A stretch of 56,730 nt of DNA. It comes from a virus. Within the stretch, counting starts at the first letter, position 1, and each line of letters opens with the position of its first letter. The stretch spans positions 1 to 56,730 of the IMG/VR virus record IMGVR_UViG_3300022752_000084; one strand, written 5' to 3'. The notes below the pieces were generated by a model. It was given only the letters and a program-made list of their open reading frames with translations. It made no database searches and was not told the origin of the DNA. Of this stretch, positions 1 to 56,730 are shown piece by piece. A program made the position numbers and the translations under genes.

Positions 1-1111
1 ACTTGAAGCTTTGTTTCAATAGCTTGACAAGCCAACCCCTCTGTGGTATTTACGCGTGCGTGCGTGCGCGTTCATATATCTAGCTAAGCAAACGGCAATC
101 CTTAAGAGAATCTATAGAGTAGAAACCATAACCTAACCTTAACGACAAAGGATCTGATTGGCCGTACCTTTAAGTCACCGATCCGAAAGGTATCGGTCGC
201 TCCTAGACAATCGAACAGATCCAAGCCAAGCCGCGAACCGTTCGCCTTGCCTTGCCACGGGGTTCCCGCTTTGCCATAGCTATCTGCTGTGAGATAAGGC
301 CGAATCCTAGGACAGGCTCAGTGTAACTATGCGAGAAGCAGTTTGGATCTTTTTGATTCTATGGTTCGCGAACCTAGACAATCTAATAGTTCTCCCGTTC
401 TTAGATAGCTAGAACGGATAGCCTACGGCATGGGAGTTCTATTTACATAGCGTGATCCTTTTAACTAAGGCAAACTGTGTGCAAGTTAGTGTTAACTTGT
501 CGGCTGGTAGTTCTTATCAGTATGCAGTTTGTATAGTTAACTTGTGCAATGGGATGTTAACAGTCAGCAAGCTGAACTTAAGTAAGCCTGTGGAACTTGT
601 CGCTGTTAACATTTAGGCTCACAACTTTTAACTAGCTAAGCTTAGCAACCTTAGTTAGGGTTCTTTATAACGAAACCTACAGTTCGTAACTGTAACTAGC
701 CCACACCTTTAAGTTTACTTATCGCCAGTGTGGTAATTGAATACTTAAGACACTAACTTCTAGTTAGTTATAGTCTAGAGTATTGAGTATCTGTCTATGC
801 CACAGGTACGCAAACTGTTTACGTTCAGGCTCTCACTACATCGTTACATGTTAGATGGCGAGATTGGACAATTAAGTGGACAGACTAACTCTAGGATCTA
901 TAACTAACTAGGTGATTTATTAAACTTTCTGGCCTTATCTGTAGAGTAATCTATAGGTGGGGCCAGATTGTTTATACTTAAAACTATTTTAGTTTAAGTT
1001 ATGATCACTTTAGATCATTATAGATCATCGGGCTTAAAAGTTCTCCTCCTGTGTATTACATAGGATGAGGACCTTTTGGTTCTCTCACTATCATCAACCC
1101 AGGTGTAAATC
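1..1111. other. 1.1-kb gene-free region rich in inverted repeats
   Basis: No convincing coding frame is visible on either strand. The stretch begins with a sigma70-like promoter (24-52) and an alternating GCGT run just after it. Visible inverted repeats are 177-197 (GAAA loop), 233-245, 363-374 (GGTTCGCGAACC), 396-416, 976-999 (near-perfect AT-rich palindrome) and 1048-1064. Four GTTAAC palindromes lie within 120 bases (491, 536, 556, 605). The phrase CCTAGACAATC occurs twice (about 212 and 374). I found no tRNA cloverleaf. It could be a long structured leader, a non-coding RNA or a replication origin; nothing decides between these. Confidence 0.6.
24..52 (+). promoter_or_regulatory. sigma70-type promoter TTGACA-17-TATTTA
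   Basis: TTGACA at 24-29 is followed by a 17-base spacer and TATTTA at 47-52. It points into the 1-kb gene-free region, so any transcript would have a very long untranslated leader before the first gene at 1112. Confidence 0.55.
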
Positions 1112-1423
1112 ATGACTGATTTTGATTCTGTTCTTGCGCATGAGTTAAAACTTTATGCGGACACTTTTTCATCCATTCACTATAACGGCATAGGCCGAAC
1201 ATTAAGTAAGTTTTGGCTTAAAGATACGTTCAATTATGAACGGGCTTTAGGTTATGTTTACCGCAATTTGATAATACCAGCTGCAAAGGATTATCACCTT
1301 TGCTGTGGCTCACTTACTCAAGTTTGGCACACTATGTTTCCCATTCCAGAGCGTAAACAAGCGGCAGAATGTATTCTTAACGACTTTATCGCTGAGTTTA
1401 GATTAGGTAACTTCTGGGAGTAA
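1112..1423 (+). CDS. Hypothetical early protein
   Basis: This is the first gene after the long leader region; 103 residues. The start is an ATG with a weak AGGT Shine-Dalgarno-like sequence about 9 bases upstream. The protein is soluble, with mixed charge and several aromatic residues, and has no motif I recognise. It heads a run of closely spaced small plus-strand genes typical of early accessory modules in large phages. Function unknown. Confidence 0.65.
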   Translation: MTDFDSVLAHELKLYADTFSSIHYNGIGRTLSKFWLKDTFNYERALGYVYRNLIIPAAKDYHLCCGSLTQVWHTMFPIPERKQAAECILNDFIAEFRLGNFWE

Positions 1424-1462
1424 CAACTTTTTAACTTTATTATCCACTTGCACTTCAACATT

Positions 1463-1642
1463 ATGACCGGACTTAAACCATTCGCTGGCACCTTTATCTA
1501 TAAAGGTGTGCAGGTTAATTGTATTGATCCATCACGTAGATTAGGCGGCGATTTATTCTACTTTATCTCGCCACTAACTAACAAGATTGTGTGGACTACC
1601 ACGCCTAACAAAGCCCGTAAACTTATCAAGGAAACTTTCTAA
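1463..1642 (+). CDS. Hypothetical small protein
   Basis: A 59-residue basic protein. A TTG at 1448 lies in frame upstream, but I prefer the ATG at 1463. It begins with a Gly/Pro/Phe-rich stretch and ends with a Lys/Arg-rich segment. It shares a loose 'FxKxVxxxD..R.....YF' layout with the next small protein (1645-1821), so the two could be distant paralogues. No function recognised. Confidence 0.5.
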   Translation: MTGLKPFAGTFIYKGVQVNCIDPSRRLGGDLFYFISPLTNKIVWTTTPNKARKLIKETF

Positions 1643-1644
1643 CT

Positions 1645-1821
1645 ATGGAACGCATTTATCCTTTGAAGGTAACATTTGCCTCCCTCAATATAGGCCAGCA
1701 GTTTATACCCGAAAGGGGTGGATTAGCTGTCAAGCGAACTAATCGAACCGCAGATATTTGTCACCTAACACACAATAAACGTGTGTATTTTAAGCAGACA
1801 GATATTGTTTATTATTACTAA
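1645..1821 (+). CDS. Hypothetical 58-residue protein
   Basis: An ATG two bases after the preceding stop opens a 58-codon frame ending in TAA at 1819-1821, so translation is probably coupled to the upstream gene. The protein is basic, starts MERIYPLKV and ends in a Tyr-rich tail (IVYYY). No family recognised. It is supported by the tight spacing and by filling what would otherwise be a 200-base hole in the operon. Confidence 0.5.
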   Translation: MERIYPLKVTFASLNIGQQFIPERGGLAVKRTNRTADICHLTHNKRVYFKQTDIVYYY

Positions 1822-1847
1822 ACCAAAATCAAACCAAGGTACTAATC

Positions 1848-2105
1848 ATGACCCGCAAAACATTCAACGTAGCAGAGTTTAAGGACTACGTAAACTCTAA
1901 GCTTGTGCTTGATTATTTATCAGATGACGAAAAGTATGGGTTGTTATCTGCACTCGATCATATACTACATGAAACCGGAAACTATAAAGGATTCGGTTAT
2001 GTTTACAAAGATGACGTAAGGCCTTGCTTTCCAGATAAAGTAGGCGCTGACGCATGTAATCCTGCGTGGGATAAATCCCGTGACGTGCGCAGAAAGTATT
2101 ACTAA
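1848..2105 (+). CDS. Hypothetical small protein
   Basis: 85 residues starting at an ATG after AAGGTACTAATC, a reasonable Shine-Dalgarno. The N-terminal half looks helical and acidic; the C-terminal part is basic and ends KYY. A 74-codon frame on the opposite strand is a shadow. No recognised domain. It belongs to the early small-gene run. Confidence 0.6.
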   Translation: MTRKTFNVAEFKDYVNSKLVLDYLSDDEKYGLLSALDHILHETGNYKGFGYVYKDDVRPCFPDKVGADACNPAWDKSRDVRRKYY

Positions 2106-2128
2106 ACCACTCTAAAATCACACTAACA

Positions 2129-2341
2129 ATGAACTTACAATCTCAACTTGACCATTATCTCACCCAATGGGATATGAAGCAATCCACTAAACGTGGATAC
2201 AATCCTTTTGCTCTAGGTATTTACTTAGAACGGGCAGAAAGATTAGCTAAAGATGTAGCTCAAGGCGCCACAATTAGTGACGCTATTGATGAACATTTTT
2301 GCGACAGACTTGCAGCTTTCCTTCACAAAAAGTTCTCTTAA
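2129..2341 (+). CDS. Hypothetical small protein
   Basis: 70 residues, 23 bases after the previous stop. Predicted mostly helical: an N-terminal amphipathic segment, then ERAERLAKDVAQG, then a C-terminal helix. It contains NPFALGIYLERAER, a pattern I remember from small conserved phage proteins of unknown role, but I cannot name the family. Confidence 0.55.
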   Translation: MNLQSQLDHYLTQWDMKQSTKRGYNPFALGIYLERAERLAKDVAQGATISDAIDEHFCDRLAAFLHKKFS

Positions 2342-2367
2342 TTCAACTTTATCCGAGGCTTAATCTA

Positions 2368-2580
2368 ATGATTACTACTAAGACTGTGTTGATTAACAAC
2401 ACCGAATATGAACTTCCTGCTGTTAATAATCTAACACGGGTCGAGATTAACAACAAGCTGCACTACTTAGGTGACCAAATACTTAAGTTACGTATGCAAC
2501 AAGACGAGCTAATTAAAATGCGAGAGGAGTTAGATAATCGACCTATAGACTTATTTGATGAGATGTTTGAAACAACTTAA
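2368..2580 (+). CDS. Hypothetical coiled-coil protein
   Basis: I take the ATG at 2368 as start; the open frame extends upstream but overlaps the previous gene. The 70 residues begin with a short beta-like part (TVLINNTEYELP) and continue into a heptad-rich helix (about 27-60) typical of a dimeric coiled coil. The tail is acidic. No family known to me. Confidence 0.55.
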   Translation: MITTKTVLINNTEYELPAVNNLTRVEINNKLHYLGDQILKLRMQQDELIKMREELDNRPIDLFDEMFETT

Positions 2581-2668
2581 ATCACTGTCACGTTTGTATC
2601 AGTGGGCTGCGCATACTTACCACGCAGAAATTAAACACTCACTAACTAACACCTGAGGTACTTCTCAA

Positions 2669-2836
2669 ATGACAGACACACTCAAAGAGTATCATTTCAC
2701 TGATGAACAAATTGACTTTCTGATGCGAATTGTGCGAAACAATGCACAGTTTGAAGATGGCGAAGATCGTGAGTTTATGGAAGAACTTGCGAATCAAATT
2801 GAAGATCAAATTGTAAACCACCCTACCAACGACTAA
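2669..2836 (+). CDS. Hypothetical 55-residue acidic protein
   Basis: An ATG at 2669, preceded by a leader shared with the gene at 3374 (AACACTCACTAACTAACACC), opens 55 codons. Its TAA overlaps the next ATG (TAATG at 2834-2838), so the two genes are translationally coupled. The product is very acidic and helical. Function unknown. Confidence 0.5.
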   Translation: MTDTLKEYHFTDEQIDFLMRIVRNNAQFEDGEDREFMEELANQIEDQIVNHPTND

Positions 2837-3102
2837 TGACCAAAACTACCATCACTCTCAATCAATTTCACAATCTTTTGGCAGATGCTTATGCTGTCTG
2901 TGTGAATGATACTCTATACTTTGTAGGGTATGATACGGACGACAATCCTTACATTTCAGACAATGATGGGCAGGATTATGTTGATCTCTCCACTGTAGAT
3001 GGTGACATTGAAGTGGATGATTATGCTGTGTCATTTTGGGTACAAGGAGAACCCATTCGTATGCTATTTCTCAACATCAAATCTCCTATTCCAAATGACT
3101 GA
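2836..3102 (+). CDS. Hypothetical acidic protein
   Basis: 88 residues, coupled by TAATG overlap to the gene before it and overlapping the next ATG by 8 bases. The sequence is strongly acidic and beta-rich (YFVGYDTDDNPYISDNDGQDYVDLSTVDGDIEVDD within residues 27-61), as in a small beta-barrel or a DNA-mimic protein. That is only composition-based. No known family recognised. Confidence 0.6.
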   Translation: MTKTTITLNQFHNLLADAYAVCVNDTLYFVGYDTDDNPYISDNDGQDYVDLSTVDGDIEVDDYAVSFWVQGEPIRMLFLNIKSPIPND

Positions 3103-3295
3103 CACACAAATGACTTGGTTTATACAAATCCACGACGCAGAAGGTAACGTTCTTCTGCTCAATCAAGCACTTGGAGAATACAAAAATTATTCCAAGTTTG
3201 TTGATAACAAAGCACAGAAAGTTGTCTATCAGTTTCCTACTGCAAAGCGTTGGGAAGTGCGTCCTCAACCTTATACTTCCAAGGTCATTATTTGA
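3095..3295 (+). CDS. Hypothetical small protein
   Basis: An ATG at 3095 lies just before the stop of the upstream gene, giving an 8-base overlap and likely coupling; an in-frame ATG at 3110 is the alternative start. The 66 residues are beta-rich and basic at the C-terminus. The frame is open further upstream (to 2999), but that part would run antisense-like inside the coding region of 2836-3102. No function recognised. Confidence 0.5.
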   Translation: MTDTQMTWFIQIHDAEGNVLLLNQALGEYKNYSKFVDNKAQKVVYQFPTAKRWEVRPQPYTSKVII

Positions 3296-3305
3296 CCGCG
3301 CCTCT

Positions 3306-3351
3306 AAATCCTCGCTCGCTTCGCTCACTGCGGGCCACCGCATACACTAAC
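3306..3351 (+). repeat. Intergenic leader repeat, copy A
   Basis: This is one of four related intergenic elements centred on CTCGCTCGCTTCGCTCACTG followed by CGGG and an A/C-rich tail. It lies 22 bases before the start of the gene at 3374. Copies B (4773), C (6408) and D (21483) also sit just upstream of start codons. It could be a promoter-leader, mRNA-stability hairpin or processing site. Confidence 0.6.
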
Positions 3352-3373
3352 CTAACACTCACTAACTAACACC

Positions 3374-3592
3374 ATGGAAACCTACAGAGTAACTGCCATT
3401 GAATTTGATTTAGAAGATGACGAAGAGCTCACGAAGTACGAAGCAATTCGTATCAGTGAAATACTCGAAGAAAGGTATCTTTATAGTGAATGGACTGTAG
3501 AAGAGGAAGACGAAGGTTTTAGTATCGCAGATTTAATATCTAACGAATGCAAATGGTGTGTAAACTCCATTGATTACAGATTAGTTAAGTAA
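3374..3592 (+). CDS. Hypothetical protein, paralogue of the gene at 6465
   Basis: 72 residues, strongly acidic. It aligns by eye with the N-terminal 72 residues of the protein at 6465-6770: both have Y-x-V-x-x-I-x-F-D near the start, an acidic DD..L stretch, I/L-S..L..RY in the middle, a W about five residues later, and a final S(I)x(Y/I) segment. Both are preceded by the same leader repeat, so gene and leader probably duplicated together. No known function. Confidence 0.6.
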   Translation: METYRVTAIEFDLEDDEELTKYEAIRISEILEERYLYSEWTVEEEDEGFSIADLISNECKWCVNSIDYRLVK

Positions 3593-3618
3593 CCAATCCA
3601 ACCAACCAAACTAACACA

Positions 3619-3789
3619 ATGACTTACGATTTTACAACCAACAAACTCGATTTACTCACTGCTAGGGAACAATTAATGGAAGATATTGATTGTATTGTTG
3701 ATGAATACTTCCAGGAGTACGGTATTACACACGACCCTCAACTTGTTAAAGTCTTGTGTGATGCCGTATGTAGCAACTTTCCTTTTTAA
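3619..3789 (+). CDS. Hypothetical 56-residue protein
   Basis: An ATG at 3619 opens 56 codons ending in TAA at 3787-3789. The protein is acidic and helical, with two Cys residues near the C-terminus (VLCDAVCSNF). The intergenic spacing (26 bases before, 31 after) is like that of its neighbours. No family recognised. Confidence 0.5.
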   Translation: MTYDFTTNKLDLLTAREQLMEDIDCIVDEYFQEYGITHDPQLVKVLCDAVCSNFPF

Positions 3790-3820
3790 TTCACCACACT
3801 TAAACATCCAAATTATTACA

Positions 3821-4549
3821 ATGAAACGCCCCAAAGGTTTTGTTTTATGGGAGGGATTATCGCCTCTCGATAGATCCCCAATCGTATGCATCGCAACACT
3901 TAAATCAGCTAATCGCAAGACTGGCAATATGATTCAAACATTCATATTGCGCCAAGATATTAACCCTGTAGCTGCGCTTAAAAGTGGCGATGATTTATCA
4001 ATTTGTGGTAATTGTTATCACCGAGGCTCAGGTTTTGGTGACAATAGCAAGCCACACAGGAAAAGATCTTGTTACGTAAATGTAGGCCAGGCGCCTAACA
4101 GTGTGTGGAAATCATATAGGCGTAATGGTTACCTTAAATACGATGCAACTCTACACTCTAGATATTTCAAAACTCGTAAGATCCGATGGGGAAGTTATGG
4201 CGATGGCGCTATGTTGCCCGCTGAGTTAGTTACATATTTCAACGACCTTTGTATATCTCACACAGGATATACTCACCAATGGCGAGAATCATTCGCTCAG
4301 TGGAGCAAAGGTGTATTTCAGGCAAGCTGTGACGGGCTACAGGATTACATTGAAGCATCTGCACATGGTTGGAAAACCTTTGCAGTTGTAGCAGAAAACT
4401 CTGAAGCATTCAGTGGTAAACAATGCCCAGCTACAGTAGATAATAGTCAGGCGCAATGCCTAACATGTAGCCTATGCGATGGCAACAAATTAGATATATT
4501 TGTAGAAGTACATGGTCCTGGCGCTTCTAATTTTGTGGCGGCAGTGTAG
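3821..4549 (+). CDS. Conserved phage/plasmid protein with Cys clusters
   Basis: I choose the ATG at 3821 (242 residues) because the family characteristically starts near 'LWEGxSxxDxxPIVxIAT'. Recognisable conserved blocks, in order, are KTGNMIQTFILRQDINP, SICGNCYHRG, CYVNVGQAP..VW, the GSYGDGAMLP block, SHTGYTHQW, a SCD...A...GWKTF block, and a Cys-rich end (CPAT...CLTCSLCDG). I know this family from many phages and plasmids as an uncharacterised protein (I believe DUF7227; number from memory). The Cys pairs suggest bound metal. It is by far the largest gene in the early run. Confidence 0.75.
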   Translation: MKRPKGFVLWEGLSPLDRSPIVCIATLKSANRKTGNMIQTFILRQDINPVAALKSGDDLSICGNCYHRGSGFGDNSKPHRKRSCYVNVGQAPNSVWKSYRRNGYLKYDATLHSRYFKTRKIRWGSYGDGAMLPAELVTYFNDLCISHTGYTHQWRESFAQWSKGVFQASCDGLQDYIEASAHGWKTFAVVAENSEAFSGKQCPATVDNSQAQCLTCSLCDGNKLDIFVEVHGPGASNFVAAV

Positions 4550-4599
4550 CCCAAACCAAACACAGGATGTAAACTGCCTATGAAACATAGAGCTAATCC

Positions 4600-4764
4600 G
4601 TGGCCGACAATGTAACCACGCGGCAATACAAAATTGAATTAGTTATCGTTGTTAATGCAGATAAAGCTAGCCCTTTAGTGTGGTTATCTAACTGCATCTA
4701 TGAGAACATCGACTTAAGCAACGGTGAAGACCTTAAATCATTCAACATGGAGGAACTCGCATGA
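4600..4764 (+). CDS. Possible 54-residue protein with GTG start
   Basis: A GTG at 4600 opens 54 codons ending in TGA at 4762-4764; an in-frame stop immediately upstream rules out a longer form. The protein has a hydrophobic beta-like stretch (YKIELVIVVNA), WLSNCIYENIDLSNGEDL and an acidic tail. It resembles neighbouring early proteins in composition, but the non-ATG start and lack of a strong Shine-Dalgarno make it uncertain. Confidence 0.4.
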   Translation: MADNVTTRQYKIELVIVVNADKASPLVWLSNCIYENIDLSNGEDLKSFNMEELA

Positions 4765-4772
4765 ATTGACAC

Positions 4773-4830
4773 TAAATCCTCGCTCGCTTCGCTCACTGCG
4801 GGCCGCCGCATACACTAACTCAACACTCAC
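4773..4830 (+). repeat. Intergenic leader repeat, copy B
   Basis: Almost identical to copy A over about 45 bases, including the CTAAATCCTCGCTCGCTTCG start and the CGCATACACTAAC tail. It sits about 20 bases before the start of the gene at 4851. Confidence 0.6.
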
Positions 4831-4850
4831 CCAATCTCATTATTATTCTG

Positions 4851-5084
4851 ATGAACACCTTTTTTGATAAAATCCCTTTCACTGCATTTTCTGCAATCCT
4901 CATAGGTTCAGCTCTAGGTATTGGCATCACAGGTTTGCTCCAAAATCAAATTAATAAACACACTGAACGTACTTGCAACGGCACAATCATCACAATCCGC
5001 ACAGTACCCACGACCTTAAAACATTGCCTACCGTTAAAACAACCTCGTCACTTAATAACTGCGGGGCGCATTTCAACACTGTAA
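4851..5084 (+). CDS. Small single-pass membrane protein
   Basis: 77 residues. One clear membrane-spanning segment covers about residues 10-30 (TAFSAILIGSALGIGITGLL), followed by a basic, Thr-rich tail likely in the cytoplasm or periplasm. It has the size of phage inner-membrane or superinfection-type proteins, but no specific motif. The leader repeat lies directly upstream. Confidence 0.5.
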   Translation: MNTFFDKIPFTAFSAILIGSALGIGITGLLQNQINKHTERTCNGTIITIRTVPTTLKHCLPLKQPRHLITAGRISTL

Positions 5085-5097
5085 CTAACTCAAATCC

Positions 5098-5658
5098 ATG
5101 GTAAACGACGCCCTTCGCTATAACAATCCCGAACTGCGGGCTGCTGTTAAAGAACGCCTAAGTTGTGATCCTACTAAACCTAGTGGCTTAGTATGGAAAC
5201 TACCTGTGAATAACGGTAAGATGAAGGTCGGCCAGATGGCTGGCAGTTTAGATGTTACATGCGGCATATATTACATATCAATTAACAACAAGACATATAA
5301 AGCTCATAATCTCGTTTTAATCCTTCACGACGTTATATTTGGAGAGGGTGAAACAGGTGATCACATTGATGGCAACAAGTTAAATAACTCTATTGACAAT
5401 CTGCGTCTTGTTAATCAGAAGAAACAAATTTATAGAAACAGACACCGCAACAAAATCTTATACGCTTACACTTCGTGGGATAAAGTATTAGAGAAATATA
5501 AATCTAGCTATTGCGATCCAAGCACATGGCAGTTCTTTTTTGTAGGATACTTTGCAGACGCTTACGATGCGCATACAGCTGCTTGCGATCACATGCAACA
5601 ACACAACCCTCAAATACTTTGTAAGCGTCAACCTCCCTTCTCTCTATCTCAACCATGA
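5098..5658 (+). CDS. HNH endonuclease
   Basis: 186 residues. The catalytic core is KAHNLVLILHDVIFG...GDHIDGNKLNNSIDNLRLV (about residues 58-103): the DHIDGN...N...NLR pattern is the hallmark of the HNH_3 group of phage homing-type endonucleases. The upstream part is a short beta domain; the C-terminal part (TWQFFFVGYFADAYDAHTAACDHM) resembles the AP2-like or cofactor-binding tail of such enzymes. It would nick or cleave double-stranded DNA and spread as a free-standing mobile gene. The stop overlaps the next ATG (ATGA). Confidence 0.8.
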   Translation: MVNDALRYNNPELRAAVKERLSCDPTKPSGLVWKLPVNNGKMKVGQMAGSLDVTCGIYYISINNKTYKAHNLVLILHDVIFGEGETGDHIDGNKLNNSIDNLRLVNQKKQIYRNRHRNKILYAYTSWDKVLEKYKSSYCDPSTWQFFFVGYFADAYDAHTAACDHMQQHNPQILCKRQPPFSLSQP

Positions 5659-5903
5659 TTTACTCGATTGATGAATCTCAGATTGAACCTACAGGTGAAT
5701 CAACACACCTTCGCACATTATTAGTTGTAACCACGCCATGTAAGTTGCAGCGCGAAGTTAAGAAAACTTTAGGTTGGAAAGGGTGTCACATTCATGCAAC
5801 ACCCATAGATAACGGATTACGTTTATCAATGAAACGCATCCTTAGGTACGCAATAGTCAAAGAAGTGGAGAATCCACTATCACAGATCAATCAAGATCTA
5901 TGA
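5655..5903 (+). CDS. Hypothetical small protein
   Basis: 82 residues; its ATG overlaps the stop of the HNH gene (ATGA at 5655-5658), indicating coupling. It has a hydrophobic strand (TLLVVTTPCKL), a GWKGCHIHATPI segment and a basic helix. Possibly a small DNA-binding partner of the HNH protein, but that is only inferred from position. No family recognised. Confidence 0.5.
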   Translation: MIYSIDESQIEPTGESTHLRTLLVVTTPCKLQREVKKTLGWKGCHIHATPIDNGLRLSMKRILRYAIVKEVENPLSQINQDL

Positions 5904-5907
5904 CGAA

Positions 5908-5994
5908 TCATTTCTTCATTCCGCCTTTCTTTGTGCCTGCTTTAGTACCAGCTTTGCCACCTTTAGAACCAGTGGCGCCTTTCATACCAGCCAT
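5908..5994 (-). CDS. 28-residue Gly/Lys-rich peptide
   Basis: A complete minus-strand frame from ATG (5992-5994) to TGA (5908-5910) encodes a peptide made almost only of Gly, Lys, Ala, Thr and Met, with repeats of GxKxGTK. It lies between plus-strand genes in a gap that is otherwise empty. A second small basic protein of similar style is at 43954-44076. It could be a packaged or DNA-binding virion peptide. The low complexity makes chance possible. Confidence 0.4.
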   Translation of the reverse strand: MAGMKGATGSKGGKAGTKAGTKKGGMKK

Positions 5995-6038
5995 GATGCA
6001 AAAATCAAACAACCTTAATTATAGGAAATTTTAGCCCT

Positions 6039-6395
6039 ATGAATCAATTTCCTTGCACAAGTTGCGGCCTCTGTTGTCGCATTGTTGGTCATCTTTTGCC
6101 CAACATTGATAAGATTAAAGACCCATTAAATAAACATTTAGTCAGCACATTTCCCTATAAAACTAATGACGGTGTATGCGAAATGCTGCAACCAGATAAC
6201 ACTTGCGCAGTGTATAACGACAGGCCCGACTTGTGCAACATAAACACTGTGGCAAAACTCCGAGGAATCACAAATCTAAATGAATATCATAAACTTAACG
6301 CTCAGATATGTAACAGCTGGATTCAATTAAGTAGATCAGATCCTTCCTACTTAATCGACTTAACACAATTTGACAATATGGGAGCCACGCTCTGA
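6039..6395 (+). CDS. YkgJ-family cysteine-cluster protein
   Basis: 118 residues. The N-terminus CTSCGLCCRIV (Cys 6, 9, 12, 13) and later C.ML..DN.C..Y..RP..C match the CxxCxxCC...C...C.vY..RP..C layout of the YkgJ family, described as putative zinc- or iron-chelating proteins. The biochemical role of the family is unclear. In phages such proteins are auxiliary genes. It is a stand-alone gene followed directly by leader repeat C. Confidence 0.75.
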   Translation: MNQFPCTSCGLCCRIVGHLLPNIDKIKDPLNKHLVSTFPYKTNDGVCEMLQPDNTCAVYNDRPDLCNINTVAKLRGITNLNEYHKLNAQICNSWIQLSRSDPSYLIDLTQFDNMGATL

Positions 6396-6407
6396 TATTA
6401 TTACCAT

Positions 6408-6445
6408 GTCCTCGCTCGCTTCGCTCACTGCGGGGGCGTCGCACA
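6408..6445 (+). repeat. Intergenic leader repeat, copy C
   Basis: Same core as copies A and B (TCCTCGCTCGCTTCGCTCAC then TGCGGG) with a diverged tail; it lies 20 bases before the start of the gene at 6465. Confidence 0.6.
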
Positions 6446-6464
6446 CATCTCCTGTAACTTTCTG

Positions 6465-6770
6465 ATGGATACTGAACTCACAGGCTACGAAGTAATTTCG
6501 ATCAGTTTCGATGTTTACGATGATGCTTTAACCCATGATGATCAAGCAAATTTAAGTAACAGTTTGTTAGCTCGATACAGAGGTAGCACTTGGATTTCTA
6601 ACTCTTTAGAAACAGTTGTTGATGCTATTACTAAAGAATCTGGTTATACAATTAGCTCTCTATCAATTAAATCTATCAACTTCGAGGAACTTAATGATGC
6701 CGAAGAAGAGGACTGCGATCAAGACAGCGCCCGTGTTTCGCTGTTTCAAAGTAACAATAACAACCCCTAA
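6465..6770 (+). CDS. Hypothetical protein, paralogue of the gene at 3374
   Basis: 101 residues. Residues 7-72 follow the same pattern as the 72-residue protein at 3374 (Y-E-V-x-x-I-S-F-D, DD.L, LSNSLLARY, W...). The extra C-terminal tail (EELNDAEEEDCDQDSARV) is acidic and low in complexity. It overlaps the start of the next frame. No function known. Confidence 0.6.
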   Translation: MDTELTGYEVISISFDVYDDALTHDDQANLSNSLLARYRGSTWISNSLETVVDAITKESGYTISSLSIKSINFEELNDAEEEDCDQDSARVSLFQSNNNNP

Positions 6771-6945
6771 AAAAACTTTTGAAGATTACGTACGCACACC
6801 ATTAAATTGGAGTCCAGCAAAAACTACAGCCCGTTATCTTTCAACTCATAAATATACAAATGTAGTTGATATTGTAGCCACGCGGCTACCTTTGAACTTT
6901 GTCATTACCTCACTTATTTCTTTTATCCATTACGAGGACTATTAA
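6694..6945 (+). CDS. Hypothetical basic protein overlapping the previous gene
   Basis: Consecutive ATGs at 6694 and 6697 follow GAGGAAC with good spacing, opening an 83- to 84-codon frame in a different phase from 6465-6770. The N-terminus is Lys/Arg-rich and the C-terminus hydrophobic. The last 175 bases are not covered by any other gene, which supports it. No family recognised. Confidence 0.45.
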   Translation: MMPKKRTAIKTAPVFRCFKVTITTPKKTFEDYVRTPLNWSPAKTTARYLSTHKYTNVVDIVATRLPLNFVITSLISFIHYEDY

Positions 6946-6946
6946 C

Positions 6947-7129
6947 ATGCGTTACCGAATTCGCGTATTTGTCGAAAGTAACAAAGGAGAACGTAAATGT
7001 AACACAATTGTCAGAGTTTTCTTCCAACAGAAAGATTTAGATTCTTATGTTGCGGGGTTTGCTGATGGTAGTGCAGTTGCTGTTGACGGAGTTGTTTTAG
7101 GCTCAAAAATTACACCCATGGAAAGTTAA
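6947..7129 (+). CDS. Hypothetical 60-residue protein
   Basis: The ATG at 6947 is the best start, with ACGAGGAC about 10 bases upstream. The protein is a compact alternating pattern (MRYRIRVFVES...CNTIVRVFFQQ...YVAGFADGSAVAVDGVV), as expected for a small beta-sheet fold. No family recognised. Confidence 0.55.
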   Translation: MRYRIRVFVESNKGERKCNTIVRVFFQQKDLDSYVAGFADGSAVAVDGVVLGSKITPMES

Positions 7130-7266
7130 GTTACTTATTATTGATTAGAGATAAATAACTTTCTGAGAGCAGGTGCAAATCATGGTAAACTTCTATTAAG
7201 TAGAAAAAGTTTTAATAAATAATGATGTTGGGGATGCTATATCCCTATAACATTAAATAAACCGCA

Positions 7267-7398
7267 ATGGATTACATGAAACTGTTAAATGTATTTGGTA
7301 GAACTTACTGGACATTAGGATTAATTACTTGGTTTTTCACAACCAGTGATCATGCTCTCCTATTATCCCTGATAGGTTTCTTCCTCATGTGCCTTTAA
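7267..7398 (+). CDS. 43-residue membrane peptide
   Basis: ATG at 7267 to TAA at 7396-7398. After a short polar start the peptide has two hydrophobic stretches, TLGLITWFF and LLLSLIGFFLMCL, enough for one or two membrane passes. It lacks the ExxNGR motif of high-light-inducible proteins, so I do not call it Hli. It could be a small phage membrane effector. The gaps around it (7130-7266 and 7399-7502) hold no other frame. Confidence 0.4.
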   Translation: MDYMKLLNVFGRTYWTLGLITWFFTTSDHALLLSLIGFFLMCL

Positions 7399-7410
7399 CT
7401 AGATTACCTG

Positions 7411-7439
7411 TTGACAAGAGGCTCTCGCTTAGCTATCTT
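7411..7439 (+). promoter_or_regulatory. sigma70-type promoter TTGACA-17-TATCTT
   Basis: TTGACA (7411-7416), a 17-base spacer and TATCTT (7434-7439) lie 64 bases before the gene at 7503. With the terminator at 8101-8130 this makes a self-contained two-gene transcription unit. Confidence 0.6.
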
Positions 7440-7502
7440 GTTTACAGGCGGCACCGGCCTATTTAACGTGGCGCACCTCTTCCTCTATCCTATCAAAATC
7501 AC

Positions 7503-7928
7503 ATGGACACACCTTCCTTTCGCGATCTAGTGGCAGTTGGGCGCACCGCTGCCGAGTGCTGGAATGAATTCGATATAGCGCAGATGCACTGCGAGCAAGC
7601 GTTTGGCACACCCTTCAATGCAGCCAAAGGCATCCTCAACACAGATATAAATGTGGCTGAGGCTCGCGGAGTTGATCTAGCTCCTTTCCAAGGCCCTGAA
7701 TCGTCCTTTAAGTTTCCTGATCTTAGTGCGCATATAGTTGTGCGGGTTACCAGAAAACCCACGGGGCACAAAAACATCGATAAGATCAATGCCAAAATCG
7801 AGAAGCTGGAGCTCCAGCTAAAGGCTGCAAAAATTGAACGGAAAAGTTTGATTGAGCAGTTGGTTATTACCGGTGCTGTAGATCAGGTAACCGACAATAT
7901 CGGCCTAGCTTTCACGAGGCTCAAATAA
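7503..7928 (+). CDS. Hypothetical protein with C-terminal coiled coil
   Basis: 141 residues. The N-terminal two thirds are mixed alpha/beta; residues about 92-125 (NIDKINAKIEKLELQLKAAK onward) form a clear coiled coil. GC and codon use look higher than in the preceding early genes, which may indicate separate acquisition. It has its own promoter and shares a base with the start of the next gene (TAATG). Function unknown. Confidence 0.65.
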   Translation: MDTPSFRDLVAVGRTAAECWNEFDIAQMHCEQAFGTPFNAAKGILNTDINVAEARGVDLAPFQGPESSFKFPDLSAHIVVRVTRKPTGHKNIDKINAKIEKLELQLKAAKIERKSLIEQLVITGAVDQVTDNIGLAFTRLK

Positions 7929-8083
7929 TGTTGAAAGTCACATCTTTTCTGCTGCTCACTCTCTTGTCTGCAGTTATCACCTGCGCATCGATGGGTTACG
8001 ACCCGTTGGAGCCTAACCGCGAAAGCTCCCAGCACCTCAAAGGATTCTGTAAAGATCCTAAATTCTATGGCCCTGGTTGTTAA
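7928..8083 (+). CDS. Small secreted or membrane-anchored protein
   Basis: 51 residues, coupled to the gene before it by a TAATG overlap. An N-terminal hydrophobic segment (LKVTSFLLLTLLSAVIT) is followed by Cys-19, which resembles a lipoprotein signal, though the residue before the Cys is Thr rather than Gly/Ala/Ser. The mature part is short, polar and has two Cys (GFCKDPKFYGPGC) that could form a disulfide. Size and pattern would fit an outer-membrane spanin or a surface-exclusion lipoprotein; unproven. Confidence 0.5.
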   Translation: MLKVTSFLLLTLLSAVITCASMGYDPLEPNRESSQHLKGFCKDPKFYGPGC

Positions 8084-8100
8084 TCCCAATAAACTTGCCA

Positions 8101-8130
8101 AAGCGTCTGCGGAAGGCGCTTCTTTTTATT
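8101..8130 (+). terminator. Rho-independent terminator
   Basis: An 8-bp stem (AAGCGTCT / AGGCGCTT, one G-U pair) with loop GCGGA is followed by CTTTTTATT. It closes the 7503-8083 unit. Confidence 0.8.
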
Positions 8131-8159
8131 CCCCCTACAAATTTCTTTAAGTTTTTGAA

Positions 8160-9359
8160 ATGAACTCTTATCTTCTTTCTTGCTCAATTTCGGCGAACGT
8201 CAGACAATCAATTCAAATCAAATTTGATGATTTGAAATTGCCAGCTTCAGTTATCACGACGTTGGAACGACAAAACACTGTAAGCCTTCGACCAAATCTA
8301 TCTAACGCTCTTAAGGGAGAGTTAGATGATCTCCGTGTTTTACAGCGCGAATTGTACGACAACTATTGTTTACATTTTGGAGACACACATTTTGTAACAG
8401 CAAATTATTTTGATGGTGCGAATGATATTATTGCGAAAATTCGCGCACAAGCGGGAATTGCTAACGAAAAACTATACAAAATATGGGAACAAGAGTTTTC
8501 TAAGTGGAATCAAACAGTTGAAGATTTTCTTCGACCTCTGTTTCCTACAGACGAAGAATATAAACTTGCATGTGATGCTTACATGAGAGTTTTCCCGACT
8601 CAAGAAGAATACAGAAACCCAATTCGAGTTTTTGTTGTGGGTCCACTGCCGATTAGTTTAGAAGCCGTCTCAACACCTATTGAAGGCGACTCTTTTGATT
8701 CTGTATTAGCACATAGTAATTACATTAATACTAAAGAAGTACTTGATGCTGCTCACGCCAGTGCAGCTGATAGAGCTTTACAAATTAGTGCAGAACTTCT
8801 AGATGATTTAGATACACGAACTGTTACTAAGATTGGTCGGCAACAAACTGGCGGGGACAAGAAACGAGGTTCGTGGGAGATAACAGCATCGAAGCTCAAA
8901 TTAATTAGTGATTCAGTTCCTGGGTTTGAACATCTTTCCGAGTTAGCTGAAAAACTACTGCTTGCTGGTGCTGCAATTCAATCTTCTAACCGTACAGAAC
9001 GAGACCAAGGTGCAGTTACATTTCAAGAATTGCAAACAGAAATTCGTACAGAATTAGAATCTATTGTATCCACGCGGGACAAAACTAAAGGTTTGGAGAT
9101 GTTGCAGCAATCCTTGGCGCTTTCAAATACTTACAAGTCTTTATGTGACCGTATAAAGAAAGTTGAGAATTCGAACGCTCTAAACTTGTTAATTGCTGAA
9201 TCAAACATTGAACAGGATATTTATCGTCAACGCTCCAAACAGTTACATAAACTTATTTCACAAAGGAGGGAGTTGATTGGAGCTGCAGGAGAAAATCTCG
9301 ATACACTTATTTCAACAGTGGCTACCGCCGCTGAGGATTTTGAAACCCCTGATTTCTAA
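8160..9359 (+). CDS. Coiled-coil protein heading the MoxR/VWA operon (DUF3150-like?)
   Basis: 399 residues, mostly helical with several heptad-rich stretches. The C-terminal half (TFQELQTEIRTELESIV... QRSKQLHKLISQRRELIG) is strongly coiled-coil. It starts right after a terminator and ends with TAA overlapping the next ATG. Its place upstream of a MoxR ATPase and a VWA gene, and its size, recall DUF3150-type proteins that travel with CobS/MoxR and VWA genes. That resemblance is weak, and I see no catalytic motif. It may be the substrate adaptor of the ATPase. Confidence 0.6.
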   Translation: MNSYLLSCSISANVRQSIQIKFDDLKLPASVITTLERQNTVSLRPNLSNALKGELDDLRVLQRELYDNYCLHFGDTHFVTANYFDGANDIIAKIRAQAGIANEKLYKIWEQEFSKWNQTVEDFLRPLFPTDEEYKLACDAYMRVFPTQEEYRNPIRVFVVGPLPISLEAVSTPIEGDSFDSVLAHSNYINTKEVLDAAHASAADRALQISAELLDDLDTRTVTKIGRQQTGGDKKRGSWEITASKLKLISDSVPGFEHLSELAEKLLLAGAAIQSSNRTERDQGAVTFQELQTEIRTELESIVSTRDKTKGLEMLQQSLALSNTYKSLCDRIKKVENSNALNLLIAESNIEQDIYRQRSKQLHKLISQRRELIGAAGENLDTLISTVATAAEDFETPDF

Positions 9360-9589
9360 TGAGTAGAACTCGTTACGCCCTCTGTTCAACAGAGGGTTAT
9401 CTTTCTGATATTGAAAATTACGTTAGCGATCCTGAAGAAGCTGTTACTTTCAGCTGCTTTGATGTCGCTGTTCAAAAACTCAATACTTTACAACCGTTAT
9501 TAAAAAACAGTTGTCGAGTTACTGAGGTACGCATTCCTTTTCCCCTTACAAAACCTTTTAGACTCGATGGCTACTCGAATAAGCACTAA
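9359..9589 (+). CDS. Hypothetical small operon protein
   Basis: 76 residues, joined to the upstream gene by TAATG and overlapping the downstream gene by 23 bases, so it is tightly embedded in the MoxR/VWA operon. The sequence (RYALCSTEGYLSDIENYVSDPEEAVTFSCFDVA within residues 5-37) looks like a small alpha/beta protein. No family recognised. Confidence 0.6.
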   Translation: MSRTRYALCSTEGYLSDIENYVSDPEEAVTFSCFDVAVQKLNTLQPLLKNSCRVTEVRIPFPLTKPFRLDGYSNKH

Positions 9590-10265
9590 GTTCTTTCAAA
9601 CAATAGATTTGAAGCTTCCGTTAGGTGTTACATCACCTACCACTGTTGATCTATACTATTCTAAACGCGCCAACACCTTAGGTGAATTTTTTATTAAACC
9701 TTTAGTTATTGTTTATGCCGATGGCTCCACGGTGGCGACAGAACTCTTCTCACGTTTTAGCTTTGCTTGCCCTCAAGACGCAATTGATGACTTACTGCAG
9801 TTTATAGAAGTGAACATCCCTACTAAACAAGTTACATTTAACGCTTATCGAAACGATGAAGAATTTAAATTTCCTATTCTCGCTAGCCAACTAAATAGTA
9901 TTTTTGAACCAGAGATTTTACAGCGTTCTTTAAATTATAAGAAATATTATTACGGTAAAGACGAAGTGACAGGCTATTGGTACTCTAAAAATTCTACAAC
10001 ACACTCTCTGAGTTTCGCTCCTTTTTATAAAGAAGAATCAATCCCTTCTACATTTGTTCCTACAGATGAAGTTAAGGACCGTATGTTTATGAACAAAATG
10101 TCAAAACTGCATGAAGCATATCATGAAAAGTTGTTAGAGATATTGCACAAATATGAGCTTGAGTGGACAATGACTTACAATCAAGTTTATAACGATCATC
10201 TTTCTTTTACTGATAGCTCGAATTTTGGCGACATTCAAGAGATTTTAAATAATTACAAACAATGA
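9567..10265 (+). CDS. Hypothetical operon protein
   Basis: 232 residues. The N-terminal part is beta-rich (TIDLKLPLGVTSPTTVDLYYS, FIKPLVIVYADGSTV); the C-terminal third is helical (KMSKLHEAYHEKLLEILHKYELEW). It overlaps the gene before it by 23 bases. Being always next to the ATPase/VWA pair would suggest a partner or client; here only the gene order supports that. No recognised fold. Confidence 0.6.
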   Translation: MATRISTKFFQTIDLKLPLGVTSPTTVDLYYSKRANTLGEFFIKPLVIVYADGSTVATELFSRFSFACPQDAIDDLLQFIEVNIPTKQVTFNAYRNDEEFKFPILASQLNSIFEPEILQRSLNYKKYYYGKDEVTGYWYSKNSTTHSLSFAPFYKEESIPSTFVPTDEVKDRMFMNKMSKLHEAYHEKLLEILHKYELEWTMTYNQVYNDHLSFTDSSNFGDIQEILNNYKQ

Positions 10266-10266
10266 A

Positions 10267-10280
10267 CCTCCGCCCGGAGG
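10267..10280 (+). other. GC-rich hairpin CCTCCG-CC-CGGAGG
   Basis: A perfect 6-bp inverted repeat just after the stop of the 9567 gene and ahead of the promoter at 10293. It lacks a T-run, so it is more likely an mRNA 3' end stabiliser or partial attenuator than a full terminator. Confidence 0.5.
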
Positions 10281-10292
10281 CCGCTCACCAAC

Positions 10293-10301
10293 TGCTATAA
10301 T
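10293..10301 (+). promoter_or_regulatory. Extended -10 promoter TGCTATAAT
   Basis: A consensus TATAAT with an upstream TG (extended -10), no recognisable -35 box, 30 bases before the ATPase start. The leader after it is a run of ACATC repeats. It would let the ATPase/VWA genes be transcribed separately from the three upstream genes. Confidence 0.55.
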
Positions 10302-10330
10302 CTACATCACATCACATCACATCATTCATC

Positions 10331-11521
10331 ATGAACGACACCCTCTTTGCCAAGCTTCAAAACTTTCGTGGTTCCCTCAACTCCTCATCACTCGAACGTG
10401 AGCATGTAATTGACGGCCTTCTCGCAACATTACTATCACAACAAAATGCTTTCCTCCTCGGAGCACCAGGAACCGGCAAATCTGATTTAGTGCGCACCAT
10501 CTGCAATGGTATTTCTGGTGCCAACTATTTTGGTTACTTACTCACACCCACGACGGATCCTTCGGAAATCTTTGGACCAGTCGCTGTAAGCAAACTATTA
10601 AATGACGAATATACCCGTGATGTTCAAGGGTATTTACCTGACGCACACATTGCTTTTACAGACGAACTATTTCGTGGTTCATCGGCAATTTTAAACTCAC
10701 TACTTACCCTGTTAAATGAACGAACTTTTAATAACGGCAAGGAAGTTATAAACACTCCGATTCAATCGATTGTTGCAGCAACAAACAGTTGGCCTGACGA
10801 AGAATCCTTGCAAGCATTTGCAGATAGATTTCTATTTCGACCAACAGTTGAATTCTTAAAAAAGCCTGCGTCTAAACGTTTATTAGATTCGTGGGCTGTG
10901 GGTAATGAAGAAAGACCAAAAGTTGGTGTTCACCTTACATTGCCAGAGCTTAAAGCCCTTCAACAGGAAGCTAAAAACATAAAAGTTTCTGAAGAGTTCT
11001 TAGATAAATTTGTGGAGTTATGGGAAATGTTGGCCGCGAGGGCAATCGTAATCAGTGATCGCCGTCGTGTTCAAATCCTCAAGTTTCTTAAAGCTTGGGC
11101 TGTTGTGCAGGGTGATGAAGAGCTTTATCCCGAACACATGCACAACTCCATGATTAACATTGTTTATCAAACTCAAGAGGATCAAGAAACTATTGCGGAA
11201 GTCTTAGAGCACGTTGTACCGACAGCAAATCGAATGTTTGCTGATGCAAAACGAGCTGCTGCGGGGATTATGACAGAATATCATGTTTGCTCTACTAAAC
11301 AAAAATCTAAACAAGGTATTGCTGAGCTTAACGAATTCGTCGGCAACCTACGGAAATATCATAAAGATATGCAAACCGTAAAAAATAAAGTTGCAGAAAT
11401 TTTGGACACTTCTAAATTTAGAATGAATATCCTAGACAGAACGCAAGGCGTAAAGCTAGAACAACAACTGCAAAACTATTTAGATACGTTAGCTATTGCC
11501 ATTTCAGACTTCTCTAAGTAA
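10331..11521 (+). CDS. RavA-like MoxR-family AAA+ ATPase
   Basis: 396 residues. Walker A GAPGTGKS (44-51), Walker B HIAFTDE (about 106-112, D111/E112), the sensor-1 region VAATNSWP, and ...FADRFLFRP follow. Characteristic RavA-type phrases are FGYLLTPTTDPSEIFGPVAVS, GYLPDAHIAFTDELFRGSSA and ILNSLLTLLNERTF. They match the E. coli RavA pattern (YLMTRFSTPEEVFGP, YLPEAEIVFLDE, AILNTLLTAINERQF) closely. MoxR ATPases act as chaperone-like remodellers with a VWA partner, and a VWA gene lies 175 bases downstream. The C-terminal half is helical (LARA-like region not identified). Cytosolic. Confidence 0.85.
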   Translation: MNDTLFAKLQNFRGSLNSSSLEREHVIDGLLATLLSQQNAFLLGAPGTGKSDLVRTICNGISGANYFGYLLTPTTDPSEIFGPVAVSKLLNDEYTRDVQGYLPDAHIAFTDELFRGSSAILNSLLTLLNERTFNNGKEVINTPIQSIVAATNSWPDEESLQAFADRFLFRPTVEFLKKPASKRLLDSWAVGNEERPKVGVHLTLPELKALQQEAKNIKVSEEFLDKFVELWEMLAARAIVISDRRRVQILKFLKAWAVVQGDEELYPEHMHNSMINIVYQTQEDQETIAEVLEHVVPTANRMFADAKRAAAGIMTEYHVCSTKQKSKQGIAELNEFVGNLRKYHKDMQTVKNKVAEILDTSKFRMNILDRTQGVKLEQQLQNYLDTLAIAISDFSK

Positions 11522-11545
11522 AATAAAGCGCATCTAAACAATTGT

Positions 11546-11725
11546 ATGCCTGAAACACAAGAAACTCTACTTGCAATCCGCACCGAGCTGGCGACATTTC
11601 TCGAAGCTGTCGAAGAGATAAAACCTTCGCAAGCTTTTGACCCTTTGGTCAAACTTTTAATCAGCTTAGATCGTAAAATCATTGATTCCAAAAAACATGA
11701 ACACCAACTTCAACAAAACCTCTGA
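11546..11725 (+). CDS. 59-residue protein between ATPase and VWA genes
   Basis: ATG at 11546 to TGA at 11723-11725, overlapping the start of the VWA gene by 29 bases in another frame. It is helical and amphipathic (TLLAIRTELATFLEAVEEI ... PLVKLLISLDRKIIDSKK), like a small adaptor. It fills the space between the two core genes. No family recognised. Confidence 0.5.
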   Translation: MPETQETLLAIRTELATFLEAVEEIKPSQAFDPLVKLLISLDRKIIDSKKHEHQLQQNL

Positions 11726-13253
11726 GTTTATTCGGCTTACACACAACGCTCCGTTAACCCTGACTTGTTCTGCACTAGCTGATTTCCTGTGGGAAGATTT
11801 TATTCGTGAGACCCGCTCCTCTGTCTCTTACATTTCAAACACACACAATATCACACAGATCTCTAGATTCGGTAAAGAACTTTTTGAACGACTTTATCAA
11901 GGTGACTCAGTTACTTGGTTAGTAAGTCTTGAAGATTACGAAGACTATTTTCGAGCAAAACAAGATGGTAGCCCCACGGCAATTTTAAAAAATTATAAGC
12001 CTGAGAATGCGTTTTGGTATTTGGTGATGAGTGCATTATCTAGTGCTTCCGCATGGACTCAGTTATTACAAAATAGTGTTGGTAATCAATTTAACGCAGG
12101 AAATAACGCCGTTAGAATCCTTAATGATTTGGCTGACTTTGTTAGAGAATTGATAGAGGATAATCAAATTGATGTAGATACACTGCTAAAAGCAGGAGAA
12201 AAACTTGAGAGTTTACGAGAAAAGTTCAAACAGGCAAAAGCAAATGGTGACGATAAAGGTGCAGAGGCTGCGCGAGCAGAGGGAAAAGCCGTTGCCCAAA
12301 CAATTCAAAATCAATTGGAACTTTTAAAAGCTTCAGTAGAGGCAGAGGTAAATAATGCGGTAGATGACGCTTTACGTACATCTAAAAATGAAAACGATGC
12401 GTTAGAGACTCTTTGGGGGACTACAGAGGGGGAGGGCTTTCACACGCAAGACTTACAAACGAAAAAAGAATTAGCGGCTAAGTTACAAAAAAATAACACA
12501 CTGAAACAAGTTGCTAAACAATTAGGGTTTTTAAAAAGAATTTGGACAGAAAGAAAACGTGCGAAAAGATCACGAGCAAACTATGAGGCGATTAACGGAG
12601 CCTGCTTTAGTAACGACATTACAAAAGCATTTCCCTTGGAACTTGCACTCGCAGGAACAGAAAAGGGCCGCGCATTATTTGCTCTTAAGCACATGCACAA
12701 AACTATACTCACTAAAGACTATGAGGCGCATAGAAAGGATCTGGGCCGAGGTCCAATAATTCTATATGTGGATACCTCAGGATCAATGTCGGGCAGCTTT
12801 GATATTTGGGCAAAGGCCATAACAATGACTATTGCGGCCCACGCGGGCAAAGATTCCAGGGATGTACATGTACACCTTTTTGACAATCGTGTCGGTGATT
12901 CTTGTATTTTAAAACATAAGAATAATAATCTTGTTCTTATAGATTTTATCTCTTCGTGGCGATTGGGCGGCGGCACTTCGTTTAACGCTGTGCTACTTCA
13001 TGCGCTGACTGCTCTTAAAGATTTCAAAAATGCTGATGTCCTTATGATTACCGATGGTTTTTCGTCATTAGACGCCCACTTGGTTACCAAATTAAATAAA
13101 CACAAAGAAACCGAAGGGTTTCAATGGACGACTTTATGCTTGGGTAGCTCACCTGTTCATACTTTGCACGACTTTTCAGATTTTGTTTACTCGGTGGATA
13201 TTTCAAATCCCGACGAAACAATTGACACTATTCAAAAATCTATAAGAGTGTAA
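11697..13253 (+). CDS. ViaA-like VWA-domain protein
   Basis: 518 residues from the ATG at 11697. A TTG five codons upstream is possible but less likely. The N-terminal 340 residues are helical, with a long coiled coil (about 155-240). The C-terminal VWA domain has an intact MIDAS: DTSGSMS (D359, S361, S363), a Thr in GGGTSF (T427) and ITDG (D453). The order helical N-terminus plus C-terminal VWA, and phrases such as GPIILYVDTSGSM and GGGTS, parallel E. coli ViaA, the partner of RavA. It probably works with the ATPase gene upstream to remodel a protein target. Confidence 0.8.
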   Translation: MNTNFNKTSEFIRLTHNAPLTLTCSALADFLWEDFIRETRSSVSYISNTHNITQISRFGKELFERLYQGDSVTWLVSLEDYEDYFRAKQDGSPTAILKNYKPENAFWYLVMSALSSASAWTQLLQNSVGNQFNAGNNAVRILNDLADFVRELIEDNQIDVDTLLKAGEKLESLREKFKQAKANGDDKGAEAARAEGKAVAQTIQNQLELLKASVEAEVNNAVDDALRTSKNENDALETLWGTTEGEGFHTQDLQTKKELAAKLQKNNTLKQVAKQLGFLKRIWTERKRAKRSRANYEAINGACFSNDITKAFPLELALAGTEKGRALFALKHMHKTILTKDYEAHRKDLGRGPIILYVDTSGSMSGSFDIWAKAITMTIAAHAGKDSRDVHVHLFDNRVGDSCILKHKNNNLVLIDFISSWRLGGGTSFNAVLLHALTALKDFKNADVLMITDGFSSLDAHLVTKLNKHKETEGFQWTTLCLGSSPVHTLHDFSDFVYSVDISNPDETIDTIQKSIRV

Positions 13254-13255
13254 TC

Positions 13256-13441
13256 ATGAAAGCAAAAAATTATCGAATTTTAACGCTGGCTGTTGAAGAA
13301 GGTGTGCGCTACGGTATTTCGCGATCAAAAAAATACGATCCTGATCCACCGGAAGAGGTTGTTATTGATACGCTGACCGACGCAGTGATGAGCCACATTT
13401 TGGAGTATTTTAGTTTCAACGAAAATGAGATTACCGATTAA
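13256..13441 (+). CDS. Hypothetical small protein ending the MoxR/VWA operon
   Basis: 61 residues, two bases after the VWA stop, so surely in the same mRNA. Basic N-terminus, then acidic helices (PPEEVVIDTLTDAVMSHILEYF). No family recognised. Its stop is two bases from the stop of a convergent minus-strand gene. Confidence 0.55.
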   Translation: MKAKNYRILTLAVEEGVRYGISRSKKYDPDPPEEVVIDTLTDAVMSHILEYFSFNENEITD

Positions 13442-13443
13442 TT

Positions 13444-13614
13444 CTATATACAATCACTTTTATTCTTAATCGACCGCACAAATAATTCTGTAAAAAGTTC
13501 CATCTTTTGTGCACAAACTGCATGGGGATAATAACTAATTGCATTTTTTAAACTAACTAATTCTTCCCGTTCATCCGCTGTTAGCCTTTCGTCGTTGTGG
13601 GTAGTTACCGTCAT
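13444..13614 (-). CDS. Hypothetical 56-residue protein
   Basis: Minus-strand frame from ATG (13612-13614) to TAG (13444-13446). Residues 10-27 (RLTADEREELVSLKNAIS) form an amphipathic helix. It is the downstream-most gene of the minus block and converges on the MoxR/VWA operon. The gap 13615-13720 shows nothing else. No family recognised. Confidence 0.45.
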   Translation of the reverse strand: MTVTTHNDERLTADEREELVSLKNAISYYPHAVCAQKMELFTELFVRSIKNKSDCI

Positions 13615-13720
13615 TAAGCTTTATCTTCTATCTCTATGTTAGCGTTTCAAAAAAGGAACCTCGTTAATGTAAACCATGCTCTAAAGAAAAGCAAGTGCGG
13701 ACTATGCGGGTTTCCGTACT

Positions 13721-16705
13721 TCATCGCCCAAATAACAATTCAGATAAACCGAACTCTCCTTTTGTAGGATTAAACCTTTCCTTAACCAGGTCGGCCCGAC
13801 GTTGCAATTCGTTGCGGTTTTGTCTGCGAATCATTTCCATCTTACTTTGATCGGATAAAGATTTGATTTCAGCAGTTAGTGGTTGATTTGGTAACGGTGT
13901 CTTGCTTGCAACTCCACTTCTTGGCGCCATACCAATAAGCTGCCGTACTTTGGGTACTATACCTTCGCCAGTTTCTTGGCGAACAACTTCATTTGCAGCT
14001 CTGGCAGCAGCCGACCCAATAAACCCTAAGCCCACGCCGGGTGCCGCTGGTGCTAATACAGGAGTGGATAAAGCTGCAGCAAAAGCTGCTCCCGTAGGTA
14101 AACTTTCAATAAATTCACGACCCATTTGTTTACCCATCGCAGCAGGCCCCTGCTTATATCCTGTTTGAATTGCTTCTGGACTGGGGATTAAATCTGCAGC
14201 TCCTGGCAATAGAGAAGCTGGTGTTCTTTTAATTGCGCGGCCCATCTCAAGCGCTCCCGCAGCAGCGCCCATTACTGGATCAACTGCATAGTAAGTCTTG
14301 TTACTCGGTAAACTACTTTGGTTGACTTTTGCTTGACCCCCGCTAAAGCTCAATTGTCCTCGAATTGGTGTCTCAGCAGGTTTCAGCTGTAGTGGAATTA
14401 CTTTTCCTTCTTTATTTATATATGCATATTGGGATTTCTCAGTACCTTGCATTGGTCCAAAACCGCCACGCTGATAGGCCACTCCTCTTTTATTTGCTGG
14501 AGTTCCAATAACCTCTTGTTGTTTACGGAAAGTTGAACTGGCGTCTCTTTTTCTTTCGGCGGCCTCCTCCAAATCAAACTCCTGTAAAGGTTTATTCACT
14601 ACCAAAGTTCCGGGAGGCATTCCAGCCAACGCATTTTTAGAAACAAATTCTGTGAATGCTTTAGAAACAGCCGGTGGTAAATCTTTGGCATCGTAAGTAA
14701 ATCTATTTTCATCAGGAGAAAGTGTTTGAAAACTTATTGAGGACGTCCCTAAAATAGGATTTTTCGCGAAAAACTTTAAAGCATTTTCTGAAATATCGCC
14801 GGAGATCTCAGTAGAGTCAGCTATTGAAGGCATCATAGGCGGAGAATTAGCTATATTTAGTCCATATATTTCACCAATATCATCTATTTTTGCTGGAGTG
14901 ACTTCATCCGTATCTGGATTGTACCTCACATATAATTGCGTAGGGTTATCTACACTTTGGGTATACTTATCGAAAAGCCTGTTCTTAGCTTGAGGCGATA
15001 AATCGTTAAAGGCTTTTTTAAAAACGCGAGCGCGGTCGTCAATCCGACTCATTAATTCTCTTGCTTCTGGATCATCCCGCCCCACATATTTACCTCCTCC
15101 AATCAAAGGTCTGACCGTGGATGCAGCTTGTGATGAAACCCTACTTAATTTTTCAACCGCTTCGGGATTTAACTGACTTAAACGTTCGATAGCTCTCTGC
15201 TGCCGCTCCGTACTTCCGCTAGTGTAATCAAACTCTATTCCAGCTAGCTCATACTGAGGTATCCCACCTTCTGTCATCAAGCTGTTATAAATAGCAGCCC
15301 GATCTTTTGGATCAGATATTTGTTGAACTGAATCTATAAACTTTGAATACTTAGAAATCTCTTCTTTACCTCCCACGGGGGCTGTTGTTCTAGGTGCATT
15401 TGATAACAAAGGAATCATTTCAGGATACTGTTTTAATGCCTTTTCGAGTCGATTGATTGCTTCTTGATCTACGCTCTCCATCACCTTTTCTTGTAGTTCA
15501 GGTATAACTAATTGTCCAGTTCTACGAGAACGTTGTTCTAAATCACCAAGCGTATTGCGCATCTCTGCTGGAGAGTAATCCAACGATCTTCGCATTCTTT
15601 CAGCATCGTCAGGTGTTTCCCAACGCCGCAGAAAGTTTAACCTAGAAGGTCCTGCAATAAAATTTGGTTGATCAACATCTGGCGGTGTGGGAATACCCGT
15701 ATCAAACATTGTTGATTGTCGATCTCCCTCAACCGCTCTCGTGATTGCGTCGACAATCTCGCCACCACGAGGAGACTCTCTAATTTCGGGAAGTACTTGA
15801 TTGACTCGTTGCTCGCGACGTCTAGAATTGGCGTTTCGTACTATTGCATTTAGGTCTCGACCCAAAGTAACTAATCTATTATTATTCGCTATATAATCCT
15901 CAAACGAAGCTGGTGGGCGATCTATTAATCTCGCTGCCTCTGTCACCAGTTTTTCTCGGGGGTCGATTTCATCAACAAAATTTAATCTTTGTTGTTCAAT
16001 TCCCGGAGAAAAAGGTACTTTTAATGCAGCAGCGGAACTTGCTATGTCACGACTTCTCGTTTGAAAGTCCCTCTGCTGCTGCTGAACAAAACTAACTTCG
16101 TCTCGTAGTTCACGGCTTATTTGATTTACAGGTGCGTATAAATCTGCAATCGAAGGGGCGTTGGGTTGCCCACGTCCGATTCGGTTTATCTCGTCAAGAA
16201 TTTGCCTTCTTTCATCACCTTCAAAACCTTCATAAATATCTGAAGTACCAGCACCCCTTTCAAGAGCCGTTCTAATCAGATTTATTTCATCAGCAGGAGC
16301 ACGGGAAAACCCTTCATATATACTTTGAGTAGTTTCAGGCGATACTATACGGCTATTTAAAAAATCAAGAGCTTGATTTGGTTGTGATGCAGCAATGTTT
16401 GCGAGGTCAAATTCATCTAAATCTGAATCTATATCTGAACCTCGAAACGGAATCGCGTCACGAAAATCCTCTATGTCGGCATTACTCCTAAGTTCCTCAG
16501 AACCTTCAGGGAAATAATCATCAGACCATTGTTGATTATCGTAAAGAGCCTCGTCTAAATCACCTTCATTAAGTGCCTCATTAAAAATATATCTTCTTGC
16601 TCTATTCTGGTCATATCTGTTTGGACTTCGCCTTTCCTGTTCAACTTTGCCCTGAACCCTTTGCAAATCCTCAAAAGTTACAGGTCTTATAGGTACAGGA
16701 GGCAC
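13721..16705 (-). CDS. Large virion protein (internal or tail-associated)
   Basis: 994 residues. The first 600 are helical and very polar, rich in Arg, Asp, Glu, Gln, with many short repeats of the type 'LxxRxR..E'. Near residues 810-930 is an Ala/Gly/Pro-rich, partly hydrophobic segment (e.g. PTGAAFAAALSTPVLAPAAP, GLGFIGSAAARAA) that could insert into membrane. No transglycosylase or protease motif is visible. Size, composition and location in the minus-strand virion block suggest an internal (ejection) or baseplate-type protein. It shares Pro/Gly-rich style with the gene at 55199. Confidence 0.6.
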   Translation of the reverse strand: MPPVPIRPVTFEDLQRVQGKVEQERRSPNRYDQNRARRYIFNEALNEGDLDEALYDNQQWSDDYFPEGSEELRSNADIEDFRDAIPFRGSDIDSDLDEFDLANIAASQPNQALDFLNSRIVSPETTQSIYEGFSRAPADEINLIRTALERGAGTSDIYEGFEGDERRQILDEINRIGRGQPNAPSIADLYAPVNQISRELRDEVSFVQQQQRDFQTRSRDIASSAAALKVPFSPGIEQQRLNFVDEIDPREKLVTEAARLIDRPPASFEDYIANNNRLVTLGRDLNAIVRNANSRRREQRVNQVLPEIRESPRGGEIVDAITRAVEGDRQSTMFDTGIPTPPDVDQPNFIAGPSRLNFLRRWETPDDAERMRRSLDYSPAEMRNTLGDLEQRSRRTGQLVIPELQEKVMESVDQEAINRLEKALKQYPEMIPLLSNAPRTTAPVGGKEEISKYSKFIDSVQQISDPKDRAAIYNSLMTEGGIPQYELAGIEFDYTSGSTERQQRAIERLSQLNPEAVEKLSRVSSQAASTVRPLIGGGKYVGRDDPEARELMSRIDDRARVFKKAFNDLSPQAKNRLFDKYTQSVDNPTQLYVRYNPDTDEVTPAKIDDIGEIYGLNIANSPPMMPSIADSTEISGDISENALKFFAKNPILGTSSISFQTLSPDENRFTYDAKDLPPAVSKAFTEFVSKNALAGMPPGTLVVNKPLQEFDLEEAAERKRDASSTFRKQQEVIGTPANKRGVAYQRGGFGPMQGTEKSQYAYINKEGKVIPLQLKPAETPIRGQLSFSGGQAKVNQSSLPSNKTYYAVDPVMGAAAGALEMGRAIKRTPASLLPGAADLIPSPEAIQTGYKQGPAAMGKQMGREFIESLPTGAAFAAALSTPVLAPAAPGVGLGFIGSAAARAANEVVRQETGEGIVPKVRQLIGMAPRSGVASKTPLPNQPLTAEIKSLSDQSKMEMIRRQNRNELQRRADLVKERFNPTKGEFGLSELLFGR

Positions 16706-16813
16706 GACTATCGTTTCGCTTCTTAAATAGTAGCAGCAATTGCCCGTCGGTTAACCACACTTGCTTTTTCGACCTGCTAGCTTTACTGTACTTTTGCATT
16801 ACTTTTTAATCAC

Positions 16814-17185
16814 ATGAACAACTCCATGCTCATCATTCAACTTTATAAATATGCAGGAACCTGGGCCTTCACAGACGAAGCTCGTGACCTAACGCACGAA
16901 CCTTTTGTACTAGGCATCCCTGAAATTATTGACAAAATTTTAGAAGATAACGGTATAGTTTCAGAGCAACCTAAGATTCTATTTTCAGCTAAACCCTTTC
17001 CTTATCATCAAGGCTACCTTCATTATACAAACTTTGAAGCTGACGGGGTTTGGTATAAATTATTCTCGACAACTAGCGGAGAAGAAAAGTATGTAGACAA
17101 AAATCTAATTGGTTGGCTTTGTCCTGCGACTCTAAAATACTTCCCAGTACATCCCGAATACATTTACTTTAAACTCGAAGCTTAA
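16814..17185 (+). CDS. DUF6717-like protein
   Basis: 123 residues. The pattern 'I.YK.AGTWAFTD...L..EPFV.GI.E.ID', 'LFSAKPFP.YQ.....', 'WYK......' and 'GWLCPAL..YF...P..IY.K.E' is one I remember as a small family (DUF6717, from memory) in bacteria and phages; role unknown. It is a lone plus-strand gene in a minus-strand block, with its last codons (GAAGCTTAA) inside the 30-bp right-hand fibre repeat. It may therefore have come in by recombination there. Confidence 0.6.
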   Translation: MNNSMLIIQLYKYAGTWAFTDEARDLTHEPFVLGIPEIIDKILEDNGIVSEQPKILFSAKPFPYHQGYLHYTNFEADGVWYKLFSTTSGEEKYVDKNLIGWLCPATLKYFPVHPEYIYFKLEA

Positions 17186-17207
17186 CCACGCGGATCAGCA
17201 GTCGATG
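17178..17207. repeat. 30-bp fibre-cassette right-hand repeat, copy 1
   Basis: AAGCTTAACCACGCGGATCA followed by GCAGTCGATG. The same 30 bases recur at 34295 (one mismatch) and 40656, each at the downstream end of a tail-fibre cassette. It contains the CCACGCGG octamer and, in copies 1 and 3, encodes the minus-strand peptide end DAIDC-stop. Confidence 0.85.
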
Positions 17208-17257
17208 GCGTCGGCAAATTTGGGTAGGGTTTTGAGATGGAGGTGAAAAAGGTTATT
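17195..17257 (-). pseudogene. C-terminal remnant ...HLKTLPKFADAIDC behind a UGA
   Basis: Directly after the UGA of the 17258-17440 gene the same frame stays open for 20 codons and ends HLKTLPKFADAIDC-stop. The last 14 residues match the end of the 88-residue protein at 40673 (HLKTLPEFKDAIDC). Either the UGA is a disabling mutation or swap junction, or it is read through at low level. Confidence 0.6.
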
Positions 17258-17440
17258 TCATGTGATTGCATTAAGTTGCTCTTCGGTAGGTTGCGGCAAA
17301 GTCGGGTGTGTCCATTTGGCAATATACTCACCTCTTTCGTCATGGTCGTTCCTAAGAATGATATGGCGAGGTGGGCAATAATCCGCGTGAGTCAAAGATG
17401 GGTAGATCTCACGAATCTTTTGATCAAGGGTTTTTTCCAT
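17258..17440 (-). CDS. Small tail-fibre-associated protein (assembly-factor-like)
   Basis: 60 residues, starting 6 bases after the stop of tail fibre 1. The end EYIAKWTHPTLPQPTEEQL resembles the 'W....P.IP.PT.EEL' tail of XkdW/Tfa-type proteins encoded next to phage fibres, which assist fibre folding or cap the tip. That is a motif-level resemblance. It reads in frame, past its UGA, into a conserved C-terminal tag (see 17195-17257), so it may be a truncated form of a longer protein. Confidence 0.55.
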   Translation of the reverse strand: MEKTLDQKIREIYPSLTHADYCPPRHIILRNDHDERGEYIAKWTHPTLPQPTEEQLNAIT

Positions 17441-17446
17441 GGTTAA

Positions 17447-19465
17447 TCAAGAAATTGGGTTGGCGCAGAAGAAAGCCCCTGCGTAAACAGTTTTGGCTGC
17501 AGTTGCAGTAAAATCGTATTGGTAAAGGTAGATCGCAAGAGAATCTCCTACATCTGCATAAACAATATCGGCAATGGTAACAAAAAGATCACCCGCCGCT
17601 CCAGAAGGTCCATTGTTTTGGGTGTAACTAGCGGTAAATAGTGAACCGTTTTTGTATATCGCAATTTGCAACACGCAATCATTCGCTCCGGTTATGATTC
17701 CAGCTTTAGCTTTAATGTCATAATATCCAGCACGTGTTACAACAATAAAGCCCGATGCAGGATTGTATATGCCGCCTGTATCGTAATCTTCTACATCAAA
17801 CACAATGCGAGTAAGAGTATTGTTTGCAAGCGAAAAGGTGGCGGTTGTGCGTGCGCGAACAATCTGTCTTGGACTGCCTCCTCCAATCCTTGTTGCCACT
17901 GCAGCGCCAGCACCTGAAACGACCCCCGTGCAATTTGTTAATACAATTTGACTTGACGGAGATGACAAGCTGAGGCTTATATCTTCTAAAAGATTTAAGC
18001 AATTTAGCTTTGTAGAATTTAATGAGTGAGTTGGCGAGTTGCCATAATTAACCCAGTTTTCAACACTTTCCGCTATTACTACTGATGTGTTGTCTATGCC
18101 ACTAAAAGAAGCACTTGCGGAATTGGTATAAATGTTTCTAGCGATCAAACTAGAAATCGTATTTTGACTGGTTTTTATTAGCGTTGAAGCGTTATCTGCT
18201 AAATAAACCCCGTTTTCTATTAGCACGGAACTTGTAGCTTGAGAAGCAGTAGCGCGTACACCAAAATATGGTTTATTGTTTGTGCCATGCACGTTGGCAT
18301 AAAAACTAAGAAAGTTAATGTTTTTGCAATCGCTAATCTTGACATATTCGTCAGCAGTCAATAAAGCGGTTTGAGAGTTTTCAGAAGTAAAATTAACGAG
18401 TGTGATATTAAAGGAATTTTGAAAGAAAGCTAGGTGAGAGTAATTTACATCACCAGTTTCAATAGTAAGGCCATTGATTCTAATGTTAGAGCCCAAGTTG
18501 CAATATAAACCAGTGCCTGTATAATCTCCGATTGTGACCTGCTCCAGTGTCACATAATTTGTTGGGTTAGTTTGACCTAGCGCAATACCATTAGAGCAAT
18601 TAGAAATTATTATATCTTCTAAATGAGCCAAAGTTGATCCATCGACAACTAGAGCATATTCGTTGCCGGTTTGATTTTTTATGTATAGACGCTTTGTGTT
18701 TGTATGTTGCCCCCCTTGGCGAAAGGCAATTCCTGACCCTTGATTATTGTTAATTGTAAAATCTGAAACATAACTAAAACCTCCCGCGAGCCTAAGACCT
18801 GCGCCGGTTGCGCTGGTATTCTTTAAAATTGTCTTTTCGACACCAGCGCCAATTATTGTAATTGGTAGACCAGAATAAAGACCGTATCCTGATGGGTACG
18901 GTTGCACCTGGCTGCTTTCGCTAAAACAATAAGTACCTGTAGGAATATAAAGGATTGCACCACTACCTGTCCCTTGGCAATAAGACAAGCTAGCTTGTAG
19001 GGCAAGCGTATCATCCGTTACTCCATCCCCAACTGCACCAAAGTCCTTAACACTAACAACATCTTTCAGCTTGCTATCAACCGTCCTGGCAACAGCACTA
19101 GCTCCAGCTTGCAAGAAGTTTAACTTAGTCGCATTAATAGCTCCGCTTATATTTACATCAGCATCGATTATCGTACCGCTAGCAATCATTGTGCTAGTTA
19201 CAGTTTCAACATCACCTACAGTTACGACATTATACCCGTTTCTAGATAAAGTTCCAGATACAACTACACCTGATGCTGCGAATAACTGCCCGGTCATGTA
19301 GCCACCGGAAATCGGAACCTTGTTTGATGCAGATACTAACGCAGCATTACCCGAAGCCTGTGCTGTTGTATCAGTTCCAGGTACGGTATCGTTCGCCTCT
19401 AAAGTACGAAAGCCTCGCGGATAAAAGCCGCCACTGTATAGAACTACAGGAATTTGCACTACCAT
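17447..19465 (-). CDS. Tail fibre/tailspike 1 (pectate-lyase-like)
   Basis: 672 residues. Residues about 35-135 are the shared fibre N-terminal module (SASNKVPISGGYMTGQLFAA onward, then VDSKLKD), which probably attaches to the tail. From about 137, VSVKDFGAVGDGVTDDTLALQ opens a right-handed beta-helix of the pectate-lyase/tailspike type. The last 120 residues (RTTATFSLANNTLTRIVFDV ... AGYYDIKAKAGI) look like a C1q/TNF jelly roll, a usual receptor-binding tip. It would bind or degrade host surface polysaccharide. Start chosen for the TAATG overlap with the leader peptide. Fibre 1 has no 42-bp N-terminal repeat. Confidence 0.85.
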   Translation of the reverse strand: MVVQIPVVLYSGGFYPRGFRTLEANDTVPGTDTTAQASGNAALVSASNKVPISGGYMTGQLFAASGVVVSGTLSRNGYNVVTVGDVETVTSTMIASGTIIDADVNISGAINATKLNFLQAGASAVARTVDSKLKDVVSVKDFGAVGDGVTDDTLALQASLSYCQGTGSGAILYIPTGTYCFSESSQVQPYPSGYGLYSGLPITIIGAGVEKTILKNTSATGAGLRLAGGFSYVSDFTINNNQGSGIAFRQGGQHTNTKRLYIKNQTGNEYALVVDGSTLAHLEDIIISNCSNGIALGQTNPTNYVTLEQVTIGDYTGTGLYCNLGSNIRINGLTIETGDVNYSHLAFFQNSFNITLVNFTSENSQTALLTADEYVKISDCKNINFLSFYANVHGTNNKPYFGVRATASQATSSVLIENGVYLADNASTLIKTSQNTISSLIARNIYTNSASASFSGIDNTSVVIAESVENWVNYGNSPTHSLNSTKLNCLNLLEDISLSLSSPSSQIVLTNCTGVVSGAGAAVATRIGGGSPRQIVRARTTATFSLANNTLTRIVFDVEDYDTGGIYNPASGFIVVTRAGYYDIKAKAGIITGANDCVLQIAIYKNGSLFTASYTQNNGPSGAAGDLFVTIADIVYADVGDSLAIYLYQYDFTATAAKTVYAGAFFCANPIS

Positions 19466-19509
19466 TATTTAACTCCGCAGATGCCAGACATAGTTTCTAA
19501 GACCGGCAA
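19465..19509 (-). CDS. 14-codon leader peptide of tail fibre 1
   Basis: A TTG codon six bases after AAGGAG opens a frame encoding LPVLETMSGICGVK; its TAA overlaps the fibre ATG (TAATG). The same peptide with only C/H and V/D changes precedes fibre 2 (36527-36571). Conservation of the frame and the coupled stop suggest translation-coupled control of fibre synthesis, or a tiny structural peptide. Confidence 0.5.
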   Translation of the reverse strand: MPVLETMSGICGVK

Positions 19510-19576
19510 GACTTGCTCCTTACAGTTTAACTGGTTTTTGTAGTTTCAGCAAACACTATTAAAAAATAAGCCTCGG

Positions 19577-19885
19577 TTAACCACGCGCAATCTGCCTCTC
19601 AACACGGTGGTGAGGAACTCCTTGTTCTAATCCGCTCATTGCTCGCTGCAGTGGAACATCACCACCGAAGGGTTCTGTATACCCTTCGACCCCAAGTATC
19701 GAAGCAATAGGTCCAAACGGACCAGTCGCTTGAGAAATATTTCTTGTAAAGTCTGTAAACCCAGGATATCTGGATCGATACTTCTCATACTGCCCTGCCT
19801 TAGTTAGTTCGTCCCCAGAAGGGAGCGCAGATAATCCCAATCGACTACCTGCCATTCTAAATTTCCGAACAATAGGTAACGCCAA
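19577..19885 (-). CDS. Hypothetical virion-type protein
   Basis: 102 residues, basic, with Gly/Pro-rich loops (GPFGPIASILGVEGYTEPFGG) like the other minus-strand virion genes, e.g. 54691-55194. Starts 2 bases after the stop of the gene at 19888, so co-translated. No family recognised. Confidence 0.5.
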   Translation of the reverse strand: MALPIVRKFRMAGSRLGLSALPSGDELTKAGQYEKYRSRYPGFTDFTRNISQATGPFGPIASILGVEGYTEPFGGDVPLQRAMSGLEQGVPHHRVERQIARG

Positions 19886-19887
19886 GA

Positions 19888-20109
19888 TTAAACAAAGGGT
19901 AAGGAGGGACGAATTGATTGCTGCATGTAAGGCATCTCCCTCTGTTCACCTGGCATCACTGGTTCCCTAAAAGGCGATTTACCACCAGGAATTGCACCTC
20001 CTTCGCGTATTCTCCTGCCAACAGAAGGATCCACATTAGGCAAAGCCGCCATCAACAACTCTGGATCACTTAGATACATTTCTAAAAAAGCCACTGCTTG
20101 AGGATCCAA
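19888..20109 (-). CDS. Hypothetical virion-type protein
   Basis: 73 residues. N-terminal helix (QAVAFLEMYLSDPELLMAAL) then a Pro/Gly/Met-rich tail (GAIPGGKSPFREPVMPGEQRE). First gene of this minus-strand unit; divergent from the replication block. Function unknown. Confidence 0.5.
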   Translation of the reverse strand: MDPQAVAFLEMYLSDPELLMAALPNVDPSVGRRIREGGAIPGGKSPFREPVMPGEQREMPYMQQSIRPSLPFV

Positions 20110-20183
20110 AACAATTATTAAAGCTATTAAAAGTATAACTTCAAAACAAAAACCTACACAAGCTTAAGAAAGTCTAAAAAAAC

Positions 20184-20211
20184 TTGACGTCATAAATACA
20201 CCACATACACT
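20184..20211 (+). promoter_or_regulatory. Possible promoter TTGACG-16-TACACT
   Basis: A -35-like TTGACG (20184-20189), 16-base spacer and -10-like TACACT (20206-20211), 22 bases before the first gene of the replication block, in the divergent intergenic region. The -10 is imperfect. Confidence 0.4.
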
Positions 20212-20233
20212 GCATTTGTCTATCACTCTTCCA

Positions 20234-21064
20234 ATGGATTTTCAATTCAATCTCAGAGGCACAGCATTAGAACACCGAGAAGCCTCGGCGCTCTTGCAAG
20301 CATCAACTCCAAAAACAAAACAACCTTTTTCAATTGATCTTGAGAAACTTATAGATGTCAAAATACTTGACGCTAATAAGTTATTCTCCATGAGCGTCGA
20401 GCAGCAGAACCCTGTCCTAGCTTCGCTAGCTGTAAAGCTTGCAATCGAAAACAAAAAGACTCCGACAACCAAGCTTGCAGTTGCGAGCAAGAAAAAAGCA
20501 ACAACAAAGCTTGTTGCAACTCCAATCAAAACCCCGCCGAAGAAGGCCGCAAACACAACGGATGACATCATTGACTATTTGTTAATGCATCCTTCATATC
20601 GTTGCTGTGGCGCAGCAATGCTGCTTCTCAAAGGCAACACTAAGGACTGGCAAGCCATCAGAGACGTCGCTATCTCCGTCGTAAACGAAGCGGCTGATGA
20701 TCTGAAGCTCCCTTTATCTTCACCCTTATTTAAGGGCTTCACGCTTGATGCAGAGACGGATACCCTAATTCCGATCGAGAGCAATCAAGCCACGCGCAGA
20801 TGCGACACCTACTACGTTTCGCCTATGTACATCAGTCTTCGGGCTGGTCTTATGTTCTGCATTAAGCACAACCTCGTCAGCATCTCAGAAAATTGGACCG
20901 TTGGTTCTAGGAACGAAGAGTACAATGAAAAGTCAGGCCATCTAAAACGCCGCTACTACCTCTACAAGTTGACCGAACTTGGTGAGAAAATGTGTTCATC
21001 CTGGAGTGATATGGATAAATACATCTACAACTATTACACCCCTAAATCAGGTACTAACCGATGA
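20234..21064 (+). CDS. Lys/Ala/Thr-rich protein with possible winged-helix C-terminus
   Basis: 276 residues from the ATG at 20234 (a TTG six codons upstream is in frame). Three parts: a polar N-terminus; residues about 72-110 rich in Lys, Thr, Ala and Pro (KKKATTKLVATPIKTPPKKAA), like histone-H1 or HC2 tails; and a C-terminal domain with paired helices and a basic beta wing (RYYLYKLTELGEKM), suggesting a winged helix. It probably binds DNA. Its stop overlaps the start of the highly acidic protein that follows (ATGA). It heads the operon containing the DNA polymerase. Confidence 0.55.
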   Translation: MDFQFNLRGTALEHREASALLQASTPKTKQPFSIDLEKLIDVKILDANKLFSMSVEQQNPVLASLAVKLAIENKKTPTTKLAVASKKKATTKLVATPIKTPPKKAANTTDDIIDYLLMHPSYRCCGAAMLLLKGNTKDWQAIRDVAISVVNEAADDLKLPLSSPLFKGFTLDAETDTLIPIESNQATRRCDTYYVSPMYISLRAGLMFCIKHNLVSISENWTVGSRNEEYNEKSGHLKRRYYLYKLTELGEKMCSSWSDMDKYIYNYYTPKSGTNR

Positions 21065-21447
21065 CGGAACTTGTTAAAGACGTTCCCGGAGATCAAGAAG
21101 CGTTTATGTCCGGCATAGCGGACCTTTTCATGGACTACAGCACACTTTTGTCTCCCGAGACAATGTGTACTTTAATAAAGACCGTTATAACGGATCATTT
21201 AAACCACCATATAGACGAAGCCTGCACCTATTTAGCTCTAAGTAGACTTTTTGACGTGGACGTAAACGAGGAGGATGAGGACGAGGAAGAGGAGGATGAG
21301 GACGAGGATGAGGAAGAGGAGGATGAGGATTTCATAAATGAGGAGGGCTTTATGGCTGAAGTGGGTGTATACCACGAGGAGGCAGATGAGGAGAACGAGG
21401 AGGATGCGCCTAGCATAAAAGAAAGAGTAACTAACGATATATTTTAA
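21061..21447 (+). CDS. Acidic-tract protein (DNA-mimic or basic-protein partner?)
   Basis: 128 residues. An N-terminal helical region of about 60 residues is followed by an almost pure Asp/Glu run (about 67-90) and an acidic tail. The DNA is a purine-only tract (21271-21328). It overlaps the stop of the Lys-rich protein (ATGA), so the two are made together; an acidic chaperone or charge partner of the basic protein is a natural guess. Acidic tracts also occur in DNA-mimic anti-defence proteins. No known family. Confidence 0.6.
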   Translation: MTELVKDVPGDQEAFMSGIADLFMDYSTLLSPETMCTLIKTVITDHLNHHIDEACTYLALSRLFDVDVNEEDEDEEEEDEDEDEEEEDEDFINEEGFMAEVGVYHEEADEENEEDAPSIKERVTNDIF

Positions 21448-21482
21448 GAGTTACGTTGAGTAAACTCTGTTAGTGTAAGCGT

Positions 21483-21520
21483 CCTCGCTGCTTCGCAGCT
21501 GCGGGGGCGCATTCACTATT
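21483..21520 (+). repeat. Intergenic leader repeat, copy D (hairpin)
   Basis: Variant of the repeat upstream of 3374, 4851 and 6465, here with a perfect GCTGC-TTC-GCAGC hairpin (21487-21499) and the CGGGGGCGCATTCACTATTTAACACC-like tail. It lies just before the DNA polymerase start. The changed stem with kept pairing hints that the hairpin matters. Confidence 0.55.
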
Positions 21521-21527
21521 TAACACC

Positions 21528-23423
21528 ATGCAAACAAATTACGTTACAACACACGATCAATACGAAGCTTCCCTTGCAAAGCTTTCCCAACATAAAAAAC
21601 TTTGCCTCGACTTTGAAACCACGGGGCTCCAAGCTGGCATTGCTAAACCTCGCTTACTCCAACTTTGTGACAGTGATCCATCTGTTGAGGATCGTACTGT
21701 TCATGTTTTGGACTTATTTAAAGTTCCGCCTGACAACACACTCAAAGAACTGATTGAATCAAGGGAAATGATCATCGGTCATAACCTTAACTTCGATCTC
21801 CAGTTCTTGTACTACTTAGACATAGACTTCAAAAACAAAATCTTTTGTACATACATTGCTGAACGAATCCTACGTGCAGGCTTTAAAGAAAAAAGAGTAA
21901 GTCCTAAAGCTCAGAAAGCTTACTTCGCCGATGTTTCCTGTTCCCTTAAGGCTGTGGCTGATCGACGCCTCTCCTTGAAACTGGACAAAACACAACGGAT
22001 GACAGATTGGAGTCAGCTCGATCTAACCCTAGAACAAGTTGAATACGCCGCTGGTGACGTAGATATTCTTCCTCAAATTGCTTCAGATCAATTAGCAGAG
22101 ATGCGCGAAGAAAACTTGTTAGCAATATATAGTATTGAATCCAAATGTATACGTCCCGTTGCAAAGATGTGCTACACAGGTTTCTGTGTTGATATTGAAC
22201 TACTAAAAAAACTAAAAGAATCTATTACAAAAGAACTAGAGGATAAAAGTAATCAATTTATAACTCAACTAGACTCCAATCTTCCAGATGATTCTAAATT
22301 ACCTAGAACAGTAGATGGTGCTGTTGCGATTGGAAAAAAACCTTTAAAGGAATTTAACCCAGGATCACCAACTCAGATTGTCAAGTACTTTACTGCCTGT
22401 GGTATCGCACTACCTGCTGATTCCGATACCGGTAAAGCTACTTTGAACCAGGTTGCCTTATCCGAATTTGATAGCGACGATGCCACGCTGAATTTATACC
22501 GAGAAAGGGCGAAAGTTGAAACTCGTTTAGAACATGTAAATAAACTAATTGATAACATCAATCCTGTAACACACAGGATTCATTCCGGTTACAACCAGGT
22601 GGGCGCGAATTCTGGCAGATTCACAAGCAGCGGTGCCCCAAAGACAACCAAAAAAGCCGGGAAAACGGTCTTTTCAATAAATCTGCAACAAGTTCCACGT
22701 TCTAAAAACTTCAGAGAGTGCTTTATTGCGGCGCCGGGATACAAACTTGTGATTTGCGACTGGGCACAAATAGAACTGAGGTTGGGTGCCGAGTTGATTA
22801 ACATCCCGCAAATGAAACAAGCTTTTGTATCTGACATTGATTTGCATACGATGACCGCAAGCTTAATCTATAAAAAAGATATAAATCTCGTTACAAAAGA
22901 GGAAAGACAGGATGGAAAAACACTGAACTTTGCGTTGCTTTACGGAATGGGTTTTCGAAAATACAAAACTTATGCTGCGCAGAGTGGCAGAAACCTGACC
23001 TTATCAGAAGCAAAAATTGCCCATGCGGCATTTCACTCTGCTTATCCTCGTTTACGTTCATGGCATCAAGAACGAGCTGCTCTTGTACAAGATGGTTGGA
23101 CTTACATTCGTACACCGTGTGGTCGTCGCCGGTTACTCAGTTACGATGACGCAACCATGATGTGTGCTGCCAACACTTTGATTCAGGGTAGTGGCGCAGA
23201 TATTCTAAAAATTGCTATTGCAAATTTAGATAAACATTTAGATGACACAGTGCGGTTAGTAGCTGCTGTACATGATGAAATCGTTTTAGAAGTCGAAGAA
23301 TCTAAAGCTGAGACCTATAAACATATTCTTGAGACGACAATGATCCACGCTGCGCAAACAGTGCTAAATTCTGTTCCAGCATCAGCAGATGCGAGTGTTG
23401 GATCCTCTTGGGCAGCAAAATGA
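21528..23423 (+). CDS. polA: DNA polymerase, family A (exonuclease + polymerase)
   Basis: 631 residues, the short phage form without a 5'-3' exonuclease. The 3'-5' exonuclease has DFETTG (D28, E30), GHNLNFD (to D90) and YAAGDVD (about 175-181). The polymerase has motif A VICDWAQIELRLG (D411), motif B K464-TLNFALLYG, and motif C VHDEIV (H582, D583, E584). The residue equivalent to E. coli Phe762 is Phe. It is the replicative polymerase of the phage. The next gene's ATG overlaps its stop (ATGA). Confidence 0.97.
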   Translation: MQTNYVTTHDQYEASLAKLSQHKKLCLDFETTGLQAGIAKPRLLQLCDSDPSVEDRTVHVLDLFKVPPDNTLKELIESREMIIGHNLNFDLQFLYYLDIDFKNKIFCTYIAERILRAGFKEKRVSPKAQKAYFADVSCSLKAVADRRLSLKLDKTQRMTDWSQLDLTLEQVEYAAGDVDILPQIASDQLAEMREENLLAIYSIESKCIRPVAKMCYTGFCVDIELLKKLKESITKELEDKSNQFITQLDSNLPDDSKLPRTVDGAVAIGKKPLKEFNPGSPTQIVKYFTACGIALPADSDTGKATLNQVALSEFDSDDATLNLYRERAKVETRLEHVNKLIDNINPVTHRIHSGYNQVGANSGRFTSSGAPKTTKKAGKTVFSINLQQVPRSKNFRECFIAAPGYKLVICDWAQIELRLGAELINIPQMKQAFVSDIDLHTMTASLIYKKDINLVTKEERQDGKTLNFALLYGMGFRKYKTYAAQSGRNLTLSEAKIAHAAFHSAYPRLRSWHQERAALVQDGWTYIRTPCGRRRLLSYDDATMMCAANTLIQGSGADILKIAIANLDKHLDDTVRLVAAVHDEIVLEVEESKAETYKHILETTMIHAAQTVLNSVPASADASVGSSWAAK

Positions 23424-23917
23424 ACGATTTGATTGAACTTTCGGTAGAGACTAAAAAGGATATATCAACAATTAAACAAAATAATGGCTTTTGCGGAGTT
23501 ATCCGAGCCGAAAAAACAATCTACATAACTACAGAAACATTCCCTAATGCTTTGCAGGCAGCAAACAGTGCCCGAGCTCTCCGTAAAAAATACAAAATAG
23601 CTGGAAACATTAAGAAAAAAGAAACTACCAAATCTCTTGTTAAACTTCAGACGACAAAACCCACAGTCCTTCTGACCGAATTTGAAATGGCCAACTCGCC
23701 AGATTTAAGAGTTAAAGAGGTCTGGGTCTTGCTTTCTCCTAACAAGAAATATATTAAAACGGCGTTAAGCAATTCAAAAGTGGTCACTTACACCACTGAT
23801 AAAACACAAGCACAAGTATTTAACACTTACGAAGAAGCTGCTATCTTACAAAAAACTTTAGATGTGGTACTCCAAAAAGGGCATATCCTTAAAAGATTTT
23901 TTCTTCGCTTACATTGA
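23420..23917 (+). CDS. Hypothetical basic protein downstream of polymerase
   Basis: 165 residues; its ATG overlaps the polymerase stop. It has two similar halves, each of the type 'Y(I)xT...(F)...(A)A...A..L.KK(Y/G)': residues about 27-65 and 105-160. It is Lys-rich, which would suit a nucleic-acid-binding replication accessory. No family recognised. Confidence 0.55.
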   Translation: MNDLIELSVETKKDISTIKQNNGFCGVIRAEKTIYITTETFPNALQAANSARALRKKYKIAGNIKKKETTKSLVKLQTTKPTVLLTEFEMANSPDLRVKEVWVLLSPNKKYIKTALSNSKVVTYTTDKTQAQVFNTYEEAAILQKTLDVVLQKGHILKRFFLRLH

Positions 23918-23948
23918 GCTAATATAAAGAAGGTTACGTTAGCAGCTC

Positions 23949-24608
23949 GTGGCAGAGTCAGACTTATTTTCAGATTTGCTGGGTTCCCAATCTTCGGGAT
24001 TCATGCAGAAGTTTAGGTACGGTGGTTCGTTTAAGCCTCGTGCTAAAACCGAGGGCGGCACAACAACCACTACATTTGAACAAGATAACAATCCGCCAGC
24101 TTCATTTCAGCAACCTTCCGATCTGAAGGAAGGTGAAGTATATGCTATGGGATCTTCTACCACGCCGACAGAAACCCCTCGTTTTGCTGGTACAGCATTT
24201 AACGTTGATTTAAGAGATTATGCTCCTAGTTTTAAAGTGACCCGAGCGGCCAAAGGCTCTCGTGGAGGTGCGATCGGAGGCGGGCGACCCATGGATACGC
24301 AAGAGGTCTCAATTGCCCCTGTACAAAAACCAGCTCAGTTTACTTTTAATCAAACGATTCAAGAACGCGAACAGCAACCCATAAATATCCCAAACTATTC
24401 ATCTCAATTAGATGACCTTAAAAAACAACTTGAGGCTTTAAATACAAAAAAGCCTGAGCCTGCTCCAACACTACCTCCCGCTCCAGAGCCTCCCCCCGCT
24501 CCAGAGCCTTCCCCCGCTCCAGAGCCTCCCCGACCTGACAATAGCGCTAGAGACGCATGGAATGCTGTAGTAGCTCAACAGGGTAAATGGAATCTGTGGT
24601 TGTGGTAA
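23949..24608 (+). CDS. Pro-rich protein with PAPEP repeats
   Basis: 219 residues, GTG start. Gly/Thr/Pro-rich and probably disordered: a Thr run (TTTTTF), a Gly-rich basic patch (RGGAIGGGR), a short coiled coil (LDDLKKQLEALNT), then tandem PAPEPP/PAPEPS repeats (DNA repeat 24477-24524). It ends WNLWLW. Composition is like the virion proteins of the minus-strand blocks, though it sits among replication genes. Perhaps a decorated or anchoring structural protein. Confidence 0.55.
   Translation: MAESDLFSDLLGSQSSGFMQKFRYGGSFKPRAKTEGGTTTTTFEQDNNPPASFQQPSDLKEGEVYAMGSSTTPTETPRFAGTAFNVDLRDYAPSFKVTRAAKGSRGGAIGGGRPMDTQEVSIAPVQKPAQFTFNQTIQEREQQPINIPNYSSQLDDLKKQLEALNTKKPEPAPTLPPAPEPPPAPEPSPAPEPPRPDNSARDAWNAVVAQQGKWNLWLW
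24477..24524 (+). repeat. Tandem repeat encoding PAPEP units
   Basis: About three copies of a 15-18-base unit of the type CCCGCTCCAGAGCCT in the gene at 23949, giving alternating Pro-Ala-Pro-Glu-Pro. A likely hotspot for slippage and length change. Confidence 0.7.
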
Positions 24609-25180
24609 TAAATAACAAAGACGAAAACTATACTTTAAAAATACATAAAAACTTACAAAACTGTAAAATTGCACTAACTGCAAACGACAGTAGCCACGCG
24701 CAGGCACAAGCAGAGGATATATGCAGATCACTAGATGCTACTTCTTTTAATTTATCTTATGGCCACTGCAAATTCACTTCTCTTTCTGAGTTATATAAAG
24801 ATCTGTCTTCAAACAATTTTAACCATAAAAAATGTTCTCCTTGGTTGGGAAAATTCTCTAATAATGTTCCATGTATATACATATTCAAACAGCGTTATTA
24901 CGTACGTAGTTTAATTCTTAAATACTTAGATATTCCAAGAGAGGATGTATTTGCTCGTCCCAGCTGCAACTGTAAGTCCTGTATAAATCCATATCATTTT
25001 GCATACGAGATTGGAAAAAACACAAAACTTGGTAGCGGAGATTGGAATCTCGTATTAGCATTCTTAGGCCAAGGCACTGGCGTTGACCAGATCGCCGGGG
25101 CTTTTAAAATTCACCGTTCAACCATTTACCGAAAACTCAAAAATGAACGTATTCTTGCTGGGGCTCAAAATCACAGCTGA
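24587..25180 (+). CDS. HNH-like zinc module plus HTH DNA-binding protein
   Basis: 197 residues, overlapping the end of the previous gene. The middle has SCNCKSCINPYHF (about 126-138), the C..C..C.NP.H pattern of a treble-clef/HNH zinc site. The C-terminal 50 residues (LAFLGQGTGVDQIAGAFKIH then RSTIYRKLKNE) are a recombinase/resolvase-like helix-turn-helix. The protein at 45526 has the same two-part layout. It may be a site-specific nuclease guided by the HTH, or a transcription regulator that reuses an HNH fold. Confidence 0.65.
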   Translation: MESVVVVINNKDENYTLKIHKNLQNCKIALTANDSSHAQAQAEDICRSLDATSFNLSYGHCKFTSLSELYKDLSSNNFNHKKCSPWLGKFSNNVPCIYIFKQRYYVRSLILKYLDIPREDVFARPSCNCKSCINPYHFAYEIGKNTKLGSGDWNLVLAFLGQGTGVDQIAGAFKIHRSTIYRKLKNERILAGAQNHS

Positions 25181-25790
25181 GGCCCAAAGCGCCGATGAAG
25201 AAACGGTTAATGTTTTAGGGGAGATGCTTCCCTCTAACGATAAACGTGTGAACACTAAAGTTCAGCTCCTCCAACAAAAAAACCACTACATCGGCAAACT
25301 TTTAAAGGAACTAAAAACAGGACAAACAGCTTTAGCAATAGGACCCACGCGGGCAACACCAGATGGGATCTTGCAAATGCAACCAATGCTAATCGTTACC
25401 CCTGAAAACTTTAACGATTTACTTGCATTCAATTTGTTTGTAGCTACTGGTGGTTTAGGACCTAAAGCCGAAGAAGTTGAGCTCTCCGATACCACCGTTA
25501 CCAACCGTTCTTTAGCTTGGACTTCCGAGGAAAAAGAAACAAATTGGTTCAAGCTCACTGCTTGGGGCGAAAACTCTAAACAGCTTTCCGATTTACCTCC
25601 AGGAACACCTACAATCGCTGTGGGCAAAGTTTCTACAAGCGAAAAGGACGAAAAGCATTATCTCAACTATACCGTTGATAAAATTCTTTATCTTCCTAAG
25701 ACTTCTAAGTCAATGCCTAAAAAAGCTGTAGATCCCGACAAAGGTCAGATTTCTGCAGCAGCCATTGGTTCTATCGATTTCTCCCTCTGA
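25143..25790 (+). CDS. ssb: Single-stranded DNA-binding protein (SSB-like)
   Basis: 215 residues from the ATG at 25143, chosen because SSBs begin with a beta-strand like MNVFLLGLKITAEAQ. The later part TNWFKLTAWGENSKQLSDLP then GTPTIAVGKVSTSEK...YLNYTVDKILYLP matches the OB-fold strands of SSB (WF.V.AWG..A......L.KG..V.V.G.V...). A 100-residue insertion separates the first strand from these. It ends GSIDFSL rather than the usual acidic tip. It would coat ssDNA in phage replication. Confidence 0.6.
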   Translation: MNVFLLGLKITAEAQSADEETVNVLGEMLPSNDKRVNTKVQLLQQKNHYIGKLLKELKTGQTALAIGPTRATPDGILQMQPMLIVTPENFNDLLAFNLFVATGGLGPKAEEVELSDTTVTNRSLAWTSEEKETNWFKLTAWGENSKQLSDLPPGTPTIAVGKVSTSEKDEKHYLNYTVDKILYLPKTSKSMPKKAVDPDKGQISAAAIGSIDFSL

Positions 25791-25800
25791 TTTTCCTCCC

Positions 25801-26610
25801 ATGACTTTTATTGCTGGCAATTTTTCGGCTGACGAAATTCTCTGTAACATCCCGCCGCACGTTTTACGTGTTGATCTTCAGGCTCGCCGTTGGAAATCTG
25901 ACGTAGACCCAGACTCTGCCATCATTGATGGCAATGAAAACGGGATACCTATCGAGTTTATCCTGTTGGGATTCAAACCCTTTTATGGAAATTTAGGGAT
26001 GCGAAACCAAGAAGAGTTTCTCCGAATTTCTTTTATTGGTGTGTCGCCTAAACATCGTTTATTACCACCGCGTTGTGTAACCACGGCGATGATTTCTGGT
26101 AAATCCAGCCAAAAAAACTTTATCTCGTATTTTCAAACTCTGTACAACAACCGCATCAACTGCGCAAGCGTTGTTACTTGTAGCAAATTTGTTACTCGTA
26201 GTTTTAATGAACGGGATCCTGTTACCGGTGCGGATGGTAACAAGATCAATTTCAACGCTTTAGAGTTTGCAGATCGTCCTGCTTCCGGCGAAACTGAAAT
26301 AAAACTCATCGAAGATATTTCGGACTGGATTGAAGGTAAGGGCGGCACGTTTATCAGTGCGGCACTGGGAAGTCACATTCCAGGTTCGGATTTGGTGGAG
26401 CTCCCACTTGGCACTGACCACGCGGAAGTAAAAAAATTGTTCGCGGAATCTCGTGAACAATCTTCTGCTTCCCAATTCTCAAAGGCTCTGCCGACTGCTA
26501 CAGCTGCGGTAGAGGAAGTGGTGGTTGTTGAACCTCCTGCACCAACTAGGAAGAAGAAAGCCGTGGAGCTCAGCGAGGAGCAAGCAAAAGCTTTGGGAAT
26601 CGACTTTTAA
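25801..26610 (+). CDS. Hypothetical replication-block protein with SSB-like C-terminal tip
   Basis: 269 residues from the ATG at 25801. The main part is beta-rich and might be a second OB-like fold, with NGIPIEFILLGFKPFYGNLG and EEFLRISFIGVSP. It ends in a linker rich in Val/Glu/Pro and Lys, then an acidic helix finishing ALGIDF. SSBs recruit partners with a similar acidic, Phe-ending tip, so this may be an ssDNA-binding or loader protein. A strong terminator follows. Similar proteins may exist in cyanobacteria and their phages, but I cannot name the family with confidence. Confidence 0.6.
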   Translation: MTFIAGNFSADEILCNIPPHVLRVDLQARRWKSDVDPDSAIIDGNENGIPIEFILLGFKPFYGNLGMRNQEEFLRISFIGVSPKHRLLPPRCVTTAMISGKSSQKNFISYFQTLYNNRINCASVVTCSKFVTRSFNERDPVTGADGNKINFNALEFADRPASGETEIKLIEDISDWIEGKGGTFISAALGSHIPGSDLVELPLGTDHAEVKKLFAESREQSSASQFSKALPTATAAVEEVVVVEPPAPTRKKKAVELSEEQAKALGIDF

Positions 26611-26629
26611 CTTAAACTCCCTTTTTACT

Positions 26630-26660
26630 AGGCGGCCTATGCCGCCTTATTTTTTTATCT
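26630..26660 (+). terminator. Rho-independent terminator
   Basis: A 7-bp perfect stem (AGGCGGC / GCCGCCT) with loop CTAT is followed by TATTTTTTTAT. It ends the operon from 20234. Confidence 0.88.
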
Positions 26661-26672
26661 ATCTGAACTATT

Positions 26673-27032
26673 ATGTGTTTTTGTCCTAAATGTGAATTTT
26701 TAAAATCTCAGGTTTTGGAAAGCAAATTTGTTTACACGAGAAAAAGTATACGTAGGCGGAGGAAGTGCTTGCGTTGTGGCTTCAGATTTACAACTGAGGA
26801 AATCGTTTCTTCGACGCTTCCTGTTGGGCCAAAACTTTTTATTAAAAAACCAAAACGAACAAAACTTTTTGGCAGTAAAAACCCGCGCTCAGTTTTAATT
26901 GAAGATAATGTAAGAGATTTGAGATTACGCTATGAGAAAGGAGAGACGATGAAAGAACTTTCTATCGTTTTTGGAATTAGTGTTTCTCATATATCAAGGA
27001 TTGTCCGTCGCGAATCTTGGACACATGTTTAA
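26673..27032 (+). CDS. NrdR-type zinc ribbon joined to a helix-turn-helix
   Basis: 119 residues. The N-terminus is CPKC (C4, C7), then SIRRRRKCLRCGFRFTTEE (C32, C35), practically the zinc ribbon of NrdR, the repressor of ribonucleotide reductase genes. Instead of the ATP-cone domain of NrdR the C-terminal half is basic and ends with a helix-turn-helix (RYEKGETMKELSIVFGISVS then HISRIV). It should be a DNA-binding regulator; a role in dNTP-gene control is only a guess from the ribbon. It stands alone after a terminator and converges on an NblA-like gene. Confidence 0.75.
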   Translation: MCFCPKCEFLKSQVLESKFVYTRKSIRRRRKCLRCGFRFTTEEIVSSTLPVGPKLFIKKPKRTKLFGSKNPRSVLIEDNVRDLRLRYEKGETMKELSIVFGISVSHISRIVRRESWTHV

Positions 27033-27268
27033 CAGGACTCTTTTTCCACTTGATCTGGGTCGATCAACTCAGTGATCGGAGGCAGCATCATACCTGATCT
27101 TGCGCACCATGTTACGAGAGAGGTAAACATTTTATTTTTCAGTAAAAACTGTTGGTGTATATTATCAAAAATTTCTAATAACTCGTCATGACTTGTCTTT
27201 TTAGCATCCTGCATAATTCTAAAATGTAAAAATTTCTGTTCGGTGCTTAACCAGGGTACACTTGGCAT
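27029..27268 (-). CDS. NblA-like small protein
   Basis: 79 residues. The core WLSTEQKFLHFRIMQDAKKT then SHDELLEIFDNIHQQFLLKN then KMFTSLV follows NblA's layout: L(S/T).EQ.F..R..... S...A.E.L..L..Q...... M...L. NblA is the small helical adaptor that triggers degradation of phycobilisomes and is known in some freshwater cyanophages. The gene is alone on the minus strand in a plus-strand block and has the strongest Shine-Dalgarno I saw (AAGGAGGAT, 27271-27279), as expected for a highly expressed cargo gene. The family assignment is by pattern only. Confidence 0.45.
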   Translation of the reverse strand: MPSVPWLSTEQKFLHFRIMQDAKKTSHDELLEIFDNIHQQFLLKNKMFTSLVTWCARSGMMLPPITELIDPDQVEKESC

Positions 27269-27270
27269 TG

Positions 27271-27279
27271 ATCCTCCTT
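27271..27279 (-). promoter_or_regulatory. Perfect Shine-Dalgarno AAGGAGGAT
   Basis: Nine bases complementary to the 16S rRNA end, four bases from the ATG of the NblA-like gene. Most genes here have weak or no such site, so this suggests strong translation. Confidence 0.8.
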
Positions 27280-27331
27280 GTTTTGTTTTAATTTACTAGA
27301 AATTTTCAAGATTCACCACACCTAAACCGCT

Positions 27332-27907
27332 ATGCTTCCATCGCCTGACATCGAAATTTTGTCTAGTTTTTACACGTTGCCAACTGGCGTCACCCACGCC
27401 TTGGCCAAACACTCGTATTTAGAAGGCACGATTTTGGTGCCGCACGACGATGAAGAGCAACGACTGAGCAATCAATTGCGAGCTCACAATTACGCGGTAG
27501 CTACTAATCGCGATGAAGAAAATGTAACTAACCCAATTTGGTGGGTATCTCAGCAACAAAAATATGATTGGATCATATCGTCGCTGCTTGGAAAGAAAGA
27601 ATTGTCCAGCTACATCCTTGAGTATGGGATGCAATCCGCAGTTAAAGGAATTGCAATTTTGGAAAGGTTATCTTTTTTAGAGCCAACAGCAAAACGCCGC
27701 GATTTTTTACTTCAACACAAATTATCAAATATCATAATTTTATCTCCACGTCCCAATTTTAGAGCTGTTGGATCAACAAAAGATTCAATCACTAGCGCCT
27801 GGTTCATTTTTCAAAAACCAGAATTTTGGCGCGATGGGACTTTTGTCTCTTATGCGGTAAACTGGGACAATATCCCTAAGTTACCAGAGGTTACCAATGA
27901 AATCTAA
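27332..27907 (+). CDS. DNA methyltransferase-like protein with altered catalytic motif
   Basis: 191 residues. The layout matches small phage adenine methyltransferases: a Rossmann-like strand (GTILVPHDDE, where ILEP.AGDG is expected), AHNYAVATNRDEENVTNPIW (NPIW at 67-70 in place of NPPF/NPPY), GIAILERLSFLEP..RR, LSNIIILSPRPNFR and a final W-rich strand (SAWFIFQK). The SAM-binding Gly-rich loop and the second Pro of the catalytic motif are lost, so it may be inactive and act as a DNA-binding or decoy protein. The ATGA overlap with the next gene shows coupling. Identification moderate. Confidence 0.45.
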   Translation: MLPSPDIEILSSFYTLPTGVTHALAKHSYLEGTILVPHDDEEQRLSNQLRAHNYAVATNRDEENVTNPIWWVSQQQKYDWIISSLLGKKELSSYILEYGMQSAVKGIAILERLSFLEPTAKRRDFLLQHKLSNIIILSPRPNFRAVGSTKDSITSAWFIFQKPEFWRDGTFVSYAVNWDNIPKLPEVTNEI

Positions 27908-28265
27908 CCCTCAGCACTTTAGAGATTTTCAAAAAACATTGATCGAATTAATCCAAAAGCAAAATGAAAAAATCGACAAACTTTGCGCCATTTTGGTTTC
28001 AGCCCAGCTTCTACAAGAATGCGTCTCACCAGACGGAGAAGGGCGAACTGCCGAAGACTGCGGACAGATTGTTGTTGAAAGTTTTTGTGCAAGCCTGTGC
28101 CTCAACGAAGAATTAAACAGTCATTACCGCGATTTTGATTATCAAAAATCAGAGTTTTTTCTTGACGCTGATGAGGGTGATGAGGACGATAAAGATGATG
28201 ATGACGATGATGACGACACGCCTGATTCATTTCCATCCGCGCCGCACCCTTTGTTGTCTTTGTGA
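27897..28265 (+). CDS. Protein with acidic Asp-rich tail
   Basis: 122 residues, overlapping the end of the methyltransferase-like gene. The N-terminal half is helical (DFQKTLIELIQKQNEKIDKL then CAILVSA), then two Cys, and the C-terminal region (about 90-107) is nearly all Asp. Together with the protein at 21061 it is the second product with an extreme acidic tract in this block. Function unknown. Confidence 0.55.
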   Translation: MKSNPQHFRDFQKTLIELIQKQNEKIDKLCAILVSAQLLQECVSPDGEGRTAEDCGQIVVESFCASLCLNEELNSHYRDFDYQKSEFFLDADEGDEDDKDDDDDDDDTPDSFPSAPHPLLSL

Positions 28266-28303
28266 CTTTTTAAACTAGAATATAACTACTTCGACACATT
28301 CTT

Positions 28304-29083
28304 GTGTCTCAAACTCGTTTAACGCTTAATGGTCTAAGACACTACAATTGCGCTGGTGTTGATAAACCTCTACCCTCTGTAACAAGTATTCTCTCGGCCA
28401 CACAATCCGAAGAAACTCAACGTAAACTTTCCGCTTGGAATAATTTAAATCCTGGCGTAGCCGATAAAGCTGCTGAACGAGGAACTTGGATTCACAACGC
28501 AGTAGAAAATCACATTCGTGGCTTAGCGGTTTGTCCTCCCGCAGACTACGCACCCTACTGGATTGATGTTCCTGAAAAAGTAGATGAACTACTAGAAGGT
28601 GGCAAAGTTCTATGGTCTGAAAAACCATATAACATGCCGAGTTGGTCTAAATACGTAGGTGATGATGGTATCGGGCGCATCCATCATTACGACAAAGAAA
28701 CTGGTTTTGGTTGGGCTGGTTGTTGTGACATTATTTACAAAGATAAAAACGGCGAATATATACTTGGCGACTTTAAAACTTCAGCAGGTCCTTACTCAAA
28801 ACAATTCCCAAGATCCACGGCGCCATTAAGCGAGCAAACGCGCAAAGCTTTAGTCTCCGGCGTATTTAAACTTAAAAAAACACAACTACAACTTGCTGCT
28901 TATAAAATTGCTGCAGAGCGCTGCCTCAATATATCAATTGATAAAACTCAAATAATTGTATCTACGGCTGTTCCCGATTTCTCTGTACAGGTGTTTACGT
29001 TTGGCCAATCCGAAATTGAAAAACACGAAGCCCAATGGCACTTACTTGTTAAGGATTTCTACAGCAAATTGCAGCAAGCTTAA
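28304..29083 (+). CDS. PD-(D/E)XK nuclease (RecB/Cas4-like)
   Basis: 259 residues, GTG start. The nuclease signatures are in order: GTWIHNAVE (60-68, His64), GCCDII (D142), LGDFKTS (D156, K158) and QLAAY (Q196, Y200). These are the H, D, DxK and QxxxY motifs of RecB-type exonucleases. It probably serves recombination, DNA processing or host-DNA degradation. It lies directly before the primase-helicase, usual for phage replication modules. Confidence 0.85.
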   Translation: MSQTRLTLNGLRHYNCAGVDKPLPSVTSILSATQSEETQRKLSAWNNLNPGVADKAAERGTWIHNAVENHIRGLAVCPPADYAPYWIDVPEKVDELLEGGKVLWSEKPYNMPSWSKYVGDDGIGRIHHYDKETGFGWAGCCDIIYKDKNGEYILGDFKTSAGPYSKQFPRSTAPLSEQTRKALVSGVFKLKKTQLQLAAYKIAAERCLNISIDKTQIIVSTAVPDFSVQVFTFGQSEIEKHEAQWHLLVKDFYSKLQQA

Positions 29084-29143
29084 CGCAACCTTCGGTGGCT
29101 GGCTTCAGTTTTACGTGCCAGAATGTCAGAACGGAGGGAGGTC

Positions 29144-31879
29144 ATGAGGTTTTTTTGTTCACTGAACAGCGAAGTTAAGAAATATTTAGGCGCATCGGGC
29201 AAGATCCCTAGTGGGGGGAATTTTAAAGCATTCAACGAGAATTGGATTCCTGGCGAAAGTTCAATTAAAGAGATTACAGCGGCTGTTTGCTCTGCATCGG
29301 GTTTGTGTGCGTGGCACTTGATTGACGGGCGTAGATCTAAGAACGATACAGGCGCAATTAAAGCAGGTCTTATTATTATCGATGTTGATAATCAAGATGA
29401 TAAAAAAGATAGCGACGGTGAAAAAGTACAACGACAAGAATTAACGCCAACGGAATCGATAACTTTAGAGTTATCAAAAAAGTATTTAAGTTTGGGTTAT
29501 TTTTCTCCAAGCAGTACTGCAACTTGGCCTCGGTTTCGATTAGTTTTTGGTTTAGAGAAACCAATTATTGATCCAGAGTTTTTTCAATGGTTCACTCGAT
29601 TTATTGCTGAGCAAATTCCTGGTTCTGATCGAAGGGCCACGCAGATCGTGAATTTGTTCTACGGTGCTAACCCCAATGAAAAAAATTCCATATTTTACCT
29701 TTCAGAGAACTTTATTCCTGCCGCAAAAATTGACGAAGCGTATCTAGCTTATTTAGCTGCGCCAAAACAAGTTAAGACCAATGAAGACGCCGAGGATTTT
29801 ATAAAAATTCCTGTGGATGAAAATGGGGTTGATATTTCACGCTTGGTTTCCTCTACAGTTCAGGGGATTTTGAACGGCGAAGCCGTAGAGGACCGATCTT
29901 TCGCCATGGCTATGGCTTTTAAGGAAGTTATCGGATGGTGCAATTGGTTAAACGAACAGAATATTGCGGTTCGGCAAGACCCCTTGACAATGTGCCGCCT
30001 GATATTTGAGAATATCTACGAATACAGCTCCGAACTGGATGGCAAATTTAATCGAATTTTAAGCAGCATAACCGATGCTGCCACCCTGCGCCCGGCAATA
30101 GCCCTCGCCTCTGAGGATGGCGAAACCGCTTTATGGAAAAAGTTAAAGTATCAAAACAAAGATCTGTACAAAGACAAATGTCCAGATTCAATTAAAGAAC
30201 AAATTCAAATCAAGAAACCAGCACCAAAAAACTCGGTGCTAAACATCAACGATTTAACAACATCAACATCAAACTCAAATTCAACTCCTTCAATGACTCA
30301 AACCACCCCGGCATCTCCTGCTCAATTAATCAATCTTCAACAAGAAAATCGACAGTTTTCTGAGAACGATATTGCTGAAGTAATAGTTAATAACTATGGT
30401 GATTCTTTTCTCTATGACTCAACACTTGATGAGTTTTTTACTTACGACTCTGATGAAGGTATTTGGTACATTCAAGATGAACAACATATCAAACGACGGA
30501 TTGTAAAAACCTTAGATACTTTTGTAGCGGCGGGTGTGTTGCCTAGATACAACGCGGCCACGGTGTCATCGGTGTTTCAATTATTGAAGGCCAAACTTTT
30601 GCGGTCGTTAAATAATGGTAGAACCGCTATTTGGCAAAAAAGTTTTGGGTACATACCCTTTGAAAATGGCGTCTTGGTAAGCGAAACTCAGAAATTTATA
30701 GACGGCAATCAACAAGATTTGTATTTTCGCACCAAATTACACTACCCGTATGACGTTAAGGCGTCGTGCCCTCAGTTCTTAGCTTGGCTTGATTCATCTG
30801 TAGGTGCCGACAAAGCTATTTTGATTCGAGCTTTTTGCAGAGCTCTACTAACGAGCTATACCACAGGTGAGCGGTTCCTTCACCTGGTTGGTCCGGGTGG
30901 CACAGGTAAGTCAACGATGCAGCAGATTTTAATTGCGTTGGCTGGTTTTGCTGGCACTCACACCAGTAGTTTGGAGATCATTGAAACGAATAAATTTGAG
31001 TGCCATAACCTGATTGGAAAAAAACTTTTGCTATTGACTGACGAGTCAAATTTCAACAAACGCTTGGATGTTTTAAAAAAGATAACTTCGGCATCCGACA
31101 CATTACGTGCAGAACGCAAATACGGAAAAGAAGTTATAAATTTCAAGCCAGAATTGCTGGTTTGCATTGCTTCTAATGAACACATTAGTTCCAGCGATAT
31201 AAGTAGTGGTCTTGAGCGTCGCCGACTTACGATCCTTATGGACAAAGTTGTACCTCCTTCTCAAAGACGCGATTTGTTAAACGTTTACGCAGATCATGTA
31301 GATGGAGATTTTGTACCAGAACTTTCAGGAATTGTTACTTGGGCGCTGTCCATGCCATTTGATGAGATGCGCGATGTGTTGGCGAATCCTGTAAAACATG
31401 TACCCACGCTGAATGCTACGAATCTAGAAGCTCTCATCTTCAACAACCCTTATGTTGCTTGGTTAGCAGAGTGTACATTATATGCGCCTAATCAATCTTC
31501 AATAATTGGCGGTGGCGCATTCAGACCTAGTACAGATGAATCAGAACGCGGACTTTTTGTTAAGAATGCCTATAGCGAGCTTTATGCTTCCTACGTAAAC
31601 TTCTGTAAATCAAATGGTTATAAACATTCGGCTAAGCCTCGGTTCGTGGACCGACTTAAAGAAACGATTAAAAATGTACTTCGAGTACCGGGTGTTGAAC
31701 CTCGGTTTATAAATGGCAAAGCAACCTTTGTTGGATTGCGATTGAAGCCCTATGATGTGACCACAGACCGTGCTTCGTCTGGCGAAGACCGGCTGCCATC
31801 GCCAGTGGAATTTGCCTCTAACCCAAGCCATGACTTTTGGAAAATCTCTTTTAACAAACATGACCCTATCCCTGCCTAA
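29144..31879 (+). CDS. Primase-helicase (AEP-like N-terminus, SF3/D5-type C-terminus)
   Basis: 911 residues from the ATG at 29144, which follows GGAGGGAGGTC. An in-frame ATG at 29123 lies upstream. N-terminus: GLIIIDVDN, then PSSTATWPRFRLVFGLEKPI and D.RATQIVNLFYG, the layout of archaeo-eukaryotic-type primase/PrimPol domains. After a Ser/Thr/Asn-rich linker (about 360-405), the helicase has Walker A GPGGTGKST (about 583-591), LLLLTDES, LLVCIASNEHI and an RR arginine finger region (GLERRRLTIL) typical of SF3/P4-D5 helicases. It would unwind and prime the phage DNA for the family A polymerase. Confidence 0.88.
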   Translation: MRFFCSLNSEVKKYLGASGKIPSGGNFKAFNENWIPGESSIKEITAAVCSASGLCAWHLIDGRRSKNDTGAIKAGLIIIDVDNQDDKKDSDGEKVQRQELTPTESITLELSKKYLSLGYFSPSSTATWPRFRLVFGLEKPIIDPEFFQWFTRFIAEQIPGSDRRATQIVNLFYGANPNEKNSIFYLSENFIPAAKIDEAYLAYLAAPKQVKTNEDAEDFIKIPVDENGVDISRLVSSTVQGILNGEAVEDRSFAMAMAFKEVIGWCNWLNEQNIAVRQDPLTMCRLIFENIYEYSSELDGKFNRILSSITDAATLRPAIALASEDGETALWKKLKYQNKDLYKDKCPDSIKEQIQIKKPAPKNSVLNINDLTTSTSNSNSTPSMTQTTPASPAQLINLQQENRQFSENDIAEVIVNNYGDSFLYDSTLDEFFTYDSDEGIWYIQDEQHIKRRIVKTLDTFVAAGVLPRYNAATVSSVFQLLKAKLLRSLNNGRTAIWQKSFGYIPFENGVLVSETQKFIDGNQQDLYFRTKLHYPYDVKASCPQFLAWLDSSVGADKAILIRAFCRALLTSYTTGERFLHLVGPGGTGKSTMQQILIALAGFAGTHTSSLEIIETNKFECHNLIGKKLLLLTDESNFNKRLDVLKKITSASDTLRAERKYGKEVINFKPELLVCIASNEHISSSDISSGLERRRLTILMDKVVPPSQRRDLLNVYADHVDGDFVPELSGIVTWALSMPFDEMRDVLANPVKHVPTLNATNLEALIFNNPYVAWLAECTLYAPNQSSIIGGGAFRPSTDESERGLFVKNAYSELYASYVNFCKSNGYKHSAKPRFVDRLKETIKNVLRVPGVEPRFINGKATFVGLRLKPYDVTTDRASSGEDRLPSPVEFASNPSHDFWKISFNKHDPIPA

Positions 31880-32447
31880 AGATCTTCTTGTTGTGCTGGC
31901 CGCACTTAGCGCGGGTAGCATCGGAATTTCATCCTATTTAAATCCAAATTTGGTTCCGACTTTTTTGGCTGGATCCGGTGGTCTGTTGGCCGGTTCCTCT
32001 TTAATGCTTTCGGCAACATCAAAAAGAGAGGATGAGCTCTTAGAGTCTGCCCGAGTTTCTAACTCCTTTAAATTTCTTTATGACATTAATCGTGGACTAA
32101 TTTCGCCAGATCAACTCGCCTATCACTCTGGGGTAGAACTCTCCCAAATAATTCTGTTTCTGGACGTTTTGGCTGACGAACAAAAAGGACAGCGCATTCC
32201 CACGGAACGTGGAGTTTTATATTCCTTTCCCCACCCTGACAATGCTCTTTCAAAATTAACTGATAACGCTAAGAACTGGGCAGAAGCGCAGCAGCAACCA
32301 CTGCTTTCGCAGCTTCAAGATCTGCAAACAAAATTTAATCAGTTGTTGGTTTATCAGCAGCAACTCACAGCAAAACAACAACCATCAAAATCTGAAACAA
32401 ATTTTAACACCCCGGAAGGGATTGACCCTTGGAAGAACTTGCTATAA
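31860..32447 (+). CDS. Two-helix membrane protein with regulatory-like cytosolic part
   Basis: 195 residues from the ATG at 31860, overlapping the primase-helicase stop. Two hydrophobic segments (LLVVLAALSAGSIGISSYL, FLAGSGGLLAGSSLMLSA) form a hairpin in the membrane. The rest has a helix-turn-helix-like patch (ISPDQLAYHSGVELSQIILFL) and a Gln-rich C-terminus. It could anchor replication to the membrane. No family recognised. Confidence 0.55.
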   Translation: MTLSLPKDLLVVLAALSAGSIGISSYLNPNLVPTFLAGSGGLLAGSSLMLSATSKREDELLESARVSNSFKFLYDINRGLISPDQLAYHSGVELSQIILFLDVLADEQKGQRIPTERGVLYSFPHPDNALSKLTDNAKNWAEAQQQPLLSQLQDLQTKFNQLLVYQQQLTAKQQPSKSETNFNTPEGIDPWKNLL

Positions 32448-32475
32448 TTACTGAGCGTAAGCAACAGGGCATTAA

Positions 32476-32503
32476 TAGGTGGGCCTAATCTCAAGCCCAC
32501 CTA
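32476..32503. terminator. Strong hairpin terminator between convergent genes
   Basis: A 9-bp perfect stem (TAGGTGGGC / GCCCACCTA) with a 10-base loop, followed on the plus strand by AGCCCGATTTTT. It separates the primase operon from thyX, which points the other way. Confidence 0.8.
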
Positions 32504-32513
32504 AGCCCGATTT

Positions 32514-33200
32514 TTACAATTGAAGCCAGCCACGGAGACTCCGATCGTTTTCCGCTGCTAATTTAACAGATTCTGCAATGATTGGTACGCAGTTCTGAAG
32601 AGAGTTTGCAATTTGTTTAGCTATAATTCTGTGTTCTGCCTGAGTTTCAACGGACGCTCGCAAACCAACATAATGTAAAAAACTACGAATACTACCCGTC
32701 ATATATATCTTTGTAGGGGCGCACATTGGCAAGATATTTCTAGCTGACTCTTTCGCCACGCCGGCTTCGAGCATATCTTTATACAACTTTTTAATTTCCC
32801 AGTATGTATCGTAAATCCTTTGTTTAAATTTAGCCGTAATTTCAATATCTAAATCGGCGGTCGAATTTTGCCGATTTTTTACATCTTGCCTTCTTAAATC
32901 AAAATCCCAACAAATTTCCTCTTCCTCCTCCAGCACATCCAATGGGTCACAATACCGTTGACTGGTTTCTTGAAAATTAAAAGATTTGTGGCGCATTATT
33001 TGCGCAGAAATCGCCCGTGATGTTATAATTTCAAACGATGCGCTGGCTTGTTCAAATACACTCCAATGTCCGTGCCTTATGCAATAATTTAAAAGTTTTG
33101 TAAACTCCTCTTTATCGGGGTTTTTCGCGCTCACTCGCGCATGACGAGCAATTACCCTTTGTGCATCTGGTGTTATCCAGTCCAGCTTGACATTATGCAA
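32514..33200 (-). CDS. thyX: FAD-dependent thymidylate synthase ThyX
   Basis: 228 residues, normal ThyX length. The ThyX motif appears as RHKSFNFQETSQRY (70-83), where the usual RHRxxSxxxxSxR has its third residue changed from Arg to Lys. Other family blocks are ARHARVSAKNPDK, GHWSVFEQASASFEI, ILPMCAPTKIYMTGSIRSFL and AEHRIIAKQIA. It makes dTMP from dUMP with folate and FAD, boosting thymidine supply for phage DNA. It is the last gene of a minus-strand block. Confidence 0.93.
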   Translation of the reverse strand: MHNVKLDWITPDAQRVIARHARVSAKNPDKEEFTKLLNYCIRHGHWSVFEQASASFEIITSRAISAQIMRHKSFNFQETSQRYCDPLDVLEEEEEICWDFDLRRQDVKNRQNSTADLDIEITAKFKQRIYDTYWEIKKLYKDMLEAGVAKESARNILPMCAPTKIYMTGSIRSFLHYVGLRASVETQAEHRIIAKQIANSLQNCVPIIAESVKLAAENDRSLRGWLQL

Positions 33201-33204
33201 AATT

Positions 33205-33366
33205 TTAAGGTGCCGGAACTTGAACTACTTTAGCTCCCGGAACAATATTCGCTGTTATTTTTTCAATCAATCCAGGATTTTTGGCTGTTACCGAACCAGC
33301 CACGCGGGCAGTTGTAACCGGCATCGTCCGTGGATCCATATTTAATTTTTGCCCGGCAGCTCGCAT
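33205..33366 (-). CDS. Hypothetical 53-residue protein
   Basis: Minus-strand frame from ATG (33364-33366) to TAA (33205-33207), ending 5 bases before the thyX start. Basic N-terminus (MRAAGQKLNMDPRTMP) and a hydrophobic Val/Pro-rich tail. Its first bases lie close to the stop of the next upstream gene, so it is probably co-translated. No family recognised. Confidence 0.5.
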   Translation of the reverse strand: MRAAGQKLNMDPRTMPVTTARVAGSVTAKNPGLIEKITANIVPGAKVVQVPAP

Positions 33367-33367
33367 A

Positions 33368-33499
33368 TTAATAACTGGGATTTGCAGCTTGATAACGGAG
33401 ACGCTTCGTTACATCTGAGGGAGTTAAACCAGCGAGTTTGTATGGCTGCAAACTCAACCGTTGCCCCGCCATTCGCACTGGAAAATCGTTATCGGTCAT
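33368..33499 (-). CDS. Hypothetical 43-residue protein
   Basis: ATG at 33497-33499 overlaps the UGA of the upstream gene (ATGA). The 43 residues are basic and end just before the ATG of the next small gene. The chain of overlaps from 33999 to 33205 supports three co-translated genes. No function recognised. Confidence 0.5.
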   Translation of the reverse strand: MTDNDFPVRMAGQRLSLQPYKLAGLTPSDVTKRLRYQAANPSY

Positions 33500-33999
33500 T
33501 TTACTACCTTCTTTGCGCGAGCCAAGTTCATAAGGCTATCAGCCATATTATAACTTTGCACCATCTTGGTGTCGTTCATCTGCTGGGCATTAAGGAAATA
33601 TTGTTTGTCGCCTAATAGACCGACTTGCAGAGCCTTGCGAGCACTAGGAGTATTGTCGGTTATAGATTGTATATATTCCTGCTGGCTCATATCGTCCGCA
33701 CTATCTTTCAGTGGGATTTGCTTTTGATTGTAACCCGCCACACCGGTTAATTCGGTGCTTTTCTTAATGTTGCCTTCACTGTACTCAACAGGCCCCACGG
33801 GTTGCCGCATGTAGATCCCGCGATCATGCGCTGCTTGAGCCGATACCCGAGATAAGCTATCGAGCTCCATAGCCCGACGTAAACCTATCTCGGCTGGTTG
33901 GTTCTTGCCTCGTAGACCCAATGGAAGGAGATTTAAACCACCGATCGGTTTCATTTCGGGTGTAACACGATCACCGTTTGGCTTTGGAATGATTGCCAT
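33496..33999 (-). CDS. Hypothetical virion-type protein
   Basis: I take the ATG at 33999 (167 residues, MAIIPKPNGDRVTPEMKPIG...); a start 10 codons earlier is possible. Pro/Gly-rich N-terminus, then helical regions (LRRAMELDSLSRVSAQAAHD). Composition matches the virion proteins of the minus-strand blocks. No family recognised. Confidence 0.5.
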   Translation of the reverse strand: MAIIPKPNGDRVTPEMKPIGGLNLLPLGLRGKNQPAEIGLRRAMELDSLSRVSAQAAHDRGIYMRQPVGPVEYSEGNIKKSTELTGVAGYNQKQIPLKDSADDMSQQEYIQSITDNTPSARKALQVGLLGDKQYFLNAQQMNDTKMVQSYNMADSLMNLARAKKVVK

Positions 34000-34046
34000 A
34001 GTCGAGACTTTGACGGGACCGTCGTACACTTCTAAGTTTATCTTAG

Positions 34047-34271
34047 CTAACGATTATCTGCGCGATTCGTTGATCGAGAAATAACTCTTAAATTATCGTT
34101 TTCTCGATTATGGGGATTGTGATCTTTATGATCTACATCCTTGCCATCGCCTTTATGAACACGGCCTTCTTTTTCTAAGTAACGACGAGATTTATTTCGT
34201 GCGGATCTACGTGCTATTTCCGCATCACTGCTTTGGAACTTGCGGTACTCGTCTTTATAATCGCGGGGCAT
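34047..34271 (-). CDS. Small HNH-type endonuclease
   Basis: 74 residues. It is a very common small phage HNH protein: DYKDEYRKFQSS... ARRSARNKSRRYLEKEGRV then KGDGKDVDHKDHNPHNREN then DNLRVISRSTNRADNR. The DVDHKDHNP...N..NLRV core is the HNH site. Proteins of this kind are found near structural genes. It may be a packaging-linked nicking enzyme or a mobile gene. Confidence 0.8.
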   Translation of the reverse strand: MPRDYKDEYRKFQSSDAEIARRSARNKSRRYLEKEGRVHKGDGKDVDHKDHNPHNRENDNLRVISRSTNRADNR

Positions 34272-34294
34272 AGAGTAAATGACTAGCTTGGTTT

Positions 34295-34324
34295 AAGCTT
34301 AGCCACGCGGATCAGCAGTCGATG
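34295..34324. repeat. 30-bp fibre-cassette right-hand repeat, copy 2
   Basis: Same sequence as at 17178 with one A-to-G change (AGCC for AACC). It lies directly downstream of the tail fibre 2 stop. Confidence 0.85.
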
Positions 34325-34325
34325 A

Positions 34326-36527
34326 TTATAAAGTCGCCATCATAAACATTAGAAGTTCTTCATATCGAATGCCGTAGCGATCTCCAGCAGGTTTTAATTC
34401 AATACCCTCCTCATCGTATTCGGCTTCCCATTGGTCATAACAAACAATGCCATAGCGGAAAGGATCAAGCTGTTCCTCCTCAAAAATTTCCATAACTTCT
34501 TGAGTAAGTACACCTATATGTATTCGCGCATTTTCGCCTTTCAACAAAACAGCATCTTTAAACAAAAACTTTTTAATTATTCTTTTAATTTTTTTAGCTA
34601 CTCTTTTTTCTGCTTCATTTAATTCTTCAATGTTTTGTTTTTCGCGTTTATCAGATGTATTAATGGTGCCAGTTGCCGCGTAAACGGTACTCCAGCGATA
34701 AGCTGAATCCCCTAATTTTGCAACATTATCAGCGCCAGGCAAAAGATAATTATACTTAAGGTAATATATGTCTCGTGATCCCGAAGAATCTTGAAAAGTA
34801 AACCGACGGGTATTGTCATAAATAGTAAATACACAACCATTATTGGCATCGTTTGTATTTGTAATAATGCTAATTTTAAGAGTTCCCGCTGTGGATATTT
34901 TTAATCCTGCCACGTTGGATGAAAAATGGTCAATTATAAGATGTGTTTGATCATTTGTAACAGTAGAATACGCAGAAGAATCTCCTACAACTACATTTAC
35001 GCCAGTGTTACTATAAGTATGTAAAGTATTTCCTAAGATTTGATTACTAACAGTTAAATTACCTAAAATATTTTGAGAACCAAGGCTTTGGCTTCCTTTT
35101 TGATAAAAATTAGCATAATCAATACTTGTATTAGCTAACGCCGTTGCGTCTGGAGTGCCAATAGCAAGTACCCCTGAAGGAGGTGTATAACTCAAATAAC
35201 CTTCAATATAAGACAACGCAGGGTTATATCCTATCCCGTAATTATCTCTAATAGCCGCTCCAATTCCCCCAGCAATTAAAATAGTGTCATAATTTCCTTC
35301 AAACCAGTTATTATTAATAAAAGAACTTTCTCCGTCTAATCTAATTGCTCTGCCTTTATTATTGTTTTCAAAAACACAGTTAGAAATAAACCACGTCTGT
35401 GTTCCACTAAGATCTAACGCTTCACACTCGTTTCGGTTTATAGCTGTTGATTTACCAACGCTAAAGTGGCATGCAGTAATTGCAAAGCTAGTGCCAGTTC
35501 TCATAGCACCCGTAGTCTTACTATAAGCTAAACCTTTATTAGATACATATTGAATATCGCAATATTCAACGCAACACGATATGCAATCATCAAACTGTAA
35601 AGCAATCCCCGCCCCAACATCAGTGGCACCCGGCCTAGCTAAACCTCCTATTGAACATTGACAAACCAAACAACGATCTGTTCCTTCAATCCATAATTGC
35701 GTAACATTAACAAAATTGGCAAATGTGTATATAGCAGAAGGCTGATACAACTTGAGTGCAAGACCTGCTATTTGAGAGCGATTTTGACCTTTATAAACAA
35801 CAACTTTTTTGCTAGTTCCTTGAAAGGAAGCCGCCTTACCATAAATGCCTATGCCAGTTTCAGCTCCTCCTCCAGTATTATTTCCAAAAATACTTAAACT
35901 TTTACCTCCTCCTCCTCCGTAACTTGCCCCAGAAGTGTTCCAATCAACAGTATCAGAAACAAGAATTTTGCCAATAATTAATAAGGGCAAACTAGAATTT
36001 ACTGCGGCAACAGCAGCATTTTTTAATCTAGTATGGTTATTGCCATCATCAGTCAAATCTCCAGGAATCCCAAAATCTGCTGTGCTGATAAAATCTTTCA
36101 GCTTACTATCAACAGTTCTAGTAGCGGCCCCAGTACCAGCTTGCAAGAAACTAAGTTTAGTTGCATTAATAGCTCCACTTATATTGACATCCGCATCAAT
36201 GATCGTACCGCTAGCAATCATTGTGCTAGTTACAGTTTCAACATCACCGACAGTTACGACATTATACCCGTTTCTACTTAACGTACCTGATACAACTACA
36301 CCTGATGCTGCAAATAACTGTCCGGTCATGTAGCCACCGGAAATTGGCACCTTATTTGATGCAGATACTAATCCCGCGTTACCCGACGCTAGTGCAATAT
36401 TTGCTAGGACTAATGCAGCATTACCCGAAGCCTGTGCTGTTGGATCCGTCGCTGGTCCAATAGTATCCCCAGGAGGAAGAGTACTAAAAGCACCACTAAC
36501 AAGAACTAAAGGAGTTTGAAGTGCCAT
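34326..36527 (-). CDS. Tail fibre/tailspike 2 with S74 intramolecular chaperone
   Basis: 733 residues. The shared N-terminal module spans about 40-155 and contains one extra 14-residue repeat (LANIALASGNAGLV) compared with fibre 1. The middle is a beta-helix with many Asn/Cys/Ser residues. The C-terminus begins SDKREKQNIEELNEAEK and continues GVLTQEVMEIF, the peptidase_S74 auto-cleaving chaperone that aids trimer folding. The terminal GIRYEELLMFMMATL is also typical. A host-receptor adhesin at the tail tip. The region is AT-rich, unlike the distal part of fibre 3. Confidence 0.88.
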   Translation of the reverse strand: MALQTPLVLVSGAFSTLPPGDTIGPATDPTAQASGNAALVLANIALASGNAGLVSASNKVPISGGYMTGQLFAASGVVVSGTLSRNGYNVVTVGDVETVTSTMIASGTIIDADVNISGAINATKLSFLQAGTGAATRTVDSKLKDFISTADFGIPGDLTDDGNNHTRLKNAAVAAVNSSLPLLIIGKILVSDTVDWNTSGASYGGGGGKSLSIFGNNTGGGAETGIGIYGKAASFQGTSKKVVVYKGQNRSQIAGLALKLYQPSAIYTFANFVNVTQLWIEGTDRCLVCQCSIGGLARPGATDVGAGIALQFDDCISCCVEYCDIQYVSNKGLAYSKTTGAMRTGTSFAITACHFSVGKSTAINRNECEALDLSGTQTWFISNCVFENNNKGRAIRLDGESSFINNNWFEGNYDTILIAGGIGAAIRDNYGIGYNPALSYIEGYLSYTPPSGVLAIGTPDATALANTSIDYANFYQKGSQSLGSQNILGNLTVSNQILGNTLHTYSNTGVNVVVGDSSAYSTVTNDQTHLIIDHFSSNVAGLKISTAGTLKISIITNTNDANNGCVFTIYDNTRRFTFQDSSGSRDIYYLKYNYLLPGADNVAKLGDSAYRWSTVYAATGTINTSDKREKQNIEELNEAEKRVAKKIKRIIKKFLFKDAVLLKGENARIHIGVLTQEVMEIFEEEQLDPFRYGIVCYDQWEAEYDEEGIELKPAGDRYGIRYEELLMFMMATL

Positions 36528-36571
36528 TATTTATCTCCGTGTATGCCAGACATAGTTTCTAAGACCGGCAA
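36527..36571 (-). CDS. 14-codon leader peptide of tail fibre 2
   Basis: TTG start, encoding LPVLETMSGIHGDK, with the TAA overlapping the fibre ATG (TAATG). It differs from the fibre 1 leader at two of fourteen residues (C/H and V/D); the frame, start and overlap are kept. Confidence 0.5.
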   Translation of the reverse strand: MPVLETMSGIHGDK

Positions 36572-36618
36572 GACTTGATTCCCTAAGTTTAGCTGGTTTT
36601 TGCAGTTTAAGCAAACAC
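36542..36618. repeat. Fibre upstream repeat, second copy (first at 19481-19557)
   Basis: About 75 bases upstream of fibres 1 and 2 are largely the same, including TAGTTTCTAAGACCGGCAAG and a CTGGTTTTTG...GTTT..GCAAACACT tail. It covers the leader peptide and probably a promoter or Shine-Dalgarno for these genes. Confidence 0.7.
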
Positions 36619-36649
36619 TCTGCATAATCTCCACATGGGAACAGATTCC

Positions 36650-37891
36650 TTACTTTTTCGCCTTAATAAACCAACCACTCCCGGCACCTTCTACTTTCCA
36701 TCGAGGGCCAAGATTTTTCTTCGAGTACACTAATTGCTTACCATTTGAACTCAAATAATTTCCATTAACCAGATCTAAATCCCCATTCGGGTCGTTGACA
36801 ATATATGCGTCATTTTTTTCATTTCTACCCACAATAATAATCCAATGACCTCCACCAACGGGAGCTCCCACTGGGCCATGATGCAAAATTCCAATCGGAA
36901 CAGGAATGCCTGCAACTAACTGCGAATCAATATCGGACCAATCGCCATTTTGCCTAAACGTTGCTTCAACCCCATAATGAGCTAAAGCTTCAATTTGAGC
37001 CCCGGCATCCGTCGTATCCCCATATTTAAATACGGTAACTATGTACTCATCATCTGATTTAATACTATTAGGTTTCAAATACTTCAACAACATCCCACAC
37101 GAGCTTGAAAAACAAGTTCGAAGTGGGTCGCGCATATTATCCCTCTGCGAGTAATAAGGAACATTCAAAATTAACTTGGAACTGTGTTGCACCTGTGTAG
37201 GAATGCTTTTTGGAGCTGCATCATTAATTATTTTCCAATGTGACGGGTAGAACCACCAAGTTTGGTCTGGTTGAGCCTCTAAAACAATTTTATAATCCGA
37301 TTCGCCAGGAACAATAGTTATGGAATTCCATTCATGTGCCACGCCCTTGGGCACAAAAAGCTTTTCTTCTGGTGTTAAGTCATTTGCTTGCGCCGGTTTG
37401 CGTTTTAACCAAGTATCCTGCTGAGCTAAAATACTGTGCGCCAAAACAGCATTTTTAACACTTGTTAAAAACAAAGCTTGCTCATCTTTACGACGATTAA
37501 GAAGACCTTGAACAACCACGCCGTCGGCTTTACTCCACCTCGGAAATTCAGCCGCAACTATGGTTTTATCCGTCTTATCATTAAGCAACTTCAATAATGT
37601 AGATTCTTTAAACGCGCCCAACCCGACATTGTAGCTAAAGCTAACAAGGGCATCGAACTGATTTTGGTTGACGGGAACTTTTAGCGCCTCGGTAACCCCA
37701 TTTTCAAAAAAACTTACATCTTTACGCAGCATTTCCTCAGCCTCTGCCGCCGAAATTACCTTACCTGGCGTTACATCCGAGCCCGTATGTCCATAACCTA
37801 TGGTCCAAACCCCAGCAATATCCTGATATGCTGTAAGTTCGCACCCTTCAAATTTCTTAATCAGCGTTAATCCGGCTGAAGATATTTTCAT
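36650..37891 (-). CDS. Endolysin: GH24 lysozyme fused to C39-like peptidase
   Basis: 413 residues. The N-terminal 145 are a T4/P22-type lysozyme: [20 protein letters not shown] then GYGHTG (catalytic E15, D24, T30), [18 protein letters not shown] and W..ADG...GL.NRR.DE. From about 245 there is a papain-like C39_2 peptidase: YYSQRDN...[11 protein letters not shown] with the catalytic Cys region, GGHWIIIVG (His) and YIVNDPNGD (Asp/Asn). Together they would cut glycan strands and peptide cross-links. There is no signal peptide, so a holin is needed; candidates are at 38431 and 39847. Confidence 0.9.
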
Positions 37892-37894
37892 GGC

Positions 37895-38329
37895 TCAATA
37901 CACGTCAACTCCAACCCGATATTCACAACCACTGCGGCCTTTTAGTGCTACATACATATAATGAGCACCAGATGCGTTAATTGTAGTTTTAGTTACCGCG
38001 TTATTGCGTGAGCTTAATTTAGAAGGTTTAGCTTCCATAACCAAACTGCCGGCACTATTTAAGATCGCAACATTACCAACACTGTTTATATTCCGAATGT
38101 TTACTTGTAAGATCCCAGTCGCATTCAATGTCAGTGGATAATAATCGGATATTGAATAAAATCCGTCTGCAACATATTCCCTAGATGTTTGAGTATTCAC
38201 AACCACGCCGCTGTTACTTACCACTCGGCGCTGGTCGAAATGTGTCGAAGTGTCACGCTGGCGTCCGCCTGTAGATACACCACTAGCAAGGACTACATCC
38301 AGTTCTAAATTTTTAGTAAACTGCGACAT
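37895..38329 (-). CDS. Hypothetical beta-rich virion protein
   Basis: 144 residues from the ATG at 38329 (MSQFTKNLELDVVL). An upstream extension to 38431 lacks coding character. Beta-rich with Ser/Thr/Asn, ending YVALKGRSGCEYRVGVDVY. It resembles small jelly-roll domains in virion adhesins. It starts 3 bases upstream of the endolysin, so probably co-transcribed with it. Confidence 0.55.
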   Translation of the reverse strand: MSQFTKNLELDVVLASGVSTGGRQRDTSTHFDQRRVVSNSGVVVNTQTSREYVADGFYSISDYYPLTLNATGILQVNIRNINSVGNVAILNSAGSLVMEAKPSKLSSRNNAVTKTTINASGAHYMYVALKGRSGCEYRVGVDVY

Positions 38330-38430
38330 TTGGCAGACAGGTCTAACTTTCCATATTCTACTCGGTATTCGTAAGCATGGCTCTTTTAATTTTTTAGTTA
38401 GACTGACGTAGAGATCTACCCGGCAAAACA

Positions 38431-38685
38431 ATGTTTGTCACTATATTAACAGGTGTTGGCGGTGCTATTGCCCTGTTTACCTGGCTTCATGAGCAGCGTC
38501 AACAGGTTTTGAATGCGCGTTTTGAAAATATAAAAAAGCGGCTTTCTTATATCGAAAGAAAACTTGAAGAATTACCCATAAATTTTGTTTTAAAATCCGA
38601 TTTAAATGACGAACTAAATGATATTAGAACTTGGCTCCGTTCGATAAACGACAAGCTAGACCAGCTTATTCTTAACAAAAGATAA
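38431..38685 (+). CDS. Membrane-anchored coiled-coil protein (holin or spanin-like?)
   Basis: 84 residues with one N-terminal membrane segment (VTILTGVGGAIALFTWL), then a basic coiled coil (VLNARFENIKKRLSYIERKL then EEL) and an acidic, amphipathic tail (DLNDELNDIRTWLRSINDKL). Its place next to the endolysin, but on the opposite strand, suggests a lysis function such as a holin or inner-membrane spanin; not proven by motif. Confidence 0.5.
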   Translation: MFVTILTGVGGAIALFTWLHEQRQQVLNARFENIKKRLSYIERKLEELPINFVLKSDLNDELNDIRTWLRSINDKLDQLILNKR

Positions 38686-38690
38686 AATAC

Positions 38691-39359
38691 TTAGGATATT
38701 TGATTAATTGTAACAATTAATGAAGGGATGTCAGGTCTTGTTGGATTTGTTAAACCGCTGTAAGCGGCAATCTTGACATTTACATCTGCAGAAGACCAAG
38801 CTAACTGGATATTATCTCCTTCACCCGCATTAACAAAGTAATTCCACGCGGCAACGCTTTTTGCGTTATTTCCTTGTAAAGTTATCCGTGTATTTGTATA
38901 CGGAACATTTTGATTATTTTTAACAACCCAAATATCTATTTCGTCTGTTCCCCCATCTGTTTTAATTAGTTGAGCAGAAAACTGAACATCATAAACTCCA
39001 GATAAAGGTACAACCATCCGTGAACCAGAAACCAGAGTAACTCCGTCAGTAGAAGACACGGAATTAAGTGTCATTATATTTACACCAGTTGCTGTTACAT
39101 TATTTTGAAATGTTGTATCAAAAAAAGCGCCATATTGGTGCGAGGTTTGTACAGCCTGCGCAAAAACTGGTAGGGTGCTCATGGAGTTCACCACACCGCT
39201 CAACGTTATTTGCTTAGGTTGGGCGTCAGCTTGAATTTCATTCGTATCTAGAACTAAAAAAACATCGTTTTCCCCAATATTTGCAGTAGAAACTAGGTCA
39301 GTTAGACGCGAAACGGAACGACTAAAATCACGAGCATCGTCTAAATTCCTGCGTACCAT
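38691..39359 (-). CDS. C1q/TNF-like adhesin
   Basis: 222 residues. A linker-like N-terminus is followed by a jelly-roll C-terminal domain (about 85-222) with the C1q pattern: F..T.F......, TLVSGSRMVVPLSGVYDVQF, SAQLIKTDGG, IDIWVVKNNQNVPYTNTRIT and ...NYFVNAGEGDNIQLAWSS. Trimeric C1q-like domains are used in phage receptor-binding tips. It lies between two HNH/endolysin genes in the fibre block. Confidence 0.65.
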   Translation of the reverse strand: MVRRNLDDARDFSRSVSRLTDLVSTANIGENDVFLVLDTNEIQADAQPKQITLSGVVNSMSTLPVFAQAVQTSHQYGAFFDTTFQNNVTATGVNIMTLNSVSSTDGVTLVSGSRMVVPLSGVYDVQFSAQLIKTDGGTDEIDIWVVKNNQNVPYTNTRITLQGNNAKSVAAWNYFVNAGEGDNIQLAWSSADVNVKIAAYSGLTNPTRPDIPSLIVTINQIS

Positions 39360-39378
39360 GAATTTTAAAAATTTAATC

Positions 39379-39789
39379 TTATTCTACTTCAGTTTCGCCT
39401 TCTGGCGAAGCAGACAATTTTAACGGTTTTTTACACAATTCTTCGTAATTTCGTGCAGCAATACTTTGTTCATGATTATAACTAAGCCAATTCCATATAT
39501 TGCTTTCTCGTTCCTCGGTCCAAAAAAATTGTTGGCGGAACCATGTAAACCATTCTTCGTCGCTTTTTTGTAAGTTGCAGGTTGGGCAACACGCTAATAA
39601 ATTTCCTCGTTTTGTTGGGCCGCCACGCGCTCGGGGAACTATGTGATCCAGGGTGTAGGCGCGATCAGATCCGCAATACGCGCAAGCGTCTCCCCAAGCT
39701 TCAAGTATATCTTTACGAAATCTTTTACGTGCATTCCTACGTTGTAAACAAGAAAGATTAAAAACTAAATCATCTTCGGAGGCGGTCAA
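39379..39789 (-). CDS. HNH endonuclease with CxxC zinc site
   Basis: 136 residues. The core CAYCGSDRAYTLDHIVPRAR then GG..K.GNLLACCPTCNLQKS has the two CxxC pairs and the LDHIVPR..GG...NLL.CC..CN..K motif of bacterial-type HNH nucleases. It is followed by W-rich residues (EWFTWFRQQFFW). It may be a free-standing homing-type nuclease, or act in packaging. Confidence 0.85.
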   Translation of the reverse strand: MTASEDDLVFNLSCLQRRNARKRFRKDILEAWGDACAYCGSDRAYTLDHIVPRARGGPTKRGNLLACCPTCNLQKSDEEWFTWFRQQFFWTEERESNIWNWLSYNHEQSIAARNYEELCKKPLKLSASPEGETEVE

Positions 39790-39846
39790 ACCAACATTCC
39801 GACTAACCTATTCTACTTATAAAAAAGTACCAGTTGACTCTTTAAT

Positions 39847-40044
39847 TCAATAAAATTTCTTTTTGATCTCTTCAATTTTGTCATCTTCGGTTCTGAAATT
39901 TTTAAGAATACGCACTCCTTTTATAAAGAGCTGCGCTACGCTATTCTGACGTAACTTGCTAAGTCCGATCACTTCTGAACTAATAAATAATAGAAAGAAG
40001 AATAGAGCTTCCCACGAGATTTTAAACCCAAGAATCGTTAACAT
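39847..40044 (-). CDS. Small membrane protein, holin candidate
   Basis: 65 residues: one or two hydrophobic segments (ISWEALFFFLLFISSEVIGL, VAQLFIKGVRIL) and a charged Lys/Asp/Glu tail. I remember a similar pattern ('ISWE..VF....GSE....P.K.NS..QLL') in cyanophage small membrane proteins annotated as unknown or holin-like. It lies in the lysis/fibre block, 3 kb upstream of the endolysin. Confidence 0.5.
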   Translation of the reverse strand: MLTILGFKISWEALFFFLLFISSEVIGLSKLRQNSVAQLFIKGVRILKNFRTEDDKIEEIKKKFY

Positions 40045-40079
40045 AGTTGTGAGATAACTACGTCTAGTCTAGCTTAATT

Positions 40080-40655
40080 TTTTAATAGAGGATTACTTCC
40101 TTTCCTTGAGCCCTTTCATCGGGCCATGCCTTGGGTCGCTAAAGATCATTATCGCACGCATTGAAGCCGCTCTAGTACGTGTTGCTGAACACAAATCGCT
40201 GGTTTGCTTCGCATTTCTCTCATGGCCCCAGTAAAGGTGACTACTCGTGATTGGGAAGTTGTTCAAGGGCGCGGCAGATAGTGTCAAGTTCGCTGATATT
40301 CTACTTTTCTTTCCCGAAGTTAAAGGGAGTTATAACTCCCGTATTGACCTTCGTTGCGGGAGTTATAAGTACTGCAAAGAAGAAATGATAACAAAAATAG
40401 AGGCATTTATCAATGCTTACCGGAATTAGTGCAATATTGGGAAGGTGACTACTCGGATTCCCGATAGTTGGCGTTTATCGAGAAAACAAGTTCGTCGGCA
40501 ATGTCGAGCACATCTTGACGGATGGCATCAGCACCAACTATCCGGTAATTCCAGATAGTTGCTAAAGCTCATTATCGCACGCATTAAAGCCGTTCTTGTA
40601 CGCATTGCTGAACACAAACCAATACCTGCCAGACCCAGTAACGAAGGTGACTATT
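40080..40655. other. Decayed, internally duplicated segment
   Basis: Two copies of a 57-base unit (40139-40195, 40562-40618) read in the plus frame as LKIIIARIEAALVRVAEHK and LKLIIARIKAVLVRIAEHK, each followed 80-95 bases later by AAGGTGACTA. A third AAGGTGACTA is at 40443. Neither unit has an obvious start; stop codons lie upstream. The middle also holds a repeated GGGAGTTATA. A possible 60-residue plus-strand frame (40247-40429, GTG start) overlaps it. It looks like remnants of a duplicated gene at the edge of the fibre 3 cassette. Confidence 0.55.
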
Positions 40656-40685
40656 AAGCTTAACCACGCGGATCAGCAGTCGATG
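40656..40685. repeat. 30-bp fibre-cassette right-hand repeat, copy 3
   Basis: Identical to copy 1 (17178-17207) over 30 bases. It covers the stop codon and last residues (AIDC) of the 88-residue protein downstream of fibre 3. Confidence 0.85.
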
Positions 40686-40939
40686 GCGTCTTTAAACTCG
40701 GGAAGAGTCTTCAGGTGCTCGTAGGCCTGTTTGATGGGATTTGGCCCATCAAGATCCACGGGGAACTCGAATGACTTGATAGATAACGGCACGGCGGTGT
40801 TGGCAGCCTCGCTATTCAGATAAATGCTGGCTGAAAATGTGCCGCTTGTTTTCTTTTCTATTAGGACGGATTCAATCCTGCAATAACAACCGTCTGCCTG
40901 GAAGCCAAAAGGCGTTGTGGTGCTGATCAAAAGGGCCAT
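40673..40939 (-). CDS. Small tail-fibre-associated protein
   Basis: 88 residues, 49 bases after the fibre 3 stop. 'MALLISTTTPFGFQADGCYCRI' then '.SV.IEKK..GTF.A.IYLN' is a pattern I remember for short proteins next to cyanophage fibres. The C-terminal tag HLKTLPEFKDAIDC also occurs behind fibre 1 (17195-17240). It may cap or help fold the fibre. The GC content is higher than in the upstream genes, like the distal part of fibre 3. Confidence 0.6.
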   Translation of the reverse strand: MALLISTTTPFGFQADGCYCRIESVLIEKKTSGTFSASIYLNSEAANTAVPLSIKSFEFPVDLDGPNPIKQAYEHLKTLPEFKDAIDC

Positions 40940-40988
40940 GGTTTTGCTGCGTAAATAATTTTCAGAGTAGCACCGCTGAGTGCTGGGA

Positions 40989-42992
40989 CTAGGTTGTGCT
41001 CAGAAGGTAGCCATCAAGACGACACCCTGCTGGACTTGTGCTTGGCGTCCCCACCACAAGCACATAAAGCTCTACTGTTTCGTTGACGGCCAGCTTCAGC
41101 ACTGCGCTTACTGAGCTGCCATACCCGGTCATCAATGGAGTCTTGGAGCGCAGTACGCCGTTTTGATAAAGGGCTACCGTGTTAATTGCGGATGCATCCA
41201 GCTCAACCGAACCGTTGAACTGGTAATAGCCTGGCACAATGGCAGTAAATGTGCTGCTTGCGAATTCACCAAATGAATCCCATGTCTCCGTTCCATCCAG
41301 GATGACTTTTGTCCATGTGATATTTGCCAATGTTTGAACCGTGCTGCCAATCGCTCTGAAGGTTGACGTGTTGTTGAGCGGCCTAGCAAGGAGATACCTA
41401 GTCGGCTTGGTTGTTTCAATGAAGCCGATGTTCTTCAGTGACTGCCCTGATTGGTTATTGACGATGTAACCGGAAGCTCCGCAGTCTGCGTATCCGCCAA
41501 CCACTGAATTGCTTGCGCCGGTGATGTAGTAGGCGGTGTCATAAGCGCCTACCTGGTTAAATGAAAAACAGGCAAAGAAAGCGGCAGACTTGATGGAGTA
41601 GTAATGGTTCTCAATACTGTTATTGGCCACCACCGCCGCTGGAGCATTGCTGGTCAGCTCAACGCCAATTGTGTTTGCACCAGGGGTTCCAGAGTGCACC
41701 AGTGTGTTAGCAGAAATTAGAAAGCTGCCTGTCTGGTTGTTCGGTGCAATTTTGATGTAACTTTGTCCAGTGCCAATGGCGTCCGTGGTGCTTGAAATCA
41801 GCGTGCAACCCAAAACTTTACTTTTGCCAGCGGCTCCTTCCAGGCTAATTCCAGTACTTTTAAATCCTTCTGAATGGCAATTCTGAAAGATTGCATAACC
41901 AGCACTGCTTGAAACTCCACTTCCTTGGACTTGGTAAGCAATTACACCACCATCAGATTTGCAATTAAAGAAATGAGCAAACGGCCCCCTAACATGATAT
42001 GCTGCATAAAGAGGAGCTGATGGATATTGCCCGTTTGGCATATTGACATAACATTGATTAAAGTCCCAAGCATACGAATCAAGATAATCGCTTGGATTAT
42101 CCATGTAAAAGCCGTATTCACGGCAACGCATGACAACTACTCGTTCAAATCTAGACCCACGTGCGTATTGAAAATAAACACCTCGCGTAGCTATATTTTG
42201 TCCATCAAGAAATAAATCATAAAGTCCGTTTTGAAACTCGCCAGCAGGATTTTGTGTTTGGCTAATCATATAAATAGATTGATCTGTAGTTATTGTTGCT
42301 CCGTACCTTGTGGCATTTGGTGCATTTTCAGAAGTCAATCCCCTTAAACCCACGTTGGGTTTTAAAATAATTGGGGAAGTTATATAATAAGTGCCTGCAG
42401 GAAAACAAACATCAGAATAACCGTATCCAGTTGCGGCAGCGTTGATTGCATTATTAATAGCGTTTGTACAATCTACTGCTCCATTAGGATTAGCTCCAAA
42501 ATCTAAAACACTAATAAAATCCTTCAGCTTACTATCAACCGTCCTGGCAACACCGCTTGCGCCAGCTTGCAAAAAATTAAGTTTAGTTGCATTAATAGCT
42601 CCACTTATATTTACATCCGCATCGATTATCGTACCACTAGCAATCATTGTGCTAGTTACAGTTTCAACATCACCTACAGTTACGACATTAAATCCGTTTC
42701 TAGATAAAGTTCCAGATACAACTACACCTGATGCTGCGAACAACTGCCCGGTCATGTAGCCACCGGAGATTGGCACCTTATTTGATGCAGATACTAATCC
42801 CGCGTTACCCGACGCTAGTGCAGTACCTGCTAGAACTAATCCAGCGTTACCCGACGCTAATGCAGTATTTGCTAGAACTAACGCAGCATTACCTGAAGCC
42901 TGTGCTGTTGTATCAGTTCCAGGTACGGTATCTCCGGGAAATAACTGGCTAAAGAAACCACTAGCCAATACAATGGGACTTTGTATAGTCAT
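40989..42992 (-). CDS. Tail fibre/tailspike 3 (pectate-lyase-like), mosaic
   Basis: 667 residues. The shared N-terminal module (about 20-160) contains two extra 14-residue repeats (LANTALASGNAGLV, LAGTALASGNAGLV). From about 160, ISVLDFGANPNGAVDCTNAI begins a beta-helix domain, and the last 110 residues form a C1q-like tip (W..FGEFASSTFTAIVPGYYQ then FNGSV.L). The distal coding region (40989 to about 41900) is clearly richer in GC than the proximal half, which points to a recent module swap. The start overlaps the stop of the upstream gene (TAATG). Confidence 0.85.
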   Translation of the reverse strand: MTIQSPIVLASGFFSQLFPGDTVPGTDTTAQASGNAALVLANTALASGNAGLVLAGTALASGNAGLVSASNKVPISGGYMTGQLFAASGVVVSGTLSRNGFNVVTVGDVETVTSTMIASGTIIDADVNISGAINATKLNFLQAGASGVARTVDSKLKDFISVLDFGANPNGAVDCTNAINNAINAAATGYGYSDVCFPAGTYYITSPIILKPNVGLRGLTSENAPNATRYGATITTDQSIYMISQTQNPAGEFQNGLYDLFLDGQNIATRGVYFQYARGSRFERVVVMRCREYGFYMDNPSDYLDSYAWDFNQCYVNMPNGQYPSAPLYAAYHVRGPFAHFFNCKSDGGVIAYQVQGSGVSSSAGYAIFQNCHSEGFKSTGISLEGAAGKSKVLGCTLISSTTDAIGTGQSYIKIAPNNQTGSFLISANTLVHSGTPGANTIGVELTSNAPAAVVANNSIENHYYSIKSAAFFACFSFNQVGAYDTAYYITGASNSVVGGYADCGASGYIVNNQSGQSLKNIGFIETTKPTRYLLARPLNNTSTFRAIGSTVQTLANITWTKVILDGTETWDSFGEFASSTFTAIVPGYYQFNGSVELDASAINTVALYQNGVLRSKTPLMTGYGSSVSAVLKLAVNETVELYVLVVGTPSTSPAGCRLDGYLLSTT

Positions 42993-43501
42993 TACTGATA
43001 CAGAGCAACAGGTGCATCTATCTCTACTTCAAGCTCAGCGGCACTCAACGCTGTCCCAATCAAAACTAAAGCTTGATACTGATTAGTACCCGAATTTGTA
43101 ACCAATCCAGAGGCTGTAGAGTACCTGGTTATTTGACCAGGGAATTTAGATAAATAGTAGGGCTGCCCAGGAACAAGTGAAGTTTCTGCAGTAATATTTG
43201 CACTGCTGATGGTAGCAGCATCATCAAAGATAACATTAACACCCGAGTTAGTGACAGCTGCTTGCCCGGTTATACCAAACGCCCCATAATTGAAAGATGC
43301 GATTCCGCTTAAAGCACTGGCATTAAACACTTTTAAGCCACTTACATATACCGCTGCTCCTTGAACAAGAGTTTCGCCCGCAACAAATGCTGCAGAACTA
43401 GGTAAAGATGTTACAACTCCCGCGCCATTTACCAAATAAACTTCCTGCGTACCGGAGTTAAAACTCGTGTACCTACGATTAAAAATAGAACGATCAGTCA
43501 T
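42992..43501 (-). CDS. Small virion/adhesin protein, paralogue of 43543
   Basis: 169 residues, beta-rich. Its plan matches the next upstream protein (43543): 'GE.LV.GAAVYVS..', 'IS.......LVPGQPYYLS..PGQITRY....', 'L.GTALS..ELEVEI..PV..'. The pattern (a PGTxYYLS..PGQ core) is common in phage fibre-linked beta-modules. The stop is TAATG-coupled to fibre 3, implying co-expression and maybe use as its adaptor. Confidence 0.6.
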   Translation of the reverse strand: MTDRSIFNRRYTSFNSGTQEVYLVNGAGVVTSLPSSAAFVAGETLVQGAAVYVSGLKVFNASALSGIASFNYGAFGITGQAAVTNSGVNVIFDDAATISSANITAETSLVPGQPYYLSKFPGQITRYSTASGLVTNSGTNQYQALVLIGTALSAAELEVEIDAPVALYQ

Positions 43502-43542
43502 GCGCAGAAATCACGATTCTCCTCACTTAATAATAGCTCAAT

Positions 43543-43926
43543 TTACTTATTAATGAAAACAGGTTGCTGTATCTCAATATGCACCCCAGAAGTAGATATG
43601 GCTGGTCCAAGTTCTGTCAAATACGCACCAGATAACGTAGTGCCTGATAAAGCAGTATAAAACGCTGCATAATCCGCGTAAAGTTGACCTGATGTTAAAG
43701 ATAAGTAGGTTCGAGTTCCAGGAGTTAAACCAGAAAACTGGGTGTATATAGAATCTTTATTTACTAAAACCAAATCCAGGGGAGCTGCCGAATTTAAAGC
43801 CACACCGACACAAATGGATGAATCAAGCGCAACAGCGGATGCTTTTGTTAAAAAACCTACAGAATCGACTCGAACCAAATCTCCTGCTGTAATCGAGGAT
43901 TTTGCTCGGAAGGATACAAGGGACAC
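43543..43926 (-). CDS. Small virion/adhesin protein, paralogue of 42992
   Basis: 127 residues with the same beta-module: 'ITAGDLVRVDSVGFLTKASA', 'FSGLTPGTRTYLSLTSGQLY', 'ALSGTTLSGAYLTELGPAIS..GVHIEIQQPVFI'. It starts 28 bases after the stop of the 40-residue basic protein. Probably a virion decoration or fibre adaptor. Confidence 0.6.
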   Translation of the reverse strand: MSLVSFRAKSSITAGDLVRVDSVGFLTKASAVALDSSICVGVALNSAAPLDLVLVNKDSIYTQFSGLTPGTRTYLSLTSGQLYADYAAFYTALSGTTLSGAYLTELGPAISTSGVHIEIQQPVFINK

Positions 43927-43953
43927 GTAAAAAATTGCGGATTTACTTACAGT

Positions 43954-44076
43954 TTACTTCCCTTGACCACGAAGAAGTTTTTTTCCAGGTTTAGCTTTTG
44001 AATGCTTTCCTTGGCCTTGGGCCGTCCTTTTTGGTTTTGAAACAATTGTCTTTGTTGAATCTTGATTTTTGGCCAT
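43954..44076 (-). CDS. 40-residue basic protein
   Basis: Minus-strand frame from ATG (44074-44076) to TAA (43954-43956). It is Lys/Gly/Gln-rich (AKNQDSTKTIVSKPKRTAQG then ...GKKLLRGQGK). It fits exactly between two virion genes and resembles in style the 28-residue peptide at 5908. Perhaps a packaged DNA-binding peptide. No family recognised. Confidence 0.5.
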   Translation of the reverse strand: MAKNQDSTKTIVSKPKRTAQGQGKHSKAKPGKKLLRGQGK

Positions 44077-44104
44077 TTACAAAAGAACTAGAGAACCCTA
44101 CGTA

Positions 44105-44923
44105 CTATATCGCAGTGGTCCAGGTCGTGCCATCCCAAATACGAAGATCAGGATTAACCGTGTCATACCACAAGCTGCCTAAGCTATCTGGTGCAGGGGC
44201 AGCAGCACCATAAGCGGCGGTAGCATTACGCTGCGCTTCATACCAACCACTGGATGTCGCATCATAAACAAACAAAGACCCGAGCAAAGTATTAAACCAA
44301 AGAGAACCATCTCGAACCGGGGCATTGAGTCCAGTTCCACTTGGCGGATACTGACTGATATTTGCTAAAGCTTCAGCGTTGGTTTGATACCAGTCTGGAG
44401 TAGACACACTGCCGCCACTGGCGTAAACCAACAAACGACCTTGGTTTGTGTCGAACCAAAGGTCTCCTGTGTTATATCCACTAGGAGGGGATCCCGAAAT
44501 GGTGACGGAAGCTCCTCCTCCAGTTTCACTGCCGCTAATGACTACAGAGTTTCCACTATAAGAAACACTAACAGTACCCTTTCCAATAACATGCCCAGAT
44601 ACAGAGTTCTGAAACACATTAGGGTAATTTACGTTAACTACAGAAGTACCTCCACTGGGCGTAACATAAATACCTGAGCCCCCGACTACGCCGGAAAGAA
44701 TTACAACAGCACTAGAAAACAATCCGCTAAGCGTAAAATTTAAATCCTCAATACACTGCACAATCCCTTCAAAATTTGAAGCGTACCCCGATGGGTCAAT
44801 CGTGAAAGAGGAAGTTCCCACACCGGATACCGTATAGAGACATTCTACCAACGCAGAGACAATACCCTCGAAATTCGCGGTATGAAAAGCGTGACGACTA
44901 GGGTAATGCGGACACGCTGGCAT
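44105..44923 (-). CDS. Adhesin with tandem GDLWFDT modules
   Basis: 272 residues. The N-terminus has two similar segments (NFEGIVSALVECLYTVSG, NFEGIVQCIEDLNFTLSG). The C-terminal half contains three tandem modules of the type 'P.SG...GDLWFDT..GRLLVY...W': about 140-180, 190-230 and 240-272 (GSLWFNT, GSLWYDT). Such WF/WY modules are found in phage collar and tail-tip adhesins. A strong AAGGAGGAG lies about 23 bases upstream of the ATG. Confidence 0.7.
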   Translation of the reverse strand: MPACPHYPSRHAFHTANFEGIVSALVECLYTVSGVGTSSFTIDPSGYASNFEGIVQCIEDLNFTLSGLFSSAVVILSGVVGGSGIYVTPSGGTSVVNVNYPNVFQNSVSGHVIGKGTVSVSYSGNSVVISGSETGGGASVTISGSPPSGYNTGDLWFDTNQGRLLVYASGGSVSTPDWYQTNAEALANISQYPPSGTGLNAPVRDGSLWFNTLLGSLFVYDATSSGWYEAQRNATAAYGAAAPAPDSLGSLWYDTVNPDLRIWDGTTWTTAI

Positions 44924-44976
44924 ATTGTGTGTTCCTAAAAAGTCTCCTCCTTACAGTTTAGCTAAATTTCAGTATT

Positions 44977-45147
44977 TTAGAGCCTACCAATATTTGAACG
45001 TTTTGTCCTTTTTGGATGTTGGTAGCTATCTTCCGCCAATTTCCATGCAGGGACATTTAAAACCGCAGCTCGTTTTCGACACTCGCTCCAAAAAGCAGCG
45101 TCAGGATCATCCAGTTCCTTAAGAGTTGCAGGGAGCTCTACAGCCAT
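44977..45147 (-). CDS. Hypothetical 56-residue protein
   Basis: Minus-strand frame from ATG (45145-45147) with AGAGG upstream to TAA (44977-44979). 'LPATLKELDDPDAAFWSECR' then 'KRAAVLNVPAWKLAEDSY' is helical and basic at the end; some phage small proteins look like this, but I cannot name one. First gene of the minus block. Confidence 0.5.
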   Translation of the reverse strand: MAVELPATLKELDDPDAAFWSECRKRAAVLNVPAWKLAEDSYQHPKRTKRSNIGRL

Positions 45148-45525
45148 TGGTGCCTCTAGAGATATGAGGATACCTGTATGTTATCACAAACTTTAAGATT
45201 ATGCCAAGAGTTGACTCATGACGCCCACGTTGTTTACTAACGTCGTTTTATTCATGATTTCCAACAACTACTGCGTTGTGAATCAATATTTACCGCAATT
45301 TGCACCTTGTCTGCAAATTTTAACTTTATTAAAAAAACGTATTAGTATTACTATAAGGCAACTATTAAAGGCGCTAAATAAAACCCGAACTGGGTCTCAA
45401 TAATATAGCTAAGTGAGTTCGAGTGCAGTTTCTGGGCAAAACTCTAAAAAGGAATAGAAATTCTATTTAAAGACAAGCTGGTCGTGCTATTCTCGTATGA
45501 CAATCAAATCACATCACACCACTTT
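45148..45525. other. Intergenic region between divergent blocks
   Basis: 378 bases between the minus-strand adhesin block and the plus-strand regulator block. A TTGACT (45211) with TACTAA about 19 bases later is a weak promoter candidate. A 61-codon plus frame (45218-45403) has no coding character that I can see. An A/C-rich ACATCACACC leader like that at 10303 precedes the next gene. Confidence 0.4.
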
Positions 45526-46218
45526 ATGACACAACAGGCTCTAGTCTCAGTCTTTGGCTTACTAGACCCGCAGGTTTTAGGCCCTAAAACTGATGCGCCA
45601 ATCTTATCTCAATACACCTTAGACTCATTTTACGTCACAGAACACACAGATCGTATTGTCTGCACTTGTAAATGCCTTAGATCGGAGCCCGTTGAAATAA
45701 ACAAAGTTGATCTAGACAAAATCTATAGAATCAACGGCACGTACGCTTGTAATATTTGTTTACGCGAGTGGCGCACTGCTCGGACAACTGCTGAAAAACT
45801 AATAGTCTGGCTGCGGCAAAACAAGTTTGAAATACAAAAAGATAAACACCTGTATCTGTCCAACCAAATATTTAGATTATACGATCCCGATAAAAAACAA
45901 ATGGATCGGCCACGGCGGTTTGTATATAAAACGTACTATGGCGCTGAGCTAACTTCAGAGGACAACATACTAACTAAATGCGGAGATCCGCTTTGCGTAA
46001 ATCCCCTTCATTTGATGGCGGCAGCCAGTCCCGCCACTAAGATAACACCAGAAATCATCCAGGATGTGTCTAATTGGACTCAGAAGAAAACACCGAACAA
46101 AACGATGCAGGAACTTATAGAGCTCAAGTACAAAAAATCAATTTCTTTACGCTCTCTCATAAACATAAAAAACTCGTTGCGTGTATCAACCACAACCGAC
46201 AGCTTTTGTACGTGCTAG
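45526..46218 (+). CDS. HNH-like zinc module plus HTH protein; possible frameshift donor
   Basis: 230 residues from the ATG at 45526 (GTG at 45484 is in frame). It has Cys pairs in the N-terminal half (CTCKC, CNIC), then LTKCGDPLCVNPLHL (about 151-165), the C...C.NP.H HNH-like site, then a helix-turn-helix region (ITPEIIQDVSNW onward). The two-part plan is the same as in the protein at 24587. The zero-frame tail after codon 215 (SLRVSTTTDSFCTC) is short, and a slippery A_AAA_AAC at 46167-46173 could move ribosomes into the -1 frame of the winged-helix gene. Confidence 0.65.
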   Translation: MTQQALVSVFGLLDPQVLGPKTDAPILSQYTLDSFYVTEHTDRIVCTCKCLRSEPVEINKVDLDKIYRINGTYACNICLREWRTARTTAEKLIVWLRQNKFEIQKDKHLYLSNQIFRLYDPDKKQMDRPRRFVYKTYYGAELTSEDNILTKCGDPLCVNPLHLMAAASPATKITPEIIQDVSNWTQKKTPNKTMQELIELKYKKSISLRSLINIKNSLRVSTTTDSFCTC

Positions 46219-46409
46219 TATCGCAAGGACCTCTACCAGCAACACAGCTTGGGGAATTTTTAGGGTGGTCAAAACACAGGATTGCCCGCCAACTCAAACA
46301 ACTGCATCTTTTTGAACTTATCAAAAAAACAAAGTTTGAATCTCATGTCTTATACGCTGTCAACGGTCACCACCTCCATCTCATTCAAGGACTTTTAGAA
46401 AATGATTAA
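46074..46409 (+). CDS. Winged-helix DNA-binding domain (separate gene or -1 frameshift extension)
   Basis: 111 codons open in the -1 frame relative to the previous gene. Only a TTG at 46074 could start it; no ATG precedes the domain. The conserved-looking part starts at KKLVACINHNRQLLYVLVSQ and continues GPLPATQLGEFLGWSKHRIA then RQLKQL, a MarR/ArsR-like winged helix. That part begins exactly at the slippery heptamer. It therefore may be made as a fusion to the HNH-HTH protein rather than alone. It overlaps the next ATG by 8 bases. Confidence 0.55.
   Translation: MDSEENTEQNDAGTYRAQVQKINFFTLSHKHKKLVACINHNRQLLYVLVSQGPLPATQLGEFLGWSKHRIARQLKQLHLFELIKKTKFESHVLYAVNGHHLHLIQGLLEND
46167..46173 (+). 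promoter_or_regulatory. Possible -1 frameshift site A_AAA_AAC
   Basis: A canonical slippery heptamer in the zero frame of the 45526 gene (codons ATA AAA AAC). A -1 slip enters the winged-helix frame. TTGCG (46176) and CGCAA (46221) downstream could form a weak stem. Confidence 0.45.
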
Positions 46410-46821
46410 TTTACAAGAACCCAAAAAACCTCTTTGGGATCCTAAATATATGATCGATAATTTACCTCCTTGGTTATATACAGATAATGAAGAACCTACA
46501 TCGTTAGTTGAATGTGAAGCAAAAGTTAAATCTTTAGAATTTACACTGCAAGACATTGATCTTCAAATTCAGATACGAGAGCTAGAACTCAAAACAGGCA
46601 GTAGCCGCTATGGATCCTCATTTGAGTTTGAAAAGTGGCAAGCGCAAGCACTGAAAGCCAAACAAACGCATTTGTATTTACTTAATGCGTACACCTACTG
46701 GTTTTTACTTAATAAAGAGCCTTCCTCTGAAATAGGAGAACATAAAAATTTTAAAAAATTAATCCGAATTTTGATTGAAGATCCCACGGACATCGTTGAA
46801 CAGTTGACAAAACTACTGTAA
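46402..46821 (+). CDS. Hypothetical coiled-coil protein
   Basis: 139 residues; the ATG overlaps the end of the winged-helix gene. A Trp/Pro-rich start (WDPKYMIDNLPPWLY), then a coiled coil (VECEAKVKSLEFTLQDIDLQ then IQIRELEL), then helices. It belongs to the regulator operon. No family recognised. Confidence 0.55.
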   Translation: MINLQEPKKPLWDPKYMIDNLPPWLYTDNEEPTSLVECEAKVKSLEFTLQDIDLQIQIRELELKTGSSRYGSSFEFEKWQAQALKAKQTHLYLLNAYTYWFLLNKEPSSEIGEHKNFKKLIRILIEDPTDIVEQLTKLL

Positions 46822-46976
46822 ACTCTACGTGCGTTGCTCGGTAAGAAGGGTCCGGCATCGTTATTGGGAGGTGCTAGATTTTTTCATCCTTTCCGTCTAG
46901 CGGTAAGTGCTCGTTATTGCCAGGCGCCTGGTGACTACGCGGCCTCCTCATTTTTTTAACTTCTACAAAACTTACC
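46822..46976 (+). other. Intergenic region with palindrome CCAGGCGCCTGG
   Basis: 155 bases without a gene. A perfect 12-base palindrome (46920-46931) is followed 20 bases later by a T-run, so it might terminate the upstream operon or be an operator for the HTH proteins nearby. GC-rich against its surroundings. Confidence 0.45.
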
Positions 46977-47279
46977 ATGAACTTAAAAGAACTTATCGAA
47001 TGCCTACGCAGCATTGACACCTCATTACAAGTCATTGCAAGCACCCATTCAGGGAACATAACTACAGCATTTGTAAACAAAAAAACAATGGCTGCGAGGA
47101 TGAGCGTCCCTCCCGTAACCATAGATAAATTAATCCATCAGGGTCTTATCTCTGGTGGGGCTTCTGGGTTGGTCGAAGGAAAACACTATTGCAAAATCGA
47201 TCCTACGGAAAACAACACCAACAATTTTTTGTTTGATGCTGTTAAAGTAATGGCAGACGCATGGAACTCTTTCCAGTAA
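46977..47279 (+). CDS. Excisionase-like HTH protein
   Basis: 100 residues. The centre AFVNKKTMAARMSVPPVTID then KLIHQGLISGG...GLVEGKHY is a winged helix of the excisionase/MerR type: 'A.RM.VP..T....I..G.I.G....G.HY'. The N-terminus is a helix. It would bind DNA as a regulator or an excisionase, but no integrase is seen in this window. Confidence 0.55.
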   Translation: MNLKELIECLRSIDTSLQVIASTHSGNITTAFVNKKTMAARMSVPPVTIDKLIHQGLISGGASGLVEGKHYCKIDPTENNTNNFLFDAVKVMADAWNSFQ

Positions 47280-47280
47280 A

Positions 47281-47703
47281 ATGTTCAAATTTCTATCTAA
47301 CCGGACTAAAAAATTCGCCTCTACCTTATTTGGCAAAAGCGAATTTCAGAATCGTATGGCATTGAATACAGTTAAATTAATTTTAAACGACATCGATGTC
47401 CTCTATAAAGAATATCGCACCCACGTTGGACCAGGCGTTTTATTTTTTAACCCAGAATCCCCTAATAAAAGCTCTTATTTAAACGTTAAGCAAATAAAAG
47501 AAGACCTAGCTAGGGCTGAAGAATTTTGCGATGAAGGGACTGCATCCTTTTTAAAAAAAGTGATTTCTATGGCAGAACGCACCAAGTTAAAAGATCCTGT
47601 TGTTGTTATGGTCGAACCAGCACGACTCAGTGTTCATGTTTTGAATATTGAGGAGTCGACAAAACAACTAGAGGAATTAGCGAGTGCCGTTGGCAAATAT
47701 TGA
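47281..47703 (+). CDS. Hypothetical protein
   Basis: 140 residues, one base after the previous stop. Basic N-terminus (FKFLSNRTKKFASTLFGKSE), then mainly helices with one hydrophobic strand (DPVVVMVEPARLSVHVL). It overlaps the start of the Dam-like gene by 20 bases. No family recognised. Confidence 0.55.
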   Translation: MFKFLSNRTKKFASTLFGKSEFQNRMALNTVKLILNDIDVLYKEYRTHVGPGVLFFNPESPNKSSYLNVKQIKEDLARAEEFCDEGTASFLKKVISMAERTKLKDPVVVMVEPARLSVHVLNIEESTKQLEELASAVGKY

Positions 47704-48262
47704 TTTTGTTTCTCCACCAGAAGTAATCGGAACAGTAACGTCTTTTTTTGGAGGGGAAATCGGATTAGATCCGTGTTCAAGCGAATTTGCGAACACTATG
47801 GTTTGTGCAAATCGCTATTTTTCATGGGAACAAAACGGGTTAAAACAAAAGTGGAAATCAAAAAATGTTTATGTATATCCACCCAGAGATTTTTTGACCC
47901 CTATAGAGCAGCCGCCAGACAGTGTGTTGTTTCGTAAAAAACGAAGGTTCACAAAATCTGCACAACGAATTTGGTTAGAAGAATGTGTGAGGCGTTATCA
48001 AAGAAACGAATTTGATGAGGCGATAGTTTTTTTAACGTCTACCGAAGTTGCGCTTCTGGTGACTCAAAAGTTAAACATAGATTTTCCCCTTTGTATTTTA
48101 AAAGAAAGACCCGAACTTTATTTAGATGAGCCTGGTTTGCCAAAGTTAGGTCCTACCAAATGTTTTGGTTTTATCTTATATTTACCTAAACTTATAAATC
48201 CGCAGAAAGCCGTGTTTGAGTTTCGGGAGATGTTTAGTAATATTGGACGTGTGTATTGTTAA
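47684..48262 (+). CDS. Dam-like N6-adenine methyltransferase with YPPR in place of (D/N)PP(Y/F)
   Basis: 192 residues, GTG start with GAGGAA upstream. It follows phage Dam-type enzymes (T1-like): F.SPPEVI.....FFGGEIGLDP, CSSEFANTMVCANRYFSWEQ (D..A...N....RYFT in the family), NGLKQKWKSKNVYVYPPR, then FDEAIVFLTSTEVALLV. The catalytic motif IV expected at 65-68 is YPPR, losing the first Asp/Asn and the aromatic residue that hold the adenine amino group. It is likely inactive or altered, and may instead bind or mask sites. Its 3' end overlaps a convergent gene by 29 bases. Confidence 0.55.
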   Translation: MPLANIDFVSPPEVIGTVTSFFGGEIGLDPCSSEFANTMVCANRYFSWEQNGLKQKWKSKNVYVYPPRDFLTPIEQPPDSVLFRKKRRFTKSAQRIWLEECVRRYQRNEFDEAIVFLTSTEVALLVTQKLNIDFPLCILKERPELYLDEPGLPKLGPTKCFGFILYLPKLINPQKAVFEFREMFSNIGRVYC

Positions 48263-48530
48263 GGGATTCTTTAGTGGCGTAATTGTCGTCTGGTCCGAAA
48301 CCGTCGCCCACACCAAAACCCACGCCGACAGGAGACGCTTTCATTTTTTTACGAGTTCTTTCTTTTGCTAACCTGGATCCTCGTTCCTTTAAACTTTCCT
48401 CCCATATCTCTCCCGCTAATCGAATAGTTCTGATTCCCCTGTATTTATAGTCGTGCTTTGCCTCTGGGGCGTGTGAATGAAAATCTACCTTGCGCTCATG
48501 TAACGAGGGCCTTATTTCATAATCAGACAT
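48234..48530 (-). CDS. Hypothetical basic protein with IRLAGEI motif
   Basis: 98 residues, basic and polar, with RTIRLAGEIWEES near the centre and a Gly-rich tail (VGVGFGVGDGFG). The IRLAGEI phrase also starts the 90-residue protein at 50711, so the two may share a virion-targeting tag or a common origin. Its start overlaps the upstream gene by 8 bases. No family recognised. Confidence 0.5.
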   Translation of the reverse strand: MSDYEIRPSLHERKVDFHSHAPEAKHDYKYRGIRTIRLAGEIWEESLKERGSRLAKERTRKKMKASPVGVGFGVGDGFGPDDNYATKESLNNTHVQYY

Positions 48531-48951
48531 TGTAGGTATACAAATTTCTCATAGAATCCGTATCCGCTTTCAAGTATTGTCCAGGAACCTTACCAGTGGC
48601 ATAAGCCATAAAATTAGGATCGTTAAGATTACTGAGTCCTCGTAAGTCTTTCAATCGATTTACATAAGTTTCATACTGAGAAGTTAAATCTGGTTTAAAC
48701 TCATCTAATTGAGTTTCATATTTAGTTGTTAAACCGGGGATAACTGTAGAGAACATTTTTTTATATTCTTCAATTGCGCCAGGAGCTGTGATTCCTGTTA
48801 AACCTTTTATGTTTGCAATAGATTCTTGAGCTCGGCTATAAGCTTCTTGAGCTGCTTGGTTTGCAGCATCTGTAGCTTGTCTTTGAGCATTGGCAGTATT
48901 CTGAGCAGAAATAATAGCTGCGTACATTGCAGCAGAATCGTTTTTAGCCAT
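48523..48951 (-). CDS. Hypothetical virion-type coiled-coil protein
   Basis: 142 residues. The N-terminal third is Ala/Gln-rich coiled coil (AAIISAQNTANAQRQATDAA then NQAAQEAYSRAQESIA), the rest is helical with Tyr and Leu. It lies between the lysozyme/M23 protein and the IRLAGEI protein in the minus-strand virion block. A structural or assembly role is inferred from composition and place. Confidence 0.5.
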   Translation of the reverse strand: MAKNDSAAMYAAIISAQNTANAQRQATDAANQAAQEAYSRAQESIANIKGLTGITAPGAIEEYKKMFSTVIPGLTTKYETQLDEFKPDLTSQYETYVNRLKDLRGLSNLNDPNFMAYATGKVPGQYLKADTDSMRNLYTYNV

Positions 48952-48999
48952 GAATCTTTTCGTTAAAAACCCTACTGTTATTCTACAAGCTTTTTTAAA

Positions 49000-50427
49000 T
49001 TAGCCCATACCTGGACTTGGGCTGTAAGGAAGACCTTTGCGAATCGTATCCCTTAGTTGATTACGCACTTGTAAAGTTTCAGCACTTGCTGTTGATTTAC
49101 CTGGATCAAAGAAATCCATTGAAACATGAGCCCCAGTGGTAGACCCAGATCTACCTTGTTTACCTAAGTAATACCCAGTAGGAATCTTCATTCCTGGTTT
49201 TAATGATGGGTTAAGTTCGTCAAAGTGAGCAATCAAAGTATCTACTTCTTTTCCTTGCGGAGTGCGAAAACGTAATTCAACGGCATTTCCATAACCACGA
49301 CGGGTATCACCCTCCTCTAGCCTGTACTCTCCAGGGCTTTTACTAACTTTTAAAACTTCAGCTTCGACCGGAGACACAAAAGGAGCTCCCCGCTTACCAC
49401 CTGCGATAACAAAATCAAATCCAGGTTGTCCCGGATCCGCCTCGGATGTTATCTGTACTCCAGCAAAGCGCACCGGTCCCGTAGTTCCAGGGACACCTTG
49501 AGCAGGTTTGGCTGCTGTTTGCGTGTTGACTGCAACTGCCTGAGCAGCTTGATTAGCCTGCAAACCTTTTAAAGTTTCTTCAATTCGTTTAACTTTTTCA
49601 TAATATGCTGCCTCTTGATTTTGAAGTCCGACGATACTGGAAGCTATTTCTGTGGGATCCACTACAGGATTAGGTCCTAAAGCCACGGTGCTACTGGCTT
49701 GGGAGCGGAGAATGTCAGCCAACTGTGATCCCTGATCGCCTCCCTCTAGTTCTAGCTCATCGGCTTGAGCCATGAGATTGCTGTATTTAGAAATACTCTC
49801 TATTTCAGAAGGGTCACTAACACCCTGCACCAACTTACCCAATAAGACACCTTCTAACTTGGTGTTAAAATCAAAAGGTTTAACATCTAGTGCAGCGGCA
49901 ATTGGAGCGGGGATCGCGTCACTAGGAGAAGGTTTCTCAACCGAGACTTCGCTTTGACGTGGGAAATTAGGTACGGACTGCTTTGCATATTTTTGTAAAT
50001 CAGCAAACGATTTAACCGGCTGGTTGTAGTAGCTCTTACCAGCTAATGTTGGCAAAGAAGCCCATTCCGGTGCAAGCTTAGCAATTGTTTGAGGCGTAAT
50101 TGGATCTTTATAGGGATCCACGCCTCGTTGGCGCATTAATTCAACTGCAGCTAGATCTTGCGCAGCGGGGCCAAAATCAGATAAACCTAATTTTTTAGAA
50201 ACCTCACTCCAAGTATCTGGCATGAATTGATAACGCCCAGCTGCGGCACTAGCAATACCGGGGGCCTTAACTACTACATCAGGATGACGTCGTAAATCTT
50301 TAAAGGTTCCTCCGCCAAACATGACGTTATATCCCTGCCCCGTACGGGATTTGTCCGTACCTTCGGCGTAGGCAAGTAAATCAAGCCATTGACGGGCTTT
50401 TGGGTCACGGATCGGCTGGACAGGCAT
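49000..50427 (-). CDS. Virion-associated cell-wall protein: lysozyme domain plus degenerate M23-like domain
   Basis: 475 residues. Residues about 10-130 (LLAYAEGTDKSRTGQGYNVM, AAGRYQFMPDTWSEVSKKLG, DLAAVELM) are a lambda-endolysin/GH104-type lysozyme. After a Pro/Ala-rich linker and a coiled coil, the C-terminus (about 320-450) has the LytM/M23 fold: GFDFVIAGGK, V.SPVEAEVLKV, YGNAVELRF, IAHFDEL and TGAHVSMDFF. The first zinc His (HxGxD) is Gln (QPGFD) and the HxH is HVS, so the peptidase part is likely inactive and may bind cell wall. Probably a tail-tip or internal protein for wall penetration. Confidence 0.75.
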   Translation of the reverse strand: MPVQPIRDPKARQWLDLLAYAEGTDKSRTGQGYNVMFGGGTFKDLRRHPDVVVKAPGIASAAAGRYQFMPDTWSEVSKKLGLSDFGPAAQDLAAVELMRQRGVDPYKDPITPQTIAKLAPEWASLPTLAGKSYYNQPVKSFADLQKYAKQSVPNFPRQSEVSVEKPSPSDAIPAPIAAALDVKPFDFNTKLEGVLLGKLVQGVSDPSEIESISKYSNLMAQADELELEGGDQGSQLADILRSQASSTVALGPNPVVDPTEIASSIVGLQNQEAAYYEKVKRIEETLKGLQANQAAQAVAVNTQTAAKPAQGVPGTTGPVRFAGVQITSEADPGQPGFDFVIAGGKRGAPFVSPVEAEVLKVSKSPGEYRLEEGDTRRGYGNAVELRFRTPQGKEVDTLIAHFDELNPSLKPGMKIPTGYYLGKQGRSGSTTGAHVSMDFFDPGKSTASAETLQVRNQLRDTIRKGLPYSPSPGMG

Positions 50428-50650
50428 CTTCGTCGTGGAATAACTGCATATTTGTATCTACACATATTCCAACTTCATCCATCACGGACTTGTAAGCCCG
50501 CTCTCTACATATTAGTCGATAAACTATGGTCCACAAATACGTATCCCGTTCTTTACCTTTTAGAGACGATGCTTTATTTTTTATTCGCGTTAAAACGAAC
50601 TCATCTTCCATGGTGAGCCCGCAAGTAACTCTGTTGTCGGCTTTTTTCAC
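50405..50650 (-). CDS. Small helical protein, possibly NblA-like
   Basis: 81 residues with GTG start (an internal ATG at 50611 is an alternative). LTMEDEFVLTRIKNKASSLK then GKERDTYLWTIVYRLICRER then AYKSVMDEVGI follows the same spacing as NblA (L..E.EF.L..I......S...........R...RE..YK......GI), and resembles the gene at 27029. It could be a second NblA-type protein, or an unrelated helical protein. It overlaps the lysozyme/M23 gene by 23 bases. Confidence 0.35.
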   Translation of the reverse strand: MKKADNRVTCGLTMEDEFVLTRIKNKASSLKGKERDTYLWTIVYRLICRERAYKSVMDEVGICVDTNMQLFHDEDACPADP

Positions 50651-50710
50651 AATCGGAAGCGAAGCTGCCCTAAGCCTAGCTAAGAATAGGGCAGCCCCCT
50701 TAAACTCAAA

Positions 50711-50980
50711 TTACGGCACATTAGATTTAGACTCCCACATCTTACATGACCAATACCCAGGTGTTAATTTGCTTTTTTGCTCATCACAGCTATGACGTGC
50801 TCTAAAGTTACTTCTACGCTCTGGATCATCCCTTTTTATCTCCATATTTGCGTCCCCAAAGCGAACTAACTTGATTTTATCGCCTTCTTTTGCAGCCACG
50901 GCGAATTTTTTACCTCCCTCCACATCCCTTTTTGGTTGGTTATATCCCTTAAAAATTTCCCCAGCAAGCCGAATAGACAT
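50711..50980 (-). CDS. Conserved phage protein with RFGD...YWSCKMW pattern
   Basis: 90 residues. 'FKGYNQPKRDVEGGKKFAVA', 'KIKLVRFGDANMEI', 'RRSNFRARHSCDEQKSKLTP' and 'GYWSCKMW' form a pattern I remember from small proteins of many marine phages and large DNA viruses: basic, with RFGD, R..F..RH.C and GYWS.K.W. Function unknown; often near virion genes. It also carries the IRLAGEI start. The 5' region has a good A/G-rich leader. Confidence 0.65.
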   Translation of the reverse strand: MSIRLAGEIFKGYNQPKRDVEGGKKFAVAAKEGDKIKLVRFGDANMEIKRDDPERRSNFRARHSCDEQKSKLTPGYWSCKMWESKSNVP

Positions 50981-51110
50981 AACAAAATTCCCTTTTCCTT
51001 AGTTTAGCTATGCAAAAAATAAAAAAGGAGAAGCTTTCTATTTTTTTTGTGGCGCACACAGTAAATCAAGCTAGTATTTAGGCGTTCACAGACACGCAAT
51101 CGCACACAAG

Positions 51111-51377
51111 ATGTCGGACAAATCCATGCTCACAATTGCCGAGACTGCCGAGCTCTTAAACTGCAGCGCCGGTTTCGTTCGTAAGAGAATCGCTCTTTCA
51201 GAATCAAACCTTGCAGGAGGTTGGCCAAAAACCATCTATGTAAACCTCCAACCAAACGGCGCCAAATCTTTATTCCGAATTAATAAAGGAGCGCTTGAAG
51301 AATATCTTCAAACTAACGAAACTTCCCCTACAATTGAAGAACAAACAGAAGTCGCCTGCGCTTTTCGCTCCGTTTAA
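51111..51377 (+). CDS. Excisionase/HTH_17-like DNA-binding protein
   Basis: 88 residues. 'MLTIAETAELLNCSAGFVRK' then 'RIALSE....GGWPKTI..N' is the helix-turn-helix_17 (excisionase-type) pattern: an ET.A..L..S...VR...., then a small wing. It is followed, 3 bases downstream, by the Dps-like gene and may regulate it. Its upstream region (51001-51110) has an AT-rich near-palindrome (about 51014-51048) that could be a bidirectional terminator. Confidence 0.65.
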   Translation: MSDKSMLTIAETAELLNCSAGFVRKRIALSESNLAGGWPKTIYVNLQPNGAKSLFRINKGALEEYLQTNETSPTIEEQTEVACAFRSV

Positions 51378-51380
51378 CCA

Positions 51381-51911
51381 ATGAATACCCCAGACTCTTT
51401 TGACTATACCGAAAATTCGCCATTACCAGAAGAGTCTGGGCAATTTATGGTTGCCGATGAGCCCACGCTGGAATTAAGTGTTCTTATAGAGAACTTGATT
51501 TCTTTTTCGTCTTATCTAAATCAAATGTACCTCCAATCACACTTAATTCATCTAAATGTGGAGGGTCCTTTGTTCCTTCCTGTTCATGAGTTTTTGAAAA
51601 AACAGTATTCTGCTCACATTGAGCAGTTTGACAGCATCGCTGAGTACGTTCGAAGCATGGATTATCTCATGCCTATGTGCGCTAAAGGACTTTTACAAAC
51701 TTTTAAAGGTTTTAAACATGTTAAGTCCTACGATACTCGTGAAATGTTGACTATATATGTAAAAAATTTAGAAACTGCAGGCATGGAAGCTAAAAATTTA
51801 GCAAAAATGTCCGAATGTGCCGGGGCTGTAGACGTTGCGAATTATTTACAGGAACTTGTAGGGGATATGTTTAAAGCTGCCTGGTTTGTTAAAGCAACTT
51901 TACGCGGCTAA
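51381..51911 (+). CDS. dps: Dps-like ferritin
   Basis: 176 residues. The ferritin-like helix pair 'SYLNQMYLQSHLIHLNVEGP', 'LFLPVHEFLKKQYSAHIEQF', 'DSIAEYVRSMDYLMP' matches Dps (HWNV.GP.F...H.....Y......D.IAER.R..G..P). The ferroxidase residues are all there: H57, H69, D84 and E88. Dps proteins bind iron at dimer interfaces, quench peroxide and may coat DNA. It would protect the phage genome or host from oxidative stress. The C-terminal helix is longer than usual. It converges with the virion block (4-base overlap). Confidence 0.75.
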   Translation: MNTPDSFDYTENSPLPEESGQFMVADEPTLELSVLIENLISFSSYLNQMYLQSHLIHLNVEGPLFLPVHEFLKKQYSAHIEQFDSIAEYVRSMDYLMPMCAKGLLQTFKGFKHVKSYDTREMLTIYVKNLETAGMEAKNLAKMSECAGAVDVANYLQELVGDMFKAAWFVKATLRG

Positions 51912-52588
51912 ACCTTAATCCAAGCGCCTTTCGCAGACACAAATAAACCACTTGGCTGCGCACCTGAGGGAATTACGTTATAAACCATCGTACCTGAGGC
52001 ACCTACAGCAGGTAATCCACTAGAAACGATGGTAACCACGGGCAAACCAAGAGCTGTGACTACTCCAGACGCTAAAATTGCACCAGAAGCTAACAGTGCA
52101 GTTTGACTTGTTATAGAACCCGAAGCTAAAATTGCACCAGAAGCTAAGATTGCACCAGAAGTTAACAGTGCAGTTTGACTTGTTATAGAACCCGAAGCTA
52201 AAATTGCACCAGAAGCTAAAATAGCCGTATTGGCTGTATTAGCCGTGGCCGCAGTTGTTGCGGAAGTTGCAGTATCTGCAAAACCAGCGCCAACTTTTTG
52301 CCAAATGGAACCAGTCCACACTTGTAAATAGTATGGGCTTGACGAAGTAGTCCAAGTTTCTCCGATTGAATTCCCAGGTAAGCCAATTGGAGTGGAGTTT
52401 GGCGCTGTGCTCCCATAAAAATTGGAACCTACTTTACGAATATCTCCGGCGCTATCCTCAAAGTACATGCCGGGATCGGCGGCGCCAAAGGAAAGAGCCA
52501 TCTCTCCCGCTTGAATAGTGACGCCACTTGGCCTATCGGAAGCTTGACCAGTCCGTTTTAGTAGAAGAATAAAAGGAGTGCTTGTCAT
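51908..52588 (-). CDS. Virion/fibre protein with ASGAILASG repeats
   Basis: 226 residues. The N-terminal half is a beta-rich fibre-like domain: 'IQAGEMALSFGAADPGMYFE' then 'DSAGDIRKVG', and 'G.SIGETWTTSS..YYLQVW' then 'TGSIWQKVG', a pattern of phage fibre or tail-tip beta-modules. The second half contains four or five copies of ILASG(A/S)I(L/T)(A/S)SQTALL-type repeats (DNA repeats about 52060-52225), likely a trimeric coiled or beta shaft. It ends in a short hydrophobic domain. Its stop overlaps the end of the Dps-like gene. Confidence 0.65.
   Translation of the reverse strand: MTSTPFILLLKRTGQASDRPSGVTIQAGEMALSFGAADPGMYFEDSAGDIRKVGSNFYGSTAPNSTPIGLPGNSIGETWTTSSSPYYLQVWTGSIWQKVGAGFADTATSATTAATANTANTAILASGAILASGSITSQTALLTSGAILASGAILASGSITSQTALLASGAILASGVVTALGLPVVTIVSSGLPAVGASGTMVYNVIPSGAQPSGLFVSAKGAWIKV
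52060..52225 (-). repeat. Tandem repeats encoding ASGAILASG units
   Basis: Several imperfect copies of an 18- to 45-base unit (GAAGCTAAAATTGCACCAGA on the plus strand and relatives) inside the gene at 51908. A probable slippage hotspot, comparable with the 42-bp repeats of the three tail fibres. Confidence 0.7.
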
Positions 52589-54115
52589 TTAATAAGTACC
52601 ACCGTTGATTGTACCACTTGGAATAAAAGTGGGAGATACGATACCGGAAGCATAGAGACCTCCAAGAATAATATTAACTGGTTGGGTGACTAAAACTCCG
52701 CTGCTATAAGTGCCTCCATCTATAATAAGGCGCTGAAAAGCGTCTGGAGCAAAAGGATTAAATTCAGGAACAGTAAACATTTGAAAATTATCAACACTTA
52801 AAGGTCCTCCTATTCCTGAGCCTCCTACATTCATAACTTTGACCATAAGATTTTGCATATCCTCATACATCATGTGTACAGGCATATTGTCTTTTGCTGG
52901 TGACTGTCGTTGCCACCAACTAAGATTTCGCTCGCGTTTTAAGAAGTCCAATTCTTTTTTTAATTTTCTATCAAACATTTCTCGATAATATTCATTTAAT
53001 GGTTCATCCGTTGGCTGTACAAGCCACGGTTTAGTAAAGTCCCCTTGATTGTATTTAATTTGCATATCCCACATAGCTGCATAAATATGCTTGCACCATT
53101 TGGGTTGATGGTAGTACAAGTTAGGATCTGAGAAAGAAGCTTCTGAAGAAGTAGGTATGTCATAAATTTGATTTAGATAAATAACACCAAAATCTCGAAC
53201 AGCTCCTGGATTATCTTTAGACCCTAAATTGGTCGGGCTATTACTACCGTTGTAATAAATTCCTGGGGTAACATTTAATGCTTGAGTTACTGGATACTGA
53301 CCTTTTTGTGTGCGTTTGTATAAGTTAAAACTTTCCCTTGCTAAGAAATCAGGACACGTACATCCATAACGCATTTCTGTTTGCAGGTATTCTCCAACTA
53401 AAGGAGGTCCTGAAGCAGGAATTGTTAATGTAGTCGCATCAACAACACTCCAACTATTCTCTGCAGAAGTAGAAAGAAAAAGAGTGTTAAAAATAGGGGC
53501 AAAAGTGGGAGTAAGAGGAACGTTATTAAAACCAACTGCGACAACTGTATAGTTATTAAAGCCATACGTTTTTTGTGTACCGTTCGCATTATAAATATTA
53601 GAAACAACCTCTCCTGTAAAAAAAGAAATAGGTGCTCCAAATCTTGAATTTAATTTAACCGCAAGTGTTGTCGCATCATATTGAGTAACAGCAGAAATCG
53701 CATATCCAAAATCAAGAAAGTTAAAACTACCGCGTGGACGTATACCCACCATGTACATACGCATATCCGTTTGTGAAGACGGATACATAAAAGCTATCCC
53801 CGGTACAAAAATACCAGTGTTTACTCTATTAATAAAATATTTAAAAGAATAAGTCAAACCTTCGTACGCCTGATTGGCATACATAGATAATTCATAACCA
53901 CGCCGCCAACGAGTCCAGAGAGAAACGTAGTTGTACTCGGCTTCAGGTGAGTAATTCTTAGTATTTAAAGTCGGACGAAAGCGACGTTCAAAAGGTAGTG
54001 GACGTAAGAGTTGTTGAGAATTATCCGCACCCGTAACATTCTTAAAAGTTTTAAAATCGTCTAATTTCTTTAAATTACGAAACCCGAAATCATCGGAGCC
54101 CTTGTGTCGGGCCAT
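52589..54115 (-). CDS. Virion protein with SWIM-like zinc site
   Basis: 508 residues. Basic N-terminus (MARHKGSDDFGFRNLKKLDD), then a long beta-rich region (about 60-250). RYGCTCPDFLARESF (CxC) about residues 250-265 and, some 85 residues later, PKWCKHIYAAMW (CxH) together form a C-x-C...C-x-H site, the SWIM zinc-finger pattern, though with an unusually long gap. The C-terminus has NPFAPDAFQRLIIDGGTY-type segments. It is likely a structural protein with a bound zinc; the exact place in the virion is unknown. Confidence 0.65.
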   Translation of the reverse strand: MARHKGSDDFGFRNLKKLDDFKTFKNVTGADNSQQLLRPLPFERRFRPTLNTKNYSPEAEYNYVSLWTRWRRGYELSMYANQAYEGLTYSFKYFINRVNTGIFVPGIAFMYPSSQTDMRMYMVGIRPRGSFNFLDFGYAISAVTQYDATTLAVKLNSRFGAPISFFTGEVVSNIYNANGTQKTYGFNNYTVVAVGFNNVPLTPTFAPIFNTLFLSTSAENSWSVVDATTLTIPASGPPLVGEYLQTEMRYGCTCPDFLARESFNLYKRTQKGQYPVTQALNVTPGIYYNGSNSPTNLGSKDNPGAVRDFGVIYLNQIYDIPTSSEASFSDPNLYYHQPKWCKHIYAAMWDMQIKYNQGDFTKPWLVQPTDEPLNEYYREMFDRKLKKELDFLKRERNLSWWQRQSPAKDNMPVHMMYEDMQNLMVKVMNVGGSGIGGPLSVDNFQMFTVPEFNPFAPDAFQRLIIDGGTYSSGVLVTQPVNIILGGLYASGIVSPTFIPSGTINGGTY

Positions 54116-54118
54116 GGC

Positions 54119-54676
54119 TCAATAGAACCCGCCTTGCGCGAATAGAGAAAGACCTGATGGACTTAAACCACCCGACACCGCTGTTCTTCCTGCTCCAATG
54201 TACCCAGCACAGAGAATGTAGCCTTTTTCTAAGTAAAGTCCTTCTCCTTTACCGATCTCAATTGGTCGAGTTAAACCAGTAGCATCTCCTACCGCAGGAA
54301 CAGGAGCATTAACTGCGGGCAACTCAAAGTGTTGAATTAAACCAGCAGTACCACTTTCTAAAACAAATTCTGCACGGGTAATTACCAATGGAGCTGAGGT
54401 GGCAGGCGCAGATTGGTTGGGGGCATAAATATAGAGACCGAGTTCAGCTGTCCTTCGACCAGCATTAGTAGGATAAAATTCATTACTTACTAAAAAAATG
54501 TCTTCAACAAAAGCCCCATCCTCACTTGGTAAATCTCCGACTCGTACAAGTTGTACTAAGTCAGAAAAATTAGGATTGGAGGGGTTGACTGTTGTAGTGG
54601 CGCTATTAATCTTACCACCACGCAAAAACGGGCGGTCAATCAGACAGGGTTGTTTGTTGGTACTGGTGCTGCTCAT
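54119..54676 (-). CDS. Hypothetical virion protein
   Basis: 185 residues, beta-rich (TRAEFVLESGTAGLIQHFEL, ...IGKGEGLYLEKGYILCAGYI), with a short disordered N-terminus. It resembles small head- or tail-decoration proteins of large phages in composition. It lies 3 bases upstream of the SWIM-like protein and 14 bases after the gene at 54691. Probably one structural operon. Confidence 0.55.
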   Translation of the reverse strand: MSSTSTNKQPCLIDRPFLRGGKINSATTTVNPSNPNFSDLVQLVRVGDLPSEDGAFVEDIFLVSNEFYPTNAGRRTAELGLYIYAPNQSAPATSAPLVITRAEFVLESGTAGLIQHFELPAVNAPVPAVGDATGLTRPIEIGKGEGLYLEKGYILCAGYIGAGRTAVSGGLSPSGLSLFAQGGFY

Positions 54677-54690
54677 AAAAACTCCTTTGG

Positions 54691-55194
54691 TTAACCTATC
54701 TTAGTTCTAGCAGAAGGTTTGAAAGCCTCCAAGCCAGTCATAGATCCGTAAGCAATATTTGATCCAAGATTTTTACTAAGTCCGCCAAATAACATTCCCA
54801 TTAAATCTGCGGTCTTGTCTGCTGGGTTGCTTTCACGATAACGTCCCATTTCTTCCCCTGCCATTCGTTCTCTTTTAGAAGTTAGTCCGCGTTTTTCAAG
54901 TTCTCTTTGAAGCTGCCCAGTGGCTCCTTCAAACAATCCTCTTAAAAGTGCGTCCCCTATACCTTCAGTTTTTCCTCCAGTAGCGGCTTGAGTAAATTTG
55001 GTAGGACCAGCTATAGAAGGGTCTACACCAAATTGAGGATTCTTACCAAAGATTTCAGCATCCCTGATGACATCTTGATACTCTGGATAATTTTCTATTC
55101 TAAAATCTTTAAACTCTTTTACAGGGAGATCTGCGCGATACATATCTCCACTAATGCCGCTTTGAAAATAAGGATTAAATTTAAAACTATCCAT
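54691..55194 (-). CDS. Hypothetical virion-type protein
   Basis: 167 residues. Helical and Gly/Arg/Glu-rich in the middle ('LLRGLFEGATGQLQRELEKR' then 'GLTSKRERMAGEEMGRYRES'), with an LMGMLFGGLSK tail. The gap to the next gene is 4 bases. No family recognised. Confidence 0.5.
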   Translation of the reverse strand: MDSFKFNPYFQSGISGDMYRADLPVKEFKDFRIENYPEYQDVIRDAEIFGKNPQFGVDPSIAGPTKFTQAATGGKTEGIGDALLRGLFEGATGQLQRELEKRGLTSKRERMAGEEMGRYRESNPADKTADLMGMLFGGLSKNLGSNIAYGSMTGLEAFKPSARTKIG

Positions 55195-55198
55195 TAGT

Positions 55199-56730
55199 TC
55201 ACCTCAAAGAATAACCGGTTGGTTCTAGTGTAGCGCTGACATTCCTGTTAAGGAAAGCTCTAGCTAAATCTCGACTTCGTGCGCCGGCCTCTTTCTCGTA
55301 ATTATTTTGATTAATCAGGGTAGGTTGTACAAGGGGATTGTAGACATCCCTTAAATCAAAGTTACCTTCTTCTGGATTAAAAGCAGCCTCAGCGGCAGCT
55401 CGTGGTTGTATGTTCATGTTTTCTTGTAAATTTGAACCCGCTGCAGTATTAACCATCTCCCCCATAACGTTTTCTGGGCTTTGCTGAGAAGCTCCCACAG
55501 GTTGAATTTCCTGTGGAGCCGGGAAAGAAGAACGAGCATTTAAATTAGTACGGGCTGCTTGTTCTTGTTGTCTAACAACTTCTCTAAACGCTAATCCTTG
55601 ATTAGCTCGCGCCCACTGTTCTAAGTCAGTGCCACGAACTCCAAGTCGATCAATGACTCCCTCAATATTTGCTTTTCCTACTTGTTGCTGTTTCCCGTAG
55701 AAATCAGACAACTTCATTGAGCCGGGAGCGGCATATTGTTGGATCTGTTCAGTTAATGCTGATCGACCTCCATCCCCAGGCGTAACAATACGAGTCTGGG
55801 AAACAGGATCAGTATATTGAGACATAGCTGCCGCAAAAGCTGGATCGGTAAAAGCTGTTGCGACTGCAGGGTTCATTACACCAGGATCCCTTACGGTATT
55901 TTCTACGGAAGGAGTTTCAGTTCCTCCTTGTTCTCCCGCACCTGGCATTGCTATTGCTGATGTATTTTTCCCAGGCTCATTAAATGCACGAGTTATTAAT
56001 CCTCCGCCAAGACCGCCAAGACCCGCAGCAAGTAAAGCTTTTAAATTTACACCGCCACCAGCAGGCATATTCTCTAAAGTACGTCCTACAGCGTTCGCCA
56101 TTTCCTGTGGCAATACCTTTACATCCACGGATTGAACGTCATCCGCCATACCGGGTCGACGCATAACCTCCCCTCCTCTAGGAGGCATCTCTAAATCAAT
56201 CCGAGGAGAACCTTCGGGAGTGTAATAACGTCTACCTGCTTCTCCTACTTGTTCATAAGCGTTAACAGGACGACCAAGAGGTCCACCTCGAAGAGCAGGT
56301 TCGGGCCTTGGCTCTAAAATACCGGGTCTCCCTATAATTTGCGGTTCTTGGGAACGTCTTAAGAAAGCGGGAGATACTGCAGTACCGGGAACTTGAGGCG
56401 GACCAAAATCTGCCGCACCCATTCCACCAGGAGAAGTGACTGTTCCACGGTAACCTTCTAAGGGCTCCCCGGCCCTCATACGCTCATAAAAATTTGGAGC
56501 TACTCCTTGTACTTGAGGGCGTCCAGTTAAGGGAAGAGCTCCTCCTGTTTCGCGAAATTGAGGTACTAAAGCACCTCCCATTCTAGGAATTTCTAGTTGT
56601 CCGGGAGAGGCACCTACACTTGGTGAACGAAGAATATCTACAGCGCGAGGATCAAACATAGCCCGATTTTCAGGCAATGCTTGAACTTCTCTAGACACAG
56701 TAGGTGATACCAGTCGACCCCGATCACCAC
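55199..56730 (-). CDS. Pro/Gly-rich virion protein, cut by the window end
   Basis: At least 500 residues. The frame is open to the window edge; a GTG at 56698 could be a start, but the residues before it (RGRLVSPTV) look like coding sequence, so I treat the gene as partial. The N-terminal 200 residues are Pro/Arg/Gly-rich and probably disordered. There is a Gly/Leu-rich hydrophobic patch (LLAAGLGGLGGGLITRA) near 225-245 and helical stretches later. Similar in style to the protein at 13721. Probably an internal or tail-tip protein. Confidence 0.6.
   Translation of the reverse strand, partial: GDRGRLVSPTVSREVQALPENRAMFDPRAVDILRSPSVGASPGQLEIPRMGGALVPQFRETGGALPLTGRPQVQGVAPNFYERMRAGEPLEGYRGTVTSPGGMGAADFGPPQVPGTAVSPAFLRRSQEPQIIGRPGILEPRPEPALRGGPLGRPVNAYEQVGEAGRRYYTPEGSPRIDLEMPPRGGEVMRRPGMADDVQSVDVKVLPQEMANAVGRTLENMPAGGGVNLKALLAAGLGGLGGGLITRAFNEPGKNTSAIAMPGAGEQGGTETPSVENTVRDPGVMNPAVATAFTDPAFAAAMSQYTDPVSQTRIVTPGDGGRSALTEQIQQYAAPGSMKLSDFYGKQQQVGKANIEGVIDRLGVRGTDLEQWARANQGLAFREVVRQQEQAARTNLNARSSFPAPQEIQPVGASQQSPENVMGEMVNTAAGSNLQENMNIQPRAAAEAAFNPEEGNFDLRDVYNPLVQPTLINQNNYEKEAGARSRDLARAFLNRNVSATLEPTGYSLR

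Follow-up and report, generated by a model that had tools for sequence, protein, structure and literature searches.

Three hypervariable tail-fibre loci in a probable freshwater cyanobacterial virus and the likely exchange of their adhesin cassettes

Fibre genes, their common module and the accessory family

We analyzed a stretch of 56,730 nucleotides of viral DNA, here called the window, whose source is probably a freshwater cyanobacterial virus. A near-identity DNA search of known phages returned no match to the window. The three fibre genes lie at three separate loci, all on the minus strand (Table 1). The N-terminal module that the earlier note had ascribed to all three fibres is indeed common to them, extending over 300 nt at 85-87% identity. 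Specifically, its 91-aa core is a near-invariant protein, with DNA that is 88-92% identical between the three loci (dS 0.32-0.49, dN 0.015-0.05). Alignment of the three cassettes at the DNA level shows these alike modules and a 30-bp repeat with unrelated bodies between them, also as claimed, and the bodies have no significant protein similarity save for one match between the fibre-1 and fibre-3 tips (30% over 74 aa, E=0.005). The sole DNA match between bodies is one 44-nt stretch common to fibres 1 and 2 (E=0.002). A constant N-terminus joined to a variable C-terminal body is one mark of a modular tail-fibre or receptor-binding protein locus, and a second mark, that close relatives have different bodies at one and the same locus, is also found here.

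Table 1. Coordinates of fibre genes, repeats, remnants and border genes in the window
Feature	Position	Strand	Remarks
DUF6717 gene	16814-17185	+	Convergent with locus 1; stop inside repeat
30-bp repeat, copy 1	17178-17207	-	Accessory-gene end joined to end of convergent DUF6717 gene
11-bp direct repeat CGCGTGGTTAA, distal	17182-17192	-	Distal end of fibre-1 insert
Orphan 3' remnant of accessory gene (..NNLFHLHLKTLPKFADAIDC*)	17195-17257	-	Severed by upstream TGA
XkdW-family small gene, 60 aa	17258-17440	-	Follows fibre 1; family close to tail-fibre assembly proteins
Fibre 1, 672 aa	17447-19465	-	N-terminal module, pectate-lyase-type beta-helix (PF12708 4.5e-15), weak C1q/TNF-like tip
N-terminal module, copy 1	19038-19337	-	Locus 1; DNA comparison
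Leader and first codons of fibre 1	19424-19557	-	81% identical to locus-2 36486-36619
11-bp direct repeat CGCGTGGTTAA, proximal	19577-19587	-	Proximal end of fibre-1 insert; last codons (..RG*) of 102-aa gene
102-aa gene	19577-19885	-	Stop codon is insertion point of fibre-1 cassette
HNH endonuclease gene	34047-34271	-	Borders locus 2; found in all four strains and cousins
30-bp repeat, copy 2	34295-34324	-	Last codons of lost accessory gene joined to locus-2 right flank
Fibre 2, 733 aa	34326-36527	-	N-terminal module, unrelated body, C-terminal Peptidase_S74 intramolecular chaperone (PF13884 3.7e-9)
N-terminal module, copy 2	36070-36369	-	Locus 2; DNA comparison
Lysozyme/C39 gene	36650-37891	-	Other border of locus 2
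Remnant ..NPLLKN*	40074-40096	-	3' end of 61-aa gene, whole at locus 3 in L088
Remnant ..DTICRALEQLPNHE*	40238-40285	-	96% over 48 bp to 3' end of an L099 gene
Remnant-like 3' end ..INANYRESE*, then TAGTCACCTT	40449-40520	-	Unassigned
30-bp repeat, copy 3	40656-40685	-	Overlaps end of accessory gene 40673-40939
Fibre-3 accessory gene, 88 aa	40673-40939	-	Probable tail-fibre chaperone, conserved C-terminal helix tag
Fibre 3, 667 aa	40989-42992	-	N-terminal module, beta-helix (PF12708 1.3e-12), weak C1q-like tip
N-terminal module, copy 3	42496-42795	-	Locus 3; absent at this locus in strain L088
169-aa tail gene	42992-43501	-	Fixed locus-3 border; protein 95% identical in L088

Among the window's genes behind fibres, the fibre-3 accessory gene is the only one that truly ends with the tag. 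The 14-residue C-terminal tag had previously been credited to two small genes, a claim that fails at locus 1: the XkdW-family ORF stops at its own TGA, and HLKTLPKFADAIDC lies beyond this stop, in frame with the ORF. The tag behind fibre 1 was rejected as the end of an expressed gene because of this preceding in-frame TGA. At locus 2 the accessory tag gene has lost its body, and just its last codons (ATCGACTGCTGA) are left behind the fibre.

The tag is found at the C-terminal end in 82/82 accessory homologues, 77 of which lie behind a large ORF, the position that is typical of Tfa / gp25-type chaperones. Such chaperones, as seen with Pam3 gp24/gp25 and Mu Tfa, are encoded behind the fibre and combine a variable N-terminal beta part with a conserved C-terminal helix, and the Pam3 fibre tip is TNF-like (PMC9608196). 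The accessory has the same division into a variable N-terminal beta part and a conserved C-terminal helix, and its structure model consists of beta strands plus a C-terminal helix. Unlike the Pam3 and Mu proteins, the accessory family has no sequence or fold match to solved structures, with PDB and Foldseek searches returning no solved structure or chaperone. This widespread tag-bearing family is a probable tail-fibre chaperone that, by analogy, may work like the Tfa / gp25-type intermolecular chaperones, and we do not class it as a member of that group. Kinship with the XkdW gene was rejected. With its almost invariant tag the family looks common yet undescribed as a fibre partner in environmental phages, and it could be used as a hook for finding adhesins in metagenomes.

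Empty, filled and refilled loci in related strains

The backbones of the strains compared are 88-97% identical, and their adhesin content differs at all three loci. Note that all of these alleles come from metagenome contigs, mostly with one contig per variant. At locus 1, strain L096 (94-96% nucleotide identity to the window) lacks 17193-19576 and has an intact empty site. The window's insert at this position is bounded by 11-bp direct repeats that had been overlooked in the first reading, and 0 of 200,000 random junction pairs reached a repeat of 11 bp. In strain L089, too, the interval from the 994-aa-type gene to the polymerase-side genes is free of adhesins. Since L096 and L089 both lack a locus-1 adhesin, the insertion is probably the derived state, judging from these sequences. 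In the cousin genomes locus 2 is empty and there is one adhesin locus only, which the DUF6717 gene adjoins.

Locus 2 contains four different adhesin sets in four strains. Besides the window's own set, L004 (97% over 7.8 kb) has another body together with a 99-aa accessory and a 61-aa gene, and L180 (95%) and L182 (88%) have two further sets. Furthermore, in cousin L093 the lysozyme/C39 and HNH genes overlap directly, and locus 2 is therefore empty there. At locus 3, strain L088 (91%) has other fibre genes, including a complete 61-aa gene.

These natural variants at loci 1-3 within nearly identical backbones back the adhesin swapping proposed in the earlier note, and we consider it likely that adhesin binding tips have been changed via swaps of whole cassettes at three hypervariable loci. 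Every record is an assembled contig, and repeats can mislead assemblers into joining chimeric sequences at the repeated modules. However, the modules differ by 8-14%, the right repeat is just 30 bp, and both empty and filled alleles are intact in independent contigs, with scars at gene ends that are logical, which makes an assembly artefact highly improbable.

HNH genes adjoin loci 2 and 3 (34047-34271 and 39379-39789), and relatives of the first gene adjoin locus 2 in every strain seen. These nucleases might cut co-infecting genomes beside loci 2 and 3 and so cause co-conversion of the neighbouring adhesin genes. Homing of this kind is unlikely, given that locus 1 has no HNH gene, that both HNH genes are kept even where a locus is empty (L093), and that their cutting activity is a prediction. 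Cassette swapping, our preferred reading, leaves an uncommonly clear natural series of empty, filled and refilled adhesin loci in strains of nearly one species, with joints that can be read to the base. This series makes it testable how lytic phages gain or replace receptor-binding proteins and how many specificities a virion has.

Gene-end scars and the 30-bp repeat

The 30-bp repeat reported behind each fibre is present in exactly three copies in the contig, with no further copies when up to 3 mismatches are allowed and none for a reversed-pattern control. Related contigs do contain other bodies next to the anchors, as anticipated, but the right-hand repeat is absent from most variants. Rather than a purpose-built right anchor, the repeat is a composite scar made of a fibre-accessory gene end and convergent gene junction sequence, offering at most 10-15 bp of microhomology. 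Its convergent-junction part is native at locus 1. In L180 and L182, GGCTAAGCTT flanks locus 2 as well, which makes the donor locus of the repeat's right half uncertain. An exact 22-bp part of the repeat is absent elsewhere in the viral contigs searched, and an 18-bp part again matched L004 as well as L178 and L179, the latter two being rejected as relatives because their surroundings are dissimilar to the window and the match is at chance level. A terminator role was also rejected, as the locus-3 copy has no terminator-like site and such sites in 39900-43100 are no commoner than in shuffles. Further remnants of 3' gene ends, overlooked in the first reading, are present behind fibre 3 (40074-40655).

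On the left side, the expectation that the module serves as a homology anchor is borne out, as the window and L004 are ~93% alike up to ~nt 215 and 69% alike beyond (7% differences before nt 215, 31% after). This drop is not specific to the L004 swap, since most pairs fall at the same place, and at the level of sequence comparison the drop at the module's right end is weak evidence for an exact crossover point.

Possible routes of exchange and known systems

The layout, the empty and swapped alleles, the direct repeats and the remnants are direct observations, around which a route of exchange can be drawn. A cassette would consist of a fibre, built from a near-constant N-terminal module plus a body and tip that recognize the host, and in most cases a folding helper of its own. 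The module would presumably dock the fibre to the virion. The role of helper could fall to an S74 domain at the C-terminus, to an XkdW-type gene or to an accessory that has the helix tag and a putative chaperone role. Cassettes would be replaced through recombination between genomes sharing a cell, presumably upon co-infection. Left crossovers would take place within the shared module or the ASGNA-type repeats preceding it, and right crossovers would fall at gene ends, where short identities would be enough and the last codons of former accessory genes would stay behind. The 30-bp scar would then represent an accessory-gene end joined to the 102-aa/DUF6717 junction sequence, and this junction sequence, copied along with cassettes, may have provided a short target for insertion at an empty locus 1. 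Such exchange could alter host range. The window encodes a PD-(D/E)XK-type exonuclease, and no recognized annealing protein was found among the ORFs scanned in the window.

Alternatively, a single genome might flip or swap its own three cassettes, as the modules and repeats are common to the three loci and fibre 1 is itself a mosaic, with a leader that resembles locus 2 followed by 36/37 nt matching fibre 3. About 90 bp 5' of the fibre-1 start codon are also common to locus 2, a similarity missed in the first reading. Yet all repeats are direct, so that intramolecular recombination would remove backbone stretches of 6-23 kb, including replication genes, and inversion is excluded. That cassettes of one genome would swap or invert, as suggested earlier, is for this reason not expected. 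Neither an invertase catalytic domain nor a reverse transcriptase was found, and phase variation is accordingly a very remote prospect. An invertible fibre system (Mu G segment, shufflon) was rejected since it needs inverted recombination sites, whereas the repeats here are all direct, and a site-specific recombinase, none being detected; a diversity-generating retroelement was rejected as no reverse transcriptase was detected in the genome, and an integron-type gene cassette as no tyrosine integrase was detected. Since direct repeats make own-genome swaps unexpected, the pattern would instead fit exchange between co-infecting genomes.

Modular adhesin exchange is already known, and what is new here is three loci with fossil gene ends. 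In lambdoid phages, recombination joints between modules coincide with short stretches conserved at the borders of genes, whereas the window's boundary sequence is common to three adhesin loci of one genome. T4-type adhesin exchange concerns one long-tail-fibre locus; the window in contrast has three loci, one of them empty in a near-identical strain, and gene-end scars. PeSLs carry promoter stem-loops, whereas two gene ends together make up the window's 30-bp repeat. In T4-type phages the C-terminal fibre domains (gp37 tip) and the adhesin behind them (gp38) are often shuffled while the remaining genome is conserved (PMC3797505). PeSLs, which are mobile regulatory cassettes of these phages, are summarized there as short intergenic repeats that act as modular shuffling sites (Arbiol et al. 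2010, via PMC3797505).

A dedicated enzyme (recombinase, transposase or homing-type nuclease) inserting the cassette at CGCGTGGYTAA and leaving 11-bp direct repeats would account for the clean empty site in L096 and the repeats at both insert ends. Each of the three loci has a CGCGTGGYTAA core, two copies surround the 61-aa gene in L004, and HNH genes border loci 2 and 3. Such site-directed mobility is nonetheless very unlikely: no tyrosine or serine recombinase was detected in the contig, the HNH genes belong to the fixed backbone and lie outside the cassettes, the core is missing from the variable side in L180, L182 and L088, and known gene ends account for the 30-bp repeat. It is only slightly less doubtful, and still quite unlikely, that adhesin cassettes are mobile units preferring CGCGTGGYTAA at gene ends, with the contained GCGTGG motif as a recombination hotspot that steers them. 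If true, this hotspot would guide the cassettes to sites at gene ends in a lytic phage.

With regard to attC-type recombination sites, the 30-bp repeat contains a GTTAAGC core. As a separate observation, GCGTGG is a genome-wide motif that is strongly strand-polar, and is the strongest such motif of this genome.

Fibres with a common module and unrelated bodies

Three large minus-strand ORFs encode fibres 1 to 3. Fibres 1 and 3 contain beta-helices of the pectate-lyase type; fibre 2 carries a Peptidase_S74 self-chaperone. Across 300 nt the three N-terminal modules share 85-87% identity, and in the 91-aa module core the protein hardly varies although synonymous sites have drifted apart (dS 0.32-0.49). 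Beyond the module the bodies are unrelated, except that the tips of fibres 1 and 3 are faintly similar and that fibres 1 and 2 have a single DNA match of 44 nt. Thus, gradual divergence along the full length was looked for and not seen, and the layout of conserved module and unrelated bodies proposed in the earlier note stands.

Known-phage relatives of genes in the backbone and of the gene remnants come mainly from Synechococcus phages, and judging by sequence the host is likely cyanobacterial. The backbone also carries a ferritin-like gene (PF00210, 1.9e-13). The same module and a related S74 tip are found in an otherwise different genome, the 79.8-kb contig L005, which is related to Synechococcus phage S-EIV1. 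Two fibres of the cousin contig L093 are mostly long runs of an ALASGNAAL-type repeat, which in the window stands just before the module.

Coordinates of features in the window and in related contigs
Feature	Source	Position	Strand
Virus record	window	56,730 bases	
Fibre 1	window	17447-19465	minus
Fibre 2	window	34326-36527	minus
Fibre 3	window	40989-42992	minus
30-bp repeat	window	17178, 34295, 40656	
Accessory gene	window	40673-40939	
TAGTCACCTT	window	40449-40460, 40240-40250, 40640-40656	
Hairpin	window	40325-40340	
Ferritin-like gene	window	51381-51911	
GCGTGG sites	window	n=36, from 1599 to 54618	minus
GCGTGG sites	window	2064, 29309, 53732	plus
Tyrosine-recombinase-like gene	L091	6788-7642	
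Tyrosine-recombinase-like gene	L099	4134-4988	
Duplicated gene end	L089	10426-10519	
Repeat-rich fibres	L093	2236-5263	
Module and S74 tip	L005	9413-11824	

Alleles at the three loci and routes of exchange

At locus 1, the close strain L096 is 94-96% identical on either side, and its DUF6717 gene directly meets the 102-aa gene with no insert, the two ends overlapping at GCGCGTGGCTAAGCTTCGAG. In the window a 2.4-kb insert opens this site, with CGCGTGGTTAA at both insert ends, an 11-bp match that was reached by 0 of 200,000 random junction pairs. The outgroup L089 has no adhesin at this side of the block either. At locus 2, the close strain L004 is 97% identical to the window over 7.8 kb and 90% on the lysozyme side, and encodes a different fibre together with an accessory of 99 aa and a 61-aa gene. 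Two further adhesin sets are present here in L180 and L182, and the locus is empty in L093, where the lysozyme gene touches the HNH gene. At locus 3, the place of fibre 3 and its accessory gene is taken in L088 by seven other ORFs.

The left crossover may fall in the module or in the ASGNA repeats before it. Relative to L004, identity is 95% in the adjacent lysozyme gene and 93% in the module's first 215 nt, then 69%, and a drop near module nt 215 recurs in most other pairs. Divergence between L088 and the window begins before the module, within the ASGNA repeats. Within fibre 1, a locus-2-like leader is combined with a stretch that matches fibre 3 at 36/37 positions. This combination suggests that loci, and not only strains, have exchanged sequence. 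Since all copies are direct repeats, intramolecular exchange would delete core genes, which favours exchange between genomes; genomes sharing one cell would offer a sensible route. The window encodes a PD-(D/E)XK-type exonuclease, and a search of it for a tyrosine recombinase, serine recombinase or reverse transcriptase found none. A gene that is tyrosine-recombinase-like by sequence, absent from the window, is present in the cousins L091 and L099.

The 30-bp repeat and surviving gene ends

The window holds exactly three copies of the 30-bp repeat. Its copies show at most one difference between loci, whereas the modules drifted at synonymous sites, so the repeat is either under constraint or spread after the modules did. 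Reading CATCGACTGCTGA + TC + CGCGTGG + YTAAGCTT in fibre sense, it is composite. The first part is the accessory-gene end (..AIDC*), as behind fibre 3 and in L004, and CGCGTGGYTAAGCTT is native to locus 1, being the stretch in which the ends of the 102-aa and DUF6717 genes overlap. Because the single adhesin locus of cousins and L089 adjoins DUF6717, a cassette formerly beside that gene would take the overlap sequence along when leaving. More than one route of origin is possible, since GGCTAAGCTTAAA is also the native right flank of locus 2 in L180 and L182. Through the same sequence as in the repeat, the 61-aa gene of L004 has its natural end (..EEPSNQEH* in L093) swapped for ..KKEPPRG*.

Behind fibre 1 an accessory-gene end persists past the stop of the XkdW-type gene. 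Behind fibre 3 lie the remnant ..LEQLPNHE* (96% to L099), the end of a gene that Synechococcus phages also carry, and the unassigned remnant ..INANYRESE*, together with the last codons of a 61-aa gene still present in L088. These surviving ends indicate that cassette replacement repeatedly cut at gene ends.

A second boundary-like sequence, TAGTCACCTT, occurs three times behind fibre 3, each directly past a remnant stop codon, and a strong hairpin, GGGAGTTATAACTCCC followed by TTT and partly common to L095, lies in the same remnant region. Another dispersed gene end is seen in L089, where a duplicate of the 3' end of the 994-aa-type gene, 85% identical over 94 bp, lies beside the adhesin locus.

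The accessory gene and the GCGTGG motif

The accessory gene is assigned to phrog_18037, a family of unknown function. A QAYEHLKTLPEFxxAxDC-type tag ends 82/82 homologues, 77 of which sit behind an ORF of >200 aa. The predicted structure (mean pLDDT 86.8) has beta strands and then a C-terminal helix, which is the tag. In Pam3 gp25 and Mu Tfa, the tip of the fibre is held by a variable beta domain, and the helical end, which is conserved, serves trimerisation (PMC9608196); the accessory is predicted to follow the same plan. A homology search against solved structures gave no match, which is why we say that the accessory probably works like these proteins and not that it is one. From this shared plan, cassettes would tend to bring a tip together with a dedicated folding aid, which differs in kind among the three loci.

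GCGTGG, which lies within the cassette joints, is the window's most over-represented and most strand-biased hexamer (36:3, expected 8.5:5.8; 32:3 without the joints), and its bias is independent of gene direction. The polarity is the same in L004, L096, L180, L182 and L090, but several cousins (L089, L092-L095) show it weakly or not at all. Phage T7 has 36 EcoP15I sites in a single orientation throughout (PMC12707154), a case that accounts for the bias but not for the excess. GCGTGG may be a recombination hotspot, a replication signal or a restriction-related pattern.

Follow-up and report, generated by a model that had tools for sequence, protein, structure and literature searches.

The Dam-like genes of phages are usually annotated as DNA methyltransferases and are taken to give protection against restriction. 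The closest described systems are the PF05869 (Dam), TIGR01712 (phage N-6-adenine-methyltransferase) and phrog_111 families. The role of the catalytic motif IV is described for CamA, where the Asn and the Tyr of NPPY bind and stack the target adenine: the flipped base is sandwiched by two tyrosines, of which NPPY supplies one, Asn165 sits at N1, and the motif is placed after strand beta4 (PMC8187626). A change of DPPY to APPA served to obtain a catalysis-defective form of two methyltransferases (PMC7736820), and METTL14, in which the motif reads EPPL, is a non-catalytic subunit (PMC5023411). Within the literature searched, no published phage pseudo-methyltransferase of the kind described below was found.

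The window analysed here is the whole of the IMG/VR virus record IMGVR_UViG_3300022752_000084 (56,730 nucleotides). The Dam-like gene that is our main subject (Table 1) shares with PF05869, TIGR01712 and phrog_111 the motif order, a full-length profile alignment and the predicted fold, but it falls below their curated cut-offs, and the Asn and stacking aromatic residue of motif IV as well as the aromatic residue beside motif X are replaced. Its nearest cultured-phage relatives outside the clades with an aromatic motif IV are the Dam-like proteins of Nostoc phage N1, Anabaena phage Elbi and Nostoc phage YongM (NPPG) and of Vibrio and Aliivibrio phages (NHPF), which align over the full length; these keep the Asn, however, and their records lack the companion gene found upstream in the window. 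Closer in type is AHV82250.1 of Synechococcus phage S-EIV1, annotated as a hypothetical protein, which is present as a single copy, carries FPPN and has the same upstream companion, although it is 24% identical to the window protein, has S-N for S-P at motif X and is followed by a dCTP deaminase gene. METTL14 is similar in being a methyltransferase-fold protein whose DPPW-type motif is degenerate and which is itself not catalytic (PMC5023411), but it is a subunit of a eukaryotic RNA m6A writer with a catalytic paralogue, of which none was found in the window or in the 27 records described below.

Table 1. Coordinates of the genes and motif regions discussed, as positions in the window.
Feature	Position	Strand	Description	Basis
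Apparent helix-turn-helix protein	46977..47279	+	100 aa; weak counterpart before the gene pair in the S-EIV1 clade	
Companion gene	47281..47703	+	140 aa; overlaps the start of the Dam-like gene by 20 nt; without Pfam or PHROG family	
Dam-like gene	47684..48262	+	methyltransferase-fold protein related to PF05869/phrog_111; 192 aa; motif IV is YPPR	profiles, fold prediction
Motif X region	47708..47716	+	codons 9-11 (V-S-P) of the Dam-like gene; residue 9 aliphatic, aromatic in Asn-type relatives	
Motif I region	47768..47782	+	codons 29-33 (D-P-C-S-S); D29 in 156/156 distinct relatives	
N-G-L	47834..47842	+	codons 51-53; residue 51 is N/D/Q in 121/121 aromatic-type proteins	
Motif IV position	47876..47887	+	codons 65-68 (Y-P-P-R), after predicted strand 59-64	
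Second methyltransferase-like gene	27332..27907	+	related to phrog_799; 191 aa; motif IV lost	
Motif IV place of the second protein	27584..27595	+	codons 85-88 (L-L-G-K), opposite NPPF in three phage homologues	

The Dam-like gene starts with GTG, 8 nt downstream of the end of an AGAGGA stretch. In profile searches with the single sequence, the Dam-type methyltransferase match stops after the first 67-69 residues: PF05869 matches residues 10-67 (E 3.5e-4, 20.7 bits, under the cut-off of 28.1), phrog_111 matches with E 2.6e-6, the best of the PADLOC orphan methyltransferase models with E 1.3e-3, and TIGR01712 with E 0.015 and 14.8 bits, short of its cut-off of 97.05. The family alignment reaches much further. 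With hhalign it covers 173 columns of the phage Dam-type profile (E 1.2e-21), YPPR landing on N[PH]P[YF], and against the Nostoc and Anabaena phage proteins (E 9.4e-17) it sets Y65-P66-P67-R68 on motif IV again. The initial annotation had described the protein as Dam-type with YPPR in place of both catalytic positions, and the profile alignment bears this out. It had also named, as grounds for abandoning this view, any other alignment that would restore an intact motif; neither [DNSE][PIVL]P[YFWH], nor NPPx, nor NHP[FY] occurs anywhere else in the protein, and the same motifs are absent in a methyltransferase context from the 137 ORFs of at least 60 aa in the window.

The AlphaFold2 model (pLDDT 87, pTM 0.85) places residues 65-68 directly after strand 59-64, which matches the placement of motif IV after beta4 (PMC8187626). 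On re-alignment the nearest PDB folds were mostly adenine-N6 methyltransferases with Z of 8-10, namely CAPAM (Z 10.0, 148 aligned residues, 3.4 A), RlmJ (Z 9.3, 149 residues, 3.6 A) and M.TaqI (Z 8.4, 148 residues, 3.7 A). Foldseek alone returned nothing from the PDB under E 0.001. A viral structure library gave 18 matches under 0.001, several of them named DNA N-6-adenine-methyltransferase. Family alignment, predicted model and fold matches thus all place the protein with PF05869, while what stands at motif IV is neither [DN]PP[YFW] nor one of the NPPG and NHPF variants. We file the gene in the phage Dam-like family as an altered form, outside the enzymatically defined family.

The replacement is old and conserved. 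Relatives were gathered in three scans by patterns that avoid motif IV, taken from motif I, from C-terminal stretches and from N-terminal stretches. One scan gave 533 confirmed stretches and another 435, and of each the best 80 were kept. Of the 156 distinct relatives obtained, 59 fall in the clade of the window, 62 in the clade of S-EIV1 and 35 elsewhere. These counts drop exact copies only, many loci being near-copies from different metagenomes, and they include one protein with a premature stop (L079) and one cut by the contig end (L002). From cellular genomes, 27 stretches fitted the patterns and none was confirmed. In this set the first position of motif IV is aromatic in all 121 proteins of the two sister clades, both of cyanophage type (48 Tyr and 11 Phe in the window clade, 62 Phe in the S-EIV1 clade), Asn or Asp occurring in none, and it is Asn in all 35 others. 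The last position is Arg (55) or Lys (4) in the window clade, a mixture of Ser (22), Asn (18), Arg (10), Lys (5), Ala (3), Gly (3) and His (1) in the S-EIV1 clade, and Tyr (18), Gly (12) or Phe (5) in the Asn-type relatives. The strict shared feature is therefore the aromatic first position, the basic last residue being a feature of the window clade, and the 12 Asn-type proteins with Gly show that the stacking aromatic residue can be lost while the Asn is kept. A sequencing error, a frameshift or chance can be ruled out as the source of YPPR, since all 59 distinct window-clade sequences read [YF]PP[RK]; comparison with related phages, the check proposed in the initial annotation, thus came out in its favour.

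A second aromatic residue changed with motif IV. Residue 9, beside the T/S-P of motif X, is always Tyr or Trp in the 35 Asn-type proteins, whereas all 121 of the aromatic type carry Val or Ile there, and because this aromatic residue is lost together with the motif IV Asn, the target-base pocket looks rebuilt rather than eroded. Our guess is that residue 9 is the counterpart of the other tyrosine of CamA. On the AdoMet side D29 is invariant, S32 and G52 each occur in 153 of 156, with residue 51 restricted as given in Table 1. Pro11 of motif X is present in 59 of 59 window-clade proteins, but 52 of 62 S-EIV1-clade proteins have Asn at this position, so that AdoMet binding may not persist in that clade.

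Such a pocket could also belong to a working enzyme. The main rival to a pseudo-enzyme reading is that of an AdoMet-dependent enzyme that remains active but has changed its target or its chemistry: the aromatic residue at position 65 would take on the stacking, the prolines would hold the loop and the acceptor would not be an exocyclic amino group but, for example, a pyrimidine ring, RNA or protein. It is kept alive by the motif I Asp, by the retained N/D/Q51-Gly-Leu, by both motif IV prolines, found in 121 of 121 aromatic-type proteins, and by the strict Phe or Tyr at position 65. A mere scaffold would not require conservation this tight, which could point to a site that works on another target. 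Position 68, however, differs by clade (R/K against S/N/R/K/A/G/H), motif X has gone from S/T-P to S/T-N in most of the S-EIV1 clade, and a P-P can persist in an inactive site, as in METTL14 (PMC5023411). We consider this alternative rather unlikely, though it deserves to be taken seriously.

In a maximum-likelihood tree of 76 sequences the Asn and aromatic types are split on one branch (100/100), and a single change accounts for them in 100% of 200 bootstrap trees. Within the aromatic part Phe and Tyr switch several times, with no return to Asn or Asp. The tree leaves out L079, L002, nine short or far sequences and those at least 85% like one kept; as long branches were flagged in it, the single split is all that we take from it, and as its root is uncertain, the direction from Asn to aromatic is suggested by the Asn of other phage Dam-like proteins. 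A decaying gene without function would fit the loss of a catalytic motif taken by itself, and L079 has a stop at codon 158. Yet 81 of the 83 copies examined have an intact, full-length reading frame (the other exception, L002, runs off its contig), the window and the relative L001 differ with dN 0.002 and dS 0.050, and F/Y-P-P stands in 121 of 121, so that free decay is contradicted by the conservation and we give it practically no credence. The ratio of dN to dS is a thin test here, with seven pairs of usable dS among 53 equal-length sequences (median 0.135); the values of 0.40-0.44 in three pairs all come from comparing L026, at high dS and without gap alignment, with a single set of near-copies.

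The aromatic type is accompanied by the gene directly upstream. We clustered the ORFs surrounding the Dam-like gene at 161 loci (70 of the window clade and 91 of the S-EIV1 clade, from the same best 80 of 533 and of 435); the 91 represent 86 contigs, five having been counted twice (L084/L161, L085/L163, L087/L158, L088/L159 and L091/L160). The companion is present at 156 of the 161, that is at 70 of 70 window-clade and 86 of 91 S-EIV1-clade loci (81 of the 86 contigs), always on the same strand, with an overlap of 1 nt in 80 of the 156, of 4-56 nt in 74 and a distance of 264 nt in 2. At L148 and L215 the contig begins within 60 bases of the gene, and the companion could not show. Its absence from L081-L083, which form one sub-branch, speaks against the pairing. 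When whole records were searched, the companion was found in 22 of 22 records with the aromatic type and in 1 of 24 with the Asn type, that one match scoring 16 bits. The versions of the two clades are homologous (hhalign E 4.4e-15), and since general synteny is high inside each clade, only this cross-clade pairing counts as strong evidence. The companion has no believable relative in Pfam, PHROG, NCBIfam, PADLOC or the PDB, where the best match has E 0.0042 and most are coiled coils.

Besides the companion, the clustering put only one neighbour family in both clades; it lies on the opposite strand about 3 kb off, at 58 window-clade and 8 S-EIV1-clade loci. A weak third member before the pair is the apparent helix-turn-helix protein, read as such from its sequence, which aligns with its S-EIV1-clade counterpart over 49 columns (hhalign E 1e-5, probability 82%) and weakly with the PHROG terminase small subunit (E 0.04). 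In the S-EIV1 clade a dCTP deaminase gene, the S-EIV1 copy being named by NCBIfam, directly follows the Dam-like gene at 91 of 91 loci (for example 3315-3902 in L004). This context of nucleotide metabolism would suit an enzyme of changed substrate, but the family is a neighbour at none of the 70 window-clade loci.

Like METTL14, the Dam-like protein has a degenerate motif IV, here under conservation, and the gene pairing may point to a dedicated partner. It could be one half, without catalysis of its own, of an active two-subunit methyltransferase of the METTL3/METTL14 kind, the catalytic half coming from the host or from another phage gene, for which METTL14 is the precedent (PMC5023411) and the conserved pairing an argument. 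The companion, however, matches no methyltransferase profile, and no N/D-P-P-Y stands in a methyltransferase context in the window. No intact amino-methyltransferase family was found at cut-off in 27 records (the window, 25 related IMG/VR records and S-EIV1), some of which may be incomplete: PF01555 and PF02086 occur in none, PF05869 in none above cut-off (15 weak matches are the Dam-like gene itself), and PF00145 in a single record (that of L042, at 12076-13095 of contig C1 of G014), as a full C5-cytosine methyltransferase (E 1.2e-70). We thus hold an active two-subunit enzyme to be improbable. GATC, mildly rarer in the window than expected (202 against 234), speaks neither for nor against Dam activity.

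The initial annotation had pointed out that the phage encodes another methyltransferase-like protein whose motif is broken, and this is confirmed. This second protein matches the DNA methyltransferases of phrog_799 (E 7.3e-8), and relative to three phage homologues TNPPF has become SLLGK and the motif I EPC has become VPH. Relatives are encoded at 39 IMG/VR loci; NPP is found at the motif IV place in none of the 23 that were aligned and is absent from the divergent versions compared too. Its AlphaFold2 model has a pLDDT of 37, and we make no claim from its fold. Two small genes lie before it: a 79-aa ORF on the minus strand (27029-27268), kept at 49 of 49 loci, and a 119-aa protein (26673-27032) with an NrdR-like zinc ribbon and a sigma-region-4-like helix-turn-helix. 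From the two altered proteins it had been suggested that they have a shared non-catalytic use or a changed substrate. A non-catalytic role or a changed substrate agrees with the old and conserved replacement. A shared use, or one complex of the two, could draw on the conservation of both in the lineage, the second being found in 19 of 25 large related IMG/VR records that have the first (the other six are possibly incomplete); but the two belong to different families (phrog_111 and phrog_799), the second sits about 20 kb away in a replication block, among conserved neighbours of its own, and in S-EIV1 only the first type is detectable. This part of the suggestion appears very doubtful, and the evidence points to the companion, on which the initial annotation is silent, rather than to the second methyltransferase-like gene as the gene partner.

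On balance, we lean towards reading the Dam-like protein as a conserved pseudo-methyltransferase, which would form a complex with the upstream protein and bind nucleic acid there without catalysis. It descends from a phage Dam-type adenine methyltransferase with the motif order X-I-IV, and much of the AdoMet side as well as the predicted fold is retained, while three changes affected the pocket: (i) the base-contacting Asn became Phe or Tyr, (ii) the base-stacking Tyr became Arg or Lys or, in the sister clade, any of several small, polar and basic residues, and (iii) the aromatic residue by motif X became Val or Ile. Judged by the known roles of motif IV in other enzymes, a protein with a target-base pocket rebuilt in this way most likely does not methylate adenine. 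It probably binds nucleic acid together with the companion product, and the apparent helix-turn-helix protein is perhaps also part of the complex. More broadly, and tentatively, it is possible that S-EIV1-like phages widely carry a two-gene module in which a Dam-fold protein, as an AdoMet-binding, DNA-handling factor that is non-methylating or reacts differently, works with a dedicated small protein: this would be either a phage counterpart of METTL14 that lacks a catalytic sister or a novel kind of AdoMet-dependent modification.

Other features of the window may be recorded here. GATATC occurs once in its 56,730 positions against about 13 expected from sub-words. No other 6-mer palindrome examined is avoided so strongly, and this may reflect host restriction of unmodified DNA. 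A 176-aa ferritin-like protein is encoded at 51381-51911 (Pfam Ferritin, E 1.9e-13), and genes for a MoxR-type AAA ATPase and a von Willebrand-A-like protein adjoin at 10331-13253. Three large tail-fibre-like proteins (17447-19465, 34326-36527 and, on the minus strand, 40989-42992) share a near-identical N-terminal module and then diverge, and so look like exchangeable fibres on one anchor.

The lineage of the Dam-like gene is common, as the 533 and 435 confirmed stretches attest, and if its members do not methylate adenine, as their motifs suggest, annotations as DNA methyltransferase would be wrong for the whole lineage. The single split between Asn and aromatic types, followed by exchange of Phe and Tyr only, provides a natural experiment on motif IV, and the companion gene can now be named as a candidate to test.
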